Source: Haloferax marinisediminis (GTDB lineage Archaea; Halobacteriota; Halobacteria; Halobacteriales; Haloferacaceae). Taken from it: 64,000 bases of DNA. Below, piece by piece: positions 1 through 64,000 of this stretch. Below the pieces are notes generated by a model. That model was not told the DNA's origin and did not search any database. It worked only from the letters and a program-made list of their open reading frames with translations. Position numbers and translations under genes: made by a program. The number at the start of each line of letters is the position of its first letter. Positions within the stretch are counted from its first letter, which is position 1. The stretch spans positions 1 to 64,000 of the forward strand of contig NZ_WKJP01000006.1 in the NCBI RefSeq assembly GCF_009674585.1, given 5' to 3'.

Positions 1-2145
1 ATGACATCTGAACTCACTGACGACGAACTAATCGGCAGAATCGAGGGCATCAAGCAACACATGCAGTTGCTCGAAGAGCTCGGATTCGAGTTTCTCACAC
101 TACCGAACGTATTCGAGGTAGACCCCGTTGCAGAAGAACCATTCATCCTCTCAAATTCGTTCATTCCAGAGCAAATTGGTGGCTCAGTCAGAGTAATCGA
201 ACGTGGTGACGAGGAGGATGGAAGCATCCAAGAACCGCTGGAAGTCGAGAACCTCAACCATATGCTCCGGAGTTTTCTTCCGGGTGGCTTCCAGAAACGC
301 TGGAAAGCGTTTGACCTCTGGCAAGGTGACTGGGATTTCAATCCCGATAACCCGGGTAGCGCCGATATTTCTCCGATGTTCGAGTTCAAAATGAAATACC
401 CGCTTAGCGACATCCTCGGAGATGACATCGACGAGTACACACTCCTAGACCACGATGTCGACGACGTCGTCGTGTACATCCCGCAATCGATGTACGTCAA
501 GCGGCTTTCTCGAGACACTCAGTATTACTGGAGTGTTGACTATCAGACGATTTTCGCCGCAAAGAGCCCGTTCGGTCGGCATTTACCGCTCGGTCGGAGT
601 GACCCGACGACCAACTATCTGTGGTTCCGGCATCTGAAGAGTGACATATCGGCACCGCAAGAACCACTCCCCGACGGGAACGACCTACTCGTCTCACACG
701 CCTACGAAGATGAAGTCGAATTCATCCGGTGTTACTACACGTCTCTTTTGACGCTGTACGAAAAGAGGAACAACAACACGCTCTCGCGAACCATTGACTA
801 CGTCAACACCGAAGACGAAAAACGAGCGTTCGTCGCCAGCAACGAGCGAAGCCAGTTGCTCTTATTCAATATCGACCGCCAGACGGTGCGACAGCGCGTG
901 AAGGCAGTCCTTGATGAGCATCCAGCACTACGACGCGATCTCCAGTTCTCGCTCGCACACCGACTTGTCTGGGACAAACTGTTCTTCGAGGAGGGTGCCT
1001 TAGAGAACGTCTTCCAAGTAGAGCCGTTTATCAACCACCTCATCGGGGTTGATTTTCGTTGTCGAACGACCGAACTCGCTGCGTCGGTCTTTGACGCTGA
1101 CACCGAGACGATTATCGAACAACTCCGTGCACTCCTCGAACCCGGAAAGGGTCTCGAACAGGGGCCACTGTGTCTGATGGGATACGACCCCGCACCACAG
1201 TCCGCGATGATTGACGTTGTCGACTCACATGAGGAGGTCGTTCACGGTATTCTCTCAGAATGCGCCGACGAGGAGACGCTCCTTGACTTTGCAGAAGAAG
1301 TATTCGTCCACTCTGTCGAACACGGATTAGCAACGTGGGCAACAGATGAGACCTCCGCTGGTGGGTCGTTCGAGTTGTGGTACGACACGAACTTCCAAGG
1401 ACGGTCCGACGACCACGCACGCCTTGGTATCTACGACTCGATTCAAGGCGGTGCAGGCATCGCAGATGAAGTACACGACCACATCAACGATAGCCCAAAT
1501 ATCGACCTCGACACTGGTGTCGGCAAGCAGGCGGCCTGTCACACTGCTGCAGCAGATCAGACTGTGCTCGAAGTCCTCACCGAAGCGAGCGGTGACGTGC
1601 TCTACGACCTCTTTCACGAGTCGACACGGGCCGAATTTGATACGGACACAAACGAACAGAATGAAGGCGAGGACGGCGAACCGACAGGATTCCAAGCGCA
1701 GATTACTGCGATTCGTGACCAGGTCATCGACGACGAAGGTATGTACAACTTGAACGACCTCACGTCACACATCGAAAACCGGATTCAGGCCCTGTTCGAG
1801 ACACGAGAAACTGCGCGGTTCTACGCGTACGTCGCCGCCGAATACGCAATTGTCGAAGACCAATTAGAACGCACCCCCCGGGCAGTCGATATCTTGCTCC
1901 ATCTAGACCACCACATCTTCCGTGACCCACGCGTTAGAGAGACCTACCGACGGTTTGCTGAGGACGATAAGGGGCGTGACCTCTCAGAGCTCGGCGAGCG
2001 CTTAGAGGAACTCACCCACCAGTGTGTCACTGCTTGTCCAGACTGTATCGAAGCAGAGGAACCGAACTGTGTTCACGGGATGAAGTACCAAGCACAGTTG
2101 CTCAACCGACGACTTCTCAAGGAGGTCTCTTCATATGCTGCATAA
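1..2145 (+). CDS. DUF1998-type protein, probably 5'-truncated by the window edge
   Basis: The C-terminal third matches the pattern of DUF1998, the domain of DrmB and of Hrq1/YprA-type helicases. There is a histidine in HSVEHGL near residue 437, a YDSIQGGAG loop near 478-486 and a terminal cysteine pair in CVTACPDC near 677-684. The first 430 residues show no helicase motif and I do not recognise them. The frame is open from base 1, which happens to be an ATG, so this may be a complete protein of 714 residues or the tail of a larger helicase. The next gene starts inside its last codons with an 11-base overlap, so the two are translationally coupled. In DISARM-like systems DUF1998 proteins work with a superfamily 2 helicase. 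A defence role is inferred from that and from the neighbours. Confidence 0.7.
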   Translation: MTSELTDDELIGRIEGIKQHMQLLEELGFEFLTLPNVFEVDPVAEEPFILSNSFIPEQIGGSVRVIERGDEEDGSIQEPLEVENLNHMLRSFLPGGFQKRWKAFDLWQGDWDFNPDNPGSADISPMFEFKMKYPLSDILGDDIDEYTLLDHDVDDVVVYIPQSMYVKRLSRDTQYYWSVDYQTIFAAKSPFGRHLPLGRSDPTTNYLWFRHLKSDISAPQEPLPDGNDLLVSHAYEDEVEFIRCYYTSLLTLYEKRNNNTLSRTIDYVNTEDEKRAFVASNERSQLLLFNIDRQTVRQRVKAVLDEHPALRRDLQFSLAHRLVWDKLFFEEGALENVFQVEPFINHLIGVDFRCRTTELAASVFDADTETIIEQLRALLEPGKGLEQGPLCLMGYDPAPQSAMIDVVDSHEEVVHGILSECADEETLLDFAEEVFVHSVEHGLATWATDETSAGGSFELWYDTNFQGRSDDHARLGIYDSIQGGAGIADEVHDHINDSPNIDLDTGVGKQAACHTAAADQTVLEVLTEASGDVLYDLFHESTRAEFDTDTNEQNEGEDGEPTGFQAQITAIRDQVIDDEGMYNLNDLTSHIENRIQALFETRETARFYAYVAAEYAIVEDQLERTPRAVDILLHLDHHIFRDPRVRETYRRFAEDDKGRDLSELGERLEELTHQCVTACPDCIEAEEPNCVHGMKYQAQLLNRRLLKEVSSYAA

Positions 2146-5100
2146 TTTAGCGAAAATCACAGACGAATATGCACGATTCGGTGGAAACGAAGTCACTGTC
2201 AAATGCCGCGTTATCGGAAGCCCGAAACGAGGGGAAACTGGCGGTGAGAAAGTGATGTACGAGGTCGCAGACCCGAGTGGGAACCTCGAGTTGCCGACGA
2301 TGCTGTCGTTCTGGCTTGAAGAACCAACCGAAGATGGGTTCACCGACCTCTCGAAAACGGATTCAGCTGTCCTCGATGCGTTGTCGACAGGGAAAAATAA
2401 TGTTCCACACCTTCGACGCGGGGAGACAGTCCTCGTTCGGGGTATCCCGAGACTGACGTCGAAAAACGGCCAACGGCTCTTCATCAACGTCACTTCAGTC
2501 CTCATCCGAGAGCCGGACATCCAGATCGGGAAAAGTGAGATTCGGACACAGGAATCCTGTCCGCGAGAGTATTACCTTCGGTACGTCAAGAAGACCTACC
2601 ACAACAAATCGCTGAACAAGAACTCTTTCCGTGGAACAGCAGTTCACCTCGTCACTGAGCATGCAGTTGATGGCCATTCAGAGAAGTTTGCAGCAAACGC
2701 TTGGACCGAAGACGAGGCGGTTGCGTTCGCCGACGAAATAATCGAAGAACACCTGAGTATCGAACAAGCGAAAATTGGGCTTGCTGGGATTAAACTCAAG
2801 GAAATCAAAGAGCAGATCGAAGAGATTGCCGCTCGACTGTTCACGTCCGAGGCGTTCTGCGAACGCATTGCCAATGCGACAAGAATACAGACCGAACACA
2901 GGCTTCCATCAGCATACGGTTATAACGGGTTTGTCGACATTATCCTAGACGACGTCCCATACGACCTGAAGACGACGCGAAAACTCTTCGAATCGAAACA
3001 GGATAAACACAAACAGCAACTAAAATTGTACCTGTTCGCTCTTCTCTTGGAGCAACTCGAAGTCGGAGAACAAATCGAAGAAAGACTCGAAACGGGCCAA
3101 ACGGGCTACCTCGTTTATCCGAACCTTGAAGACTCTGAGACGGTGTCGATAGAACAAGTCACCCTCGAGCTTGAAGACGTGGCAACGTTGCTTGCGGCAC
3201 GAAACGAGGTCGCAGATTCTCGTGATACGTTTGGCCCTCCGTCACCGTACAACCGAGACTGCGATGGGTGTGAATTCAAGCACGGATACACTCATGCTTC
3301 GACCGGAGAGACGCTCTCACCCGCATGTACCTTCTACTGTCAAGACGAGCGTCGATGGCCGTGCTATGAGCTTAGTCCGTCGGGTGCTGTTGAGACAGAG
3401 TGCTCTCGATTCGACGACTGTGGCCAACGACTGGCGTACCGCGATACCGACGTCACAGATCACTATAACGCCCTCCGGAGCGCTCTCCAACAAGAGCGAG
3501 AGACACGGCAAACTGCCGGGGAACTCCTATCGAGCGTCGATGAGGATGCCCTCGCTCGAACTGGGCGGGTCGTCACAGGACTCTCACTCTCTGGTGCAAG
3601 TCAGGATACAATTGTCTACAATCGCGATTCTGCTGTCGTCTCTGCATTCACGCCAGGCGACATCGTCAGAATCGAACCCGAGAGCGACGGACGCACTGGC
3701 CGGTACGTCCCCTACCTTGGACGACGAGATGGTGGGTTTGTTTTCGGATTCGAAGACCTTGACCCAGTGTTCATGGACCCAACCGAGACGTACCGAGTGT
3801 GGTACGGGTTCGATGCAGAGACCGTGACTCGAAAGTACCTCCCGTATCTCGACTACGCACAGCGGACCGGCGCAAAGCCTGGCTTCGAGTACGAGGAACG
3901 CAATGAACTCGCAGGCGAAATCGAACTGAATGACTCTGCTGACATCGTTGACCACCTCGACAGCGACGAGGTGTTTGTCGACCTCCCGGCACGGCGCGAC
4001 CGAACTGCCTTACTCGCCGAAACGGTGTCCTCGCTCGCCACTGCAGCGTATCCACATCCGGAAAAAGAAGACGAAGTGGTCCCCGAAGCAGGGCGACGTG
4101 CACTCATCTTAGGAACGTCACCAAAAGAAGTGGAAATCGCTCATCGAGCGACACCAGATGGCCCGAACTACCGCTTCGATGACTTTTCGACTGGCTCAGA
4201 CACCATCCACGCCGGTCTCCGTCGAGCGGAAATTCAAAAACGTCTACTCGAGTCGCGAACACTCGTGTCGTCACTCCAGTATGCAGTTCGGACTGGCACG
4301 TTCCACGACCTCGCAGAAGGTGGCTACGGTGACCGAGACCACTCGAAGAGGTTCTTCGACGTCGTCGTCATCCTCGGGGCTGAACAGGTGACAGAGCCTG
4401 TGTATCTGTACCTACGCGATGTTGCCGACCGGGTCGTCACTGTCGGGGACAAGCGGGCACACGGCCCGAAAATGGTCAGTTCTGAGGCTCGTGAGCACGG
4501 CCTCAATCGGTCGTACTTCGAGGGAGCATATGAGCGATACGCATCGATACCCGCAGATGGGGCCACGAGTCTCCAGTTCGATGGGGAAGGAAATGCGTTC
4601 ATCCGTGAACTCTTCAGAGACGATCCATTCGAGAAACTAGACTCGACGCTCTCGTTTTTGGGTATCTCTGGCGGAGAATCCACTGATGCGAGCGAGATAA
4701 CACTCAATGCATCTGTCCGTGTACGACGTGGTTCCGGTGCCCCACAGAAACTCGTCTTCGACATTAGCCACACGAGTGCAAACCCGTTCGAGATTCAACA
4801 GACGTTTATTGACAGAGAATACCTCGATGCCACCAATCTCCCCAGCCCAGAAGGATCAGTTCTGCTCGACGGCACGCCACTGTATCTGACGTCGAAAGAA
4901 CCTCTTGAGGGTGATATGCAATCGGACAGCCACCGCATCGTCATCCATGCAGATGCCGACACAATTCCTGCATTCTCGAAGACGTTCCTGTACAACCGTA
5001 TCGAGGCACGAATTGTCGCACAAGTCGCCGACGACTACGACCCAGACTACATCGTCACGCCATTCGAAGCACACGCAAATGAACTGGCGTTCCGACTTGA

Positions 5101-5353
5101 AGAACAAGGACTCGACATACCTGTCAAACTCGCTCAGGAACTTGACGGCGATATCGCAGACCGGGCAATTGTCAGTTTCGCAGTTGCGAACGATGCAGGC
5201 ATTCTTCACCCACCGCTGACCGACCCAGAGACGCTCTATGCGCTCTTTTCGGCGGCAGAGGACATCCTAATCGTTGGTCACAACCAGACGCTTAAATCGA
5301 AAGATGCGCTAAAGAAGTTGGTTACTGAACAGGCGGAAAAGTACGAACCCTAA
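2135..5353 (+). CDS. Dna2-like iron-sulfur PD-(D/E)XK nuclease with degenerate SF1 helicase half
   Basis: The first 130 residues look like an OB-fold. A RecB/Cas4-family nuclease core follows, with GFVDIILDD and YDLKTTR at about residues 265-283. One cysteine lies before the core (ESCPREYYL) and a cluster lies after it (about 374-415), the layout of the 4Fe-4S cluster of Dna2, AddB and Cas4. The C-terminal half has the layout of a Dna2/Upf1 superfamily 1 helicase. However, the Walker A position reads DLPARRDRTALL (about 616) and the Walker B position reads VVVILGAEQ (about 743), so neither GxxGxGKT nor DEAS/DEAQ is present. It is probably an active nuclease with a non-ATPase helicase-like scaffold. 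It overlaps the DUF1998 gene and ends convergent to the 1829-residue helicase. Confidence 0.75.
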   Translation: MLHNLAKITDEYARFGGNEVTVKCRVIGSPKRGETGGEKVMYEVADPSGNLELPTMLSFWLEEPTEDGFTDLSKTDSAVLDALSTGKNNVPHLRRGETVLVRGIPRLTSKNGQRLFINVTSVLIREPDIQIGKSEIRTQESCPREYYLRYVKKTYHNKSLNKNSFRGTAVHLVTEHAVDGHSEKFAANAWTEDEAVAFADEIIEEHLSIEQAKIGLAGIKLKEIKEQIEEIAARLFTSEAFCERIANATRIQTEHRLPSAYGYNGFVDIILDDVPYDLKTTRKLFESKQDKHKQQLKLYLFALLLEQLEVGEQIEERLETGQTGYLVYPNLEDSETVSIEQVTLELEDVATLLAARNEVADSRDTFGPPSPYNRDCDGCEFKHGYTHASTGETLSPACTFYCQDERRWPCYELSPSGAVETECSRFDDCGQRLAYRDTDVTDHYNALRSALQQERETRQTAGELLSSVDEDALARTGRVVTGLSLSGASQDTIVYNRDSAVVSAFTPGDIVRIEPESDGRTGRYVPYLGRRDGGFVFGFEDLDPVFMDPTETYRVWYGFDAETVTRKYLPYLDYAQRTGAKPGFEYEERNELAGEIELNDSADIVDHLDSDEVFVDLPARRDRTALLAETVSSLATAAYPHPEKEDEVVPEAGRRALILGTSPKEVEIAHRATPDGPNYRFDDFSTGSDTIHAGLRRAEIQKRLLESRTLVSSLQYAVRTGTFHDLAEGGYGDRDHSKRFFDVVVILGAEQVTEPVYLYLRDVADRVVTVGDKRAHGPKMVSSEAREHGLNRSYFEGAYERYASIPADGATSLQFDGEGNAFIRELFRDDPFEKLDSTLSFLGISGGESTDASEITLNASVRVRRGSGAPQKLVFDISHTSANPFEIQQTFIDREYLDATNLPSPEGSVLLDGTPLYLTSKEPLEGDMQSDSHRIVIHADADTIPAFSKTFLYNRIEARIVAQVADDYDPDYIVTPFEAHANELAFRLEEQGLDIPVKLAQELDGDIADRAIVSFAVANDAGILHPPLTDPETLYALFSAAEDILIVGHNQTLKSKDALKKLVTEQAEKYEP

Positions 5354-5424
5354 GTTCAGGGTTTGGAACTCAGGACAACCAACTCGATTGTCTATTAAAG
5401 CAAAAAAGTCGAACTAGTTCGCGG

Positions 5425-8400
5425 TTAGTTGCTGGAATCGGCCGCGAGTGTGACCCCGTGATCGAGCAGTGCAGAGACGTCGTTGCGAGCAAGCGTTTGT
5501 GGGTCGTTGTAGGTGTCACACCCGTACTGGAAGACACAGAGCGGACACCCACTGTCACACTTGCACTGGAAGTGCTCTTCGATGAGGTCGATTGCTTCTT
5601 CGAAATTCCTGAATTCGTCGTCATCTGCTTCGACGAGGAGTCGGGTGATTTGTGCACCACCTTCCTGTGAGTCGAACAGATACATCGTCTCGTCGTCGAT
5701 ACTCTCGCCGAGTTCGCGCACATCGACCCCACCGAGGTACTGGAGTGCAACACGGAATCCGTGGACGAGTGCGTGTGTTGCTTCGCCTTCATCGTCGTCA
5801 AGGCGAACCCGCAGGCCATAGGTGTTATATCCGTATCCGAGTCGGACGAACTCAGACGGCGCTTCGTAGTCATCAGGGTGGTGGTCCGGGTCTGCGGTAC
5901 ACCGGCCACTGTGGTCTTCGGGGTCACGTTTGATGACGCCGTCACAACTCTCGTGACCACATCGTTCGAAGAGCGTCTCACGCGAGTCGATGCTCCCGCT
6001 TCTGTACTTGACTCGATAGCTCTCGGCGTGGACGAGGACGTCCAGTTCCCCGTATTCGACAGTGCCGACTCGATTTCCACTCTCGTCTTCGAGTTCAAAC
6101 TCGTCGACGGTATCGAACGAGAGGACTGTCGTGTCGCGGTCAGTGAACGTCGCTTGAATGCCTGCATCCGGGTCTGCGTAAAGTTCACGTGCGCGGAACG
6201 AATCACCAACAGACGACGAGAGGTCTTCTCGATACGCCGTTACCGAATCGAGAACGGCGAGCCGACGTGGTTTCAATGGCACATCGGCATCGCACGAACA
6301 GGTCTCTGCGTCCAAGGGATACGCCGAGTGACATGCTGGGCAGACCAACTCTTCGGCGAGTTGGTCGTGTCCCGCTGTTTCGTCGACGACCGACCGAACC
6401 GATTCAGAGGAGAACTGGTCGTACTTCGCACGGGCAACCACGTATGTTTGATTCTCGTGGAGATACGCAGCACCAGGATGGAACTCTTTGATGGCCATTC
6501 GCATTTCACGGCCATTGTTATCGCCGAGTTGCTCTCTGGCATAATCCTCTTTAACCAGTGTTGTTTCGACGGTCGACGAAATCGAACGCATGTTGAACGC
6601 GAACTTACTCTGTCGCGACGTCCGGAGGAACTCACTGTACTTTTGCTGACGAATCGAGTCGAGGTGGTCGTCGATGACCGACTCTTGTGCTCGAATCCGG
6701 TTTACTTCGTCTAAGAGTCGAGTTGCTTCGTCATCGTCTCGTGACCGCTTCCTCTCGCGCTGGAGCGACCGTCGCCGCTCGTACAACTCGTCTTGTGCTT
6801 CGAACAACTCGTCGGTGTAGTTGAAGAAGTGATAGACATAGTGGTCTGCGAACTCTTCGACTGCGGCCTCTATGAGGTCGTCGTATTTTGTTGCAGCGTA
6901 CTGGATTCGACCGGAGCAATCTTCTGCTGTACACCGTGTCTCGTCTACATCGGCGTCGTACTTTTCGCCGCAGAGCTCACAGTAGCGATAATCGAGCAGT
7001 GAAGAGAGATACGTCTCGATGTCATCGGCGTAATCGTGGACAATTTCATCTAACACCTGTACTTTCGACCGGCGCGTGTCGAGTTGGAGTACTTCGTTCG
7101 TCTGTGCCCGAACTGCGGTGAATTTCGCACAGCCTTCGAGGTCTGCGTCGGACGGTTGGTGGACGAAACTGTCGCCACCTTTGATTGTTGTTCGGTTCCC
7201 TTTTCGTTTCAACTCCCACGGGATTGCGAAGTTCGCGGCGATGTAATCGAAGATGGCCCACGAAAGCGACACGCGGAGGACCTCCTCGTTGTGTTCGTTG
7301 AGTGGGACGTCTTTTGACGAGGTGTGGATCAGGTCGACAGGGTTCTCGTAGTAGTAGTAGTCGATTGGGTTGCGTTTGCTGATGCTGTGGACCAGTGCAG
7401 ACTTCGATTGGCGGCCTGCACGACCGACCCGCTGGAGATAGGCGTTCATGTTCGGTGGCGTTCCGAACAGCAACAGCGAGTCGAGTCCACCTATGTCGAC
7501 CCCGACTTCCATCGTGGGACCTGATGAGAGGAAGTGTGGATGTTTGCCCTCTTTGAACAGGTACTCGATATTCCGTCGTTTTTGCTTATCTGTTAATCCA
7601 AGATATTCCTCTGCCCACAGCAACATGGCCGCCGCATACGTTGCTCTGTACGCGCGATAGGTGAACCGTGGGTGTTCAGGATCTGCAAGTTCGTTCAGTG
7701 ATGTGTCGAGTGTGACGGACTTGGCAGACTGCAGACTGAACATGTGTTCGAGAGAGGAGTATGTCTCTTCCCGTTGTGGGTCGTACCACAGGTTGTCTCC
7801 GTTGCCTGCGACGGTTACTTCGAGTGCAGTCGGCGACAGTGAGACCCAGCCACCGTCTTCGTCGTGTTCCAGCACACCACCATTGACTAGCCCCTGGAGC
7901 ACTGGTGTCGGGTTGTTTACCCCAGAGTTCTCACGGAGGGCGTCGATGTGGAGGCTGTTTCCACCGGCAAGTTGGCGGACGATCGACCGCTCGTCTGCAT
8001 CCAAGTCGATTCTTGGGTCAAGACGAACGTCGATGACACCAACTTTAGAGAGTGGGTCATCGTGCTCACTGAACCGTTTGCTATACCGGTGTGGAAGCAC
8101 TCGTCGGAGAAGACGGTCTTTGACTGCTTCTTCTGGGTCCCACCTGTACCGTGGACCTCCTTTCAACTTCTCCAAGATGTTCACAGAGCCTTCGGTGACG
8201 TCGGATGTCGTCGAGAGTTGTGCCTGAAACTCTGCGAGTTGGGTGAAGCTTTGGTCGAAGACGTCTTCGAGCGAGACCCAACCGTCGCTCTCGAGCATAC
8301 TGGTGACGATCACTTGATCGAGTACGGTCTCGACTTCAGGGTCGTCGAAGTCGCGTCGAAGGCGCTTCATGTCTTGATGGGAGTCAGAAAACGAGAGCAT

Positions 8401-10914
8401 CTTTGAAGACTCGAAGCCCTCATCCTCAGCAACACTCCGAAGGAGGTACTGCGCCGTGGTGACTGCTAAGTTATCGTAACTGTAGGTAAGCTCGTCATAT
8501 CGGCTTCGACGATAGCTCGTTCCTGAGTGGTAACACGGCACGCCAGTCTGAAAGTCCGTGGGACTCCGAAGTCCACCGTTTGCATCGAACATACCGTAGG
8601 TATCGACATCGACGGTCCGGGATACGAGCTCGGGATTACCACACCCACACTCAAACCCGGTAACGACTTCAGACTCACAATTTTGACACACTCGCCGGTG
8701 TGTGAGTTCAAACAGACCCGCCCGAGCGAACGTCCGTGACCCGCACTCACACTTGTCTGGTGGAGTTTGGGTGAAGTATGTCCGACTACACTTCTTGTCC
8801 TTCTTCCGGCAAACCCACGGGAGGTAGTGCGTATTCACGACGCGTTTGCCGCAGTCACAGTCGACGATGGTATCTTCGCTGTGGTGTGTCTCACTGCAAT
8901 CGGGACATGAGACTGTTTCACCGGACAGTTTTGGCTCCAGTTCATCCGAGCCACAGACATCACATCCATACGACACGGGATACTCTTTTTCGCACGCTGG
9001 GTTGACACAGACCGCGGTCTCAGCACTGACTCGGGCAGTCGGTGAGTCACAACTGTCACAGGTCGTTGTGGTTTTCCGCTTGCCGACATACCCACAGTCG
9101 TTACATTCGAGCCATGGACGGAACGTCACACGCAACGAATCGACCTCCTTTCCGCCAACAGCACACCGCTGACACGTGTGCTCGTCTTCGCGGCGACCAC
9201 CGTGTTCTGTCGGGGTGTACGGGTCTAGTTGGTCGCACTCGGGACAGTACCACGCGACGAGTGATTCCTCGTCGCAATGCCGGCAGTATGTTGCCCGTGT
9301 AACGAAGTCGTATCCACACTCGCCACACGATCCGCGCGGCGACCGATACACCGCATCGCATCGACCACACGAATAGAACCCGTCGAGTGGCCATGAAAAG
9401 AGGTGTGTGCGATTTTCGAGCAGCCCAGAAAATTCACCGATCGTCCTGACGTTGGCAAGCGTTTGTTCTGCTTGTGTGTCTGTGAGATCGAACGTCGAAG
9501 TAAGCTCTGCAAGTAACTGTTCACGGGTTTGGGGTTTCTCACGAAGGACTCCGTGAACGTATTGAATCGCTTGGACTGCGGCCGAAGACGGCTCTGGTGT
9601 GGTCACGAATTCGAACACCTGTTCGCGAACAGCCTCTGCGACCTCGTTCCGACTGAGCTCTTCGTGTCCGTCAACGACGAACGCCCTGTCGGCAAGTGCT
9701 GGCGGAGTCACACTCTGGTCGCGACCCATCTGGATGAGCGACTCTTCATCGATTTGGACGTTCGAGAGAACCTCGGGCATCGAATCGGGGCGTATCGGGT
9801 CTAACGTCCGTGGATTCTCGTCGACGTGTGTAATATCCGAGGTGCCTGCGACTTTTCGGAAGAGTTCGTTGTGGTTGTTGACGGTTGCGGAACTCGCGAC
9901 CACCTGTAGGTTATCGTCGCCAAACCGTTCTCGACGAAGCGCCCTGAGGCGCTTGACTAGCATCGATGTGTAACTTCCGAACAGTCCTGTGTAGGTGTGA
10001 ACCTCGTCGAACACGAGGAAGTCTGGTTCGTAAATGAACGCGTCTTGTTCGCTGGTCGCGTTGACGTTCATCGCCCGGAAATTGATGATGTCCGGGTTCG
10101 TGAGGATGATGTCGACGTGTTCTTCGAGGACGTCGTTTTTGGTGAGGTGGATGAAGTCGAGCGGAACATCCGACTCACACTGTTGCTTGGTTGGCTTGAC
10201 GGTAAACCGGCCAGAGTCAGGAGTAACCCGGAGGTTCTTGCTACAGCCTCGGCACTTCGCCAGTTCCTCGTTGTAGCCAGGACACTCAAAGAACTTAAAC
10301 GAAGACCGGAGATAGCCTTCAGCCCCACCTTCGCCTTTGTGTGTAGGGGTGTCGCCGTCGTAGATCCCGACGGTGATGCGCTTTCGCTTCGGCAACTCAC
10401 CGTTTATTCTGTACAAATATTCGATGAGGCGCTTGAGCTGGTCTTGGGCGAGTGCCTTTGTCGGATAGACGAGCAACGCTTTGACGCTCTGTGGGTCACA
10501 TCCCTCGATTTCTCCTTCCTTCGCACGAAGAATATAATCTAGGATGGGGAGAAGCCACGCCTCAGTCTTCCCTCGACCAGTCGCTGCGGTAACGAGGGTA
10601 TCGTCACCGTCAGCAACAGCCTTGACTGCTCGCTCTTGGAAATCGTACAGGCGCTTGAACCCCAGTGACGAAAAGGCATGTCGAACCCGCGGGTGGAGTC
10701 TGGCCTCGTTTGAGAACTCTTCCCACGGTTGATCGCTCCAATTCGGGATATCGAGTGCTTGCATGAACGGGCCACGTGACCCGACAAACGTCTCGTCTGT
10801 TTCCGTGTTCTGGAACCGGTGATAGACGTTCCGAGCGGCCTTGCCTTTGTTCCCGATGATGTACGACTCGTATGCCGATTTGACTTCCTCGGCGCGTTTG
10901 GCTGGATCTTTCAT
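5425..10914 (-). CDS. Large SF2 helicase with zinc-ribbon array and C-terminal DUF1998
   Basis: This is an ATP-dependent DNA helicase or translocase of 1829 residues. RecA-like domain 1 has AATGRGKT (residues 110-117), a DEVH box in LVFDEVHTY (about 325) and SSAT. RecA-like domain 2 has [10 protein letters not shown] and QRVGRAGR (about 1131-1170). Between them, residues about 510-760 hold a long run of CxxC pairs, which suggests several tandem zinc ribbons. More pairs follow after domain 2. The C-terminus has the DUF1998 signature, with cysteines in [10 protein letters not shown]. The order helicase plus DUF1998 resembles DrmA and DrmB joined in one chain, or an Hrq1/YprA-type helicase enlarged by zinc modules. 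The ATG overlaps the stop of the upstream gene (ATGA), so it is the last gene of a coupled operon. Confidence 0.85.
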
Positions 10915-11687
10915 CGTTTTCGAAGTTCGAGTTGAAGCGCCTGTTCGAGCTCGGGAACCTGTTTTACCTCGCGCAGCGTCTCCATCGAGAGGTCGGACAG
11001 GCGAACCGGCTTGTCGTCGGTGAATCTTTTGAGCTCTTCTATGGTCTTGTCTTTGAGCTCATGTTGGGTTTGGAATGCCTCCCACCCGTGCTTCTCAGTG
11101 TTTTGTTCCCACCGGTCTGTGAGGCTATCCCACCGGACAGCAAGTGAGTGAGGGTTCTCCTGAGTGTTGCGAATGCTCTGGTCCAAGAACGAACGCATCG
11201 TGTCGATAAACGAGATGAACTCGTTGTCGCCACCACCGATAATCTGGTTCAATTCACGGGCAGACGACAGTTTAGCTTTCCATCCATCTCGGTGGGTGCC
11301 GTCTATCTTCGTGATTGTTTTGTCGGTTGCTGTCCCAAGTTGGCTTTCTGCGTCATCCACTGCCTGCTCTAGACTGACGATAGAACCCTTGTTTGCGTGC
11401 TCGATGAGTACGTCGTCACTGATGTCGGCGGCCTGCTCAGCGGTTTCAATAGCCCGGTTGACCGCTGCTGGGGCCGTGTCATCGAAAACCTTCTCGAGAA
11501 CAGCGACATGGAAGGCGAGTTCTTTGGCTGTCCCTTCGAGGGTCTCCAGCTTCTGATTGAGTCGTCTGATGTCCCTCGTTGCGGATTCAACCTCTGCTTC
11601 TGTGTTTTTGGCAACCGCGATGTTGTTCGACTTTTCCTCGCACGCTTCGACTTTGTCTAGCAGAGAGTTGTTAACCAACGTGGACAT
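10911..11687 (-). CDS. Coiled-coil protein of the helicase operon, unknown function
   Basis: This acidic protein of 258 residues has no recognised fold. The first 90 residues have heptad-like spacing ([18 protein letters not shown]), and the rest is also predicted mainly helical. The start at 11687 is chosen because a GGAGGT Shine-Dalgarno sequence sits seven bases upstream; the longer open frame would begin with TTG inside that site. The ATPase gene stops two bases before this ATG, and this gene's stop overlaps the start of the 1829-residue helicase, so it is fixed between the two motor genes. A bridging or regulatory subunit is an inference from position and coiled coil only. Confidence 0.7.
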
Positions 11688-11688
11688 G

Positions 11689-14600
11689 TTAGATACCTCC
11701 AAGGGTATTCATCACAGAACTGCGCTTCGTCTGGAAAGTCGTAAACTCACTTGACTCGCGAACGAGCGAATTGAACTCGTTCTTGTCAGCGCCATCGATT
11801 TGCTCGATAGCAGTCAGCATTTCATCGAGCGTTTCGTAAACCGTCCAGGCTTTCTGTGTTGCCCGACTCTCGTTGTACTGATGCATGAGCGTCATTACTT
11901 CGAGACCGTTGTCTGGATCGATGTCATCGAAGGTCCGTAGTGTCTGCCCGAACTCGTTGAGTTTGAGCGACCCTGGACGTTCCTCTAACATCTCACCGAC
12001 TTTTTCCCACCGCTCTTTAAGATTCAACTCAGTGGGACCGATACTGTCACACAGGCGGTCGTACATATTTTTCAGGTCTGCCGGTGTGTGGTCCATACTG
12101 TACAGTGGTCTGACCGTATCGATGTCTTTCTTGATTACGCCGGAATCGAACGAGACCTCTAGTTTCTGCATTTCATTTGCGTACTCTGAGACACTCGTCA
12201 TGAGAGTCTCTGCTCGGACTGTCGCACCACTTCTGGTCGTACCGACTCGGTAACCATCAGGCAAGTCGCTCGCAGATATTTGGGCTGCTGCATCCAGATA
12301 ACCGTCCAAATCATTCGAGACCGCTCGTATTGCTGGAGCGAGTCGTTCGTCATCGACAACGTTCTTTTTGAGTAGGAAGTAGCCTCTGGACAACTGAGCG
12401 ATGTCTGTCCGCCTCATCGACATGTTGTTGAAGCCTTCTATGAGGGACTTCGAGAGGTCGAACGTAGACTGGTCCCACTTGAACGGAGAGTGATCCGGCG
12501 TACTGAACTCATCGGGGTCACTGAACAGTAACTCGCGGGTAATTTCGTCTACCCCTTGGGCACTATTGAACAGTAGGAAGCGAGCAAGGACGATGAACTC
12601 CTCAATGGTCATTCCGGGCAGACACGCTTCGATGTCGTCTCGCATCTGTTTTCGAAGTCCAACGACCTTGTCGTCGGTCCACGCTCGGATTGCTTCGAAG
12701 TTCGTCTCTTCAGGGAACTCCTCATCGAGTCCATAGCGCATCATGTTCAAAAGCATCCGCTCGTAACCCGCATGCCCCTCCGGTTTGTGGGTGACAGTGA
12801 TGCCGATGTTCTTTTTTGCGTCTGCTCCGCGAATCTCGACTGGGACATCGCTGCCCGTTGCATAGTAGAATCCCGCAGCTTTCTCCGCTGTCGAATTCTC
12901 GTTTGCAAGTCGAGTTGGGTCGTGGAACCGATTGAGTGCAGTCTGTACACCTTCTCGGAGTCGGTTTGCACTCGGGAAGTCACCGCCGCCACCGTACCAA
13001 CTCTGGAACTGTGCGATACGTTCTCCGTTTCCAGATTTCGGTTGCTCCGGAGGTTCTGGTGGGTCTTCCGGAGGGTCTTCCGGTGGGTCTTCCGGTGGGT
13101 CTTCCGGTGGGTCTTCTGGTGGGTCTTCCGGTGGGTCTTCTGGTGGGTCTTCCGGTGGGTCAAGAGAGACTGGTTTGAGCTCAGAATCGTGAACCGTCCA
13201 TTGCGGTGTCGGGTAGAGGACAGAGAACTGGACTTCGTCGTCTGTGACCGTAGCACTGTCCGGAATCCCGACATCGAAGGTTTCGAAATACGTTCGCGGA
13301 ACGACGACCAGCTTATCGTCCTCAGGCGACACCTGACCGTACCACTTTACCAATCGTTGTGCCTCGTAACTGAGGCCCTCTGAAGAGATCGGCGTCGCGA
13401 AATCGCGGATGTAGGTATTTCCGTCAATCTGTTCATGTGGTGGGACGTCTGAACGGAGACAATCCCCAATAACGTGGTACAACAGCAGTCTTGGTGTCTG
13501 CTGTATCTTTCCGTCTTCCTCAAGGTGTTTGTACGCCCGCATGACGAAGCGTTTGTTGAACGGGTAGAGATCTTCGAAGGCACCGACGTCGACGTCGGTT
13601 TCGATATCCGAGCGTTCGTTAATGACCTGCAGGTAGTTTTCGACGAGTTGGACGGGCATCGCCCCTTCTTCGAGGAAATATGCCTCGCCATCGTCGTTGG
13701 TGAGTCGGAGATACCCATCTGCACGTTGAATCATGTGCGACAGGCCGCCGGCAGTCAATGCGTCGTCTGCATTTTCACTTTCCCACCCGGTCGTGTATCC
13801 GAGAACGACGTCGAACCCGCTCGTCAGTTCTTCACCACCGTCTCCTAATTGGAAAATGGTGTCCATGAAGTCGTCTTTCAGGAAGTTGAAGGTGGTAACG
13901 TCCTCACAGATGAGGACTGGACGAACACCATTCTCCTGGTACTTGTTGGCAATCTCGAGGAGTTCCCCTCGGAAGTCTTCGATGCCGATATTCTTCTGGA
14001 GACGACTGTGGATGGCGTTTCGAACTGCCGAGTAGACATCCTCTGCGTACGATGCGTCCCCAAAGACGTTGAAACAAAGCTTCTTGAACTCCTTTTTTGT
14101 CAGGAGGTCGATTCGCTGTTCTTTGCTTTCCTGTACGACCGCATCTTGATACTCGCGGATATTAGCGGTAAGAACACCGCGTAAGTCACTCTTGTTCGAG
14201 TTGTCCTCGAGGAATTTTTTGAGGTCGAAGTCGCTGAACTTCTTTGCGTCGAACGTTCTCAGGCCGGCAATAATGAAGTCTGCAAGGTCTTCAGGATCGA
14301 GTGTAACGACGTCGTCGAGTGGTTCTCGATCTTCGTCGAGGTGCTCGTAGAGTTTGTCGAGAATACCGCTAATACGGGTATTGTTTCTCGAGATGTGAAT
14401 TGCGACGTGGTTTTCGGCACCTGGTGCTTTTTCACCACCACGGCCGTTAATCCGGTATTCGAGCCACTGGCAGAGGTGGCTTTTCCCACTCCCGACCTCC
14501 CCTTTCAGCATGTAGATTTTGTTTTCATGGCTCGAAGGGGCCGAGTTCGAAAGAATGTATTCGAGAAGCTCCTCGTCAGAGATGAAGTCGTTAGCGTATC

Positions 14601-14736
14601 CAACGAGAGTCTCTGCTCTAATCTTCTGAATTGGGATGTGTGTCTCGAGGAAGACTTCGGGTGTCTTCTGTTGGGACTCTTGTTTAATGTACTCGTTGAC
14701 GACGTCGAGAGACCAGGTTTTAGGGAATGTACTCAT
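11689..14736 (-). CDS. P-loop ATPase with DPPE-repeat linker
   Basis: This 1015-residue protein has an N-terminal ATPase module. Walker A is GEVGSGKS (residues 79-86) and a Walker B-like strand is PVLICEDVTTF (about 268). The sequence FDVVLGYTTGW soon after resembles a sensor strand. The style recalls the large ATPases of defence loci such as BrxC/PglY or DptF, but I cannot assign a family. A linker of nine perfect DPPE units splits the ATPase part (about 1-525) from a helical C-terminal part of about 440 residues. It overlaps the 299-residue gene by four bases (ATGA) upstream and lies two bases from the coiled-coil gene downstream. It probably couples sensing of nucleic acid or protein to the helicase encoded at the end of the operon; that is inference. 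Confidence 0.75.
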   Translation of the reverse strand: MSTFPKTWSLDVVNEYIKQESQQKTPEVFLETHIPIQKIRAETLVGYANDFISDEELLEYILSNSAPSSHENKIYMLKGEVGSGKSHLCQWLEYRINGRGGEKAPGAENHVAIHISRNNTRISGILDKLYEHLDEDREPLDDVVTLDPEDLADFIIAGLRTFDAKKFSDFDLKKFLEDNSNKSDLRGVLTANIREYQDAVVQESKEQRIDLLTKKEFKKLCFNVFGDASYAEDVYSAVRNAIHSRLQKNIGIEDFRGELLEIANKYQENGVRPVLICEDVTTFNFLKDDFMDTIFQLGDGGEELTSGFDVVLGYTTGWESENADDALTAGGLSHMIQRADGYLRLTNDDGEAYFLEEGAMPVQLVENYLQVINERSDIETDVDVGAFEDLYPFNKRFVMRAYKHLEEDGKIQQTPRLLLYHVIGDCLRSDVPPHEQIDGNTYIRDFATPISSEGLSYEAQRLVKWYGQVSPEDDKLVVVPRTYFETFDVGIPDSATVTDDEVQFSVLYPTPQWTVHDSELKPVSLDPPEDPPEDPPEDPPEDPPEDPPEDPPEDPPEDPPEPPEQPKSGNGERIAQFQSWYGGGGDFPSANRLREGVQTALNRFHDPTRLANENSTAEKAAGFYYATGSDVPVEIRGADAKKNIGITVTHKPEGHAGYERMLLNMMRYGLDEEFPEETNFEAIRAWTDDKVVGLRKQMRDDIEACLPGMTIEEFIVLARFLLFNSAQGVDEITRELLFSDPDEFSTPDHSPFKWDQSTFDLSKSLIEGFNNMSMRRTDIAQLSRGYFLLKKNVVDDERLAPAIRAVSNDLDGYLDAAAQISASDLPDGYRVGTTRSGATVRAETLMTSVSEYANEMQKLEVSFDSGVIKKDIDTVRPLYSMDHTPADLKNMYDRLCDSIGPTELNLKERWEKVGEMLEERPGSLKLNEFGQTLRTFDDIDPDNGLEVMTLMHQYNESRATQKAWTVYETLDEMLTAIEQIDGADKNEFNSLVRESSEFTTFQTKRSSVMNTLGGI
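11695..11700 (-). promoter_or_regulatory. Shine-Dalgarno site of the coiled-coil gene
   Basis: GGAGGT on the minus strand, seven bases before the ATG at 11687 and inside the last codons of the ATPase gene. It decides the start codon and shows that this internal operon gene is initiated by ribosome binding rather than as a leaderless transcript. Confidence 0.75.
13054..13161 (-). repeat. Nine tandem 12-bp units encoding DPPE
   Basis: Nine in-frame copies of a 12-base unit encode Asp-Pro-Pro-Glu, followed by one PPE. The copies differ only at third codon positions. The run is highly negative and should be an extended, stiff polyproline-like spacer between the two halves of the ATPase. Tandem units of this kind can change number by slippage. 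Confidence 0.9.
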
Positions 14737-15632
14737 GTTCGAAGCCTCCGCTCGTTACGGTCGAGCGGGTACCAGTATGCGGGTCGGTCAGGAAGCGATT
14801 CGACAGTGTAGGTTGCTACGTTTCGTGGGGCGCCGTTTGACCGCGGAAGTGACGCAACAATTCCGGCATCCGACATCGTCTGGAGCGAAATGGCACCTTC
14901 CATTTCGATGTCGTTGAGCACGTCTGCGACGCCCGCAGCAAGCTTTGGAACACCAGGCCGGTCAGCAAACACCGGCATGAACTCCTCGTCGATCCACTTC
15001 AGCGCACGTGCGAAACGTTTGGAGTCTTCACCGTTCTCGGCGTACCACGCTAGCAGCTCGTACATGAGTGCTCGCGTCGGGGAAGCGATGATTTCGTTTT
15101 CATCGAGATCGGTCGCATCGTTGACGTAGGAAATCGCTCCGAGCGGATCGAATAGGTTTGCCCACATTCGTATTTTTTCACCCCGCCACGTCAGGTCGAA
15201 CGACCGATCAGAATCTGCTTTCACCGCTTCGAGTAGATTCTCCTCAGTAACCCGGCGACAATTTTGTTTAGCAAGTACGTCGAAAATATAGGTCAGATGA
15301 TACTGTTTACCGGGCTGTTTCCGAACATGGTGTAGGACACGTGCCTCGAACGAGAGGGAGGAGTACACGTCTTCGTTCGAGAGTGACACGACGTTTTGGG
15401 CGGATACATCGACCATGTCTATCGCACGTAAAAATTTCAGCGACTGGTCGATATGTTCGGTTTCGTAGCCGCTCGTCATCGGGCGGCCAAATCGTTTCTC
15501 TAACGTCGAAACAGGGACTTCACCCTGTGACTCGAGTGTTTTGTAAATCGCCTTTAATTCGGCCCCTCTAACAGTACTGTACCCTGTTAGTAGGGCACTC
15601 GGTTTGTCGTTGTTGTGTTTGAAATCAGTCAT
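14733..15632 (-). CDS. Unknown 299-residue protein of the helicase operon, winged-helix-like N-terminus
   Basis: The start at 15632 gives MTDFKHNNDK and overlaps the preceding stop by eight bases; the longer open frame to 15908 lies inside the upstream gene and is rejected. Residues about 15-75 (GAELKAIYKTL, then PVSTLEKRFGR) read like a helix-turn-helix, followed by another helical segment that could be a second winged helix. The stop overlaps the ATPase start by four bases. A role as DNA-binding or partner-recognition subunit is possible. DUF4007-like proteins of phosphorothioate loci have a similar length, but I cannot show homology by eye. Confidence 0.65.
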   Translation of the reverse strand: MTDFKHNNDKPSALLTGYSTVRGAELKAIYKTLESQGEVPVSTLEKRFGRPMTSGYETEHIDQSLKFLRAIDMVDVSAQNVVSLSNEDVYSSLSFEARVLHHVRKQPGKQYHLTYIFDVLAKQNCRRVTEENLLEAVKADSDRSFDLTWRGEKIRMWANLFDPLGAISYVNDATDLDENEIIASPTRALMYELLAWYAENGEDSKRFARALKWIDEEFMPVFADRPGVPKLAAGVADVLNDIEMEGAISLQTMSDAGIVASLPRSNGAPRNVATYTVESLPDRPAYWYPLDRNERRLRT

Positions 15633-16470
15633 TATCGTAAAGTGCTGCGTTCCGCTCTCGTTGCTTGTCGAGTTCTTCAACGTCGAAATCACACTGTACG
15701 AGCATTGCGTCCATCTCATTTGCAATCTTTTGGACGTAATCCCGTTCAAGCCACGAACGAAGCGTCTCGCGCATCCGCTCGGTGTACTTGGTGAGGACGT
15801 TTTCGAGGTCGTGTTCGACGAAGTAGTACAGTGGTTCCCAGACGCGACTGTCTGGTGGCGCTTGTTGATAATCGAACAGCGCCGGAAGAGTATCTGCGGG
15901 TGCTCCAACTGACCGGTGATGGTCCGAAACCTCGTGGAAAAAGTAATTCCGTGTCTCGCTGAACGGGATCGCAGAATCGAGGTTCTTTCTCACATATTGC
16001 TCCAGTAGATTCGGATACTTGATCGTCGTAATTGGGCCAAATTCATCGTTTATCGGGCGTTGTTGGTCGTATGCCGGAGTCTTTGGGGCATTCGTGTCGG
16101 TGACGATGACGTAGATGTCGTTGTCACCTCGTGAACGTAGTATCTCACGCATCAGATGCTGTTCGCCCATACGTTCGATCCCGTTGTGGTCGATTGGATA
16201 ATCTGTCAACCCTGCGCTGCTGACAGTATGAACAACTGGATACGAAAGGTCTGCAGTGTTGAGTCCGTTTGGGTCAAGATGTTCGTAATCAACAATTTTG
16301 AAACCACTTTCCCACAATGGAGTGTGGAGAAATCTGCCGAACCCGAATTCTTCGAGAAGCGGAAGACTGCGCAACTGTGCCCGTTCTTCATGTGTGTGAT
16401 TCCCAACCTTTGGGTCTTTGATAACGACCAATTTTGGCCCGGATGTTTCAGATAAATTTGCCAGTCCCAT
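15625..16470 (-). CDS. Unknown 281-residue protein, first gene of the helicase operon
   Basis: I do not recognise this protein. It is a soluble, acidic protein with alternating hydrophobic strands in its first half (KLVVIKDPK, DIYVIVTDT) and a helical C-terminal 90 residues (YTERMRETLRSWLERDYVQKI). No catalytic motif is obvious. It is the promoter-proximal gene of the five-gene minus-strand operon and overlaps the next start by eight bases. The start ATG at 16470 is the first in frame, facing an AT-rich divergent promoter region. Confidence 0.65.
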   Translation of the reverse strand: MGLANLSETSGPKLVVIKDPKVGNHTHEERAQLRSLPLLEEFGFGRFLHTPLWESGFKIVDYEHLDPNGLNTADLSYPVVHTVSSAGLTDYPIDHNGIERMGEQHLMREILRSRGDNDIYVIVTDTNAPKTPAYDQQRPINDEFGPITTIKYPNLLEQYVRKNLDSAIPFSETRNYFFHEVSDHHRSVGAPADTLPALFDYQQAPPDSRVWEPLYYFVEHDLENVLTKYTERMRETLRSWLERDYVQKIANEMDAMLVQCDFDVEELDKQRERNAALYDND

Positions 16471-16798
16471 GAATCCCTACACTAATACTATTCTTGCAGA
16501 TGAATATAAATGTTTGCAATAGATGAATACGAAGGGCCAATCCAAATTTTAGATACAATACGTTGCTCTTATATTCTCATTCCTGGGGCTGTTGGGGGTG
16601 TGATGATTGATACCACTCAATTTGCGTGTCTCTGTTTCTCTAGTTAATTCGCCTAACACACAACCGCATTTAAAACTTTATTCGATTCTACCATGTCTAT
16701 ATGAATACTCTAGTAATTTGATAATTCTATAAGTGAATTCTCTCACTGAGGGTGTGCCCGTTAACAAAACTTATCTCTAGGCGGATATTTTTCACAGT
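16471..16798. promoter_or_regulatory. Divergent promoter region between the two helicase-nuclease operons
   Basis: This 328-base AT-rich gap lies between the minus-strand operon start and the plus-strand nuclease-helicase start. It contains TATA-like stretches, for example TTTAAAACTTTATTCG around 16668-16683. I see no gene and no clear palindrome. The divergent layout would let both halves of the array be controlled together. Confidence 0.5.
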
Positions 16799-19700
16799 AT
16801 GACCGAGGAGCCCGCTCGGCCATCTGTTTCGCTCTCACCGCATGCACTTGGCCAGTACGTTCGACTGTCCAGTTGCCCCCGGTACTTTCGTCTCAAATTC
16901 ATCGACACGGAGGTCAAAGGTGAGCGTCAGTGGTACGAAAAAAATAGCCTGAGCTCCTTTCTTGGGGAAGTTGGCCTTGCGTTTGAAGCAAACCAACTTG
17001 CTGCACTCGCAGATGTTGCTGATGCGATTGTCGGACTTCCAGAAGACCATAACAACCCCGTTGCCCTCGATGAGATGTGGACTGACCCCCACGAATACGA
17101 CTGTAACTCTCCATTTCAACAGGCGTGGGACGAACGCAACCAGACTCTCGTCGTGAAATACCTCTCCCGTGCTTCGCGTGCGTCCGAAGAAGAGAAACTA
17201 TACGTCCTGTTCCAGCCACCGATGGTCGGGCAAGTCGGTGTCTGGGATATCAGAGGCTACGCAGATATCGTTCTCATAGAAAGTACTTCCACTGGCGTCC
17301 GAACGAAAGTACTCGAAGTCAAGTCGTCGTGGAGCGAAAAAACATCTCACCAATTACAAGCAACTGTTTACAGCATGCTCTTGGACGACCTCGCTACCAA
17401 TCTCGGGGTCGAGCACGAGGCGCAGGCAGCAGTGATTAACCGTGAGTCAAATCTCGCAGAAATCGACCTATCCGAGGTATCCCCTTTTGAGACAGAACCG
17501 AGGGTCATAGAGCTCAATCGACTGCTCCGTCGTGATGGTGAGTTACACAAACTTTACGATGCCGGGTTCAATGACGTTGGCTACCGACTCGAACAGAAGT
17601 GTGATGGTTGCCCATTCCACCAAATTTGCTTTACGAAAGCTATCGAGTCGAAAGACCCTGCACTGTTGAATCTCACACAGGGCGACCAACAGAAATTGCA
17701 GGCTCACGGCATCGATTCACTTGACGGCCTCTCTACGTTGTACGAACGATTATCGGGGCGTGGTCCGACCGCCTACGAACCCCTTGATGTCGATGACTCG
17801 GAGACTGTCGGTAAACTCGAATCGGCTGGCCGAATAGGGAACCAACTCGAAGAATTAGGACAACGAGCACAGGTTCTCCGAAGCGAACTCGACCCGACGT
17901 ACGAGCAGTTCGACGACGTCCAGTATCTCCAGGGAAGTGGCCCCGGAACGCTTCCCTCCGATGAGCATTCAACGGGCTCACTGCTTCGGGTCTACTTGTT
18001 CGTACAGGAAGATTACGTTCGCAACAGAATCTCTGTACTCGGTGCTCGAATCGCCGGACCAGACGGGAACACTGAATCATTTTCTCACGTCACACCTGAC
18101 CTCTCATTTGGGCAGGAAGAAAGCCGAGAAGAAGAGGAAATCTTACTGCAGGACTTCTTCTTCGACCTGTTCAAAACCCTTGAAGAGGTTAACGCCGACT
18201 CATCAACAGATACTGCACCTGTTCACCTGTATTTTTACACGAGGGGCGAACGCGATGCGCTCGTCGAAGCGGTTCGAACACATTCGAGTCTCTTCGGGAG
18301 TACTGCAATCCGTGACTTGTTAGGGTTGCGAGAGGGACTCGACCAACCGATGGTCTCTGTCGTCCACGACGAATTGACCACACGTTTCGCGCTCAAATAC
18401 CCCGGAACTGGGCTTATTCAAACGTCCAAACAATTCACACGAGCGGGCCACGGGCAGTTCACGGGTGACGATTGGATTGTCGAGGGTGAACACGGAAAGT
18501 TCGACCTCCGGTCGACGTTCTCTGATGGCCTGTTCGAGAGTGCTGTTCCTTACGAAGATAGTGGTAATCGAATCAAACTGTTACTTGGTGAGGATCCAAA
18601 CACGGGAGACGGTGAGTACCCACTATTCAACCGATATGGTAACAATATCCCGATGGAGTACGTCTGGGGTGTTCGAGATGCGCTAGAGGATATCGGCGAG
18701 ATCGTCACTGAAGACGAAGGCCCCGGCTCACTCGACGACTATCGATACCATTCAGACGCCAAGCGCCGCCGGATCACCGATACAGATGTCCGCTTGTTAG
18801 CCATCAAACTCTGTGAAGCGCTAGCCCACATCGAACGCAGTATCGAGCACAAAAACACCGATCTGAAAAAGCCGGCGTTGAACATACCGAAGCTTCCTGA
18901 CTTCGGACTCGACGACCGACAGCTTTGGGAAGCCTGCCAAGAGTACCTTGACCTCGAATATACGACACACAGACAGGAGAACTTCGACCACTATCTAAAA
19001 CCGCCGCTTCGACGAGTCCGCACAGGTCAGTCGGTCCTCTTTCGCGTCGACGAGGTCGTCAAAGACAAGAACGATCTCACGGTGACTGGTACACTCCCAT
19101 ACGATGAGTTCTTCGCGAACCCGTCGCAGATCCTTGGTGGGACAAAAGTAAAAGGGTCCGACAGTGGCGGTAGCGGAAGTTGGATGGTCATGACCCAACT
19201 CAAGCAATCAGGCTCGGCACTTATCCAACAACAGATTGACTCTCCAACCGACATCGAGAATTCTGTTCAGGTGACGGTGGAGTCAATCGACCACCAAACA
19301 GGACACATAACGCTCTCAGCAAGCTCAGGGTTCTGGATACTCAGCAAGCGAGAAGACGCACAGAAAAGTCGGTACCGGACACCGCATCGGTACCCTGTGC
19401 GTAGCCAACAGGAGGTCGTCTCTAAACACGAAGAGTGGTGTACCGTCGTCGACGAGGGGGCGCTGTTTATTCTCGACCCGATGGCGGACAGCTACGTTCA
19501 AGAGTACGCACGAACGGGGCTTGACTACGCCGAAAATAAACCGCTGTATGAACGTCTGAACACGGCGTTCGAGAGTGGATTAGCAACCGAGTTTGGCGAC
19601 TCGATTTGGGAGGCTGATACTGATCTACTAGCGAGGTTCTACGAGGAGTACAGCAAGGCAATCGGCAACTCGCCAAAGGGGAAACAGCGTGATTTCGTCG

Positions 19701-21193
19701 AGGAGACCGAACCACCACTTGCAGTCCTTCAGGGTCCACCTGGGACTGGGAAGACGAAGTACACGCTCGCACCAGCGTTGTTGTGGCGACTTAGACTCTG
19801 GGAGCACACATTACGTGCTCAACGTAGTGGGTCATTTTTGGGTGTTGTGACTGCTCCCTCTCACACCGCTATCGACGAAGTCCGAGATTCAGTGTCGGAA
19901 CACTGGCATGCATACAATGAAACGACTGGAAACCTGGATGACGTCGTGTTCGTCCGACTGGTCTCGAACCCAAGTCAAATCGGAAAGGACCTCCCTGGTG
20001 TCGAGTACTGCCACTATCACGGAAGAGATGACATCAAACGGTTTGAAGAGCTCTTGTTCTCAGAGACGGACGTCATCTTACTGGGGACACCGTCATCCAT
20101 CCGGAGCACACTGGATAAGTTCGCGAAATCGACGGCGATGCTGCCGATGAACAGTGTGGAACAACTGCTCGAAGCAGGTGTTCCGCTGTTCGACCTGCTC
20201 GTCGTCGACGAAGCGAGTATGATCGACCTGCCACAGTTCCTTCTTCCCGCCTCGTTCCTCAAATCCACGAGCCAGACGCTGTTGGTGGGGGACCACAGAC
20301 AGATGGAACCGGTGCAAAAACACGAATGGGAGGGCGAAGACCGCCGGACCATCGAAGAGAACATCCCGTTCATGTCTGCGCTGAACTTCGTTCGGTTCCT
20401 CCGTGGAGACCTTGATGAGACTGAAAGCATTCACCGAGAATCGCCGAACATCGGGGACGCAATCCCCATTATTGGACTCGAGCAGTCTTATCGATTCCAC
20501 CGTGTAACCGCAGAACTCCTCAGACGACTCGTCTATCAACAGGACGGAATCGACTTCTACTCAAAACGTGAGGATCTCTTGGATTGTGTAGACACGAGTA
20601 CCGCGGGAGTCGCCGCAGCGATGGATTCGGAACGACCAATAACGCTGGTAGTTCACGGCGAAAAAGGAAGTCAAGACTCTAATTTGACTGAAGTCGCTCT
20701 TATTGAAGCGTTGCTGGACGGGCTCCCAGAAGCAGACCCTGACGAAGTGGGGATTGTCACTCCACATAACGCACAAAAATCGAGGCTCAGAGATCTGGTT
20801 GGAACGAAAGCACTCTCGGATACTGTCGAGCGGTTCCAAGGGGGAGAGCGAGAAACGATCTTCATTTCGACGACAGCGAGTGACCCGGACTACGTCCGTG
20901 GCGAATCGAAATTCCTGTTAAATCCGAACCGACTCAACGTCGCACTATCTCGGATGGAAAAGAAAGTCGTTCTCATCGCGAGTGAGTCGGTATTTGATTT
21001 CATCCCACCCAAAGCAGACGAATACGAGAAGACTCTCATCTGGAAACGGTTGTATGGCGAACTGGGTGTGGGTCGAGAGAGACCCGTGTGGAGGGGAACC
21101 GTCGGCACGTTCTGTCCAACTGGAGTGGATACGCCAAAGAAAGGAGATGCTTCTGTTGAGGTCTACGGTTTGGGGAAAGACTGGATGGAATAG
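16799..21193 (+). CDS. Dna2/Upf1-like nuclease-helicase with 4Fe-4S nuclease domain
   Basis: This 1464-residue protein has two enzymatic parts. The N-terminal RecB/Cas4-type nuclease has an early cysteine in LSSCPRYFRL (about residue 23), the core KVLEVKSSW with a QLQATVYSM helix (about 171-193), and a cysteine group KCDGCPFHQIC (about 266-277). Together these give the Fe-S nuclease layout of Dna2. A helix-hairpin-like stretch follows. The C-terminal superfamily 1B helicase has GPPGTGKT (about 978), VVDEASM (about 1134), LLVGDHRQMEP, a VERFQGGE motif and NVALSR (about 1380). All helicase motifs look intact, unlike the paralogue at 2135-5353. It probably unwinds and cuts DNA ends or forks. It heads a plus-strand run with the OB-fold and UvrD-like genes. 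Confidence 0.85.
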   Translation: MTEEPARPSVSLSPHALGQYVRLSSCPRYFRLKFIDTEVKGERQWYEKNSLSSFLGEVGLAFEANQLAALADVADAIVGLPEDHNNPVALDEMWTDPHEYDCNSPFQQAWDERNQTLVVKYLSRASRASEEEKLYVLFQPPMVGQVGVWDIRGYADIVLIESTSTGVRTKVLEVKSSWSEKTSHQLQATVYSMLLDDLATNLGVEHEAQAAVINRESNLAEIDLSEVSPFETEPRVIELNRLLRRDGELHKLYDAGFNDVGYRLEQKCDGCPFHQICFTKAIESKDPALLNLTQGDQQKLQAHGIDSLDGLSTLYERLSGRGPTAYEPLDVDDSETVGKLESAGRIGNQLEELGQRAQVLRSELDPTYEQFDDVQYLQGSGPGTLPSDEHSTGSLLRVYLFVQEDYVRNRISVLGARIAGPDGNTESFSHVTPDLSFGQEESREEEEILLQDFFFDLFKTLEEVNADSSTDTAPVHLYFYTRGERDALVEAVRTHSSLFGSTAIRDLLGLREGLDQPMVSVVHDELTTRFALKYPGTGLIQTSKQFTRAGHGQFTGDDWIVEGEHGKFDLRSTFSDGLFESAVPYEDSGNRIKLLLGEDPNTGDGEYPLFNRYGNNIPMEYVWGVRDALEDIGEIVTEDEGPGSLDDYRYHSDAKRRRITDTDVRLLAIKLCEALAHIERSIEHKNTDLKKPALNIPKLPDFGLDDRQLWEACQEYLDLEYTTHRQENFDHYLKPPLRRVRTGQSVLFRVDEVVKDKNDLTVTGTLPYDEFFANPSQILGGTKVKGSDSGGSGSWMVMTQLKQSGSALIQQQIDSPTDIENSVQVTVESIDHQTGHITLSASSGFWILSKREDAQKSRYRTPHRYPVRSQQEVVSKHEEWCTVVDEGALFILDPMADSYVQEYARTGLDYAENKPLYERLNTAFESGLATEFGDSIWEADTDLLARFYEEYSKAIGNSPKGKQRDFVEETEPPLAVLQGPPGTGKTKYTLAPALLWRLRLWEHTLRAQRSGSFLGVVTAPSHTAIDEVRDSVSEHWHAYNETTGNLDDVVFVRLVSNPSQIGKDLPGVEYCHYHGRDDIKRFEELLFSETDVILLGTPSSIRSTLDKFAKSTAMLPMNSVEQLLEAGVPLFDLLVVDEASMIDLPQFLLPASFLKSTSQTLLVGDHRQMEPVQKHEWEGEDRRTIEENIPFMSALNFVRFLRGDLDETESIHRESPNIGDAIPIIGLEQSYRFHRVTAELLRRLVYQQDGIDFYSKREDLLDCVDTSTAGVAAAMDSERPITLVVHGEKGSQDSNLTEVALIEALLDGLPEADPDEVGIVTPHNAQKSRLRDLVGTKALSDTVERFQGGERETIFISTTASDPDYVRGESKFLLNPNRLNVALSRMEKKVVLIASESVFDFIPPKADEYEKTLIWKRLYGELGVGRERPVWRGTVGTFCPTGVDTPKKGDASVEVYGLGKDWME

Positions 21194-21346
21194 CTCCACC
21201 CAGCGATGATTAGAATTATCTCTTGCTGGATGATTTGTCTGATAAGACAGGACGTCAACAGGTACAAAACAATGGATTTTGGGATTGGTACATATCAACT
21301 GTGACAGTGACTCAAACTATATGTACTATTGATATGATATCCAAAC

Positions 21347-22186
21347 ATGGATTCTTGTTGGGTTGCGAAACAGGGAAAGAAGGGTACAATCACTGTCTCT
21401 CATCGGGATGACGCGTGGTATCTCACTAAGCCTCATGTCAAGTCTGAAGTGAAGTGTGTTGTACGAGGTATCGATGAACTATCACCCACAGATGTGTGTT
21501 GTGAACTTGAAGGGACTGTCTCGAAATATATGCGAAGTACGAACGGTGGTCCCGACTTTCTCTTTTTCGAAGTGGGTGACAAGACAGCGAAGGCACCAAC
21601 CACAGTGCAAAACTCCGACCCGCCACAACACTCGAAGTCGCAGGACACTAGCTCACGGCCAAGATATCCTAGACGCCGTATTACTGAACTCTCGGGTAGT
21701 GGAGAGTACGTCACAGTTGAGGCTGTTATCGACTCAATCAAATCGGTCAATAAAGATGACTCCAAGATGCCTGATATTATTGGCAAACTCCGTGACGAGA
21801 AGACTGGCCGGATTCGGACGTTCGTCGTGGCGAACAGTGTTCGACACCCCTATCTGAAAATCGGGACTCGCTTCAGGTTCACGGGGGTCAAGGACCATCA
21901 TTACGCAAAGTACGACCAAACACAGGTGTACATTACGAACCAGACAGAGTTCGAAAAACTCGGGGTTGAACAATCTGAGAAGTCGAAGAAGTCGACAAAG
22001 CCAAAGAGGTCGAAACAATCGGCAGGGTCCAAGAACCGCAGACTGAGGGCGATTGCTAAGTCAAGAATCGGAAACCGGGTGTTCACTGAGACAAACTCTG
22101 GCGACAAGTCCAGTATCGAGAAAGCGAAGCGAAAAGCCCGAAAACAAGGACGTGATCCCGCGATTGACCCAAGGTTGAAAAAATAG
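21347..22186 (+). CDS. OB-fold-like protein with basic tail, probable single-strand DNA binder
   Basis: This 279-residue protein has a beta-rich centre (YVTVEAVIDSIK, then RTFVVANS and RFRFTGVKDHHYAKY) that reads like an OB-fold of the kind found in replication protein A relatives. The last 70 residues are very rich in lysine and arginine, which is unusual in a halophile and suits nucleic-acid contact. The N-terminal segment may be another small beta domain. It lies between two helicase-nucleases on the same strand, 153 bases after one and 106 before the other. A role as the single-strand DNA partner of these enzymes is inferred. Confidence 0.6.
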   Translation: MDSCWVAKQGKKGTITVSHRDDAWYLTKPHVKSEVKCVVRGIDELSPTDVCCELEGTVSKYMRSTNGGPDFLFFEVGDKTAKAPTTVQNSDPPQHSKSQDTSSRPRYPRRRITELSGSGEYVTVEAVIDSIKSVNKDDSKMPDIIGKLRDEKTGRIRTFVVANSVRHPYLKIGTRFRFTGVKDHHYAKYDQTQVYITNQTEFEKLGVEQSEKSKKSTKPKRSKQSAGSKNRRLRAIAKSRIGNRVFTETNSGDKSSIEKAKRKARKQGRDPAIDPRLKK

Positions 22187-22292
22187 CTCACCCACGGTTC
22201 CTAGACTCCTCCCAACAATGTATTTAATTTTGAGATAGGGGCAATCTATAGTAGTTAATTATTTAACCGCTCCAACCTTATCAACAAGTCAC

Positions 22293-25200
22293 ATGATATC
22301 GCTTCCACTTTCTCTCGACGGTTTCCTCTCCCGTCTCGAGGACGCAAACAAAGAACGATTTGATGACGAAAACTGGTCGTTCAATGAGGGGCAACGGGCA
22401 GCAATCACCAGCGCAGATGGGCCGCTTTGCATCACTGCAGGCCCCGGCAGTGGAAAAACTGAGGTACTCATTTCTCGGGCATTGCGACTTCTCTTGGTCG
22501 ATGGAGTTGCGCCCAAATCGATTCTCATCACCACGTTCACCGAGAAGGCCGCACAGAATCTCGAAGAACGAATCGCTGACCGACTTTCGACGCTCGGGTT
22601 CGAAGACGAGGTCGACGCTAATGCACTCCGCATCGGAACGCTCCACTCGTTGTGTAACGACCTCATACAGGAGTACCGATATCCCGAGTATGCGAACGTC
22701 GAACTACTCGATGCAGATGGACAGCAGTTGTTCATGTACGACAACTGTGATTTCGTGGACTACGTTCGTGGCCGGGGATTAGACGTCGAAGAGTGGGAGA
22801 CGATTTCGGAGGAAGAACTGAGCGGAGACGAGTGGCGGTTCTTCAAACCCATGCTGGGTTGGGGAATCAGCGACCAGTATGGCCCGAACAAGTGGCAGGC
22901 CACGTCTGGTGCAGCGACCTTGCTTGATCGCGTCTCACAGTACAGAGTAGACACAGCAGCGATGCAATCTCAAGCACCCGATCAGTGGAAAGCCTGTGCT
23001 GAGGGGCTCGAAAAGTACCGAAAGACGCTCAAAGACAACAGTCGGTGTGACTTCTCTCGGTTGCTGGAAATCTTTATCGAGTTCATCGGAAGCGAAAGCG
23101 GGCGGCGACTTGTCGACGGCGATGAAGAGCGCAATCGTCCACCACTCACGCACGTCCTCGTCGACGAATATCAGGATACAAATCCGCTTCAACAAGAACT
23201 CTACTTCCGACTTGCAGAGGAACTCGACCAACCGAACATCACCGTAGTTGGTGATGACGACCAGGCTCTTTACCGGTTCCGTGGTGGGACGGTCGAGTGT
23301 CTGATACAGTTCCCAACGCGTGCCGCTGAACGCTTCGATACAAGCGTCGAGACCGTCCAACTTCGACACAACTACCGCTCGACGAAGGATGTCGTGGACT
23401 GGTGCAACCGATACCTCGACGACTACCCGCTCATGCAAGTGCCAGGAGCCCGCGCCCCTGACAAAGACTCGATGTTAGTCGGTAGAGATGACACAGCAGG
23501 GCGGCCGAGCGTCAAAGCACTCTTAGAGGGGAGCAGTGACAGTGTGGCAGCTGAAAAAGCAGCGGAACTCGTTGAGCAACTGTACGAACGAGACTACATC
23601 ACAGACTACAGCCAAGTCGCGTTCCTGTTCAAGAGCACGAAAGAGACTCCCAAAAATGCAGGCCCGTACGTTGCTGCACTGCGTGAGCGAGGGATTCCTG
23701 TGTACAATCCCCGAAACAAAGCCTTCTTGAAACAGACCGAAATCAAGTTCGCACTCGGTGCACTCCTTCACTGTATCGACCCCGGCCTCGACGGTGCAGA
23801 GACAATCAACATTCGTGGTCGAACCCGGACACAACTAAACACCTGGTACGACAGTTATGAAGAGTTCGTGGACGAATTCGATGCGGGTGAACTGGCTGCG
23901 TACGTCGAAACGCGACGTGAAGCACTCGAGGACGCTGAAGGTGGCGACTCGTTAGGATTGACTCTCTTGGACCTGTTCTATCGGGTTCTTTCTTTCGAAC
24001 CCTTCCAGACGTGGATTGAGAGCCCAGATTACCCAGCACCGGGGAACCGCCTAGGACAACTCTCCAATCTCTTCGATTCGTTCATGAGTGTGTCGGGTGC
24101 ACACAGATTATCCAAGTCGACGCGGAGTGAAACTGTCTCCACACGATTTCTCAGACAGTTCTACTGGCAGTTCTGTGGGTACTTGGAAGCAAGCGACTTT
24201 GACGAACCAGAAGACCCCTACAACCAGATCCCAGAGGGATTCGTGCAGGTTATGACGGTCCACCAGGCGAAGGGTCTCGAGTTCCCAGTCGTGTTCACGA
24301 GCGACCTCGACAGCGAGCCGTGGATGTCCGGTACGTACTGGATTGAAGAACAGGTTCGACCCTACGCCTCAATCAACCCTTCAGGGACAGAAACGGAACG
24401 CGCAGAACGCGACGAGCTTCGCCGGTTCTTCGTCGCCTACTCCCGTGCGGAAGAAGACCTAATACTCCTCGATAACGAAGGCGCACCGACCACGCTTTCG
24501 CTGGGCTATTCGGAGGACAATGACGAACTTACTACCGAGTGGTTCGATGACGAACGGCGAGTTCGAACCCCGGATGACTTTTTCGAGACCGCCCAGGAAT
24601 CAGTTGGTTCACACAATTCGACGACGCTGAAGCGCCGTTACAGCATTACGGGCGACGTACTCGCGTACAGGCGATGTAAACGGCAGTACGGTTACTACAA
24701 CGAGATGAGTTTCGTCCCCGACCACGCGACGCAACTGTTCTTCGGTCGCGTCGTCCACGAAACGCTCGACCGGGCTCACCGACATTACAGCGGTGAAATC
24801 GACGGTGTATCTGCCGGAACAATCCCTAGCGATGGTGACATCGAGACTTACTTCCGCGAAGTTGCCTCGTCGTTGAAAGCCCAGAACATTCGACCAATGA
24901 GCCAAAAAGCCGAGGAGACGGCCCTCAAGTACATCCAACGGTTCAATCGGCGTGAAGGGGCTGACCTGTACCCGCGTGTCGTCGATACGGAACACCACCT
25001 CCAGAGTAACCGTGGTGAGTTCGTCCTCGAAGGCATCGTCGACGTCCTCTTGGGAGACGAAGACGGCCGTGAAATTTGGGACTACAAGGCCGGAAGTCGA
25101 CCGGATTCCGATAAAGAACTCGACGACTACCGCGCACAACTTAACACGTATGCCGAACTCTACGCGTACCAACGAGGTGAGTACCCAGACCGTGGAGTCA

Positions 25201-25442
25201 TCTACTTTGTTGGTGAAGATAGTCGAGACGACGCTATGTTTGAATTGTCGTTCTCGACCGGGGAAGTCGAAGACGCACTTACTGCGTTCGACGAGACGGT
25301 TCGAGATATCGAACAATCTCGAAGCACTCGAGATTGGTTCGGCATCTCACAGATGGAGGCGCCATCTGAAGGTACGTGTACCGAATGTGACATTCGTTGG
25401 AATTGTCCTGCGAGGCCACAGTTCAAGAGGAATCTAAACTAA
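22293..25442 (+). CDS. UvrD/RecB-like SF1A helicase with C-terminal Fe-S nuclease
   Basis: This protein has 1049 residues. The superfamily 1A helicase motifs are complete: AGPGSGKT (about 49-56), DEYQDTN (about 290), GDDDQALYRFRGG, HNYRST, VHQAKGLEFP (about 655) and AYSRAEEDL. The C-terminal part is a PD-(D/E)XK nuclease with EGIVDVLLGD and IWDYKAGSR (about 912-935). Cysteines lie before it (RRCKRQYGYY, about 795) and at the end (CTECDIRWNC, about 1028), again the 4Fe-4S arrangement. The order is like AddA/RecB or the single-chain PcrA-Cas4 fusions of archaea. It is the last gene of the plus-strand run and likely degrades or resects duplex DNA. Confidence 0.85.
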   Translation: MISLPLSLDGFLSRLEDANKERFDDENWSFNEGQRAAITSADGPLCITAGPGSGKTEVLISRALRLLLVDGVAPKSILITTFTEKAAQNLEERIADRLSTLGFEDEVDANALRIGTLHSLCNDLIQEYRYPEYANVELLDADGQQLFMYDNCDFVDYVRGRGLDVEEWETISEEELSGDEWRFFKPMLGWGISDQYGPNKWQATSGAATLLDRVSQYRVDTAAMQSQAPDQWKACAEGLEKYRKTLKDNSRCDFSRLLEIFIEFIGSESGRRLVDGDEERNRPPLTHVLVDEYQDTNPLQQELYFRLAEELDQPNITVVGDDDQALYRFRGGTVECLIQFPTRAAERFDTSVETVQLRHNYRSTKDVVDWCNRYLDDYPLMQVPGARAPDKDSMLVGRDDTAGRPSVKALLEGSSDSVAAEKAAELVEQLYERDYITDYSQVAFLFKSTKETPKNAGPYVAALRERGIPVYNPRNKAFLKQTEIKFALGALLHCIDPGLDGAETINIRGRTRTQLNTWYDSYEEFVDEFDAGELAAYVETRREALEDAEGGDSLGLTLLDLFYRVLSFEPFQTWIESPDYPAPGNRLGQLSNLFDSFMSVSGAHRLSKSTRSETVSTRFLRQFYWQFCGYLEASDFDEPEDPYNQIPEGFVQVMTVHQAKGLEFPVVFTSDLDSEPWMSGTYWIEEQVRPYASINPSGTETERAERDELRRFFVAYSRAEEDLILLDNEGAPTTLSLGYSEDNDELTTEWFDDERRVRTPDDFFETAQESVGSHNSTTLKRRYSITGDVLAYRRCKRQYGYYNEMSFVPDHATQLFFGRVVHETLDRAHRHYSGEIDGVSAGTIPSDGDIETYFREVASSLKAQNIRPMSQKAEETALKYIQRFNRREGADLYPRVVDTEHHLQSNRGEFVLEGIVDVLLGDEDGREIWDYKAGSRPDSDKELDDYRAQLNTYAELYAYQRGEYPDRGVIYFVGEDSRDDAMFELSFSTGEVEDALTAFDETVRDIEQSRSTRDWFGISQMEAPSEGTCTECDIRWNCPARPQFKRNLN

Positions 25443-25803
25443 GGGAGTGCGTCGGCGAGATAAAAGAGAACATCTGAGAGCGACTTGACATCGTGCTTAA
25501 TGAACCCTCGAGACTGGATGGGTGTTGACGACAGCGTGTCGACGAGTCAATCATCGAAGTCTCGGCTAACTCACTTTGAGATTGGAATTTGAAGCTCATG
25601 ACTAATTGACTGACGACCTCGTCCCGATGACAGTACTTTGTTTCCATTGAATTTCTCCATGTAATCTCGCTTAGGTGGAAAAGTGCTAGTATAAACTACA
25701 ATCTGAGTGTGATTCGTGTATATCTGTACTCTGCTCTATGTTTCTCTATGAGGTTACTCAATAGGTGCTGAAAGTGAACTGTTTTTCGCCATGAGACGAA
25801 GGG
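25443..25803. other. Intergenic region between convergent genes, no gene seen
   Basis: This is 361 bases between two converging stops. Short open frames here lack a start context and family resemblance. It marks the boundary between the helicase-nuclease array and the GHKL/methyltransferase locus. Confidence 0.5.
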
Positions 25804-28800
25804 TTAGAGAGGTCGAAGATGTAGGTTCAGCCCGCTCCAAGATGGTTGCTCTTCAATGGAGTCCAACTCATCGAACGGAGCTTTCAGCAGAGCATGATTA
25901 GGAAGCCATCGAGACGTCGCATAGATTTGCTTGCTGAAATCTGCTTCGTCTCTAGGAATCCAGCCGTCTCCGCGGACAAGGGTACGCATTGATTCCCCAT
26001 TGATGAGCCTTGAGACCAACTCAGGAAGAGAAGCAGGGGGGATAACGGCGATAGAATCATCGCTTTTGAGACAAAGTCCAATCGGGTGGTTGGATGCCGA
26101 ATCTTCGACCACCAAGAGTTCTTCGTCTGCCAGTAGGACCCCTCTCAAGTCGGACAGCACCTGCAGCATCTCATGGTGGAGCGTCAAGACCGACCTATCC
26201 TCTGGCTCTGATTCCGCGATAATCGAATTGCCATCGGGCTGGGATAGCGTCACGCGAACCGAAGACGCCCCCGATTCGAGCGTCGCGTTCGGCGCAACAA
26301 CTGCCAATACCTCCAAGAACGCTCTTCGAACTCTCGTTGAGAGCGGAATCAGCTCTTCGGGCGAACCCCAGACCTTCTGAATTGCGGCATGTTGGACGCT
26401 CTGTCGAATCTCGCCAAGGTTTGCGATGGCGTCCTCGATGTTACCACTACTTCGTCTATCTCTTGAGACGACCCTCGAGCGTATTGCGTTACTGACAATC
26501 TCCGGCGACTGACCCACGGCGATATCGTACAAATCCTTGCGTTCGGTCAGGCGGGTGTACATCTTCGCTTCGACGCTGTCAGGATACCACAGATTGTATA
26601 TTACCACCTCGTCAGCCGTTTGGCCCAAACGAGCGATGCGACCGATTCGTTGCTCCAACTTCGCCGGGTTCCAAGGAACATCGATGTTTATCATCACCCG
26701 AGCAGCCTGCAGGTTCAACCCTTCCGCGGCGGCCTCAGAACAGAAGACAACCCGAATATCCTCGTCTTCCAAGGCGAGTTTTACGTCCTGTTTGGTCGCC
26801 GGACGCTGTGTTTCGTCCGTCGTGATCCACGCATCCTGCCCGGTGTACAACCCATATCCGACATCCAGATTATCTGATTGATTTGCTCTGAACGCTTCGA
26901 GACAGGCATCGAGAGTGTCGGTGTACCGTGAGAAGACGAGGACTCCCTCTTCGGGGAGGTGCTCATTCAGCAACCCGACCATCGTATCCATCTTCGGGTC
27001 ACGGAGGGGACCATCATCGACGAAGTTCTCCAATCGTCCAATCAAATCCATAATGTAGGTTGATTCGATACTCTTCGCACGTTCCAGCCGTCGCTGCTCG
27101 GAACTGGTGTTCTCAGAGAGTGACTCTTCCTCATCCGGACTGATATCCGGCTCTTCGTACTCTTCTTCGAGGACATCAGCGTCCGTGTCGTATCCTTCCG
27201 CTATCGCGTCAATCTTCTGCAGGCGATTCTCCAAACTACAGATGGCAGAATTGAGACTCGAGGCAGTCCGTTGGTGATACGAACTCTTCGTGAACCCAAG
27301 ACTAATCTCCCGATTAGGGTCTGCTGCTTCCTCGACTGACCCGTACGCCTCCCGTAGGTACTCATGGAGACCATCGTAGAACTGATTGACTTCCAATGGG
27401 ATATCGAGCGCGGGAGATTCGAACCGCCGCTCCGGGAACCGATACCCGAGTTCTACGAGTGAAGATCGGTTGTTTCTGAGTGTGAGAAGATGTGCGGGAT
27501 GGAGTTTGACCAAAAGGTCGAACGCGCTTGACCAATCCTCCATGACTTCGTTAATAGCGTCTAGCGATGGGCTCTCGCCGGAGTACTTCGCCATCTCAAG
27601 GAGCTTTCGCTGGGTAGGCGAGATATTGTCGGGAGTGTATTTCATGTCATTAACCACCGCTTCCAACAATCGGAGAGTCCAGCGAGCGTTCTGGAGACTC
27701 TTTGCACCTTCGCCACCGGAGAGAATCTCGAGCGACCGTTCGTACACCTCCGAATCGTCCCAGAGTTCCGGCAACCCCAGTAACGCGAGCAACGAATGAT
27801 ACTCATACAGATTCGTCTGAAGGGGAGTTGCAGTCATGAATACAAGATGGGCTACCTCCTGGGAAACGTCGTCAAGCAGTCGCCAGAGTCTCGTCGGGCG
27901 ATACGAACCATCAAGGGTCGGTCGAACCCTTGCAGCATGCGCCTCGTCGACGAGTATGACGTCAGGGAACCGATCTGCGTCTTCGTAGATATGGCCCCGC
28001 TGCCTCGTCCCTCTCGCGAGTTGTGCGGATATCAGGACACGTGAAGGGGCTGCCGGACCGACTGGATTGCCGCCGAGCGGTTGATTCCAGATTTCACCCG
28101 TGGGTGAGATGTATTCTGTCTGCGTCGAATCCCACCGCCAGAAGTCGAGCCCGAAATGCAACGTGAGTTCTTCCTGCCATTGCTTGAGGAGGTTGGCTGG
28201 GGCGAGAATCGTCGCGTCCTCGACATCACCGAATTCCAGTAAGTAGGTCAGTATCGCCCCAGCTTCGAGGGTCTTTCCAAGGCCAACTTCGTCTGCGAGG
28301 AGGACTCGAATGGGCCATCGGCTAAGTGCTTCGACGAACACGCGCTCTTGGTGTGGGTACAACCCCACGTTGTCGAACGAGAGTACTGAATATGCAGGGC
28401 TTGATTTAACGATTTCGAGTACCTCGTCAATCTTCACGGAGGGGGGGCGCTGCAACATAGGGGGCTGTTTCGGGGCGTTGAGCTGGTCGAGAAGTTCGCT
28501 CGCGAAAGAATCGTCGAGCTCGACGACCTTGAGGTACTCACGTTCATCATTCCAAATGTTCTCGAAGCTCTCTGTGTGGCGCTGAACAAACGCTCGTTGG
28601 CCTTCTTCCCAATCGGTGAAGACGCTCAGTTCCTCGATGTTCCCGTGCATCCCGGCGCCTGTTTCGTTCGGGCTGCCCACACCGACGACGGTGTTGCCTT
28701 CGGTATCTCGGAATATCATCCGCTTGTTGTGAAAGATACCTCCAGACCGGTGGTTCTCGAGGTCGACCGGGCAGGCGATACGAATCTCGAGCAACCCGTC

Positions 28801-29181
28801 GTTCATCATCCATGCCAGTGTAGCGAGCCTGTTCCGAGCGAACTCGTCCTGGACAGTCGATACCTCCTCGAGCAGACGTCTTCTAACCTCCTCAACCATC
28901 TCGTCAGCAGTCTTTGCATCCAGCCTTTCAGCCTCAAGAATCTCATGAGGGACGTCGTGTATACCGACAATCAGGCGCATCGTCCCTTCCTTCCGCCACA
29001 GAGCGTCTATACCGTCCGCGACTGCCAATAGCGAGTCGACGGTGAAGAACCCGGTCAGTCGGTCGTAGCTACGAGCGCGTTTGAGGACGGGGCGGACGAA
29101 CGAATCGAGAATATCCTGACCCCAGCCCTCGTAGAGGATGTCCAAATCGAGCTCCGTGAAGAGCGCATCATTCGAGGACAT
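25804..29181 (-). CDS. PLD-SNF2 helicase of a paraMORC restriction-type locus
   Basis: This 1125-residue protein has an N-terminal phospholipase D-like domain with one HxK motif (GIFHNKRMIF, about residue 150) and the following GSPNETG turn. A SNF2/HepA-type translocase comes next, with DEVGLGKTLEAG (about 300), a DEAH box in ILVDEAHAA (about 407), MTATPLQ, a VLVFSRYTDTLD segment and a QRIGRIARLGQ motif. The HxK-to-D spacing is one residue longer than the usual HxKx4D. The start at 29181 gives MSSNDALFTE, five bases after the preceding stop; the longer frame would run into that gene. SNF2 proteins with HKD nuclease domains are known partners of prokaryotic MORC-like ATPases in restriction-modification loci. 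Confidence 0.85.
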   Translation of the reverse strand: MSSNDALFTELDLDILYEGWGQDILDSFVRPVLKRARSYDRLTGFFTVDSLLAVADGIDALWRKEGTMRLIVGIHDVPHEILEAERLDAKTADEMVEEVRRRLLEEVSTVQDEFARNRLATLAWMMNDGLLEIRIACPVDLENHRSGGIFHNKRMIFRDTEGNTVVGVGSPNETGAGMHGNIEELSVFTDWEEGQRAFVQRHTESFENIWNDEREYLKVVELDDSFASELLDQLNAPKQPPMLQRPPSVKIDEVLEIVKSSPAYSVLSFDNVGLYPHQERVFVEALSRWPIRVLLADEVGLGKTLEAGAILTYLLEFGDVEDATILAPANLLKQWQEELTLHFGLDFWRWDSTQTEYISPTGEIWNQPLGGNPVGPAAPSRVLISAQLARGTRQRGHIYEDADRFPDVILVDEAHAARVRPTLDGSYRPTRLWRLLDDVSQEVAHLVFMTATPLQTNLYEYHSLLALLGLPELWDDSEVYERSLEILSGGEGAKSLQNARWTLRLLEAVVNDMKYTPDNISPTQRKLLEMAKYSGESPSLDAINEVMEDWSSAFDLLVKLHPAHLLTLRNNRSSLVELGYRFPERRFESPALDIPLEVNQFYDGLHEYLREAYGSVEEAADPNREISLGFTKSSYHQRTASSLNSAICSLENRLQKIDAIAEGYDTDADVLEEEYEEPDISPDEEESLSENTSSEQRRLERAKSIESTYIMDLIGRLENFVDDGPLRDPKMDTMVGLLNEHLPEEGVLVFSRYTDTLDACLEAFRANQSDNLDVGYGLYTGQDAWITTDETQRPATKQDVKLALEDEDIRVVFCSEAAAEGLNLQAARVMINIDVPWNPAKLEQRIGRIARLGQTADEVVIYNLWYPDSVEAKMYTRLTERKDLYDIAVGQSPEIVSNAIRSRVVSRDRRSSGNIEDAIANLGEIRQSVQHAAIQKVWGSPEELIPLSTRVRRAFLEVLAVVAPNATLESGASSVRVTLSQPDGNSIIAESEPEDRSVLTLHHEMLQVLSDLRGVLLADEELLVVEDSASNHPIGLCLKSDDSIAVIPPASLPELVSRLINGESMRTLVRGDGWIPRDEADFSKQIYATSRWLPNHALLKAPFDELDSIEEQPSWSGLNLHLRPL

Positions 29182-29186
29182 GGATG

Positions 29187-29870
29187 TCACCGTCTGAGCG
29201 CGTCCAAGACCTGGTTGCAGATGTCTTGATCGTCGTCGGGCGAACCACGAGTGACCGCCCCCTTGTCCGCCAACTGTTCGAGCAAATCGCACGCGTAATC
29301 AGCCTGAGCAGGGGACATATCGTAGTCCGCTCTCCTTCTCTTCCCCATATCGAATAGGAATTTCCTCGACTTCCCGCTCAACAGGCCGTACTGTTTCGCT
29401 TTGGTCGACATGTGGAAGAAGACCTTTCCAGGGAGTTCGGCAACGTTCTCCTCCGGTCGCGGTCCGCTGACCTCCCGGAAGGCCCCTTTCACCACCGCGT
29501 GCGGCGCATCGTCAGAGGACATATCGTCGAGCGCTTTCAACCCAGCAACGATCTCGTCGGTGGTTGCATTCGCGAAGGCGAACCACGTGGTTTTCGGTGG
29601 GACGTCTTCTGCGAGAATTGAGAGGTCGTCTTCCTCCATCGTCGCAAGGACGAGGACGGCAGCGAGTTCTCCAGGGGTCGTGTCCAAGAACCGCGCGACC
29701 ATCTCGATTCCCAAGCCGCTTTCGTAGAAGGTCTGCGAGACCGAAAGCACCCATTCATTGAACGGGTCTCGTGATGAATCCCAGACGTCGACGAGGGCCA
29801 ACTTCGGCGATTCGGATTCGAGATTTACAGCCTCAACTTCGCCGGCCGTATCGCTTCGTTCGTCGCTCAT
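29187..29870 (-). CDS. Unknown small partner of the GHKL-SNF2 locus
   Basis: This protein of about 227 residues lies between the GHKL ATPase and the SNF2 helicase. I do not recognise a family. It is mostly helical, with an acidic N-terminus. An internal stretch (AFREVSG, then FFHMSTKAKQYGLL) is followed by a basic patch GKRRRADY. The ATG at 29870 leaves a two-base gap after the preceding stop; a GTG at 29876 would overlap it as GTGA and is equally possible. The fixed position between two ATPase genes suggests a dedicated subunit. Confidence 0.6.
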   Translation of the reverse strand: MSDERSDTAGEVEAVNLESESPKLALVDVWDSSRDPFNEWVLSVSQTFYESGLGIEMVARFLDTTPGELAAVLVLATMEEDDLSILAEDVPPKTTWFAFANATTDEIVAGLKALDDMSSDDAPHAVVKGAFREVSGPRPEENVAELPGKVFFHMSTKAKQYGLLSGKSRKFLFDMGKRRRADYDMSPAQADYACDLLEQLADKGAVTRGSPDDDQDICNQVLDALRR

Positions 29871-29872
29871 CT

Positions 29873-31375
29873 TCACTCACCGAGCCTCTGGTATAGCCAC
29901 ATGTTACGATAGCGTCTCGCATCGGACGATTCGTACCCTATCTCGTCAGTGAGGAAGGACGCGATGCAGTCCGCCAAGGCCAACGTTCCTACAATCTCGT
30001 GGTCTTCCGATTTGTCGAGGAGTCGCGAGTTGGTGTTGAGGATGGCTTGCAGTTCCCCCGTTGCCTCATCATAAATGTAATCCCACGGGAGACGTTCGTC
30101 GGGTATCCCAGCCATCTCGTACGAAAGCCGAATCCGTTTGCCATCGATGGAGAGGGTGCTGGCATCGACCTGCACTAGCTCGTCTTCATCGTGCGTCGAA
30201 TCACCATCATCGTCCCCAGTCCCGCCCCCCGAGGTGTCCTCATCCTCTCCTTCCTCGCCACCGTCAGGGTCCGCAACTTCAGACCCGCCACCCAGCGCCT
30301 TTTGAAGGCCCCTGGCAGCTTTCCGGAACTTCTTCGGGTCTTTGCCCCTGCTCGCTTCCCGAGAAGCTTTGACCACCGGCTCGAGGAACTCCTCCATCGT
30401 CTCCCTCGCTTCCTTCCATTCGTCGGATTGTCGCTCGAACCCCCGCTTGTAGAAGTTTGGAGGGACGAAATCGAGATGTACCTCACCGATGATTCTGGAG
30501 GTCATGAGGTGAGCTTTGAAGAAGTCCTTGTTCCAAGGCTCAACGAGTTGGTTCTCGCGGTAGAGGTTCAGACCGAAGATGTCATCGTTGTGGGTTTGCT
30601 TGTCCAACGCCACCCACCCGTAGATTCGGTGTTCCTCATCGTCGCCACATGGGATGTTGAACTCCTGTTTGGACCCTTCTATGAAATCGTACTCGGGGGG
30701 ACGTGCTCGATTACCATTCACCTTGATGACGTCGCCGTCCTCGATGTGTCCCTTGTATGCCCGGCCAAGTTTATCTAGTACCGGACCGGCCAGGGGGTTG
30801 TAATCTCGGAGCTCTTGGACCACGATTGCGGTCCCGTGCTCGCGAACCCCCAGGACCCCATCCTCGTCAGGTTCTCGTTCCTCGATTTCGATTTCCCACT
30901 TGAAATCTGAATCGCCCGCTCGGTCCGTCCATTCCTCAAGGTTGAACTCAACGAAGTACTCTGTCCCCTCGCCGACTGGACGGGTCGTGACCGACCACCG
31001 GCGTCCAAGGCTGGCACACGCAGTCTTCATTCCGAGGCCGAACATCCCCTTCCGAGAGGCCGAGACCTTCCCAATCTTATCCATTTTCACCCCAAGGCGA
31101 ACGGCTTGAGCCAAGACATCGCCATTCATCCCCTTCGCGTTGTCGACTACTCGAATCTCGGATGAGTCGATGTAGATGTCAACCTCGATATCGGTTCCCT
31201 CGACTTGGGCGTCCATGCTGTTCGCCACAAGTTCAACGATAGCCTCTGCAACCGTGAAACTCGCCGCTCCGATGTCCTCCATCAACGACGGGTCTGGGTT
31301 GATAGAAACGCTATGGCGCTTAGACATACATGAGAATCCATCGTCAGAGAGCATAACAGTATCTTCAGTTGACAT
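29873..31375 (-). CDS. GHKL (MORC/HSP90-type) ATPase, paraMORC family
   Basis: This is a 500-residue ATPase of the gyrase, HSP90, histidine kinase and MutL fold. The N-box is AIVELVANSMDA (about residue 43-54), the G1 box VVDNAKGM and the G2 box GMFGLGMKTA (about 110). The middle part is S5-like and a disordered acidic stretch (about 370-400) precedes a small C-terminal domain. These proteins dimerise on ATP binding. MORC-like members in prokaryotes occur with superfamily 2 helicases, nucleases and 5-methylcytosine methyltransferases (Iyer and Aravind's MORC work). The same partners are found here, so a gating or remodelling role in restriction is likely. It is the first gene of a coupled three-gene set. 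Confidence 0.85.
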   Translation of the reverse strand: MSTEDTVMLSDDGFSCMSKRHSVSINPDPSLMEDIGAASFTVAEAIVELVANSMDAQVEGTDIEVDIYIDSSEIRVVDNAKGMNGDVLAQAVRLGVKMDKIGKVSASRKGMFGLGMKTACASLGRRWSVTTRPVGEGTEYFVEFNLEEWTDRAGDSDFKWEIEIEEREPDEDGVLGVREHGTAIVVQELRDYNPLAGPVLDKLGRAYKGHIEDGDVIKVNGNRARPPEYDFIEGSKQEFNIPCGDDEEHRIYGWVALDKQTHNDDIFGLNLYRENQLVEPWNKDFFKAHLMTSRIIGEVHLDFVPPNFYKRGFERQSDEWKEARETMEEFLEPVVKASREASRGKDPKKFRKAARGLQKALGGGSEVADPDGGEEGEDEDTSGGGTGDDDGDSTHDEDELVQVDASTLSIDGKRIRLSYEMAGIPDERLPWDYIYDEATGELQAILNTNSRLLDKSEDHEIVGTLALADCIASFLTDEIGYESSDARRYRNMWLYQRLGE

Positions 31376-31630
31376 TGCTCAACGTGCCAATTTCATTCGT
31401 CGTAATCCAGATTAAATTGTTGAGTCCACCGATGCCATTTCGTCGTCGAACTTATCCTGATAAGCAACAATCATCGAATGTTTCGAGCGCGAGTGCTGTT
31501 TAGGAGGATTTAAAAACCGGGCAATCGACCGTAGACACGTCTCAAACCTCACTACTCTACTGTGGCCCAGTAGATGGCAGATGTCAGACAATATGGACGG
31601 TCTGGGACTTAGGCTGAAAATCTAGATTTT

Positions 31631-33496
31631 TTAGTCGGTCTGAGTGGAACCCATCCGTGGTTCCGTAGAATTCGACAGATATCGTGCACGGAGTCTATCG
31701 TCCACACACTTGCCATCGGCTTCAGAACCGCAAAGGGGAGTAATCGACTCCGACGAGTCTTCGAACTCCTCTGGGACATGAATCTCATCTCGGTTCGCCT
31801 GGACCCAGGCACCACAGTAGTTGAGCTTGTACGCTAGGTAGTTCGCACCGACAAGTTTCAATAGCACACGGACGGGGAGCGTGTCATCCTCAGCCCCAAA
31901 CAAGTCTGGAGTCTCGACCCGGTCGCTTCGGTCGAACTCCAATTGCGGGAAGACCTGGTCGACAATCCCGCTCCCATCGTAGTCTGAGATGGCCGAGAGT
32001 AGATTGTACTCAAGCGGCTCATCGCGTTCGTGGCGCCGTGACCTGATGGCTTGGAGCGTACTCGCGTCGGGAATTTGTGGGCCAAGTTCCGAGACGAACC
32101 CATCGATAACCTTCTCGACCTCTCGATGTAATTCAGGCCGCGAATCGAGCAATCCATCGAGGAGTTTGAGTGCTGTGTCGAAATCGACCGTGGTCGATTC
32201 CACGTCTGTGGAGTATCCACGGTAGAGTACAACCTCGAACTCGACAGGATGGCGAAAGTCACCGTCGACAGCATCATCGAGTGGGTGCCTGACGCCACCA
32301 TCTTTGTCGGTCTCGAGGTCGACGCGGAAAGACTGCTTATTATCGACTGGTACGTGATGACGGAAGTTTCGAGAGATACTGAGACGACGTCGACCCTTCC
32401 ACGAGGTGTCCCTCTCGTTCAGATTCGCACCCACTTCCGGACAGTTCTCTCGTACGTCGGGAGAGTCGACAGGGTCGAGTCCCATCGACTCGCGCAGCGC
32501 CTGTCCGATTCTGAACGCTGTCGGAACAGGAACAGCATCGCCAACACGGCGCCATTTCTGTGCTTGCGACGTCCCCGTGAACTGATAGGTGATTGGGAAG
32601 CCCTGGATAGTCGCAATCTCTCGAATCGTCGGCTTACGGAATCGGCTCAGGCCTTCGGGAGCGTCGGCTTCTTCCATCACGAGCGTCTCCCGTGCGACTC
32701 GTCGGTTCGTCGCGAGGACGGTCCGAGACGGTACATCTGGGTCGTCCGGGAACTGCATCTTTCCGTAGAACGAGTGGTCTTCCTTACGCACTCGTATTTC
32801 CTCTGCCTCGCGGTTCGTCAGGTGACTATTGTAGAAATGGTCCGTGAGTTCTGACTCCGGAAGCGAGAGCTCGTCGTAAATGGGGTCAGCGATGGTCGCA
32901 TCGTCAGTTGGACCGTGGACCGGTCGTGGGAAGTGCTCTCGGACCTCGCCAAAGCTGAGAACCCGACTCGTATCAGACTCGGGGACAGGGAACTGTCCAG
33001 AGAATAGTCGGTTACGACGCTGTGATGCACCGTACTCGTTGCAAGCGAGAACGTGCTTCTCGATTTCGAGAGTTCCCTCGCGGTCAAGCCACGGTATGTC
33101 TTCGTACTCCACAGTCTCGGGGAGGTAGTTGTCGAGCCGTGGGACGTTCTCCATAATCCAGTAGTCTGGGTCCAGTTCCACGACGAAATAGAGGAACCGT
33201 TTGACGAGTTTCATCCCCGCCTCGATGTCACCACCGCCCCCACTCTTCGCCCAGGAGAACTCAGTGCATGGAGGAGACCCAAACAAAAGGTCGATATCGT
33301 TTGGCAGATCTTCTGGTTCGGTGTCGAGTACGTCTGCCTCTATGACTTCTGCGTCAGGGTGATTCAGTCGATAAGTCGCACAGGCTTTTGATTCGATATC
33401 GACTGCATGGGTAATATCGAAACCCGCCTGACGAAGCCCCTCACTAAAACCACCACCACCGCAGAACAGGTCAACCGCCGTTGGCGCCTCTGGCAT
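31631..33496 (-). CDS. DNA (cytosine-5) methyltransferase with long C-terminal extension
   Basis: This 621-residue enzyme methylates C5 of cytosine using S-adenosylmethionine. It has the motif I loop DLFCGGGGFSEGL, the catalytic GSPPCTEFS (about 75-84), ENVPRL (about 115) and a QRRNRLF motif. The methylase core ends near residue 350. The remaining 270 residues are not a usual part of such enzymes and I do not recognise them. The start at 33496 is an ATG; the open frame extends three codons further to a TTG. It lies upstream of the GHKL gene on the same strand after a 255-base gap, so it probably provides self-marking for that locus. Confidence 0.85.
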   Translation of the reverse strand: MPEAPTAVDLFCGGGGFSEGLRQAGFDITHAVDIESKACATYRLNHPDAEVIEADVLDTEPEDLPNDIDLLFGSPPCTEFSWAKSGGGGDIEAGMKLVKRFLYFVVELDPDYWIMENVPRLDNYLPETVEYEDIPWLDREGTLEIEKHVLACNEYGASQRRNRLFSGQFPVPESDTSRVLSFGEVREHFPRPVHGPTDDATIADPIYDELSLPESELTDHFYNSHLTNREAEEIRVRKEDHSFYGKMQFPDDPDVPSRTVLATNRRVARETLVMEEADAPEGLSRFRKPTIREIATIQGFPITYQFTGTSQAQKWRRVGDAVPVPTAFRIGQALRESMGLDPVDSPDVRENCPEVGANLNERDTSWKGRRRLSISRNFRHHVPVDNKQSFRVDLETDKDGGVRHPLDDAVDGDFRHPVEFEVVLYRGYSTDVESTTVDFDTALKLLDGLLDSRPELHREVEKVIDGFVSELGPQIPDASTLQAIRSRRHERDEPLEYNLLSAISDYDGSGIVDQVFPQLEFDRSDRVETPDLFGAEDDTLPVRVLLKLVGANYLAYKLNYCGAWVQANRDEIHVPEEFEDSSESITPLCGSEADGKCVDDRLRARYLSNSTEPRMGSTQTD

Positions 33497-33643
33497 ACGA
33501 ACCAATCTCTATCGAACACGTAAAGACATTTCGATCCATAGTATCAGAAATATATTATTTTAGAAAGACACGTTGGACGATGGCCTGCTAGCTTGGTCCA
33601 CTGTCAGATTATAATTCAGTTGATAAAGAAATTCATTAAAATC

Positions 33644-33656
33644 TATAAGTATATAT
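33644..33656 (+). promoter_or_regulatory. TATA box of the MutH/Sau3AI-like gene
   Basis: TATAAGTATATAT lies 27-39 bases before the ATG at 33683. That spacing is typical of a leaderless haloarchaeal transcript starting at or near that ATG, and favours it over the ATG at 33659. Confidence 0.6.
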
Positions 33657-33682
33657 ATATGGGAGTTTGCTATCCTGACGAC

Positions 33683-34531
33683 ATGGACGCATCTCCGATT
33701 GGTCGTGACGCATCGATAGAAGAAATCGAAGCCGCCTCCGACGCACTCCTTGGACACACGTTCGGAGACATCGTGACGACTGATCTGAGTGGTGCCGATA
33801 GAACGAAGGTCAAAGGCCAGCTTGGTGAGCTTCTCGAGAACTACTACGGGATGGCTAATGATAATGATCCTTTACCGGACTTCCGTGCTGCGGGGTTAGA
33901 ACTGAAGTGTAAACCTCTGAAGATTTCGTATGGAGACTACTTCTACCCGAAAGAACCGCTAAGCGTGGGGATGATTGATTATTCGGAGGTTGCTGAGACC
34001 GAGTACTGGCGTGACATTGAGAAACTGCGGAAGAAGTTCCTAAATCTACTAATCGTATGGTTCGTTCACGATGGTGATTCACGAGCTGATTTCCCCTTCA
34101 TTTGGTGGCAGAGTTGGTCCCCACACGAGCACATGGACGAGCAGATTCAGGAAGAATACGAAGAGATACGTCGACAAGTTCTGGAGGGTGAGCACCTGAG
34201 CGAGACCGAGGCCGGTAACGATATTCTCCAAACCTGTCCAAAGCACAACTACGATTTCGCGAACGACGAACCTGGGTCGTTCGTCGTCAACAGTGGGCAT
34301 CCACACCTGGAAAAACCCGAGCGGCGAAGCTGGCGTATCCCAACACGGTTCCTTGTTCGCATGTTAGCAGATAATGCAAATCTCGAACTAATCGATAGGG
34401 GTCGCGTACAGTACGTGAAGAAGGATGCCTTGTGGAAGAAATCGAAGGACCGTGCGACAGATGCAGAGTCGATTTCCCGGTTCGTGTCAATTGGTGACGC
34501 TCAGTCGGAGTTGCGAGACTTCGACAGGTAG
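33683..34531 (+). CDS. MutH/Sau3AI-family type II restriction endonuclease
   Basis: This protein of 282 residues has the conserved pattern of the MutH/Sau3AI nuclease fold. KGQLGELLENYYG is followed by PDFRAAGLELKCKPLK (about residues 42-83), which supplies the acidic residues and the E-x-K. Members of the family cut GATC, but the target here cannot be read from sequence. The start at 33683 (MDASPIGRD) is chosen from the TATA spacing; ATG 33659 and TTG 33593 are upstream alternatives. It is followed after 94 bases by a cytosine-5 methyltransferase, the natural partner. Confidence 0.75.
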   Translation: MDASPIGRDASIEEIEAASDALLGHTFGDIVTTDLSGADRTKVKGQLGELLENYYGMANDNDPLPDFRAAGLELKCKPLKISYGDYFYPKEPLSVGMIDYSEVAETEYWRDIEKLRKKFLNLLIVWFVHDGDSRADFPFIWWQSWSPHEHMDEQIQEEYEEIRRQVLEGEHLSETEAGNDILQTCPKHNYDFANDEPGSFVVNSGHPHLEKPERRSWRIPTRFLVRMLADNANLELIDRGRVQYVKKDALWKKSKDRATDAESISRFVSIGDAQSELRDFDR

Positions 34532-34625
34532 TCCGAATAAGTAACCAGGGCGAACATTTTCGGGGGCCTCCGCTCGTTAGGTACCGACAGATTCAATCGG
34601 TGGATTACCGTTTCCGATTATAAAG

Positions 34626-35879
34626 ATGGGTCTGGAGACTGTAGAGTTGTTCGCAGGTGTTGGTGGCTTCCGACTTGGTCTAGAGCGTGCCGGTCACGAG
34701 ATTATCTGGAGCAATCAGTGGGAGCCTAGCATCCAGGCTCAACATGCATCGGACTGTTACGCCGTGAACTTCGGCGAAGAGAACCACACCAACGTGGACA
34801 TCAACGAAGTGGATGAGACGGACGTCCCAGACCACGACCTTCTCGTCGGTGGTTTTCCCTGTCAGGACTACTCAGTCGCTCAGACTGGGGCACAGGGTAT
34901 CGAGGGAGAGAAAGGCGTCCTCTGGTGGGAAATCGAGCGAATCGTCCGAGAGAAACGCCCACCTCTTCTACTGCTGGAGAACGTGAACCGATTGCTTCGG
35001 TCACCAACGGAACAGCGTGGGCGCGACTTCGGGGTCGTTCTACACTGTCTCCACAATCTCGGATACAACGTGGAATGGCGAATGATAAATGCAGCCGACT
35101 ACGGTTACGCGACCAAGCGCAGGCGAGTATTCATCTTCGCAGCAAGACGGGATACTGAATGGGGGGCGTGGCTTGATGCCGAAGCAGCAAAACCACAATA
35201 CTTCTCTCAGAAGGGATTCTTCCCCCGCGAGTTCCCGGTGAAAGACCGACAACAGCGGTTCCCAATGCCACAAGAACCGGATACGTCGCTTCTGGGAGAC
35301 CCGAAGGAGACAAGTGACAGTTTCGAATTCCACTTCAAGCATGCAGGTGCCATGGTCGCTGGCGACATCTGGACCGAGGAAGTCGACCCAGACACCGTGG
35401 ACGGAAAGACGCTTGGTGACGTACTCGAGAGAGACGGCGTCTCAGAAGAGTACTTCCTGAACGAGGAAGACATCGACCGGTGGGAGTACATAAAGGGGGC
35501 AAAGGAGGAAGAACGCGTAACGGATGAGGGTTACGAGTACACGTTCAAGGAAGGTGCCATCCCGTTCCCAGACAAGCTCGACGAACCATCGCGGACGCTC
35601 CTGACTAGCGAAGGAACGACGGGAGTGGGACGTGTAAAGCACGTCGTCGAAGACCCGAAGACCGGTGACTTTCGAATATTGACGCCCAAGGAAGCCGAAC
35701 GCCTCATGGATTTCCCAGATGACTGGACTGACACCGGAATGCCAGAGACGTGGCGTTACACCTGTATGGGGAACGCGCTGGTAGTAGGGCTCGTAGAGCA
35801 GATGGGTCGTTGGCTTAATCAGCAACCGGATGCTGTGGAAACCGACGACGAGCTTGTGTTCGGCACAGCCGATAACTAG
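34626..35879 (+). CDS. DNA (cytosine-5) methyltransferase, partner of the MutH/Sau3AI-like nuclease
   Basis: This 417-residue enzyme has a full set of motifs: LFAGVGGFRLGLE for cofactor binding, catalytic GGFPCQDYS (about 75), LLLENV (about 113), a KRRRVFI motif, and the late PKEAERLMDFP and GNALVVGLV segments. The target-recognition region lies between about residues 190 and 330. Its length is typical of type II enzymes. It stands just downstream of the endonuclease in the same direction, which makes a two-gene type II restriction-modification pair. Confidence 0.88.
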   Translation: MGLETVELFAGVGGFRLGLERAGHEIIWSNQWEPSIQAQHASDCYAVNFGEENHTNVDINEVDETDVPDHDLLVGGFPCQDYSVAQTGAQGIEGEKGVLWWEIERIVREKRPPLLLLENVNRLLRSPTEQRGRDFGVVLHCLHNLGYNVEWRMINAADYGYATKRRRVFIFAARRDTEWGAWLDAEAAKPQYFSQKGFFPREFPVKDRQQRFPMPQEPDTSLLGDPKETSDSFEFHFKHAGAMVAGDIWTEEVDPDTVDGKTLGDVLERDGVSEEYFLNEEDIDRWEYIKGAKEEERVTDEGYEYTFKEGAIPFPDKLDEPSRTLLTSEGTTGVGRVKHVVEDPKTGDFRILTPKEAERLMDFPDDWTDTGMPETWRYTCMGNALVVGLVEQMGRWLNQQPDAVETDDELVFGTADN

Positions 35880-35941
35880 AGAACCTGTGCTCAATCGGTA
35901 CCATCGCTTCTGATTGCGTTAAGCGATATCAGAACTCATTC

Positions 35942-36589
35942 TCATCCGAAAAGTCTCTCCCCGGCCCTCAGAGAATCACCTTCTACGACGTATGTTTCTT
36001 CAGATAGACGATCAAGTGCATCGTACTTCATTACAATGTTCAGAGGTCGTTCATCAAGGAAATTTGTCAAGTAGTAGAAGAAGTCGTCATGCCCGGACGC
36101 GATGTACTTCTTTTGTCCTTGCTCTCGAATTTGCCGTGCCTTTGCTTCCACACTGTCTCTGTCGTGTCCTTCCTCTGCTAAGAATTTCTGAAGGCGTTGC
36201 CTACTCACCAGGAGACATTTCGCAGTCTCGATATCGGATAGTTGTCGAAGATTATCACGTCGAGCATCAGAGATCCAGACGAAGAGGTAGTATTCTGTGG
36301 CTTTCGAGTTGTCGTAGAACCACCCCTGTTTGAGTTGTCCATGTTTTAGATAATCTAGTTCAAGGACGAACGATTCTCTTGGGTTATTGATGTATGTCGT
36401 TTGGGCTTTCACGTCCAACAGTAACTCATCGCCGACATCGGGTATCGTCGCCCTAATATCACCTTCATCGTATTGCTCAGACATACTCTCTAACCGGTCG
36501 AACGAAACAGAGATTTTGGGGAATAAGTATTTCACCAGATATTGCTCAATGAGTTCACCGTCTTTGAGATCAGAATTGAAGCTACCCAT
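35942..36589 (-). CDS. PD-(D/E)XK-like nuclease, possible orphan restriction protein
   Basis: This 215-residue protein has a D-x(n)-DVKAQ arrangement (IRATIPDVG, then LLLDVKAQ, about residues 41-62) followed by a beta strand and helix. That fits the core of a PD-(D/E)XK nuclease, with glutamine after the lysine. The rest is unassigned. It converges on the methyltransferase gene with a 62-base gap. It may be a second nuclease of the restriction cluster or an independent gene. Confidence 0.55.
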   Translation of the reverse strand: MGSFNSDLKDGELIEQYLVKYLFPKISVSFDRLESMSEQYDEGDIRATIPDVGDELLLDVKAQTTYINNPRESFVLELDYLKHGQLKQGWFYDNSKATEYYLFVWISDARRDNLRQLSDIETAKCLLVSRQRLQKFLAEEGHDRDSVEAKARQIREQGQKKYIASGHDDFFYYLTNFLDERPLNIVMKYDALDRLSEETYVVEGDSLRAGERLFG

Positions 36590-36759
36590 TTATAGACAAA
36601 TTCATCTCATATATTTATAACTTCTGCCGCAGTTATCATTCTGTATATCCATCAGTACGAACTTCATCAAGTGCCAACCAGTCCGAATATAGAACAACGA
36701 TATAGTCCAAGTGACAAATGTCAAAAATAGATTACACTATCTACGTGAAGATAGGAGAT

Positions 36760-36978
36760 TCAGTCCGACCACTTGCCGACGTCTCGTGCTGTGGCCCGAA
36801 TCTCTTGGAATCGCTTAGATATCGTGTCAGTCGAAATTTCTGCCGCGGATGCTGCTGCACGCTGTGGTATGTCTTCGAAACCAGATTCAATTCCCGCAGC
36901 ATATACAGCGGCTGCAGCGATGCCGATTGGCTCAACAGAAAATGAACCGACCTGTGGGTCTGAACTGAGTAATTCGGG
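36760..36978 (-). pseudogene. 3' remnant of a transcription factor B (TFIIB-like) gene
   Basis: Directly behind the herA stop and in the same frame, 72 codons encode the C-terminal cyclin-like half of a TFB. VEPIGIAAAAVYAAGIES is followed by a helix-turn-helix (AAEISTDTISKRFQEI) and a proper stop. There is no ATG or GTG at the 5' end, no zinc ribbon and no first cyclin repeat. It is most simply the tail of a TFB gene cut off when the herA cluster arrived or when DNA between was deleted. Confidence 0.65.
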
Positions 36979-38718
36979 TTATCTATCTCCTAGCAAGTCG
37001 ACTTCACCGCTCGAATCACCACCACCCATATCAGCACCTTCGGACCGTGTCGGTTGTTCCTGCCGCTGCTCGTGTGCAGTCCGCCATTCCTCTGTTGCAG
37101 GAATACTATCCGCTCCGTGCTGTGTGTGGCGCTGCCGAACCTGAATCAGCACAGGCGTGTTCATCGCGTCTCCAGACACCACTGCTTGCCCTGGTGTGAG
37201 TCCTGGTAGTTCTCGGAGAACGTCTTCACCAGCAGCTTCAACACTGCTCTCGATGGCCTTCTGGTCGGTCGGGTTCTGTATCTTCATCGTGACCTGTGTC
37301 CCACACTGAGAGAGGACGTCCTGGTCAATTTTGGATGGTCGCTGACTGATGATGCCGAGCCCGAATCCAAACTTCCTGCCCTCGGAGGTGATTGTCCGCA
37401 TGATTCCCAACGAGGGAGCGTCACCGGTCGCTGGCGCGAATCTGTGACCCTCTTCAAACAGCGAAAACAGTGGGAATTCGATGATGTCACCGTCGAAATT
37501 CGGGTCGTCACCGCGCTCACGAACGGCAGCCAGCCTTGCCTGATACAAACGACGGAGAAGCACCGTCGCAATCATCTGCTGGTCACGACGACTCAGCGTG
37601 TCCATCTGAAGAACGGTACATCGACCCGGTGCAACGAGGTCGTCAAGTGGGACGTTCATATCCGTCGTGAAGAGTTCGTTGCGTTGGATAGAACGGCGAA
37701 GACGCCACTCGAGCGCACCGACACTCGCGTCGTCCGTGCCGTACTGGTTCCGCATCTCATCCAGTAGTTCGTCGACACCCCACGTGCGAGATTCACGCTG
37801 TTGCATTGTTCGCCACCCCTCAGCAAGTCGTTCTTGCATACGATCACTGGGGTTGTCCAGAACAGCCATGACGTCTCCAACGCTCAATTCCGAAATCCGA
37901 ATCCGGAGATTTTCTGGGGTGAAATACTCGACTTCGGGTCGGTACCCGTCTTCGCCAGCGAACATATCTTCTCCCCGCATCTCCGAGAGACTCCCGTACT
38001 CCCCGTGTGGATCGAACACCAACAGTGACGCTCGAACGTCTGGCTTCATCATCTCCTCCATCAGAACACCGGCAGTGTACGACTTCCCAGAGCCAGTAGA
38101 CGCGAGGATGGCCAAGTGTGTCGCAGCGAACTCGTCGATGGGGACGTGGAGATCGACCGCACCGGTTTCGCGGTTGAGCAACCACCCCATGTGAGCGAGG
38201 CCATCTCGTGCTGTGACGTCGACCGAGCTCAAGGTTACCACGCCACTTTCGGTACGAGCGTCTGCAGCACCCACACCGAGGTTCGGGAGGACTGCCTCCA
38301 ACATCGCGTCCGGTGCAGTTCGGAGTTGCGTTCCCGGCCGTGGAAGTTGGCGCGGGTTAGAGAACGTTTCCATATTGGTGTCGTAAAAACCGATGACAGT
38401 CGCCTCGAGCCGATAGAGGTCGATGTCTTCCGTCGGGACTCCGAGCGTCCCAGCGACCGCCTCTGGCGCGACATGCGGGTCTGCCATGAACGTCTCGGGG
38501 AGGCCCCGTGCCTGCTCGCGGTTGGTAACGCGAGCGATGACATCCCGAGGCGTCCCCTCGACAGTCACCGAGTAGGTGATGAACTCACCTGTCTTCACCG
38601 CTTGCTCGTCCGGGGTGACAATGAAGAACTCGTTCGGTCCATCTCCTGGGCCAGCTACGGTACCGATAAGGTCTCCATTGCTCCCAGTCGTCGTGGACGA
38701 GGAGGGTGGTGTGCTCAT
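36979..38718 (-). CDS. herA: HerA hexameric DNA translocase
   Basis: This 579-residue FtsK/HerA-type ATPase pumps DNA to the NurA nuclease during end resection. An N-terminal HAS-barrel-like beta domain fills residues about 10-120. Walker A is ASTGSGKSYTAG (about 202) and Walker B lies in FPLFSLFEEGHRF (about 413). Further RecA-fold segments include GLGIISQRPSKID. The C-terminal 40 residues are low complexity. Its start overlaps the preceding stop by four bases. It is the last gene of the mre11-rad50-nurA-unknown-herA operon, the same gene set that is clustered in many thermophilic archaea. Confidence 0.85.
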   Translation of the reverse strand: MSTPPSSSTTTGSNGDLIGTVAGPGDGPNEFFIVTPDEQAVKTGEFITYSVTVEGTPRDVIARVTNREQARGLPETFMADPHVAPEAVAGTLGVPTEDIDLYRLEATVIGFYDTNMETFSNPRQLPRPGTQLRTAPDAMLEAVLPNLGVGAADARTESGVVTLSSVDVTARDGLAHMGWLLNRETGAVDLHVPIDEFAATHLAILASTGSGKSYTAGVLMEEMMKPDVRASLLVFDPHGEYGSLSEMRGEDMFAGEDGYRPEVEYFTPENLRIRISELSVGDVMAVLDNPSDRMQERLAEGWRTMQQRESRTWGVDELLDEMRNQYGTDDASVGALEWRLRRSIQRNELFTTDMNVPLDDLVAPGRCTVLQMDTLSRRDQQMIATVLLRRLYQARLAAVRERGDDPNFDGDIIEFPLFSLFEEGHRFAPATGDAPSLGIMRTITSEGRKFGFGLGIISQRPSKIDQDVLSQCGTQVTMKIQNPTDQKAIESSVEAAGEDVLRELPGLTPGQAVVSGDAMNTPVLIQVRQRHTQHGADSIPATEEWRTAHEQRQEQPTRSEGADMGGGDSSGEVDLLGDR

Positions 38719-39395
38719 CGCATCACCCCCCGATCAACAGATGACTGCCATCTGATGTCCTTCTCGATGACGTTCAGAACTCGCTGGTGTTCTTTTGCAG
38801 GGAACGACTCACGGAGACGTTCGACCAGTGCCAGTGTGACTTCCGCACCGAGTGGACCGGCGACATCTAGTAGCCGCTCGATGTACGCGAGTTGAAGCCG
38901 CCCATCCTCGGTGGTGTGGAAGTCGCGGGTTACGCCATCTGGACACCGCTCGACGATATCCTCAACGGCGAGTGTCCACCGCGGCATCTGTTGGGTCGGG
39001 CTCTCGATAGTCCCATCGTCGCCAATTACTGCGGTACCCAGCAGGGCGACACCCGCGAACTTCGTTCGTTCCTCGACGTATCCCGGTGTGAACTGCGGTT
39101 GGTCACCCTGTGCGAGCCGCGGACCGGACCGCCCCTGGTCAGGGTCAACAAGCTGGGTGTCGTAGATGACGCCCATTACGACGTACTCGTCTACCCCAAT
39201 CGTCTTTTTCACGAATACGGGCTGGCCAAATCCACATTCGTCAGGGGCGGGAGCACGCTCTCGGTCGGTTTCGTTGTAGATTTCGACCGTGTAGTCGATG
39301 TGGCTGTTCGAACTCACAATACTGCCTATCGCAAGACAGTCGTCGACTCGGTCGTTCTGAGTGCCGGGCTGATTCGTCGTTGGTGCGTCGCTCAT
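38715..39395 (-). CDS. Unknown protein between nurA and herA
   Basis: This protein of 226 residues starts with MSDAPTTNQPG. The longer frame to 39713 lies inside nurA and is rejected. The first 140 residues are beta-rich (VDDCLAIGSIVSSN, VVMGVIYDTQL), recalling the HAS barrel at the N-terminus of HerA itself. The C-terminal part is helical. The stop overlaps the herA start by four bases. A barrel-type adaptor of HerA is a reasonable guess but unproven. Confidence 0.6.
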   Translation of the reverse strand: MSDAPTTNQPGTQNDRVDDCLAIGSIVSSNSHIDYTVEIYNETDRERAPAPDECGFGQPVFVKKTIGVDEYVVMGVIYDTQLVDPDQGRSGPRLAQGDQPQFTPGYVEERTKFAGVALLGTAVIGDDGTIESPTQQMPRWTLAVEDIVERCPDGVTRDFHTTEDGRLQLAYIERLLDVAGPLGAEVTLALVERLRESFPAKEHQRVLNVIEKDIRWQSSVDRGVMR

Positions 39396-39480
39396 TGATT
39401 GTGGAAAGTCGTGGAGATAACGGCTCCAATACCGTAGTTGAGGAGCGATTCTGTCGCCAACACCGAGCGTGTTGTCAGTA

Positions 39481-40755
39481 TCATCGTCGGCGGAGTTCCT
39501 TGCTGAGTGCTTTAGCATCCCACTCCAGAGGCACATCGTTCGTCTCGGCCCACTTCTGGAGGAGGCGGAGGAACTGTTGTCGGTCCCGCTGGTCGAGCAC
39601 AGCGTCGGTGTCTGCTTGTTGGAGTACTTCTGGATATCCTCGGCCAACTCCCGCTTCGGCTCGAATAACATCCAGCACGTACTCGTATAGACTCTCATAC
39701 CCGGATGGTCCATCCGTGTCCAGCAGCCAACCAGGGAATTCCAACCGGTCGAGGCCTTCTCCCGGTGGAACTTTCAGATATGAAAAGTGAATCTCGTGGC
39801 TGAAGTCATACTCTTCGCCGCGATACGTCGCAGTAAGTGCGTCGACACTGCCATCACGACGGCACAGAAACGGGACAGTTGAGTCTCCCCAAGGGCTCAT
39901 CATCCCTGACAACACTCTCGCGTCTGGAATTGTTCGGTCAGCACCAAGTTCGTCCTGAAGCAGCAACCGTGTCATCTTCGACAACTCAATCGCATTGGTT
40001 CCTGCAATGTACCCGACGAGTGGTATCCGATGGTGCTGACTTGCAGCGATGAGCTCGCTGATTGCTGAGAGATATCGGTTCCTAATCTCTGGTCGCCTTG
40101 GGTTTGCAAATGAAGCAACGAGCGGACCATCGTAGAGAACGACCGGTTTCCGTTCAAATGCGCCGCCCCCGTGTCGCTCTGCAAGGTATTCGATTTTGTC
40201 GATGAGCAGGTTAGCCTCGTGTTCGTATCGCTCAAGGCCGACGAGAGAGCTGTCGACGAACCGGTACTCGTCATCACCATCCTCGCCACCCGAGCGTGTC
40301 ACGTCCATTGGATCTAAGAGTCGCCCCTCCCTCCCACGTTCGAGTCTTCCCTCCGGCGAATGGTGGTTGAGACACCATGCCGCCTGCACATACGCGAGTG
40401 GAATGTTGAATTGCTTCGTTGGGGGTATCTCTGACCCATCAACGGCGAGCATTGGAACGTCCATAAGGAGATCACGTGCCCAGTCGTTGACCGCCTCGTG
40501 GCTATCCCAACTGTCGGATGCCTCGTGATGAATCACGAGTGAATCTGCGGAATCGAACCTATCCGTTGGGAGTGCACCGGGATACGACGAAGACGATAGG
40601 TCGGAGCGGAGGTCACTCGCATCACCCATCTTCGGAAGTCGGCGAAAGGCATCCTGGTAGCGCTCGACGAAGTAGCCATCGTCCTCCAGATATGACCGGA
40701 TGACTTCGACATTGTCGTCGAGTGCCGCCGCGACTTCGGACTTGTCGAACGCCAT
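39481..40755 (-). CDS. nurA: NurA 5'-3' nuclease
   Basis: This 424-residue RNase H-fold nuclease resects the 5' strand together with HerA. The first catalytic aspartate is in LAVDGSEIP (about residue 98). A second acidic strand is VVLYDGPL, then GYIAGTNAIEL and a late YPEVLQQADTDAVL segment typical of the family. It is longer than most crenarchaeal NurA proteins because of an extra region around residues 130-190. Its ATG shares bases with the rad50 stop (TAATG), showing coupling. Confidence 0.8.
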   Translation of the reverse strand: MAFDKSEVAAALDDNVEVIRSYLEDDGYFVERYQDAFRRLPKMGDASDLRSDLSSSSYPGALPTDRFDSADSLVIHHEASDSWDSHEAVNDWARDLLMDVPMLAVDGSEIPPTKQFNIPLAYVQAAWCLNHHSPEGRLERGREGRLLDPMDVTRSGGEDGDDEYRFVDSSLVGLERYEHEANLLIDKIEYLAERHGGGAFERKPVVLYDGPLVASFANPRRPEIRNRYLSAISELIAASQHHRIPLVGYIAGTNAIELSKMTRLLLQDELGADRTIPDARVLSGMMSPWGDSTVPFLCRRDGSVDALTATYRGEEYDFSHEIHFSYLKVPPGEGLDRLEFPGWLLDTDGPSGYESLYEYVLDVIRAEAGVGRGYPEVLQQADTDAVLDQRDRQQFLRLLQKWAETNDVPLEWDAKALSKELRRR

Positions 40756-43466
40756 TAGTCGCTCATCACCTCCGACGTCTGGTTCGGTTTCTCGATGGTT
40801 ACGCTGTAGTCAGTCATCGAGTCGAACGTGGAGTCGTGGCTGATGACCGTTAGCTGCTCGAAGGCGTCCAGTCCGTTGAGTTGCGCGACGAGGTTCGCTT
40901 TCTTGTCCTCGTCGAGGTTTGCTGTCGGCTCGTCGAGGAAGGCGATTCCGAGTCCCGAAATCTGTTCTAAGATGGCCAATCTGACCGCGAGTGCCGCAGC
41001 CATCTTCTCGCCGCCGGAGAGGGTTGAGAACGACTTTCGGACGTCAGCGTCGACGACGACGATATCGTAGTCGGACGTCCACTCCAGTTGTTCTGCCTTT
41101 CGACCGCGAATCGACCGGAAGATGGTGTCGGCACGCTTGCCGATGCGGTCGGTGATGACGTCACGCATCTTTGGCCCGGCAGCACGAACGTTGTCGCGCA
41201 CCCACGTGGCGAACTGCTGGTCTGCAGCGAGTTCGCGTAGCTTTTCAATCGCTTCTTTCCGTTCCGACAGTTTCTCCTCTAAGTCCTCGACAGTGGCTGC
41301 GACTCCCTTGAGTTCCTCTTCCTTCGCGGATTTCGTTCCATTGAGGGTGTTAATTCGTCCTTTGAGTTTCTCTATGTCCTTGGAGAGAGACTCGTACTCG
41401 TCTTCGTCGAACGATTCCCTTTCGTCCTGGAAATCCTCGTTCAACAGATCGTGTTCTTCCCGAAGATTCGCAAGCGCTTGCTCTATCTCCGCTACTGCCT
41501 CCTCTCGTGCCTCCAGTTTGTTGGCAGTCTGCCGATTGCGTTCGAACTGCCGGTAGTCGTCTTCGCTTTCCTTGAGTACCCCTTTCACGCTCTCCAGTTC
41601 ATCTTCGACATCACCGAACTCGGCTATTTCCTCATCCAGCTGGGCCATCTCGGCCTCAACCGACTCAATCGACTCTTCGACATCCACGAGTTTATCTGGG
41701 GCATCGGCGTACTCTTTCGCTTGAACCGTCGCCGTCCGGTAGGCGTCTTTCGCAGCCTCAAGTGAATCGCGCTCGTCCTCAAGGTCGGGCATCTGTTCGA
41801 TTCCCTCCGTGAGTGAGGTTATTTGCTCACGAGTTTCCTCGCGCTTTTTGGCGAGGTCACCGAGGTCTTCTCTAAGTTCGCCTGCCCGACTCTTGTGCAT
41901 GTCCAACTGCGCGACTCGTGTCTCGACCCGTTTGGCCTCCTCGAGTTCGTCCTGAAGTTCGGAGAGTTCCTCGTTGAAAGCCTGACGTTCCTCTTGAATC
42001 TCCTCGAGCCGTCCTTCCCGCTCTTCGATGGTCTTCGTCCGATGCTCACCTTCCAGTGGTTTACCGCAGGTCGGACACGGTGAATCTGCGTCAGCATCTC
42101 GAAGGTTTTCTAGGCGCTCGCGAAGTTCAGACTCTTCTGAATTCAGTGACGCGAGCCCACCCTTCACCTCACTTTTTCGGTCCCGAAGACCGCCTGCATC
42201 CGCCACTTCGGCCGCTTCGGTTTCGATTTCCTCAATCGTCTCAATCGTTCGCCGTAGTTCATCGAGGTCATCCCGGGCGTCGGTGTCGAGTGAATCAATT
42301 TCACCACGGAGGCGTTCGACTGTCTTGCGGTCGGACTCCAAATCGGAAATCCGTTCGTCGAGTTCCTCGTAGCGGTCCTTATCCGACTCGTGCGTATCGA
42401 TGTTCTCCTTGGCCTGTTCGTACTTCTCTACCTGCTCCTGAAGTGTCTCTTTTTGCGTCTGGAGGCGCCCGAGTTTGCCGTCCCGTTCCTGACGTTCCTC
42501 GCGTAACTGGTTCAGTTCTGAGAGGTCGTCTTCGAGTTGGTCTTGGCGTTCCTTTGCCTCGTCGTACTGCTCGTATCCTTCACGAGCGGCCTCGCATTTG
42601 TCGGCGGCTTGTTGTGCGGCTTCGAGTTCGTTCTCTGCGTCACCGAGCGCGTTCTCTTTCGCCTCGATTGCTTGCTCTTTCTGTTGAATCTTTGTCTCAA
42701 GTTCCGTAATTCGTTCACTGATGTCATCTAGCTCTTCGTGTCTCTCTTCGACCTCGGAGAGCTCGGAACGTGCAGATTCTATCTCGCCGGAGATCTGTTC
42801 GACTTCCTCCTCGAGCTTTCTCTTCTCCTCACGTTCCTTGGGAAGGCTCTGTACTTCCCCCGTGAGTTCGCGGATGTCTTCTCGCACGCGCCGGCGCTCG
42901 GCTTCAATCTCGTCCGGAACCCCCTTCAAGACGTTCCAGGAGTTCTCGTAGGCGTCGATGCCGAGTAGTTCGTCGAACGTCTTCTGTCGATTCCGAGCGG
43001 TTTGTGCGAAATCAGAGAGGAACCGTGTCTGTGGGACACCGAGGCACGACTCCCACAGTTTGCTCAGTTCGTCGCCATCCTCGAGATTGAACTTCGCGCA
43101 GAGCCAGTCGACGAGTCCTTTCTTCGAATCGATATCTTGGTTTATCCACTCGTCGTTTTGACTGTCGTACCGTGCAACACCGTACTTCGAATACCCCGCA
43201 GACCGGGTCACGCGGTACCGCTGTCCTTCTTTGCCCTCGTCCAACTCGATGATTACCTCGACGATGCCGGACGAGGCCCCCTCACGGACGAATTCGTTGT
43301 TGTTGAACGGGAGCGAATCGAACAGGGCAAACCCAATCGCCTCCTGTATAGTCGACTTTCCGGAACCGTTCTCTCCGAGAATCGCGGTTACACCTTCCTG
43401 TAGTGGTACCTCCGTTCTGTCCTCGTACGACTTGATGTTCTCCAGCGTAACACCGAGTATTTTCAA
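40755..43466 (-). CDS. rad50: Rad50 SMC-like ATPase
   Basis: This 903-residue protein has Walker A ILGENGSGKST (about 29-38). Two long acidic coiled coils flank a zinc hook with CPTCGKPL (about 464). Further on come the LSGGEK signature (about 817) and Walker B AFLDEPTANLDEDK (about 840). It works with Mre11 to detect and open DNA ends. It overlaps the mre11 stop by four bases. Length and motifs are those of a normal, functional Rad50. Confidence 0.93.
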   Translation of the reverse strand: MKILGVTLENIKSYEDRTEVPLQEGVTAILGENGSGKSTIQEAIGFALFDSLPFNNNEFVREGASSGIVEVIIELDEGKEGQRYRVTRSAGYSKYGVARYDSQNDEWINQDIDSKKGLVDWLCAKFNLEDGDELSKLWESCLGVPQTRFLSDFAQTARNRQKTFDELLGIDAYENSWNVLKGVPDEIEAERRRVREDIRELTGEVQSLPKEREEKRKLEEEVEQISGEIESARSELSEVEERHEELDDISERITELETKIQQKEQAIEAKENALGDAENELEAAQQAADKCEAAREGYEQYDEAKERQDQLEDDLSELNQLREERQERDGKLGRLQTQKETLQEQVEKYEQAKENIDTHESDKDRYEELDERISDLESDRKTVERLRGEIDSLDTDARDDLDELRRTIETIEEIETEAAEVADAGGLRDRKSEVKGGLASLNSEESELRERLENLRDADADSPCPTCGKPLEGEHRTKTIEEREGRLEEIQEERQAFNEELSELQDELEEAKRVETRVAQLDMHKSRAGELREDLGDLAKKREETREQITSLTEGIEQMPDLEDERDSLEAAKDAYRTATVQAKEYADAPDKLVDVEESIESVEAEMAQLDEEIAEFGDVEDELESVKGVLKESEDDYRQFERNRQTANKLEAREEAVAEIEQALANLREEHDLLNEDFQDERESFDEDEYESLSKDIEKLKGRINTLNGTKSAKEEELKGVAATVEDLEEKLSERKEAIEKLRELAADQQFATWVRDNVRAAGPKMRDVITDRIGKRADTIFRSIRGRKAEQLEWTSDYDIVVVDADVRKSFSTLSGGEKMAAALAVRLAILEQISGLGIAFLDEPTANLDEDKKANLVAQLNGLDAFEQLTVISHDSTFDSMTDYSVTIEKPNQTSEVMSD

Positions 43467-44953
43467 TTTGCATCACCTCTAGGGGCAGCAGCAGTCTGTT
43501 GTTTGGCAGTACTCTCCTCGCCCTCGTCACGTTCTGCAAAGGGGTCCTCACTGACATCCAGCGAGACGCCCGATGTAGCTTCGGGGAATAGTTCCCGGCG
43601 ACTTTCAGAAACGACGTCGACGATGTCGTCTGTACTCTCACCGTCCTGCGCCATCCGATGTGCATCACCGAGGAGTGCCGCCACGGCGTCGGCGTGATTG
43701 CTGTACTCAGATTCGGTGGCGATGGTCTCGAAGACCCGTTGTTCTAATGCAGCGGTCTGCAATCGGCCGTCGACGAACACTTCTTCGTCGTCGAGTTCGG
43801 CAAGCAGTTCTTGAATCTCAGCCGTGGTGACGCGGCTGGTGTTCGTCTGTACGTACAGTGCATCGCACACAGTCGCGGTTTGGTCGGCTAGTTCGTCGAC
43901 TCGGAAGCTCCCTCGGTCAAATTGGAGCGTTCCCTCGAAGCGGAGGTCGATCATCGGCTCACGACGTTCATTGCCCAGCAGGAACTCCTCACGGTCTAGG
44001 TAGTTCTGGAGAACACTCTGCTCGTCGCTCAGTTGTTCACGGAACGCGGTTTCGAGTTCACCTACCGACTCATAGGGTGTCACATCGAACTTGATGGTGT
44101 AGAACGGACGTCGCCGGGAATGCTTGTGGTTGACGTCGTGAGCGAGTTGTCCCGGTCCATCGTACTCATCGTCAGCCGGACTCAGGTCCACGCTGTAGTA
44201 GCCGTGGTTCCAGTCGTCTCGTGCCTCCGACGTGGAGTGTGCTTCAGATGACCCTGGGTTGTAGATCCATCCACTCGCATCGTAGCACTTGTGGATGTGC
44301 CCCAGTGCAAGATAGTCAACTACCTCACGCACATCTCGGAGTTCAGCGTGTGTCACGTTCCCGCCGAGTGCAGGTACTTCGTCCTCGATACCGAAGTGAG
44401 CCAGAAGCACCGTGTAGTCCGGTTGTCCGTGGTCCTCTGCTGTCTCTCGGATACCCTTCGCGACCTTCTCGAGCGCGGTGTCTGTTCGCGCACCCCGCCA
44501 CTGCAACCCGAACACGCGGACTGTGCCGGTGTCTGTCTCTATGTCGTAGAAGCCAGCGTCTTCACCGGGTTCGTCGGCGTCGTATCGTCCGAACTGGGCG
44601 ACCTCTGGATTGTTCTCTAGGTCAGCTTCAAGAAGAACGATATGTCCACGGCGATGGAGGTAATTTAGCCACGTCACCTCACGTGGGGTCAAGTTCTCGT
44701 CGTGGTTCCCACGAGAGACGAGGACAGGGACATCGTTAGGAACGACGCTGAGTCCCTTCTCAGCAGCTTCCAGAGCCTTCGGGCGGAGGTCTCGGGAGTG
44801 GAACAAATCACCGGGCAAGAGGATGGCGTCCGGATCGTCCCGCATGATGAGTTGTAGCGTCGCTTTGAACGTGTTCGTCATGTCGTCTTCGCGTTGTTTC
44901 AAACCGTACTGACGGTGGCCGAGATGTATGTCGGCAAGGTGTCCGATTTTCAT
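43463..44953 (-). CDS. mre11: Mre11 nuclease
   Basis: This 496-residue metallophosphoesterase has the family motifs in order: ADIHLGHRQYG, GDLFHSRD, SRGNHDENLTP, LLAHFGIED and LGHIHKCYD. The C-terminal 200 residues would cap the enzyme and bind Rad50. It is the first gene of the operon that continues with rad50, nurA, an unknown gene and herA, so Mre11-Rad50 and HerA-NurA would be made together. Confidence 0.92.
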   Translation of the reverse strand: MKIGHLADIHLGHRQYGLKQREDDMTNTFKATLQLIMRDDPDAILLPGDLFHSRDLRPKALEAAEKGLSVVPNDVPVLVSRGNHDENLTPREVTWLNYLHRRGHIVLLEADLENNPEVAQFGRYDADEPGEDAGFYDIETDTGTVRVFGLQWRGARTDTALEKVAKGIRETAEDHGQPDYTVLLAHFGIEDEVPALGGNVTHAELRDVREVVDYLALGHIHKCYDASGWIYNPGSSEAHSTSEARDDWNHGYYSVDLSPADDEYDGPGQLAHDVNHKHSRRRPFYTIKFDVTPYESVGELETAFREQLSDEQSVLQNYLDREEFLLGNERREPMIDLRFEGTLQFDRGSFRVDELADQTATVCDALYVQTNTSRVTTAEIQELLAELDDEEVFVDGRLQTAALEQRVFETIATESEYSNHADAVAALLGDAHRMAQDGESTDDIVDVVSESRRELFPEATSGVSLDVSEDPFAERDEGEESTAKQQTAAAPRGDAN

Positions 44954-45290
44954 TTGTTGATGTGTTTTGTGAATCGTGTTTGCTGTTCTCTACTCACTGG
45001 AATTGTGTTCCAGCAGGGAGTTTCGAACCAGGAAGGATTCCTGTGTATTCGATTTACTGACTTTTCTTCTGGCAGACATATAAAAACGAGCAAGGCGGGA
45101 TGAAAGTGAACAGTCCCACCAGTGAAACACGCATGTCGGTAATGGGTTAGTCCCTACTCAACAGACTTCGAAGGAATCCTGGACTCTCAAGTCCTAATCG
45201 CTCCTAGTTGCTTAGTGCGGACAAAACGCCCCCTGCAAGAGTGGACGAATCCAGTTCATATTTGTCTCCCGCGTGAAACTAGAGCGTGTG
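44954..45290. other. Upstream region of the mre11 operon
   Basis: This is 337 bases between mre11 and a decayed transporter. It contains a TTTTTATATG stretch on the minus strand near 45080-45090 that could be a TATA box for the operon, but at about 130 bases from the ATG. No gene is seen. Confidence 0.4.
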
Positions 45291-45601
45291 ATGCCCTCCA
45301 TCGTCAACGGTCTCGTGTTCAGCTAGCCCTCTGGTAAGCCACTCGGCGTACTCCAGCTCTGTGGTGCCCTCATCTTTTCGTACATCGTCGAACTCGTTGC
45401 ACCCACAGTTCGGACCACAGCCGTCTCCCTATTGACGAGCATTGGCCTGCTCGGCGCGTTTCTGCACCCATCGTGGCCGGCGCTATCATCGACTGGGCGG
45501 GATATAGCCTTGCGTTCTTCGTCGCCGGAGGTGTCGCCCTCATCGGGGTTCTGTTGGCATTACGTGCGCCCGAACCCGATTGCGATCTTCGAGGAATCTG
45601 A
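45291..45601 (+). pseudogene. Decayed MFS transporter, C-terminal fragment
   Basis: The frame reads MPSIVNGLVFS, a TAG stop at 45324, then LGVLQLCGALIFS and VRTTAVSLLTSIGLLGAF. A single-base frameshift near 45465 leads into PIVAGAIIDWAGYSLAFF and ends with a charged tail and TGA at 45601. The pattern of late transmembrane helices is that of a major facilitator transporter. The 5' three quarters are missing, and a stop and a frameshift break the rest. Confidence 0.6.
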
Positions 45602-46007
45602 TTCAAACAAGTGGTGATTCAGTCAACGACTTCAGACGTCCGCTTCCACTTGCATCTGATGTTCTAATGCCATATACTCCGTGCGTGCTGGGGAACAAAC
45701 GAGACTGTCGTGCTGTACCCATCACTTCTATTCAGCATACCACTTCAGATAGACTCCCATGACTGTGAGTTTCTTACTAGCCGTATCCGCGTGGAGTACT
45801 GCGCCCCCAACTGGCCTCATTGAAGGGTGGCAAGAATGAGAATTGAATTCCTCTACATCGTTGTCCAAAACAGATAAGTCAGTGACGTCTGGTGGCTCAA
45901 GACGTGACGACGGCCGACGATATTAGACACAATCAGCCAGTTCCGGGTACTCTCAGGTTCACTATCAACAAAGTCGCCCATTCGCCCACGCCCCACGTGA
46001 CGTCGAA
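45602..46007. other. Non-coding stretch holding the probable lost 5' end of the phosphoesterase gene
   Basis: Most of this stretch shows no gene. From the GTG at 45892 to about 46006 one frame reads MAQDVTTADDIRHNQPVPG and LRFTINKVAHSPTPH before a stop at TGA. It then joins the phosphoesterase frame if one T is restored near 46008. Confidence 0.5.
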
Positions 46008-46961
46008 TTGACAGCGACTGACTCTGATGGGAACCAGTTCCAAATCGTGCTTTGGGAAAAACACGACGTCAATGGTGACTGGGTGATTAACGAGAAATAC
46101 GCTCTTACTGGTGGCCGTGGAAAGCGATACTCGAACTATAGCCCTGAGGTTGTCATTGACAGCAACAAGGCCCTCGAAATTGAGCGCTTGGACTCCGAAC
46201 CGTCGGCAACCGAACTCCTCATTGTGGGAGATACGCACATCGGATATCGGCATCGAGACCGGTCAGAAAAACGTCCGTGGGAACGGTCAGTCGATGCACG
46301 TGAGGGATTCAAACAGGCGTTAGAAGTGGCAATTTCACGCGGCGTCGACGCGATTGTCCATGCAGGAGATGTGTTCGATTATGAGGCAACGAAGTCGGAC
46401 TGTATTGAGGTTACAGCCGATCTGACGGACCCTCTGGGAGCAGATATCCCGATGTACTACATTCGGGGGAATCACGACACAGACTATGGAATCGAAAGTT
46501 TACAGCAGTTCGCAGACGGGGCTGAGATGCGTCTTCGTCTGGGTACTGAGCCAATTACGCTGGGTAATCCTTCAGTCAATCTGTTCGGGATTGACTACAC
46601 TGCCGGGGACTTACCGGAGGGAGGTATAGAATCGACTGCATCGACGTTTTTCAATCGGAATATCCTCGTCCTTCACGAAAAGCCATATCCAGTTACCAAC
46701 GACCAAGGTTCGCTCATCTACAAAACCGGAGCTGATGTGTCGGCATTCCTCGAATCAGCGTCTATCGATATTGACCTCATCGTGACTGGCCACATGCACG
46801 TCAGTAAACAGGGTCGCGTCGTTGGTCATGATGTTCCTGTCCTCGTAACTGGCCCGACTTCGACGATAAGCAAATACAAGAAAGACAACAAACCCTCTGT
46901 TTGGCTCACGAGGGTTACTGAAGACGATTTAACGATTGAACGGCTGGAATTGGAATCATAA
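46008..46961 (+). CDS. OB-fold metallophosphoesterase, Mre11/SbcD-like, apparent 5' frameshift
   Basis: The calcineurin-type phosphoesterase motifs are intact: VGDTHIGY, HAGDVFDYEAT, RGNHDTDYG and TGHMHVSKQG. The N-terminal part (NQFQIVLWEKHDVNGDW to the ALEIERLDS segment) looks like an OB-fold cut at its start. The frame here can only begin at a TTG (46008). The preceding frame from GTG 45892 supplies a matching beta-rich start, and one missing T (AATTGACA against AATTTGACA) would join them. The full gene would then run 45892-46961. The enzyme probably acts on nucleic acid. It stands alone, about 1 kb from mre11 in the opposite direction. Confidence 0.7.
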   Translation: MTATDSDGNQFQIVLWEKHDVNGDWVINEKYALTGGRGKRYSNYSPEVVIDSNKALEIERLDSEPSATELLIVGDTHIGYRHRDRSEKRPWERSVDAREGFKQALEVAISRGVDAIVHAGDVFDYEATKSDCIEVTADLTDPLGADIPMYYIRGNHDTDYGIESLQQFADGAEMRLRLGTEPITLGNPSVNLFGIDYTAGDLPEGGIESTASTFFNRNILVLHEKPYPVTNDQGSLIYKTGADVSAFLESASIDIDLIVTGHMHVSKQGRVVGHDVPVLVTGPTSTISKYKKDNKPSVWLTRVTEDDLTIERLELES

Positions 46962-47149
46962 TCGTTGATTTCGCCTGTATTGTTCGATTAAATCGTTCGA
47001 TTAAATTCTCGATTGGTACTGTGAATACTCTCTACCATTAGCTGTTAGTAATGACACCACGCCTTTGCGTTTAGAAATTGATGAGCACAGGATTCTTTGA
47101 CTGACAAATTACCTAACTTTATCAATCACGAGTTAATTGGGAGTGTTAG

Positions 47150-48589
47150 ATGCGTGCAAGGGATGGCGGTTTCTTTGACTCCTACGATTTCTTTGGGAAG
47201 GCCATTCCAGGCGTTGTCTGGCTTTTCGGGATTGTCCTTTTGCTTCCAATGTCGATTTTCCCCGACGGGGAAACGACGGTCTTTACGATCCGAAATGTGG
47301 CGCTAATCTTGATTACCGGGGTTGCCGTCGGCTTGGTCTTCGGGGAGGGAATTCACAACGTAGCCGTGAACATTGAGCGGTCGTTCGGGTGGTTGAGGGG
47401 ATGGCTGATGCGTCTTCGGGACGCAACCAGCAGTCATCGTCCATATCCCATCCTATTCGCTCAAGACGTGTTGCTGGGAAAAACAGGCGACCCTGAGGGA
47501 CCACCAGACCAGACGGGAGATGAGAGCACGGTCGATGGAGTTGCTGACACGTCGGATGAGACTGACAAGACCGAGACTAATTTTAAGCCACGAATGCACG
47601 ACTGGTGGGAGAATACGAAGTCAAACTGGTCCAATGATTTGAATGTGGACTGGGTTTTCCCTATCGAAATCGGACATGCCATGAAAGATTGGGCGAAACG
47701 ACGATTAAAAGAGGTTGATACAGGACTCATATCCCACCGTGACCTGTTCGTCCGGAATCTTGAGGACCAAGTCCTTCCGTACCGAAATACTGAGAGCCGG
47801 AAAGAAACAAAGTACGAACTATTCGTGAATGCTGTAGAGAGCGAATTGGACGATCTCGACGTCACACTCGAGCGGGAAGGAAGTCGGCTTGAGGAACTCT
47901 ACCCACTGATTACGACACGATTGGACGAGGCTCAACCGACGCGTGCAGGTAGCTTCCAATCCAGGTATTCATTTTGTCGAAGTATGTGGGTCGTTCTAGC
48001 CGGTCTTACGATAGCCTACCTCTCGGTCTTTGTCCACCAGAATAAACTAGCACTTCTGGATGCAGTATCTACGTTGCCGACCGACGTCGCCAACTTCACT
48101 GCGGAATCGGTCATACTACAGCTGGTTCTTGCTTTCTCACTCACTCTCTTTATTGGGGTATTGATAGAGTCGCTTGTGCTCGTGTTTGCACAAAACTGGA
48201 GAGAGAACGCTTTATCTTCGCTTATGACGGTGGGTCTGTATGTGGTTGCGGCTGGTGGTCTTGTCTTGTTTGGGGGCGACATTCTGGCTCAAATTGCCGG
48301 GTTGCTTGTCCATCTGTTTGTGCCCGTCCTAGGTTATTCGATTGAGCTCGCAGCTCAACTGACAGACATATACGCAACCCTGTTCAATTACAAAATTGAC
48401 GAACCGGATATCCTGCTGTTCAGTGTATTCGGCGGATTAATCGGCCCACTCATCATTGTCCTTACAGTTTCGACGATAGCGTTCTTCGATGCGTCCGGTG
48501 ATTACAAGGAGTACTACGTAGAATACTTGGTGACGGAATATACAGAAAAAGTACATTCATCCGATGGGGATAAGGACCCGGATGATTAG
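47150..48589 (+). CDS. Multi-pass membrane protein beside a Panacea-like gene
   Basis: This 479-residue protein opens with SYDFFGKAIPGVVWLFG, a start seen in various uncharacterised membrane proteins. Hydrophobic helices lie at about residues 19-38, 46-65, 280-298, 321-346, 358-395 and 421-446. An acidic cytoplasmic or external region of about 200 residues lies between the second and third. The next gene follows after 67 bases on the same strand and looks like a PanA/SocA antitoxin. A membrane toxin or abortive-infection effector is therefore possible, but nothing in the sequence itself proves it. Confidence 0.65.
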   Translation: MRARDGGFFDSYDFFGKAIPGVVWLFGIVLLLPMSIFPDGETTVFTIRNVALILITGVAVGLVFGEGIHNVAVNIERSFGWLRGWLMRLRDATSSHRPYPILFAQDVLLGKTGDPEGPPDQTGDESTVDGVADTSDETDKTETNFKPRMHDWWENTKSNWSNDLNVDWVFPIEIGHAMKDWAKRRLKEVDTGLISHRDLFVRNLEDQVLPYRNTESRKETKYELFVNAVESELDDLDVTLEREGSRLEELYPLITTRLDEAQPTRAGSFQSRYSFCRSMWVVLAGLTIAYLSVFVHQNKLALLDAVSTLPTDVANFTAESVILQLVLAFSLTLFIGVLIESLVLVFAQNWRENALSSLMTVGLYVVAAGGLVLFGGDILAQIAGLLVHLFVPVLGYSIELAAQLTDIYATLFNYKIDEPDILLFSVFGGLIGPLIIVLTVSTIAFFDASGDYKEYYVEYLVTEYTEKVHSSDGDKDPDD

Positions 48590-48656
48590 AACCAAACTCA
48601 GGCACTCGGCTGGCAGACTGCCCGGTATTGAGAACAACAACCCTGACAACTAATCT

Positions 48657-49325
48657 ATGAGCCCTCAACTCAGCACAGAAGCGGATGTAGAGGAAGTACA
48701 GGAAGTCCTAAAGGAATTCCTCAGCAAGTATAAGTACCTCTACGAGATTCGCTTCCAGAAGCTTGTCTATGAGGCTGAACTATATTGTATAGAAAATTAT
48801 GGGGCCCGGCTTACGACGGCGGAGTTCAAACCCTACATCTACGGAAGCTACTCAGAGACAATACGAAAGGCGTTGAATGATTTGGACGTCAAGAAAGATG
48901 TTGTCTATCGTAATGGTGGAAAGACAACGAAATACCTGGGCTATGGAGTATCTGGAGGCAATCTCCCGAATGCCAAAAAGAAGATAATCGAACGTGTCCA
49001 TCAGCGGACAAAGCGGACGTCGACCGAAGAACTCGCTAAAGAAAGCAAAGCGAGTTGGCTCTACCAGAATCAGGACTACGACAACCCAATGGATTTCGAG
49101 GAATACTACGAGCAGTTAGGTAAGCTGGAAGATAGGCCTCGATACGATGAACAGAGACCAGTTCTTGGTGGCCAAGAGGGCACTGAAACAGCGGACGGAA
49201 CTCAAGGAGAATCAGAAGACGACAGCTCAACAGCGGAGATTTCATCAGACGTCGCTCAATCAGCCCGCTTAATTCGATTGAATGTTGAGAATCCCGACAC
49301 TTCTCAAGCAGAGACGACCACGTAG
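48657..49325 (+). CDS. Panacea-domain (DUF4065, SocA/PanA-like) protein
   Basis: This protein of 222 residues is recognised from the N-terminal 110 residues. IRFQKLVYEAELYCIENYG is followed by EFKPYIYGSYSETIRKAL, the pattern of Panacea antitoxins (a helix that begins with KL.Y, then a YGP-like YGS turn). The C-terminal 90 residues are acidic and probably disordered. Panacea domains neutralise varied toxins, including membrane ones, and also occur on phages. The upstream membrane gene is the likely partner. Confidence 0.65.
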   Translation: MSPQLSTEADVEEVQEVLKEFLSKYKYLYEIRFQKLVYEAELYCIENYGARLTTAEFKPYIYGSYSETIRKALNDLDVKKDVVYRNGGKTTKYLGYGVSGGNLPNAKKKIIERVHQRTKRTSTEELAKESKASWLYQNQDYDNPMDFEEYYEQLGKLEDRPRYDEQRPVLGGQEGTETADGTQGESEDDSSTAEISSDVAQSARLIRLNVENPDTSQAETTT

Positions 49326-49478
49326 GTCGTGTTCAATTCAGGCAGCCTTTGTGCCTCCGCGTCTGTCAAGCATTTCAGAACAAAACCACCCCATAATTAC
49401 AGTTACAATTGAGTAATAAATATGTTAGAGCCAACTTGTGAAATCTGAATATAGACAGAATTGGTGCATAGATTTTAG

Positions 49479-50765
49479 TTATTCAAACGCTATCTCCAAC
49501 TTCTCATACATCCTCCTTCGCCGAGCCTTTCGCTCTTGCTCCCTCGACAGATAGTTCCGAAGCACGACCTCCGTCGACGAACTCCCCTGGTCTTCAGCAA
49601 CCCCTTCCAACCCCTCAAGCACCTCACCAACAGCTTCTTGATACGCCGAGTACCAGAACCGTCGCCCCATCTTCGGTGTGGGCGTATCCCCATCAACGAC
49701 CACGCCAGCACGGTCTGCAAGTTGCTTGAACCGACGACGAACCGTACTCACAGACACATGCCCCGTCGACGATGACCGAGAGGGGAACAGATACCCGTTC
49801 CATGTCTCACGGTCAGAAAGCACGTCAATCCGATTAGCGACCATATTGACCCCATACAACAGGGTCACCTCACCGGGTCCGTTCTTCCGCTCTCCATCAC
49901 TGAACGACAGGTGTGGATCCTCGGCATCCAAGACCACCTGGTCAATGTGCAACGCCGCAACCTCGGAGGGCCGTAATCCCCACCCAGCAAGTGCAACGAC
50001 GAGTAATTCCGCTTCGGGCGAATCCACCTCACTGTAGATTCGACGGACTTGCGACGCCGACAACGCCTGTGGGTCCGGTTCGCTCGCTTCCCAGCCAAAC
50101 TCTTCGCCAGCCTCCGAGAGTGGGTTGTACTTTGCGTACTTCCGGCGCTTCACGAACGCATACCACGCTCTGGCGACGTGTAGGTACTCCAGCTTGGACC
50201 GATCCGTCGATAGCTCCTCGTCGAAGACGTCGAGGACGGCGAGACAGCGTTCGATTTCCCGCGGCTGCTGGTCTAACTCAGACAGCGGTCCGAGCAACGC
50301 ATCTGTCCCGTGTAGCTCTCGGTAGGTCCGAACCCACTTGGCCAGTCGTGTCCGGTGGGTCTCGACGGTACTTTCTGCCCGTCCACCACGAGTTTTTATC
50401 GACGTGAGGTACGCGTCGAGCGCGTCGACGGTAGAGTCGTGGTCGACGTTCCACTCCCACTCCTCTGATTCCTCGTCTTCGAGGCCGACGACGTCGACAA
50501 AAAACTGCTTGGGAGTCAAATCGTGATGCTCGCGTAGCGCGTACGCGATTCCACTGCATCCGTGTTCAGTGAGCCAGTCGTAGGTCGGTACGTCTCGATC
50601 TTCGTTGAACCCATCACGATATCGCTTCGGTGCGATGTCTTGCCAGTAGACGTCGACGAGTTTGTCGAGGCTCATCTGCGACCACTTGTAGCGCTTTTCT
50701 CTCGGTCCCTCGTCTGAAGCCTCATCTTCAGCGTCCAAACCCTGGGAGTCGGACTGCTGACTCAC
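49479..50765 (-). CDS. Tyrosine recombinase (integrase)
   Basis: This 428-residue protein has an N-terminal SAM-like core-binding domain (about 120-215: DALDAYLTSIK, STVETHRTRLAKWVR). The catalytic domain has the first arginine in GWGLRPSEVAAL (about 268), a second in GRRFWYSAY (about 370) and the nucleophile in VLRNYLS (about 404). The usual HxxR histidine is not at its normal place, since the box reads MGRRFWY. The start is a GTG with a GGTGAG Shine-Dalgarno sequence eight bases upstream. It may have mobilised the neighbouring genes; no attachment repeat or tRNA is visible. Confidence 0.8.
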   Translation of the reverse strand: MSQQSDSQGLDAEDEASDEGPREKRYKWSQMSLDKLVDVYWQDIAPKRYRDGFNEDRDVPTYDWLTEHGCSGIAYALREHHDLTPKQFFVDVVGLEDEESEEWEWNVDHDSTVDALDAYLTSIKTRGGRAESTVETHRTRLAKWVRTYRELHGTDALLGPLSELDQQPREIERCLAVLDVFDEELSTDRSKLEYLHVARAWYAFVKRRKYAKYNPLSEAGEEFGWEASEPDPQALSASQVRRIYSEVDSPEAELLVVALAGWGLRPSEVAALHIDQVVLDAEDPHLSFSDGERKNGPGEVTLLYGVNMVANRIDVLSDRETWNGYLFPSRSSSTGHVSVSTVRRRFKQLADRAGVVVDGDTPTPKMGRRFWYSAYQEAVGEVLEGLEGVAEDQGSSSTEVVLRNYLSREQERKARRRRMYEKLEIAFE

Positions 50766-51077
50766 GGCTTCTCACCAGGGAGTAACCCTCTCAATGCGTG
50801 TTGGGGTGATTCTGAATGTGAGATTTTCATTACTCACCGACTTTCTCCAATCTAGTTAATACTTTGGCTTGTGCAGGAGTGGACGTTACACAACTGCAAT
50901 TAGTAAATAGGAGTCCCTGACAAGCGAATTTTCAATATACCAAATAGCGCTATACAGAAAATTGGACTGGGTTCCGTGGTTTGGGGTTGCGATTGTTTGA
51001 GCCATCGACAGTTACATATCTAGTGGTGTATGAAAATGGGCAACTACCAAATTCAAACTCACAGGTAGTACTTACGC
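50766..51077. other. Divergent intergenic region, integrase and PKD-protein promoters
   Basis: This is 312 bases of AT-rich DNA between divergent starts. No gene or strong repeat is seen. It carries a weak relative of the surface-gene palindrome (ATATCTAGTGG near 51017) about 60 bases before the PKD-protein ATG. Confidence 0.4.
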
Positions 51078-53744
51078 ATGAAATCACTCCACAGTAATTT
51101 CCCTCTAATAATTCTCTTGGTGGTTGTACTCGTTTTAGGTGTGGCACCGGCGTCGACAACCGCAGCGAGCGCACCAACTGCTTCGTTTACATACTCACCA
51201 ACAACACCAAACCCAGATACTAAAATCACACTCGACGCCAGCAGCTCGTCGACGACTGGCACTGAAATTGTTTCATACGAGTGGGACACTAATGGTGACG
51301 GACTCTACGGTTACTCTGATGACGCTCGAGACGGACGAACTTCGTCAGTCACATTCTGGTCAGGAGGGACCTATGTTGTTGGTCTTCGTGTAGAGACAAG
51401 TGATGGGAAAATTGACACAGTTCGAAAACAAATTACAGTCGAAAACCCTGCTCCCGACCCGTCATTCACGTACTCGCCGTCATCTCCGAACCCAGACAAC
51501 ACAATTTCATTGGACGCAAGCGCCTCTACTGACGAAGACGGAACAATTACTGATTACGAGTGGGATACCAACGGAGACGGATGGTATGGATATTCCGATG
51601 ACGCACGAGACGGTCAAACAGCGACGGTATCGTTTTCTTCGGGTGGAACATACACTGTCGGGCTTCAAGTCACAGACAATGGCGGAAAAACCCGAACGCT
51701 AACGAAACAAATCACGGTGGATAATCCCGCTCCTGAACCATCGTTCACGTACTCGCCGTCATCTCCGAACCCAGACAACACAATTTCATTGGACGCAAGC
51801 GCCTCTACTGACGAAGATGGAACAATTACTGATTACGAGTGGGATACCAACGGAGACGGATGGTATGGGTATTCCGATGACGCGCGAGACGGTCAAACAG
51901 CAACCACCTCATTCTCGACTGGGGGAGTGTATACAGTTGGTCTCAAAGTCACTGATAACGGTGGAAAAACCCGAACGCTCAAGAAACAAATCACGGTGGA
52001 TAATCCCGCTCCTGAACCATCGTTCACGTACTCGCCGTCATCTCCGAACCCAGACAACACAATTTCATTGGACGCAAGCGCCTCTACTGACGAAGACGGA
52101 AAAATCACTGATTACGAATGGGATACCAACGGAGACGGATGGTATGGGTATTCCGATGACGCGCGAGACGGTCAAACAGCAACCACCTCGTTCTCGACTG
52201 GGGGAGTGTATACAGTTGGTCTCAAAGTCACTGATAACGGTGGAAAAACCCGAACGCTCAAGAAACAAATCAGGATTGAGAACCCGCAGCCAACTGCAAA
52301 ATTCACTGTTGAGTCAGTAAATGGGTTGTCAGCCACGCTTGATGGTGGTGCATCATCTGATCCAGACGGAACAATCGTTGAATACCAGTGGGTTATTGAT
52401 GGTCGAGCTTACGAGTATGGTCAGACTCCAACTATCTCGTTTAGTGATAGTGGCACGCACGAAGTGAAGTTAGTCGTTACAGACAACGGAGGAAGCGAGG
52501 CCAGCACCACGAAAGAAGTAGGCGTTAGTCATCCGCCAAAAGCAGAGATCGATGGACTCCCTCCTGTCATTCCGGTTGACCAACAGTTCGAGTTGTCTGC
52601 AAGCGGTTCCAGCGACGAGGATGGCAGTATCACGAGTTATCGATGGGTGCTCCCATACGGTGAGACACGACAGGGTGAAGACATCTCAATGGCAGTTAAT
52701 CGTCCTGGCACAAGCGTGGTCAAACTTATCGTCACCGATGATACGGGGAATACTGACACTGCTGAAGCAGTGATTCAGGCAAAGACCCCGCCACAAATCG
52801 ATGTGTCGTGGAGTCCACAGAACCCGATTGACGACGAGCCAATTGAGTTCTCTGCATCCTCGGATACACCGATCAAGTCGTGGGAGTGGGACTTCGATGA
52901 TGATGGTTACGGCGACGAGTCAGGTCAGACCGTTGAAACGGTCTATGAAGAAGGTGGCAAGAAAGAAGTCACACTGACAGCAGTCGGAACAGACAATCTT
53001 GAGGTCACAATCCAGAAGACTATCCAGGTTCAAGACGTGAAACCTCACGCAAGCGTTTCTTGGAATCCATCCGTCCCGCGTGATGGACAAGATGTTGTAT
53101 TCACTGCAAATTCCACGGACGAGCGTTTGGAGTACGAGTGGGACTTCGACAACGACGAAACTACCGATGAGACCGGCCCAAAAGCAACCTATCGATTCAA
53201 ATCGAGCGGGAAGCATGTTGTTGAGATGACCGCCACTGATGAGCACGGTGATACCGCTGAATTCTCCGAGGTGGTGACCGTCCAGCGAAGTGCAACATTT
53301 GATGTGTCAACTGATCGGTCTGCTGTTGACACTGGTGAAGAACTGCTCGTGAAATTCTCCGGGGCGAACAAACTCCCTGATACGCCTATTCAAGTGAGAC
53401 TTGAGCTTGACCTTCCTGAGAGTGGTGTGTCTGTCTCTGGAGTAGCTGGGAGTAACTTGGCGAGCCCCAGCAGTACCGAGTTCGTTACTATCGACCCCGG
53501 TAGAGAACAGAGCATCCAGTTACGAATGCAACTGAATGAACGTGGCTCTTACAATATTTCTGGGAATGCCGTTTATTACATTGGTGAGGTTGGCGAAGGA
53601 GATCGCCGCGTAGTCGCAGTCGAACCCATTAAAATTCAGGCAGGTGTCACTGAAACAGAATCGAGTGCGCCTGGCTTTGGAATCGTCGGGGCGCTCGTTG
53701 CGTTGGTTCTCACAGTCGCCATCGCAGTAACTCGAGCTAACTAA
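51078..53744 (+). CDS. PKD-repeat cell-surface protein with PGF-CTERM-like anchor
   Basis: This 888-residue exported protein has a Sec signal peptide (hydrophobic core LIILLVVVLVLG, cleavage near residue 30). PKD (polycystic kidney disease) beta-sandwich domains of about 90 residues follow, each with a DxxxSxDxDG start and a YxWDxNGDG segment. The second to fourth are near identical. At about residue 735-850 a different domain ends with SYNISGNAVYYIG; it is shared with three neighbouring surface proteins. The C-terminus APGFGIVGALVALVL plus a short basic tail fits the PGF-CTERM signal cut by archaeosortase. A structural or adhesive surface role is likely. Confidence 0.85.
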   Translation: MKSLHSNFPLIILLVVVLVLGVAPASTTAASAPTASFTYSPTTPNPDTKITLDASSSSTTGTEIVSYEWDTNGDGLYGYSDDARDGRTSSVTFWSGGTYVVGLRVETSDGKIDTVRKQITVENPAPDPSFTYSPSSPNPDNTISLDASASTDEDGTITDYEWDTNGDGWYGYSDDARDGQTATVSFSSGGTYTVGLQVTDNGGKTRTLTKQITVDNPAPEPSFTYSPSSPNPDNTISLDASASTDEDGTITDYEWDTNGDGWYGYSDDARDGQTATTSFSTGGVYTVGLKVTDNGGKTRTLKKQITVDNPAPEPSFTYSPSSPNPDNTISLDASASTDEDGKITDYEWDTNGDGWYGYSDDARDGQTATTSFSTGGVYTVGLKVTDNGGKTRTLKKQIRIENPQPTAKFTVESVNGLSATLDGGASSDPDGTIVEYQWVIDGRAYEYGQTPTISFSDSGTHEVKLVVTDNGGSEASTTKEVGVSHPPKAEIDGLPPVIPVDQQFELSASGSSDEDGSITSYRWVLPYGETRQGEDISMAVNRPGTSVVKLIVTDDTGNTDTAEAVIQAKTPPQIDVSWSPQNPIDDEPIEFSASSDTPIKSWEWDFDDDGYGDESGQTVETVYEEGGKKEVTLTAVGTDNLEVTIQKTIQVQDVKPHASVSWNPSVPRDGQDVVFTANSTDERLEYEWDFDNDETTDETGPKATYRFKSSGKHVVEMTATDEHGDTAEFSEVVTVQRSATFDVSTDRSAVDTGEELLVKFSGANKLPDTPIQVRLELDLPESGVSVSGVAGSNLASPSSTEFVTIDPGREQSIQLRMQLNERGSYNISGNAVYYIGEVGEGDRRVVAVEPIKIQAGVTETESSAPGFGIVGALVALVLTVAIAVTRAN
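51462..52298 (+). repeat. Three near-identical 279-bp tandem repeats in the PKD gene
   Basis: Units start at 51462, 51741 and 52020, each 93 codons and one PKD domain. Long stretches are identical at the DNA level, including silent positions. This points to recent duplication or gene conversion. The third unit diverges in its last ten codons. Confidence 0.85.
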
Positions 53745-54065
53745 GCAAACTTGGAACCCACAATCTACTGCAATCGGACTCGTATTTGTGTGAAAAGAGC
53801 GATGAAAAGAATGAGAACTACATAAATCACCATAACGGTTTCACCTCCAGTGTTGACAGTCGAAGGCCCTACCCTGTCAACGTCCACAACAAACTAATTC
53901 GATCACATCAACCATAACCACATAATCTAATTCGACGATTCCCGAAGGAAACATATCTTAAACAGGTTTGAACCGTTTCAGATATTCTATGAAAATCAGA
54001 TGAAATGTTCCCGTTCAAAGTTGGACAGGCGTTTCATGTCCGCTGTTAGGGTTTCAGCAGAGCTG
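53745..54065. other. Intergenic region between convergent surface genes with an inverted repeat
   Basis: This is 321 bases without a gene. GTTGACAG at 53852-53859 pairs perfectly with CTGTCAAC at 53874-53881 across a 14-base loop. It may act as a hairpin behind the PKD gene. Confidence 0.45.
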
Positions 54066-55709
54066 TCAGTCTCTGTTCTTAATGTACCGAACGGCGCCGA
54101 GTGCTGTCATCGAGATGAATGCTGAAGGTCCAGTGAACCCGAGACCACCACCAGCCTCACTTTCAGAGGTTTTCACTTTTTCTTCGGACGTTTGGATCTG
54201 GACTGCTTGGCTGTAAATCGCCTTGTTCTCCGTGTCATCCTCAAAGTAATAAATCGCGTTCCCAACGACGTTGTACTCACCCGGTTCATTCACCTGTAGG
54301 TTGACGGTGATGCTGCTCTCGTCGGAGGGGTCAACAGTAACCGTCGTAGTGTATTGGTTCGATCCTTGGCTGGCATCATCGACACCTGTTACTTGCACTC
54401 CGCTGGGGAGGTCTAAGAGCAACTGGACGGTGAGTGATTTCGAGGTGAGGAAGTTCACTGCACTGAGTGTGATTGGGGCTTCCCCTCCCACAGGAACCGT
54501 TGGATTGGTTGTAGTGAGGCTGAAACTCGCATCCCCTGTAGATTCAGGGACTGCGCCGTCTCCTGCTGAAGTCGGTTGGCTGGAACTGAGACTGTGGTTA
54601 GCTCCCTGTTTCGCGAAAGCCATCACTTCACCGGCACTGGTTGCGACGAAGATTCTGTCACGCCCTGTAGTCATCTGATTGAACCATTCGCGGTCTCCAG
54701 TGTATTCCCACTTGATGACCCCTGATTCTGAGTTGAGTGCAAGTATCGTTGCGGTATCGTCAATTGAGCCGGCTGCGTAGACTGTATCACCGTCTTGTTT
54801 GACACTCCCTCTTTTTGCATCAAGCGGCACTTGCCAGTTGGTGTCGGTGGACGTTCTATCAAACGAAACAACGCCATCATCAATTACGTTAATGGCGACG
54901 GCGTTCGAAGCATCGCCAGAGATAGACCCTGCTGCAGCATGTCTGGTTGCACCACCTCTAACCCAGATTTGACTCCCGGATTTCGTGTATCCTTCATACC
55001 TCCAAACATTCAGAGTCGGGGAAACAACGACCGTATTGCCTGCAATATGGGCATCAAAGTTTTCCCGAGTTGCTGGATTGTAATGGTCATATGGCATTCC
55101 GTATCTATAGTCCTGAGTGAGGTTGATGATGTCACCAGTTACTGCTGATAGGAATGCGACTGAGTCACCCGAATTGAACCATCCTTGGATTACGATTTTG
55201 TCTTCGATTGCGACCGGGCGAGTGAAGATGTCTGTTTGTTTATCCCATTTTGTTGTTCCATCTGTGGGGTTGAGTGCGAGGAGTTCTTCTTTGCACGCAA
55301 CAATTCCGAGCCCTTCTGTGAATGTGACTCCAAGAAATCCTTCTGTGAGGGGGCGTTCCCACTGTTTGGACAGGTCCTGTTTGGAGAGACAATGGAGGCG
55401 GTCGTTGGAAGTACCGACGAGGATGTGGTTGTCACCGAGTGCAACACCCGAGACCATAATACGGTTATCGAGGGTCGTCGATGCGATTTCTGCGCCGTTT
55501 TTCGCACCGATTTTCCTGAGCGTACCGGTACCTGTTCCAACGTAGAGAATCTGGTCCTCGATTTGGAGGTTTGTGATATTTCCTGGGTTGCTGGTTTTCC
55601 AAAGTGCAGGTGATTTTTGTGCAGTTGCGGTTGGTGCGAGGGACAGGGCCGTTGCTGTTGTGGTTGCTTTGAGGAAGTTCCGTCGAGTAAAATACTGTGG
55701 CTTTGACAT
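54066..55709 (-). CDS. Tat-exported PQQ-type beta-propeller surface protein
   Basis: This 547-residue protein has a twin-arginine signal, TRRNFLKATTTATALSL, cleaved near residue 30. WD/PQQ-like propeller blades follow, with repeated motifs of the kind NGAEIAS, TDGTTKWDKQ and ESGVIKWEYTGD (about 35-370). A second domain (about 390-500, with EYNVVGNAIYYFE) is homologous to those in the PKD protein and the other two surface proteins. The tail GGGLGFTGPSAF plus a hydrophobic helix and RYIKNRD is a PGF-CTERM-like anchor. No quinone-binding evidence is visible, so PQQ refers to fold only. The start is preceded by the shared palindrome at 55756. Confidence 0.82.
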   Translation of the reverse strand: MSKPQYFTRRNFLKATTTATALSLAPTATAQKSPALWKTSNPGNITNLQIEDQILYVGTGTGTLRKIGAKNGAEIASTTLDNRIMVSGVALGDNHILVGTSNDRLHCLSKQDLSKQWERPLTEGFLGVTFTEGLGIVACKEELLALNPTDGTTKWDKQTDIFTRPVAIEDKIVIQGWFNSGDSVAFLSAVTGDIINLTQDYRYGMPYDHYNPATRENFDAHIAGNTVVVSPTLNVWRYEGYTKSGSQIWVRGGATRHAAAGSISGDASNAVAINVIDDGVVSFDRTSTDTNWQVPLDAKRGSVKQDGDTVYAAGSIDDTATILALNSESGVIKWEYTGDREWFNQMTTGRDRIFVATSAGEVMAFAKQGANHSLSSSQPTSAGDGAVPESTGDASFSLTTTNPTVPVGGEAPITLSAVNFLTSKSLTVQLLLDLPSGVQVTGVDDASQGSNQYTTTVTVDPSDESSITVNLQVNEPGEYNVVGNAIYYFEDDTENKAIYSQAVQIQTSEEKVKTSESEAGGGLGFTGPSAFISMTALGAVRYIKNRD

Positions 55710-55755
55710 TATTGGGACTAAATAGTCGTTCAGTGCTTATCTCTTGACTAGCGAC

Positions 55756-55767
55756 TTTACTAGTAAA
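55756..55767. promoter_or_regulatory. Palindromic site upstream of the propeller gene
   Basis: A perfect 12-base palindrome, TTTACTAGTAAA, 47-58 bases before the ATG at 55709. The same core occurs at 56051 and 60336 upstream of two other surface genes, so it is a likely binding site for a shared regulator. Confidence 0.6.
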
Positions 55768-55848
55768 AACACAAGGGCATAAATAAAAATTGTGACTCAG
55801 AACACAAATACACCAATGCGTATCACGCACAATCAAACTATTCATTTC

Positions 55849-55890
55849 CCTCAAGATGATTACTTCGCAAACGAAGTTAGTGCCTTGAGG
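55849..55890. repeat. Nested two-stem hairpin between divergent surface genes
   Basis: The outer arms CCTCAAG (55849-55855) and CTTGAGG (55884-55890) pair perfectly. The inner arms ACTTCG (55862-55867) and CGAAGT (55872-55877) also pair perfectly around a four-base loop. A symmetrical six-base interior gap lies on each side. It could be a cruciform, an operator or part of a small RNA. Confidence 0.55.
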
Positions 55891-56050
55891 AAACCTTGTT
55901 ACTGCACCGACAAAGATGAATCTTGATGAGATGTCGTGTTAGTTTGGTGACGGCAATTAAGGTAAATAACTGGATGAAGTTGATTTACATATGTGCGTTC
56001 AGATGTGTTGGTTGGGCTTCAACACAATATATCATAAAATTGGTTATTCT

Positions 56051-56062
56051 TTTACTAGTGAA
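56051..56062. promoter_or_regulatory. Palindromic site upstream of the mucin-like surface gene
   Basis: TTTACTAGTGAA matches the 55756 palindrome at 11 of 12 positions. It lies directly upstream of a TATA-like TTTATTA (56065-56071), which is itself 27 bases before the ATG at 56098. That is the position for a factor that helps or blocks promoter loading. Confidence 0.55.
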
Positions 56063-56097
56063 AGATTTATTACCCCCCGGACAATATGTAGGAGTAG

Positions 56098-56877
56098 ATG
56101 AAACGCATCACCCAACACCTCATCGTTGCACTCACCGTCTTCATGATGGTGACCAGTGCCGCAGCACCACTCGCAGCCGCACAATCCACCAACAACTCCA
56201 CCACCACCGCCACCCCCACCGAAACTCCGACGGCAACCCCCACGACCACACCTACCGCTACTCCCACCGAAGCTACGGAGTCTGAACCGACCGAATCTGA
56301 GTCCTGTGAGGTCTCAGAAAATGGCCCGAAGCTCTCCCAATCGCGCCTCTACGCTCCCGTCACGACCATCAACTCCGGTCAATCGGGTGAAATCGAGGGC
56401 GGCTTCCAACTTGACCCAACCACCAGTTGCCCCATCGTCGTCCACATCACGATGAGCGTCCCAAACGGCATGAGTATCATGGGTGCATCTGACACCTTCA
56501 CCACCGGGGCTGGTATGACCTCCGCCCAGTTCAAGGTCACCCCCCAGTCCGGTATCAAGGATATCCGTGCGAACGTTTACTCCGAAAACACCGGCAAGCG
56601 TACCGTCACCGCTGACATCACCTACTGGCCTGAAGGACACAAGGATCTCGCCAAAGAAATCGACGGCATCCGCCTCACCTTCGACGTCGAAGAAAAGAAC
56701 GTTGCTCCCGCTAACGCATCTGCCGACTCGGACTCCGGCGGTGCTCTCGGCTTCGACAACCTCAGTGCCTCTAGTCCGCTTGTGATTATCGGCGTTCTCG
56801 CACTGCTCCTGCTCATCGCAATCGTCGGCCTCATCGCTCGCGGTGGCGACATTAACGTCGCCCAGAAGAACAAGTAA
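56098..56877 (+). CDS. Small secreted, membrane-anchored protein with Thr-Pro-rich stalk
   Basis: This 259-residue protein has a Sec signal peptide (LIVALTVFMMVTSAAAPLAAA). A mucin-like stretch of Thr, Pro and Ala follows (about 38-60), probably O-glycosylated. The single globular domain (about 80-200) aligns with the membrane-proximal domain of the PKD and propeller proteins (SRLYAPVTTINSGQSGEI to ADITYW). A C-terminal helix (LVIIGVLALLLLIAIVGLIA) is followed by a short tail. It may be the shared anchor or scaffold of the surface set. A leaderless start is likely from the TATA spacing. Confidence 0.75.
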   Translation: MKRITQHLIVALTVFMMVTSAAAPLAAAQSTNNSTTTATPTETPTATPTTTPTATPTEATESEPTESESCEVSENGPKLSQSRLYAPVTTINSGQSGEIEGGFQLDPTTSCPIVVHITMSVPNGMSIMGASDTFTTGAGMTSAQFKVTPQSGIKDIRANVYSENTGKRTVTADITYWPEGHKDLAKEIDGIRLTFDVEEKNVAPANASADSDSGGALGFDNLSASSPLVIIGVLALLLLIAIVGLIARGGDINVAQKNK

Positions 56878-56925
56878 CTGGACGAATCACACGACAAGTA
56901 GCGCACCCACCCCTATTTTCCACTC

Positions 56926-57723
56926 ATGTTCGACAAATTACGATCCCTACTCAGAAATCCACTGACCCCACGAGTCAACAATGTCGATGGAGACCCAACT
57001 GGACTCCTCGATACCGACCCCACCGGTCTGCTTGACTCTGACGAGTGGTTCGAGGCGCGAGACATCCACGTCAGTCGGTCTTCGCCTTCCAAAGCAGCGC
57101 CTCAAGAACCGCTATCGCCAGAGATAGCGAAACCAGACCAATCCTCGCCCATTTCACGAGAGTTCGGACGGGGTGTGTTCGCGCTTCCAGCTTCACGGCC
57201 GTTCCTTCAGAATCTCGAAACCCGCGCTCAAAACGGGGCTCACGAGGTTGTAGAGACTGCTTACGTCCTTGCGGGGCCAACGTACTCGACACCGAATACG
57301 ATGTTCCAACTCGACGACCCCGAGTACTACAAGGACGCTACGATTGATTCACTCACATCGCTGCCAGAAAAGGTCGCTCAAGACGTTGCTGACGCCTACG
57401 ATGGCCTTTCGAAGCCAAAAATGATTGCGTGGATTCACACCCACCCGAACGGTCGACCAATGCCGAGCCCGACCGATAGAGAAGATGCGACTATGTACCA
57501 GCGGTGCTTTGCGAACGCCCTTGGGACGAATGATTTCGAATACTACAACGGTATCCACGCCTTCGACACTTCACGCCGATCAAACGCGACTGTTGACGAA
57601 TACTACGTCCCTCAGGAGAAACCAATTGGCGCATCGTGGACAGGCCCACGGTTCACCCACACTCTTGCCATGTGGGACCCTGAATTCAAGACGCCCTACA
57701 ACGTGAAGGTGATTAGCGAATGA
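56926..57723 (+). CDS. JAMM/MPN-domain metalloprotease-like protein
   Basis: This 265-residue protein has a textbook JAMM zinc motif, HTHPNGRPMPSPTD (about residues 170-183), with H-x-H-x7-S-x2-D complete. An upstream glutamate occurs in HEVVETAYVLAG. JAMM enzymes of archaea cleave isopeptide bonds to ubiquitin-like SAMP proteins; others act in sulfur transfer or phage tail assembly. The N-terminal 90 residues are not recognised. Its stop overlaps the next start (ATGA), which couples it to a winged-helix protein. Its place among surface genes is unusual for a cytoplasmic desampylase. Confidence 0.75.
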   Translation: MFDKLRSLLRNPLTPRVNNVDGDPTGLLDTDPTGLLDSDEWFEARDIHVSRSSPSKAAPQEPLSPEIAKPDQSSPISREFGRGVFALPASRPFLQNLETRAQNGAHEVVETAYVLAGPTYSTPNTMFQLDDPEYYKDATIDSLTSLPEKVAQDVADAYDGLSKPKMIAWIHTHPNGRPMPSPTDREDATMYQRCFANALGTNDFEYYNGIHAFDTSRRSNATVDEYYVPQEKPIGASWTGPRFTHTLAMWDPEFKTPYNVKVISE

Positions 57724-58289
57724 CCGACATTCACGAAGAAGACTTTCGAGCGGCATTTGATATGCTCTCTCCAGAAGCAAAGAGTGCGCTCGTTGAAGCC
57801 ATCTTAGATAACCCAACAGCTGTCGAATCGTTCGCCCTCAACGCGAACCAAGACAACGGAGAGTCGGTGAAAATGGTTCACGAGGTAGACTACGACATTC
57901 CCGACTTAGAGGACCGCCTCGATGGCCTTCCTCGAACAACTCGCGAGTTCTACGAAGTGGTCAAAGAAGTCCCTGAACCGCTCTCACGGGAGGATATCGC
58001 GGCGTTTATCCAAAAGGAACACCAGGATTTCTTGGAAGACCACGCTTCTGCGAAGTACAACTCGTGGCTCTCTAAGCACCTCAACAAACTCTCGAAAGCA
58101 GGTGTGCTAGGAAAATACCGTCACAACCGAAAGGTCTTCTACACGCCTGACATCGAGAGAGCAATCTACGACTGGTACAGTATCAACCAACCCGAAGAAG
58201 AACTTGGCCCTAAACTTGCCAATGAAATCGCATCAGAAACGGGTATGCCGTGGGCTGTTGTGAGAGCAACTCTAGAAAGAGTCACGTGA
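57720..58289 (+). CDS. Winged-helix DNA-binding-like protein coupled to the JAMM gene
   Basis: This protein of 189 residues has a central segment from about 75 to 150 that reads as a winged helix. LSREDIAAFIQ is followed by YNSWLSKHLNKLSKAGVLG as recognition helix and KYRHNRKVFYTPD as the wing. The N-terminal helix pair resembles those of small haloarchaeal regulators. It overlaps the JAMM gene by four bases. It is a candidate for the factor that reads the TTTACTAGTAAA sites, though that is only inference from closeness. Confidence 0.6.
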   Translation: MTDIHEEDFRAAFDMLSPEAKSALVEAILDNPTAVESFALNANQDNGESVKMVHEVDYDIPDLEDRLDGLPRTTREFYEVVKEVPEPLSREDIAAFIQKEHQDFLEDHASAKYNSWLSKHLNKLSKAGVLGKYRHNRKVFYTPDIERAIYDWYSINQPEEELGPKLANEIASETGMPWAVVRATLERVT

Positions 58290-58596
58290 TATCACCCCAG
58301 TTCTACATCCCTCTAATTCGGTTCAGCTCCTCGAGACCCCCACTCAATACTTCCACTGACTAACTACCTTACTCCCTCCAATTGGCACCCAAAAGACAGG
58401 AAGTGTTGCGTATTGAGAGGAAAATTCTGTAACCTGTAACCAACTCTCGTGAATGAACTCTCAGCTAAGGTTCTCGAGACGGATTTGGTTCGAGGCTAAA
58501 CGGGGTTTCTCAATCGCCACGTTTCTGGAATCATCCTTCAACGAACCCAGATTGGACACTACGATGAGTTACGAGAGCACACGAATAGAAGTGGTG
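58290..58596. other. Intergenic region between convergent genes
   Basis: This is 307 bases with no recognisable gene, repeat or site. Small open frames across it run antisense into the next gene and are not supported. Confidence 0.45.
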
Positions 58597-60318
58597 TCAC
58601 CGAGTAATAGACAGCAGCCACTGGATGAACCCATCCAACAACCCACCATCAGACGACTCAGACGGTCCCAACGAATCAGAAACCCCGGAGTTACCGGACT
58701 CTGAACCACTTCCACTAGTACTTGAACTGGATGTAGGTGTTTTGTTCGTTCCTTTAACTGTTGCTTTAAGCTCCACAGATTCTGACTCACCCTTCTTGTC
58801 TCCGTAGTAGAAGACAGCTTTTGCACGGACCACGTGGGTGCCTAGTTCGTTCACTTGGATGTTCAGCCCGATGTTATCCTCCGAACCGGGAGAGACCTCT
58901 GAGACCGCAGTAAACTGGTTCGACCCTTCGTCAGCATCCTTGACATTAGTGACATCCACACCACTTGGAACTTCCAACAGTAACTGCAGCGTCATTGGTT
59001 CTTCGTCGACCTCGTTGATGGCGCTCAGTTGGAGTCTGGTCGAGCCACCTAGAGTTACAGTGGTTTCACTCGCGGTGAGATTGAAGTTCGCTTGGTCTGT
59101 GGCTTCGCGAGATTCACTGGGGTCGATTGAAGGTGAATCTGGGATGTCCGCACCAATTCGTGTCCCACTCAATGCTTCCCTATCCCCTGAAAGCGGACCT
59201 CGGACGGAAACCTTGTCATACTCGTATTCTTTCACACTGAGGTACGTGATGATCTCTCGGCCAGCCTGCAAATCAACGAACTCTATCCAAGATTTATGCT
59301 CGAGGCGGCTTTCCCACTCGATGATTCCAGTCGTTGGGACAATTGAACTAATCGCAATACCGTCCTTGTCTTTTCCAAGCACAAAGAGTGAGTCATTCGT
59401 CAGGGCCAGCCCATTTCTGACCGCTTCGATATTTGATTCGAATAGCGTCTGACCAGTAGAGGCAGATAAGGGGTCAACGGACTCGTCGACGACAACGTCT
59501 GAGTTAGTGACATAACCCGGTTCTGGCCTGTATCCCGAATTCCAGATGAGACTTCCATTGTTTGAATCGAGCGCTATGGTTCCCTCATACTCGCTGAATT
59601 CGTAGCTGGGATAGGACGCGAATACGCGCCCATTCGAGTACGAAATGTCCACTGGTTGGTCATTGTCGTAAACGCTTGGCTCTGCTTCCGACTCGATTTT
59701 CCATGCAACTTCCCCGGTGTCCACGTTGAGTGCGTACACGGAGGTGTCTCCCCCAAAGTTACCATCGGCAATATCGATGGCTCGGAAAAAGAGTTTTCCA
59801 TCGCCGAATGTTGCCCTTTCCGCGGACATGTTGGTACGCCACTTAACCTCCCCGTCAGATAGTGAGCGCATGGTGATGCTCTCGTCTGCGGCGATGATTA
59901 CGTTGTCATTGTGGATATAGAGTCCACTCACTTCCCCGCCGGTTGGGATGCGCCATTCTTCTTTGAGGGTTTGGCGGTTGATTACGTGGAGGCGGTCAGA
60001 GGACGTTGTGAACAAGAAGTAAGCTTCACTAATCGCCATCTCTTCGACAGAGCTGTTAAGGTCGAATTTCTGGAGAAGAACCCCTGTTTTCAGGTGACGG
60101 GCTTCCACGAGACCGTCTTCTCCTCCGATGAAGAGGTTATTCGCGCCAAGAGTGTAGGATGACACCTCTTGGGGGAACTCACGTTCCCAGAGAATATCTG
60201 GGGCGCTTGTTGCTGCGGCTGCGGGTGTGGTAAGTTGCGCGAGACCGGGTGAGGCGGTGAGACCAACGGCGCTGAGACGCAATATATCTCGCCGGGTGAG
60301 ACTGTACTTGGGAGTCAT
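58597..60318 (-). CDS. Second Tat-exported PQQ-type beta-propeller surface protein
   Basis: This 573-residue protein is a paralogue of the gene at 54066. The start at 60318 (MTPKYSLTRRDILRL) puts the twin-arginine motif close to the N-terminus; an ATG at 60336 adds six residues and would begin inside the palindrome. Propeller blades cover residues about 45-390 (EVSGLYIHND, DTGEVAWKIESE, TTGIIEWESRLE). The shared domain ending in VVRAKAVFYYGD lies at about 430-530. A Ser-Gly-rich linker leads to a weak terminal helix (DGFIQWLLSITR) without the PGF motif, so anchoring may differ from its paralogue. Confidence 0.8.
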   Translation of the reverse strand: MTPKYSLTRRDILRLSAVGLTASPGLAQLTTPAAAATSAPDILWEREFPQEVSSYTLGANNLFIGGEDGLVEARHLKTGVLLQKFDLNSSVEEMAISEAYFLFTTSSDRLHVINRQTLKEEWRIPTGGEVSGLYIHNDNVIIAADESITMRSLSDGEVKWRTNMSAERATFGDGKLFFRAIDIADGNFGGDTSVYALNVDTGEVAWKIESEAEPSVYDNDQPVDISYSNGRVFASYPSYEFSEYEGTIALDSNNGSLIWNSGYRPEPGYVTNSDVVVDESVDPLSASTGQTLFESNIEAVRNGLALTNDSLFVLGKDKDGIAISSIVPTTGIIEWESRLEHKSWIEFVDLQAGREIITYLSVKEYEYDKVSVRGPLSGDREALSGTRIGADIPDSPSIDPSESREATDQANFNLTASETTVTLGGSTRLQLSAINEVDEEPMTLQLLLEVPSGVDVTNVKDADEGSNQFTAVSEVSPGSEDNIGLNIQVNELGTHVVRAKAVFYYGDKKGESESVELKATVKGTNKTPTSSSSTSGSGSESGNSGVSDSLGPSESSDGGLLDGFIQWLLSITR

Positions 60319-60335
60319 TGAACCATCCAAATCCA

Positions 60336-60347
60336 TTACTAGTAAAA
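60336..60347. promoter_or_regulatory. Palindromic site at the start of the second propeller gene
   Basis: TTACTAGTAA (60336-60345) with two further A residues; on the minus strand it reads TTTTACTAGTAA. It lies 18-29 bases before the ATG at 60318, which is the normal place of a TATA box, so binding here would directly affect transcription start. Confidence 0.55.
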
Positions 60348-60876
60348 GAAGAGCCCAATTATTGATAAGTCTAACTACTACAACAACCCAAGGACTTGGC
60401 TACCGCATCTGTTGCAACGTCTTGAATAGTTAGAAGAAAGTTGACTTCCGTGAACCTAAAATCCTAGACATACATCGTTTGACACACGCTACTTTCATCA
60501 CACAGATGTCGGATTCTACCCTTAATGGCGAAGAAAAAGACCAGTAGATGTTTGAGATGGAGTGACAAAATGGTAGAGATAAACTGTCTCTGAAACCAGA
60601 CATTAGTTATCCATATTGTGGCAAAATAACTAATAAAGATAGCCAACGGAATTTTCGTGTTTTTGATAGTGAAAAGTTGGAATAGTGATTTAGTGAGGTT
60701 CTTGAAGATGAGAATTGGACCGAAAAGTAATAACGAAAGGAAATGAACCTATTGAGTTGGCAGTCACCAGATGTATCGTAAACGAACTACGCTGAACTAC
60801 GACCCCAACGAAACTCTCTTTCCTTCCGGATTCACCACGAGAGTACTTCTTCCACCACTGACTACTGTCCCAATCA
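60348..60876. other. AT-rich intergenic region, no gene seen
   Basis: This is 529 bases upstream of a propeller gene and an unknown gene. The short frames lack start context and halophilic amino-acid composition. No repeat was recognised. Confidence 0.45.
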
Positions 60877-61395
60877 ATGCAGTCCATACCACCGCTAACA
60901 CGAGAAGCCCTTAATTCACATATCCAAGTAGAATTACTTCCACTACGGGTCACAAGTATAGCTGCAGACTATGCATTCGATATGCCCCAAGATTCCTCGG
61001 TCTCAAAAGCCACGGTCAGCCTAGCACGTGGTATCCAAGAAGTTCTCACCAAGGAACTTCGACCATTATTCTCCACTGAACCAACTGGGAATGACGCTCC
61101 TGGAGCGTATAGAGACACGAAAGAACCACTCTACATCGACTTTTCCCTCTCAGAACACTCATCGCCTCTAGTTGCCACGTTCTATGTTGATCTCCCTCTA
61201 TCGATTCATTCACAACCTGAAAAAACCGCAACCAAACTCATCAGGCCAATCGAAGCTCTCGGACTAACTCACAGTTTCACAGATTCAAGCACACTCCCAT
61301 CAGAGTCGAAAACCAACGAACCTTCGTATCGACTAATTTTCGAACTCAGCGAGTCCTCTCAACTCTTCACGACACTTCTGGCTCTCGTCGAGTAA
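60877..61395 (+). CDS. Unknown 172-residue protein
   Basis: No family is recognised. The protein is neutral to slightly acidic, with alternating beta-like and helical segments (SHIQVELLPLRVTSIAADY, PLYIDFSLSEH, LVATFYVDLPLSIHS, YRLIFELSESSQLF). These suggest an alpha-beta fold without signal peptide or membrane helix. It is a single gene with no close neighbour on its strand. It is called real on length and amphipathic patterning only. Confidence 0.45.
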   Translation: MQSIPPLTREALNSHIQVELLPLRVTSIAADYAFDMPQDSSVSKATVSLARGIQEVLTKELRPLFSTEPTGNDAPGAYRDTKEPLYIDFSLSEHSSPLVATFYVDLPLSIHSQPEKTATKLIRPIEALGLTHSFTDSSTLPSESKTNEPSYRLIFELSESSQLFTTLLALVE

Positions 61396-61592
61396 TCATC
61401 GTCTACCCCAGTGGGATTCGATATTCAAATACGCAGACAAAATACTGGCCAACATTGGCGATTTCTACTCTTAAAAGCAATTACAACCAGTGAGGTACTC
61501 GAACAAGGGGTGTCTCGAGTAATTCACCGACTACTTTGACTTGCTACCTGCGATCAGTTCCAGGAGGTCCGAGTGATTGGTATAGTAGTGTT

Positions 61593-62804
61593 TTACTCGA
61601 ACGAGACCGTTTTTGTCTCTCTCACAGATTTGAGGCGATTGAGGACTTCTTCAGCCATGAACGTTGCTTTCATGTTGGGCTCTGGCTCGTTCTCACTGAA
61701 GTCCTTGAGTGCTTCATAGATATCTATGAGACGGTCCAGTTCTTCCACAGGAACGTATTCGCCAGTAGCAGGAGTTGAAGGCTTTGTGGCTTGTTCATGG
61801 GTCTTACTCTCTACTTCTTCAACTCTCGCAGGTACAGCATCCCTCTCAAGGTTCGCCACTTCTTGAGCCGTTGCCTCTGGTTCAGATTCATTTTCATCTT
61901 GACCGACGTATTTGTTGTAACGAGTCTGAATTGCAGCGATAACGGTATCATCGACCATCTCATCGAGTTCTTCATCCGAGAACTCACCATCTTCTACCTG
62001 TTTGAATGTCCGGCGGACGTGTTCACCAGACGTGGCAATCAGTTGTTCGCCAATATCTTTGGTACTGATATCCTCTAAGTCAGCGACGTACGCATTCACA
62101 GCGCGAGCGCGCTTGGTGGGTGCACTTTTGATAACCTCGAGGGCCTCCTCGTCGGTGAATTCCTCAGATGACACATTGACGACGTCCCTCATTTTTTCCT
62201 CTTCTTGACCGAGACCAGCTTCTTCGATGTATTCGAGAATGAGTTCTTGAGTTCGGGTGTTTTGGTAGTCCTCGTACTGCTCGGGGGTGATTTTGGTATT
62301 TCTGACGTCCCGCATGATTTGTGCGGCGTACTCGGGAGTAATACCTGCGACAACTGCAACCTCATCAGGGTGTAGTTCTGGTGCGACCTCCATCGTATTC
62401 ACAACGACCTGCTTCCCATTGGTACCGTACGACGGACGCGGCGGGTACGGATCATCTTTTTTCTGGAAACCTAAGTCAAGCATCTCTACGTCACTCTTGA
62501 TGCTTGGAGAGAGCTTCTCAAGAGCAGTATTTTGGTCGTCGTGGAAGTGCTCCTCTTGGATTCGGTTGAGGATGTACCGCTGAAGGTCAACATCAAGTGC
62601 ACTTTGGACCTCGTATTTCGATATCTCGCCTTCACTGAGTGCCTTCATTATCCGACGGGAGTATTCTTTCCCGCAGTTGAGCAAAGGCTTCAGGTCCATG
62701 TAATGAAGTGACGGTTCAACTGCTAATGCGTTGATGATTCTAACTTTTTGTGAGTATGAATCGGGGTCGATGTCCGGTTTGGTGATATCTTTTGAAGAGC
62801 TCAT
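61593..62804 (-). CDS. Acidic protein with three helical (HTH-like) repeats
   Basis: This 403-residue cytoplasmic protein has no assigned family. Three segments align with one another: VRIINALAVEPSLHYMDL (about 22), VVVNTMEVAPELHPDEV (about 132) and RAVNAYVADLEDISTKDI (about 240). Each is followed by a helix ending in a basic-hydrophobic RRIMKAL-type or RRTFKQV-type stretch. The pattern suggests repeated helix-turn-helix units of roughly 105-110 residues. The C-terminal 100 residues are acidic and coiled. Its start codon overlaps the previous stop (TAATG), so it is coupled to the small gene upstream. Confidence 0.6.
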   Translation of the reverse strand: MSSSKDITKPDIDPDSYSQKVRIINALAVEPSLHYMDLKPLLNCGKEYSRRIMKALSEGEISKYEVQSALDVDLQRYILNRIQEEHFHDDQNTALEKLSPSIKSDVEMLDLGFQKKDDPYPPRPSYGTNGKQVVVNTMEVAPELHPDEVAVVAGITPEYAAQIMRDVRNTKITPEQYEDYQNTRTQELILEYIEEAGLGQEEEKMRDVVNVSSEEFTDEEALEVIKSAPTKRARAVNAYVADLEDISTKDIGEQLIATSGEHVRRTFKQVEDGEFSDEELDEMVDDTVIAAIQTRYNKYVGQDENESEPEATAQEVANLERDAVPARVEEVESKTHEQATKPSTPATGEYVPVEELDRLIDIYEALKDFSENEPEPNMKATFMAEEVLNRLKSVRETKTVSFE

Positions 62805-63142
62805 TATGTTGGGGGTGTGGTGGTGTCATCTTGTTGGTCAAGGCCATCTGAAGGTGAGGCCTGCCACTCAGTAGTCTCTAAAGTAGTCTCAGTATAGACA
62901 AAATGCCCTTCCTCAATTGCCATAGGTTGAGGTGTGATTTCATCGAATTCGATGTCGCATCCGTTGAGCCCCACGTGAACCTTATCAAAGCCTGTGGTGT
63001 GGGTTCGGATATCGTTTGAACTATTGGACCCATCTACACGATAAAGGCACATCCAAACAAGGTTTATTGGTTGAGTGAATCGTGGCTCACTTGCATGGTT
63101 GTAGACCGGGGCTTGTTCACCGGCTGCCGATTTCATCGACAT
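62804..63142 (-). CDS. Unknown small protein coupled to the repeat protein
   Basis: This protein of about 112 residues uses the ATG at 63142 (MSMKSAAGEQAP); the open frame extends 12 codons further. No family is recognised. It is beta-rich (INLVWMCLYRVDG, KVHVGLNGCDIEFDEI) with an acidic, Thr-rich tail. It shares its stop with the start of the 403-residue gene, which implies joint expression. Confidence 0.5.
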   Translation of the reverse strand: MSMKSAAGEQAPVYNHASEPRFTQPINLVWMCLYRVDGSNSSNDIRTHTTGFDKVHVGLNGCDIEFDEITPQPMAIEEGHFVYTETTLETTEWQASPSDGLDQQDDTTTPPT

Positions 63143-63811
63143 GATTTTTTGATGAATACCGTACGTTGATGCTGGCACTCAGAACATGCGTAGTCTACCG
63201 ATTTGGAGTAGGATGTCCAAACACTGATAATCGGTGCCATCACACAATTCAGCTCACTAATTGGGACTTAGGTTCTCATAACATATAGTATTCATTGCCA
63301 AAAGCCCCTAAAACGAGTTTTTCCAATTGGTGGCTTAAGTCTACCAAAGGAACCCCACACAAGTAACAAACATCACGACGGCACTCTAGTTTAGAGCCTC
63401 CTTTTCCGGCGTTGTCCGTTGAAAAACAGATGTGGTTGGCGGAAATTATTACTTTACTGGGTTGTGTGAATCACTCACGGGCGCTCGCGTGACTACCTGC
63501 CCACCAATTTGGAAGTAGATAATTCAAGTTTTCAAGGTGTGGATTCTAAACACATCTTGAAGATCGGGGAGTGTTGAAATATAATCAATAGCACATTTCA
63601 GCATAGCCGCTGTTTTTGAATTATACACACCACCGTATCCGGAGAGACAGCAATCAATCACTCGGAGTCAATACGGAGGTCCCCATTTGGCGCAAACTCT
63701 TAACCAACAAAGTTGCCTGGTGACACAGTTGTTGGTTAATATGGGAAGACAAGGTAGCACGACAAGTTGTTCATCGACCACAAGGAAATCCCACCTCTTG
63801 TCCGTGTCATA
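63143..63811. other. Long intergenic region before the last open frame
   Basis: These 669 bases are mostly AT-rich, with no convincing gene. The last part carries the 11-base inverted repeat at 63700-63739. A short frame beginning at the ATG 63741 ends after 23 codons and may be the frameshifted start of the gene that leaves the window. Confidence 0.45.
63700..63739. repeat. Perfect 11-bp inverted repeat
   Basis: TTAACCAACAA at 63700-63710 is exactly complementary to TTGTTGGTTAA at 63729-63739 across an 18-base spacer. It ends one base before an ATG. Position and size fit an operator or a replication-type site. Confidence 0.65.
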
Positions 63812-64000
63812 ATGACGGCAATTCATGCCCACGGACAACGAATTCGCGAGTCGGATTCAGTCGGAACACCCCCGGTCTCATTCGACGAGTGGGTGACCAG
63901 CGAAGACATCCACGAACTCTTGACCGATCACAACATCCACGATGCGTACCGGAAGGACGTCAAGGAACTCAGTCAGAACCCGCTTGCAATCTCTCGGAAA
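63812..64000 (+). CDS. Partial open frame running off the window
   Basis: 63 codons from ATG 63812 (MTAIHAHGQRIRESD) are open to the last base. The frame is also open upstream to a TAG at 63755, reading KLFIDHKEIPPLVRV just before the ATG, so the true start may be earlier. No family is recognised from this fragment. Confidence 0.5.
   Translation, partial: MTAIHAHGQRIRESDSVGTPPVSFDEWVTSEDIHELLTDHNIHDAYRKDVKELSQNPLAISRK

Follow-up and report, generated by a model that had tools for sequence, protein, structure and literature searches.

A Dpd-related restriction locus with a divided DpdJ-like helicase on a haloarchaeal contig, probably the restriction half of a BRIGADE Type I system

The window analysed here, a stretch of 64,000 nucleotides, makes up the leading half of the 128,755-bp contig C6 from the genome of the haloarchaeon Haloferax marinisediminis. 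A first-pass annotation had described positions 1-25442 as a ten-gene helicase-nuclease array. All ten open reading frames were found at the places given, with overlapping starts and stops, but as a unit the array had to be revised: genes C and D lie outside the conserved set, and the array is severed by the contig end. Genes encoding a 355-aa and a 911-aa protein are located at C6:124960-128755 and run on into gene A714 at base 1. When the contig end was joined to the window start, the stop of 911 overlapped the start of A714 by four bases, with the 355-aa gene preceding 911. As 911 thus reads across the contig ends into A714, the contig is apparently a circle opened at window base 1, which explains why the window holds a DUF1998 protein lacking its helicase: the helicase lies at the other end. 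In the following, F-G-H-I-J is termed arm 1, 355-911-A-B arm 2 and a locus carrying both a hybrid; G and L numbers denote genomes and loci.

The 911-aa protein, a DEAD helicase encoded from C6:126024 into window base 4, showed DpdJ as its best family match (1e-53, 180 bits, versus 7e-17, 59 bits for DrmA), and in the profile comparison 690 columns aligned with the first half of DpdJ (E 6e-68). Its relatives comprise 903-913 aa. The partner A714 (1..2145, plus strand) aligned with DpdJ residues 822-1263 (hhalign, 93.5%, E 2e-7); it matched MZB weakly and carries a DUF1998/MZB-type cysteine cluster with a CPDC motif close to the C-terminus, in agreement with its earlier description as a DUF1998 protein. 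A714 adjoins 911 and B in hybrids as well as in five loci devoid of H. As judged from these profile alignments, 911 and A714 are a DpdJ divided into two genes, with A714 as the predicted OB/DUF1998 half of this YprA helicase. The neighbouring B1072 (2135..5353, plus strand) is a Cas4/Dna2-like PD-(D/E)xK nuclease (PDDEXK_1, 8e-16; Cas4, 2.5e-8) with intact nuclease residues (D..DLK), a cysteine cluster and a fused SF1 domain. This SF1 part contains neither Walker A nor a DEAQ box and is thus a degenerate helicase, so that among the three nuclease-SF1 helicase fusions annotated originally only E1049 and C1464 have an intact helicase. B1072 is the probable effector nuclease of arm 2. The 355-aa protein did not match the product of the 385-aa gene found in loci carrying arm 2 only.

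Arm 1 is encoded on the minus strand. H1015 (11689..14736) is a DpdH-like ATPase, as supported by a match to NCBIfam DpdH (2.5e-24) and by hhalign alignment to DpdH (E 2e-32); with GEVGSGKS as its P-loop, it is indeed the P-loop ATPase noticed at first reading. G (14733..15632) is DpdG-like (hhalign, 94.4%, E 9e-8), its start being placed at about 15632 (299 aa) rather than 15908. A structural model of middling confidence and a fold search suggest two winged-helix domains for G; the OB-fold protein that had been listed was not found. J1829 (5425..10914) contains all SF2 helicase motifs and a C-terminal DUF1998-type cysteine cluster (CPLC), as had been described for this 1829-residue SF2 helicase, and motif inspection revealed no fused nuclease. 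In a helicase tree, J and the second helicase of related loci, J2, grouped with ARMADA and Druantia, and 911 with DpdJ, each with support of 1.0; J1829 is accordingly an ARMADA-side member of the YprA family (scores of 150 to DruE and 98 to DrmA).

The small members of arm 1 were more difficult to assign. I (10911..11687, minus strand) is rich in coiled coils and lies between H and J; its start, inferred from sequence, is probably 11687, within an open reading frame extending to 11702. Although its position matches that of DpdI, the profile comparison reached only E 0.03, and I was not accepted as a homologue. F (15625..16470, minus strand), the first gene of arm 1, was seen in 29 loci on gene maps around H carriers, with 27 invariant alignment columns, and a GTDB scan of one genome per species detected it in 18 loci, all of Halobacteria. 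No fold was assigned to F, as its model is of low confidence (pLDDT 68) and the best Foldseek hit had E 0.02; a Rossmann-like fold was likewise not assigned, the best VIA score (Z 8.1) lying inside that tool's warning range. The F profile matched no solved structure, and profile comparison yielded no Dpd counterpart for either F or I.

The remaining three genes are located on the plus strand. E1049 (22293..25442) combines a UvrD helicase with an Fe-S PD-(D/E)xK nuclease, and C1464 (16799..21193) a PD-(D/E)xK nuclease with an AAA_11/12 SF1 helicase. Among 292 Halobacteria genomes surveyed, E was present in nine, eight of which carry H (p=4e-8); in the ninth, E stands beside a related F-G-H-I-J arm. 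E is therefore regarded as an optional accessory of H-type arms. C was found in 26 of the 292 genomes and was linked neither to DpdA (p=0.22) nor to H (p=0.11), for which reason it was ruled out as a system part and judged a passenger defence gene. D279 (21347..22186), an orphan reading frame between C and E, showed no convincing family match and no relative in any locus examined; it was likewise excluded and is classed as passenger or unknown. Further along the window, an operon on the minus strand of this plasmid-like contig (36979-44953) encodes a HerA-like ATPase, a 332-aa protein, a NurA nuclease, a Rad50-like ATPase and a Mre11-like phosphoesterase. In another minus-strand block (25804-31375), a PLD-helicase whose best matches are PLD_Helicase and PbeA is accompanied by a 229-aa protein and a MORC/MzaB-like ATPase; a MutH-like nuclease and a C5 methylase adjoin this block.

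No methyltransferase had been seen inside the array; the modification enzymes are instead those of a 7-deazaguanine cassette elsewhere on the contig, at 75.6-84.4 kb of C6, beyond the window and about 40-50 kb from the arms. Genes for QueD, QueE, FolE and QueC (75.6-78.2 kb) are followed by those for a BrxD-like ATPase, a 298-aa protein, a TgtA-like second TGT and DpdA (81.5-84.4 kb). DpdA scored 285 bits, summed over pieces, against a curated cut-off of 200. It appears to be fused to a DpdC-like domain, the DUF6884/DpdC-like C-terminus having been scored in a close relative (L072:4991-7885). No match to DpdB (DGQHR) was obtained among the proteins beside DpdA. The chromosome has its own TGT and QueC besides. 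The 298-aa protein (L034:15467-16363, equivalent to C6:79467-80363) is strongly conserved; searches of Pfam, PADLOC and NCBIfam gave no family for it. A GmrSD-type gene directly adjoins DpdA (G000:C6:84748-87414), and on two further haloarchaeal plasmids (L116 and L117) the surroundings of the DpdA cassette likewise include annotated DUF262 proteins. GmrSD is a type of nuclease that attacks modified DNA.

Searching the 292 genomes with H1015 identified 30 clear carriers, and the gene order F-G-H-I-J was conserved in about 29 loci. DpdA was present in 28 of the 30 carriers compared to 9 of the 262 other genomes (Fisher test, p=5e-29), and in 29 of 30 after G121 was checked by hand; in this genome DpdA matches in two pieces about 560 bp apart (L103, about 9928-13401). 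The only H carrier without DpdA, G003, is missing J as well. B occurs in 11 of the 292 genomes, six with and five without H; it is associated with DpdA (p=3e-9), which accompanies it in all 11 after the correction for G121. A further related arm, observed at L201 (G104) and L197-L198 (G278), combines a single helicase of about 1,600 aa with genes resembling F, G, H and I.

The first-pass annotation had treated the two blocks as one system, and they do co-occur: 911-A-B stands beside F-J in six loci, namely the present one and those of G030, G121, G223, G234 and G258, the stretch of G258 beginning inside A so that 911 lies outside the sequence covered. A second copy of 355-911-A-B is located beside QueC-QueD genes in G030 (L104, G030:C7:120000-138000). 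More than half of the H loci carry J2 together with a 658-aa PLD protein, mostly also with a Csa3/CARF-type regulator upstream. In the five genomes having arm 2 without H, arm 2 is always accompanied by a P-loop protein, X1131, and by X233; the N-terminus of X1131 resembles DpdH (86%, E 5e-6). Both were absent from the stretches around the six hybrids. As arm 2 has a DpdH-like ATPase of its own when alone and none beside arm 1, this pattern of presence and absence suggests that H is common to both arms.

The claim that the block matches no known defence system can no longer be maintained. Dpd families account for 911 with A714, G and H, while J falls on the ARMADA side of the YprA tree and the whole corresponds to BRIGADE; a clean mapping to a named system, which would have spoken against a novel array, was thus largely obtained. 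According to the available portions of the 2025 preprint by Bell et al. (PMC12458937), BRIGADE Type I pairs an ARMADA-like YprA helicase with one from the Dpd branch, next to a 7-deazaguanine cluster and to a nuclease that is PLD or occasionally PD-(D/E)xK, and is confined to halophilic archaea. Here, J represents the ARMADA-like helicase, 911 the Dpd-branch helicase, and QueD, QueE, FolE, QueC, DpdA and TGT2 the synthesis and insertion cluster; B1072 and E1049 provide PD-(D/E)xK nucleases in place of PLD. Eight of the ten genes are therefore members of a Dpd-related restriction system fitting BRIGADE Type I. Relative to the type as described in those portions, the Dpd-branch helicase is split, and the cassette lies at a distance on the same contig. 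The preprint text, as far as available, gives tests for ARMADA, and we found no experimental test of BRIGADE reported in it.

The locus shares the F-G-H-I-J core and the DpdA cassette with BRIGADE Type II, but J2, the 658-aa PLD protein and the usual Csa3/CARF-type regulator of that type are not found at this locus, and its own genome contains no second ARMADA-like helicase, the other matches being 911 and, weakly, one chromosomal helicase. Likeness to the bacterial Dpd system (dpdA-K) extends to DpdA, the preQ0 genes, ATPase H, a YprA helicase and gene order, as bacterial loci read dpdG-dpdH-hypothetical-dpdJ, the same order as G-H-I-J. In contrast to Dpd, DpdJ is not a single chain here and J, F and B are additional; DpdB, DpdD and DpdF were not found among the proteins scanned. 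As in DISARM, a YprA-type helicase and a DUF1998 protein are encoded by separate adjacent genes, but 911 is DpdJ rather than DrmA and the 7-deazaguanine cassette takes the place of the methyltransferase; family scans of 1-25442 detected neither DrmC (PLD) nor a DISARM methyltransferase. Unlike ARMADA and Druantia, on whose side of the YprA tree it falls, J lacks a fused C-terminal nuclease and is not adjoined by BrxHII and PglX or by DruH-type partners. Family scans gave no support for an identity of the block as DISARM, Pbe, BREX or Dnd. The initial proposal, in which several DNA-processing engines serve a defence system of haloarchaea, agrees with our results, its relation to DISARM being a distant one through the YprA helicase family.

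Gene content, homology, co-occurrence, the shared contig and phylogeny together make it probable that this locus encodes the restriction side of BRIGADE Type I, in which haloarchaea combine Dpd-related modification and restriction; the system most likely restricts DNA devoid of 7-deazaguanine. What we infer is the identity of the base, the rule by which self is told from non-self, the assembly of a complex and the use of one ATPase by both arms. preQ0 would be made by QueD, QueE, FolE and QueC, and DpdA with its C-terminal DpdC-like domain, aided by the second TGT and partners, would place a 7-deazaguanine, probably ADG, in the DNA of the host. Viral or plasmid DNA entering the cell would not carry this mark. 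A surveillance complex built from winged-helix G, ATPase H and the small proteins F and I may then load J and the split DpdJ as two YprA translocases, which would track along unmodified DNA and pass it to the nucleases B and, where present, E for degradation, with H serving both arms. Such restriction is in line with bacterial dpd clusters, described as restriction-modification systems in which ADG is inserted and unmodified DNA is kept from replicating (PMC6884629).

How tightly the two arms are coupled can be judged from their distribution. They might form one machine, in which J and the split DpdJ both depend on one ATPase complex of the DpdH type (F-G-H-I) for loading, and PLD, B and E are interchangeable nucleases; we consider this a tentative reading, about which we are more doubtful than confident. 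Arm 2 and the J2-PLD pair were never found together in the loci read (chance about 0.001, G030 left out), as if the one replaced the other, and this, like the lack of X1131 and X233 from the stretches covered around hybrids, argues against two arms that are independent of each other. Such independent arms, each restricting unmodified DNA, sharing only the mark and adjacent since both need the DpdA cassette, are nevertheless a serious possibility to which we assign somewhat less than an even chance. Most H-positive genomes have arm 1 without arm 2, and five genomes have arm 2 without H. Moreover, the J1 helicases from Type I genomes do not form a single clade, that of G030 grouping with the one of G264, which indicates that arms are exchanged.

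Two further explanations question the link between the arms and the mark itself. It is unlikely that the arms act in a type IV-like manner against foreign hypermodified guanine, with the DpdA cassette serving another purpose. In the halovirus HVTV-1 about 30% of G is present as dPreQ1, and DpdA of its host Haloarcula vallismortis, encoded on AOLQ01000002, was named as a possible source of its modified bases (PMC6884629). The host has this system, since AOLQ01000002 of strain ATCC 29715 is our locus L162, a Type II relative containing the F-J module, and the GmrSD gene adjoining DpdA on the present contig would also suit an attack on modified DNA. Yet HVTV-1 grows on Haloarcula vallismortis, so the modified virus is not excluded by its host, and for Dpd relatives the reported target is unmodified DNA (PMC6884629). 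An ordinary defence island of unrelated, functionally uncoupled plasmid-borne genes is very improbable: C and D fit it, as do the PLD helicase, the C5 methylases with MutH, the HerA-NurA-Rad50-Mre11-type operon and GmrSD, but for F-J, 911-A-B and E it is disfavoured by the co-occurrence statistics, the overlapping genes and the order F-G-H-I-J kept in so many loci, which equals that of bacterial dpdG-H-I-J.

Restriction of DNA without 7-deazaguanine by a BRIGADE Type I system thus remains the preferred reading. The BRIGADE class has already been named in the 2025 preprint; apparently new here, compared with the available portions of that text, is the way in which its components are divided, shared and exchanged among genomes. 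Comparison of the locus with its relatives separates the genes that accompany the DNA mark from those that do not, the pattern being an F-G-H-I-J core, exchangeable effector arms and a stable split-DpdJ lineage. Haloarcula vallismortis ATCC 29715, which carries a Type II relative, offers together with HVTV-1 a ready model for the rules of self and non-self; relatives of the system are also present in the genetically tractable Haloferax gibbonsii and Haloferax alexandrinus. If both arms do belong to one machine, a single epigenetic mark would license several routes of DNA destruction in these archaea.
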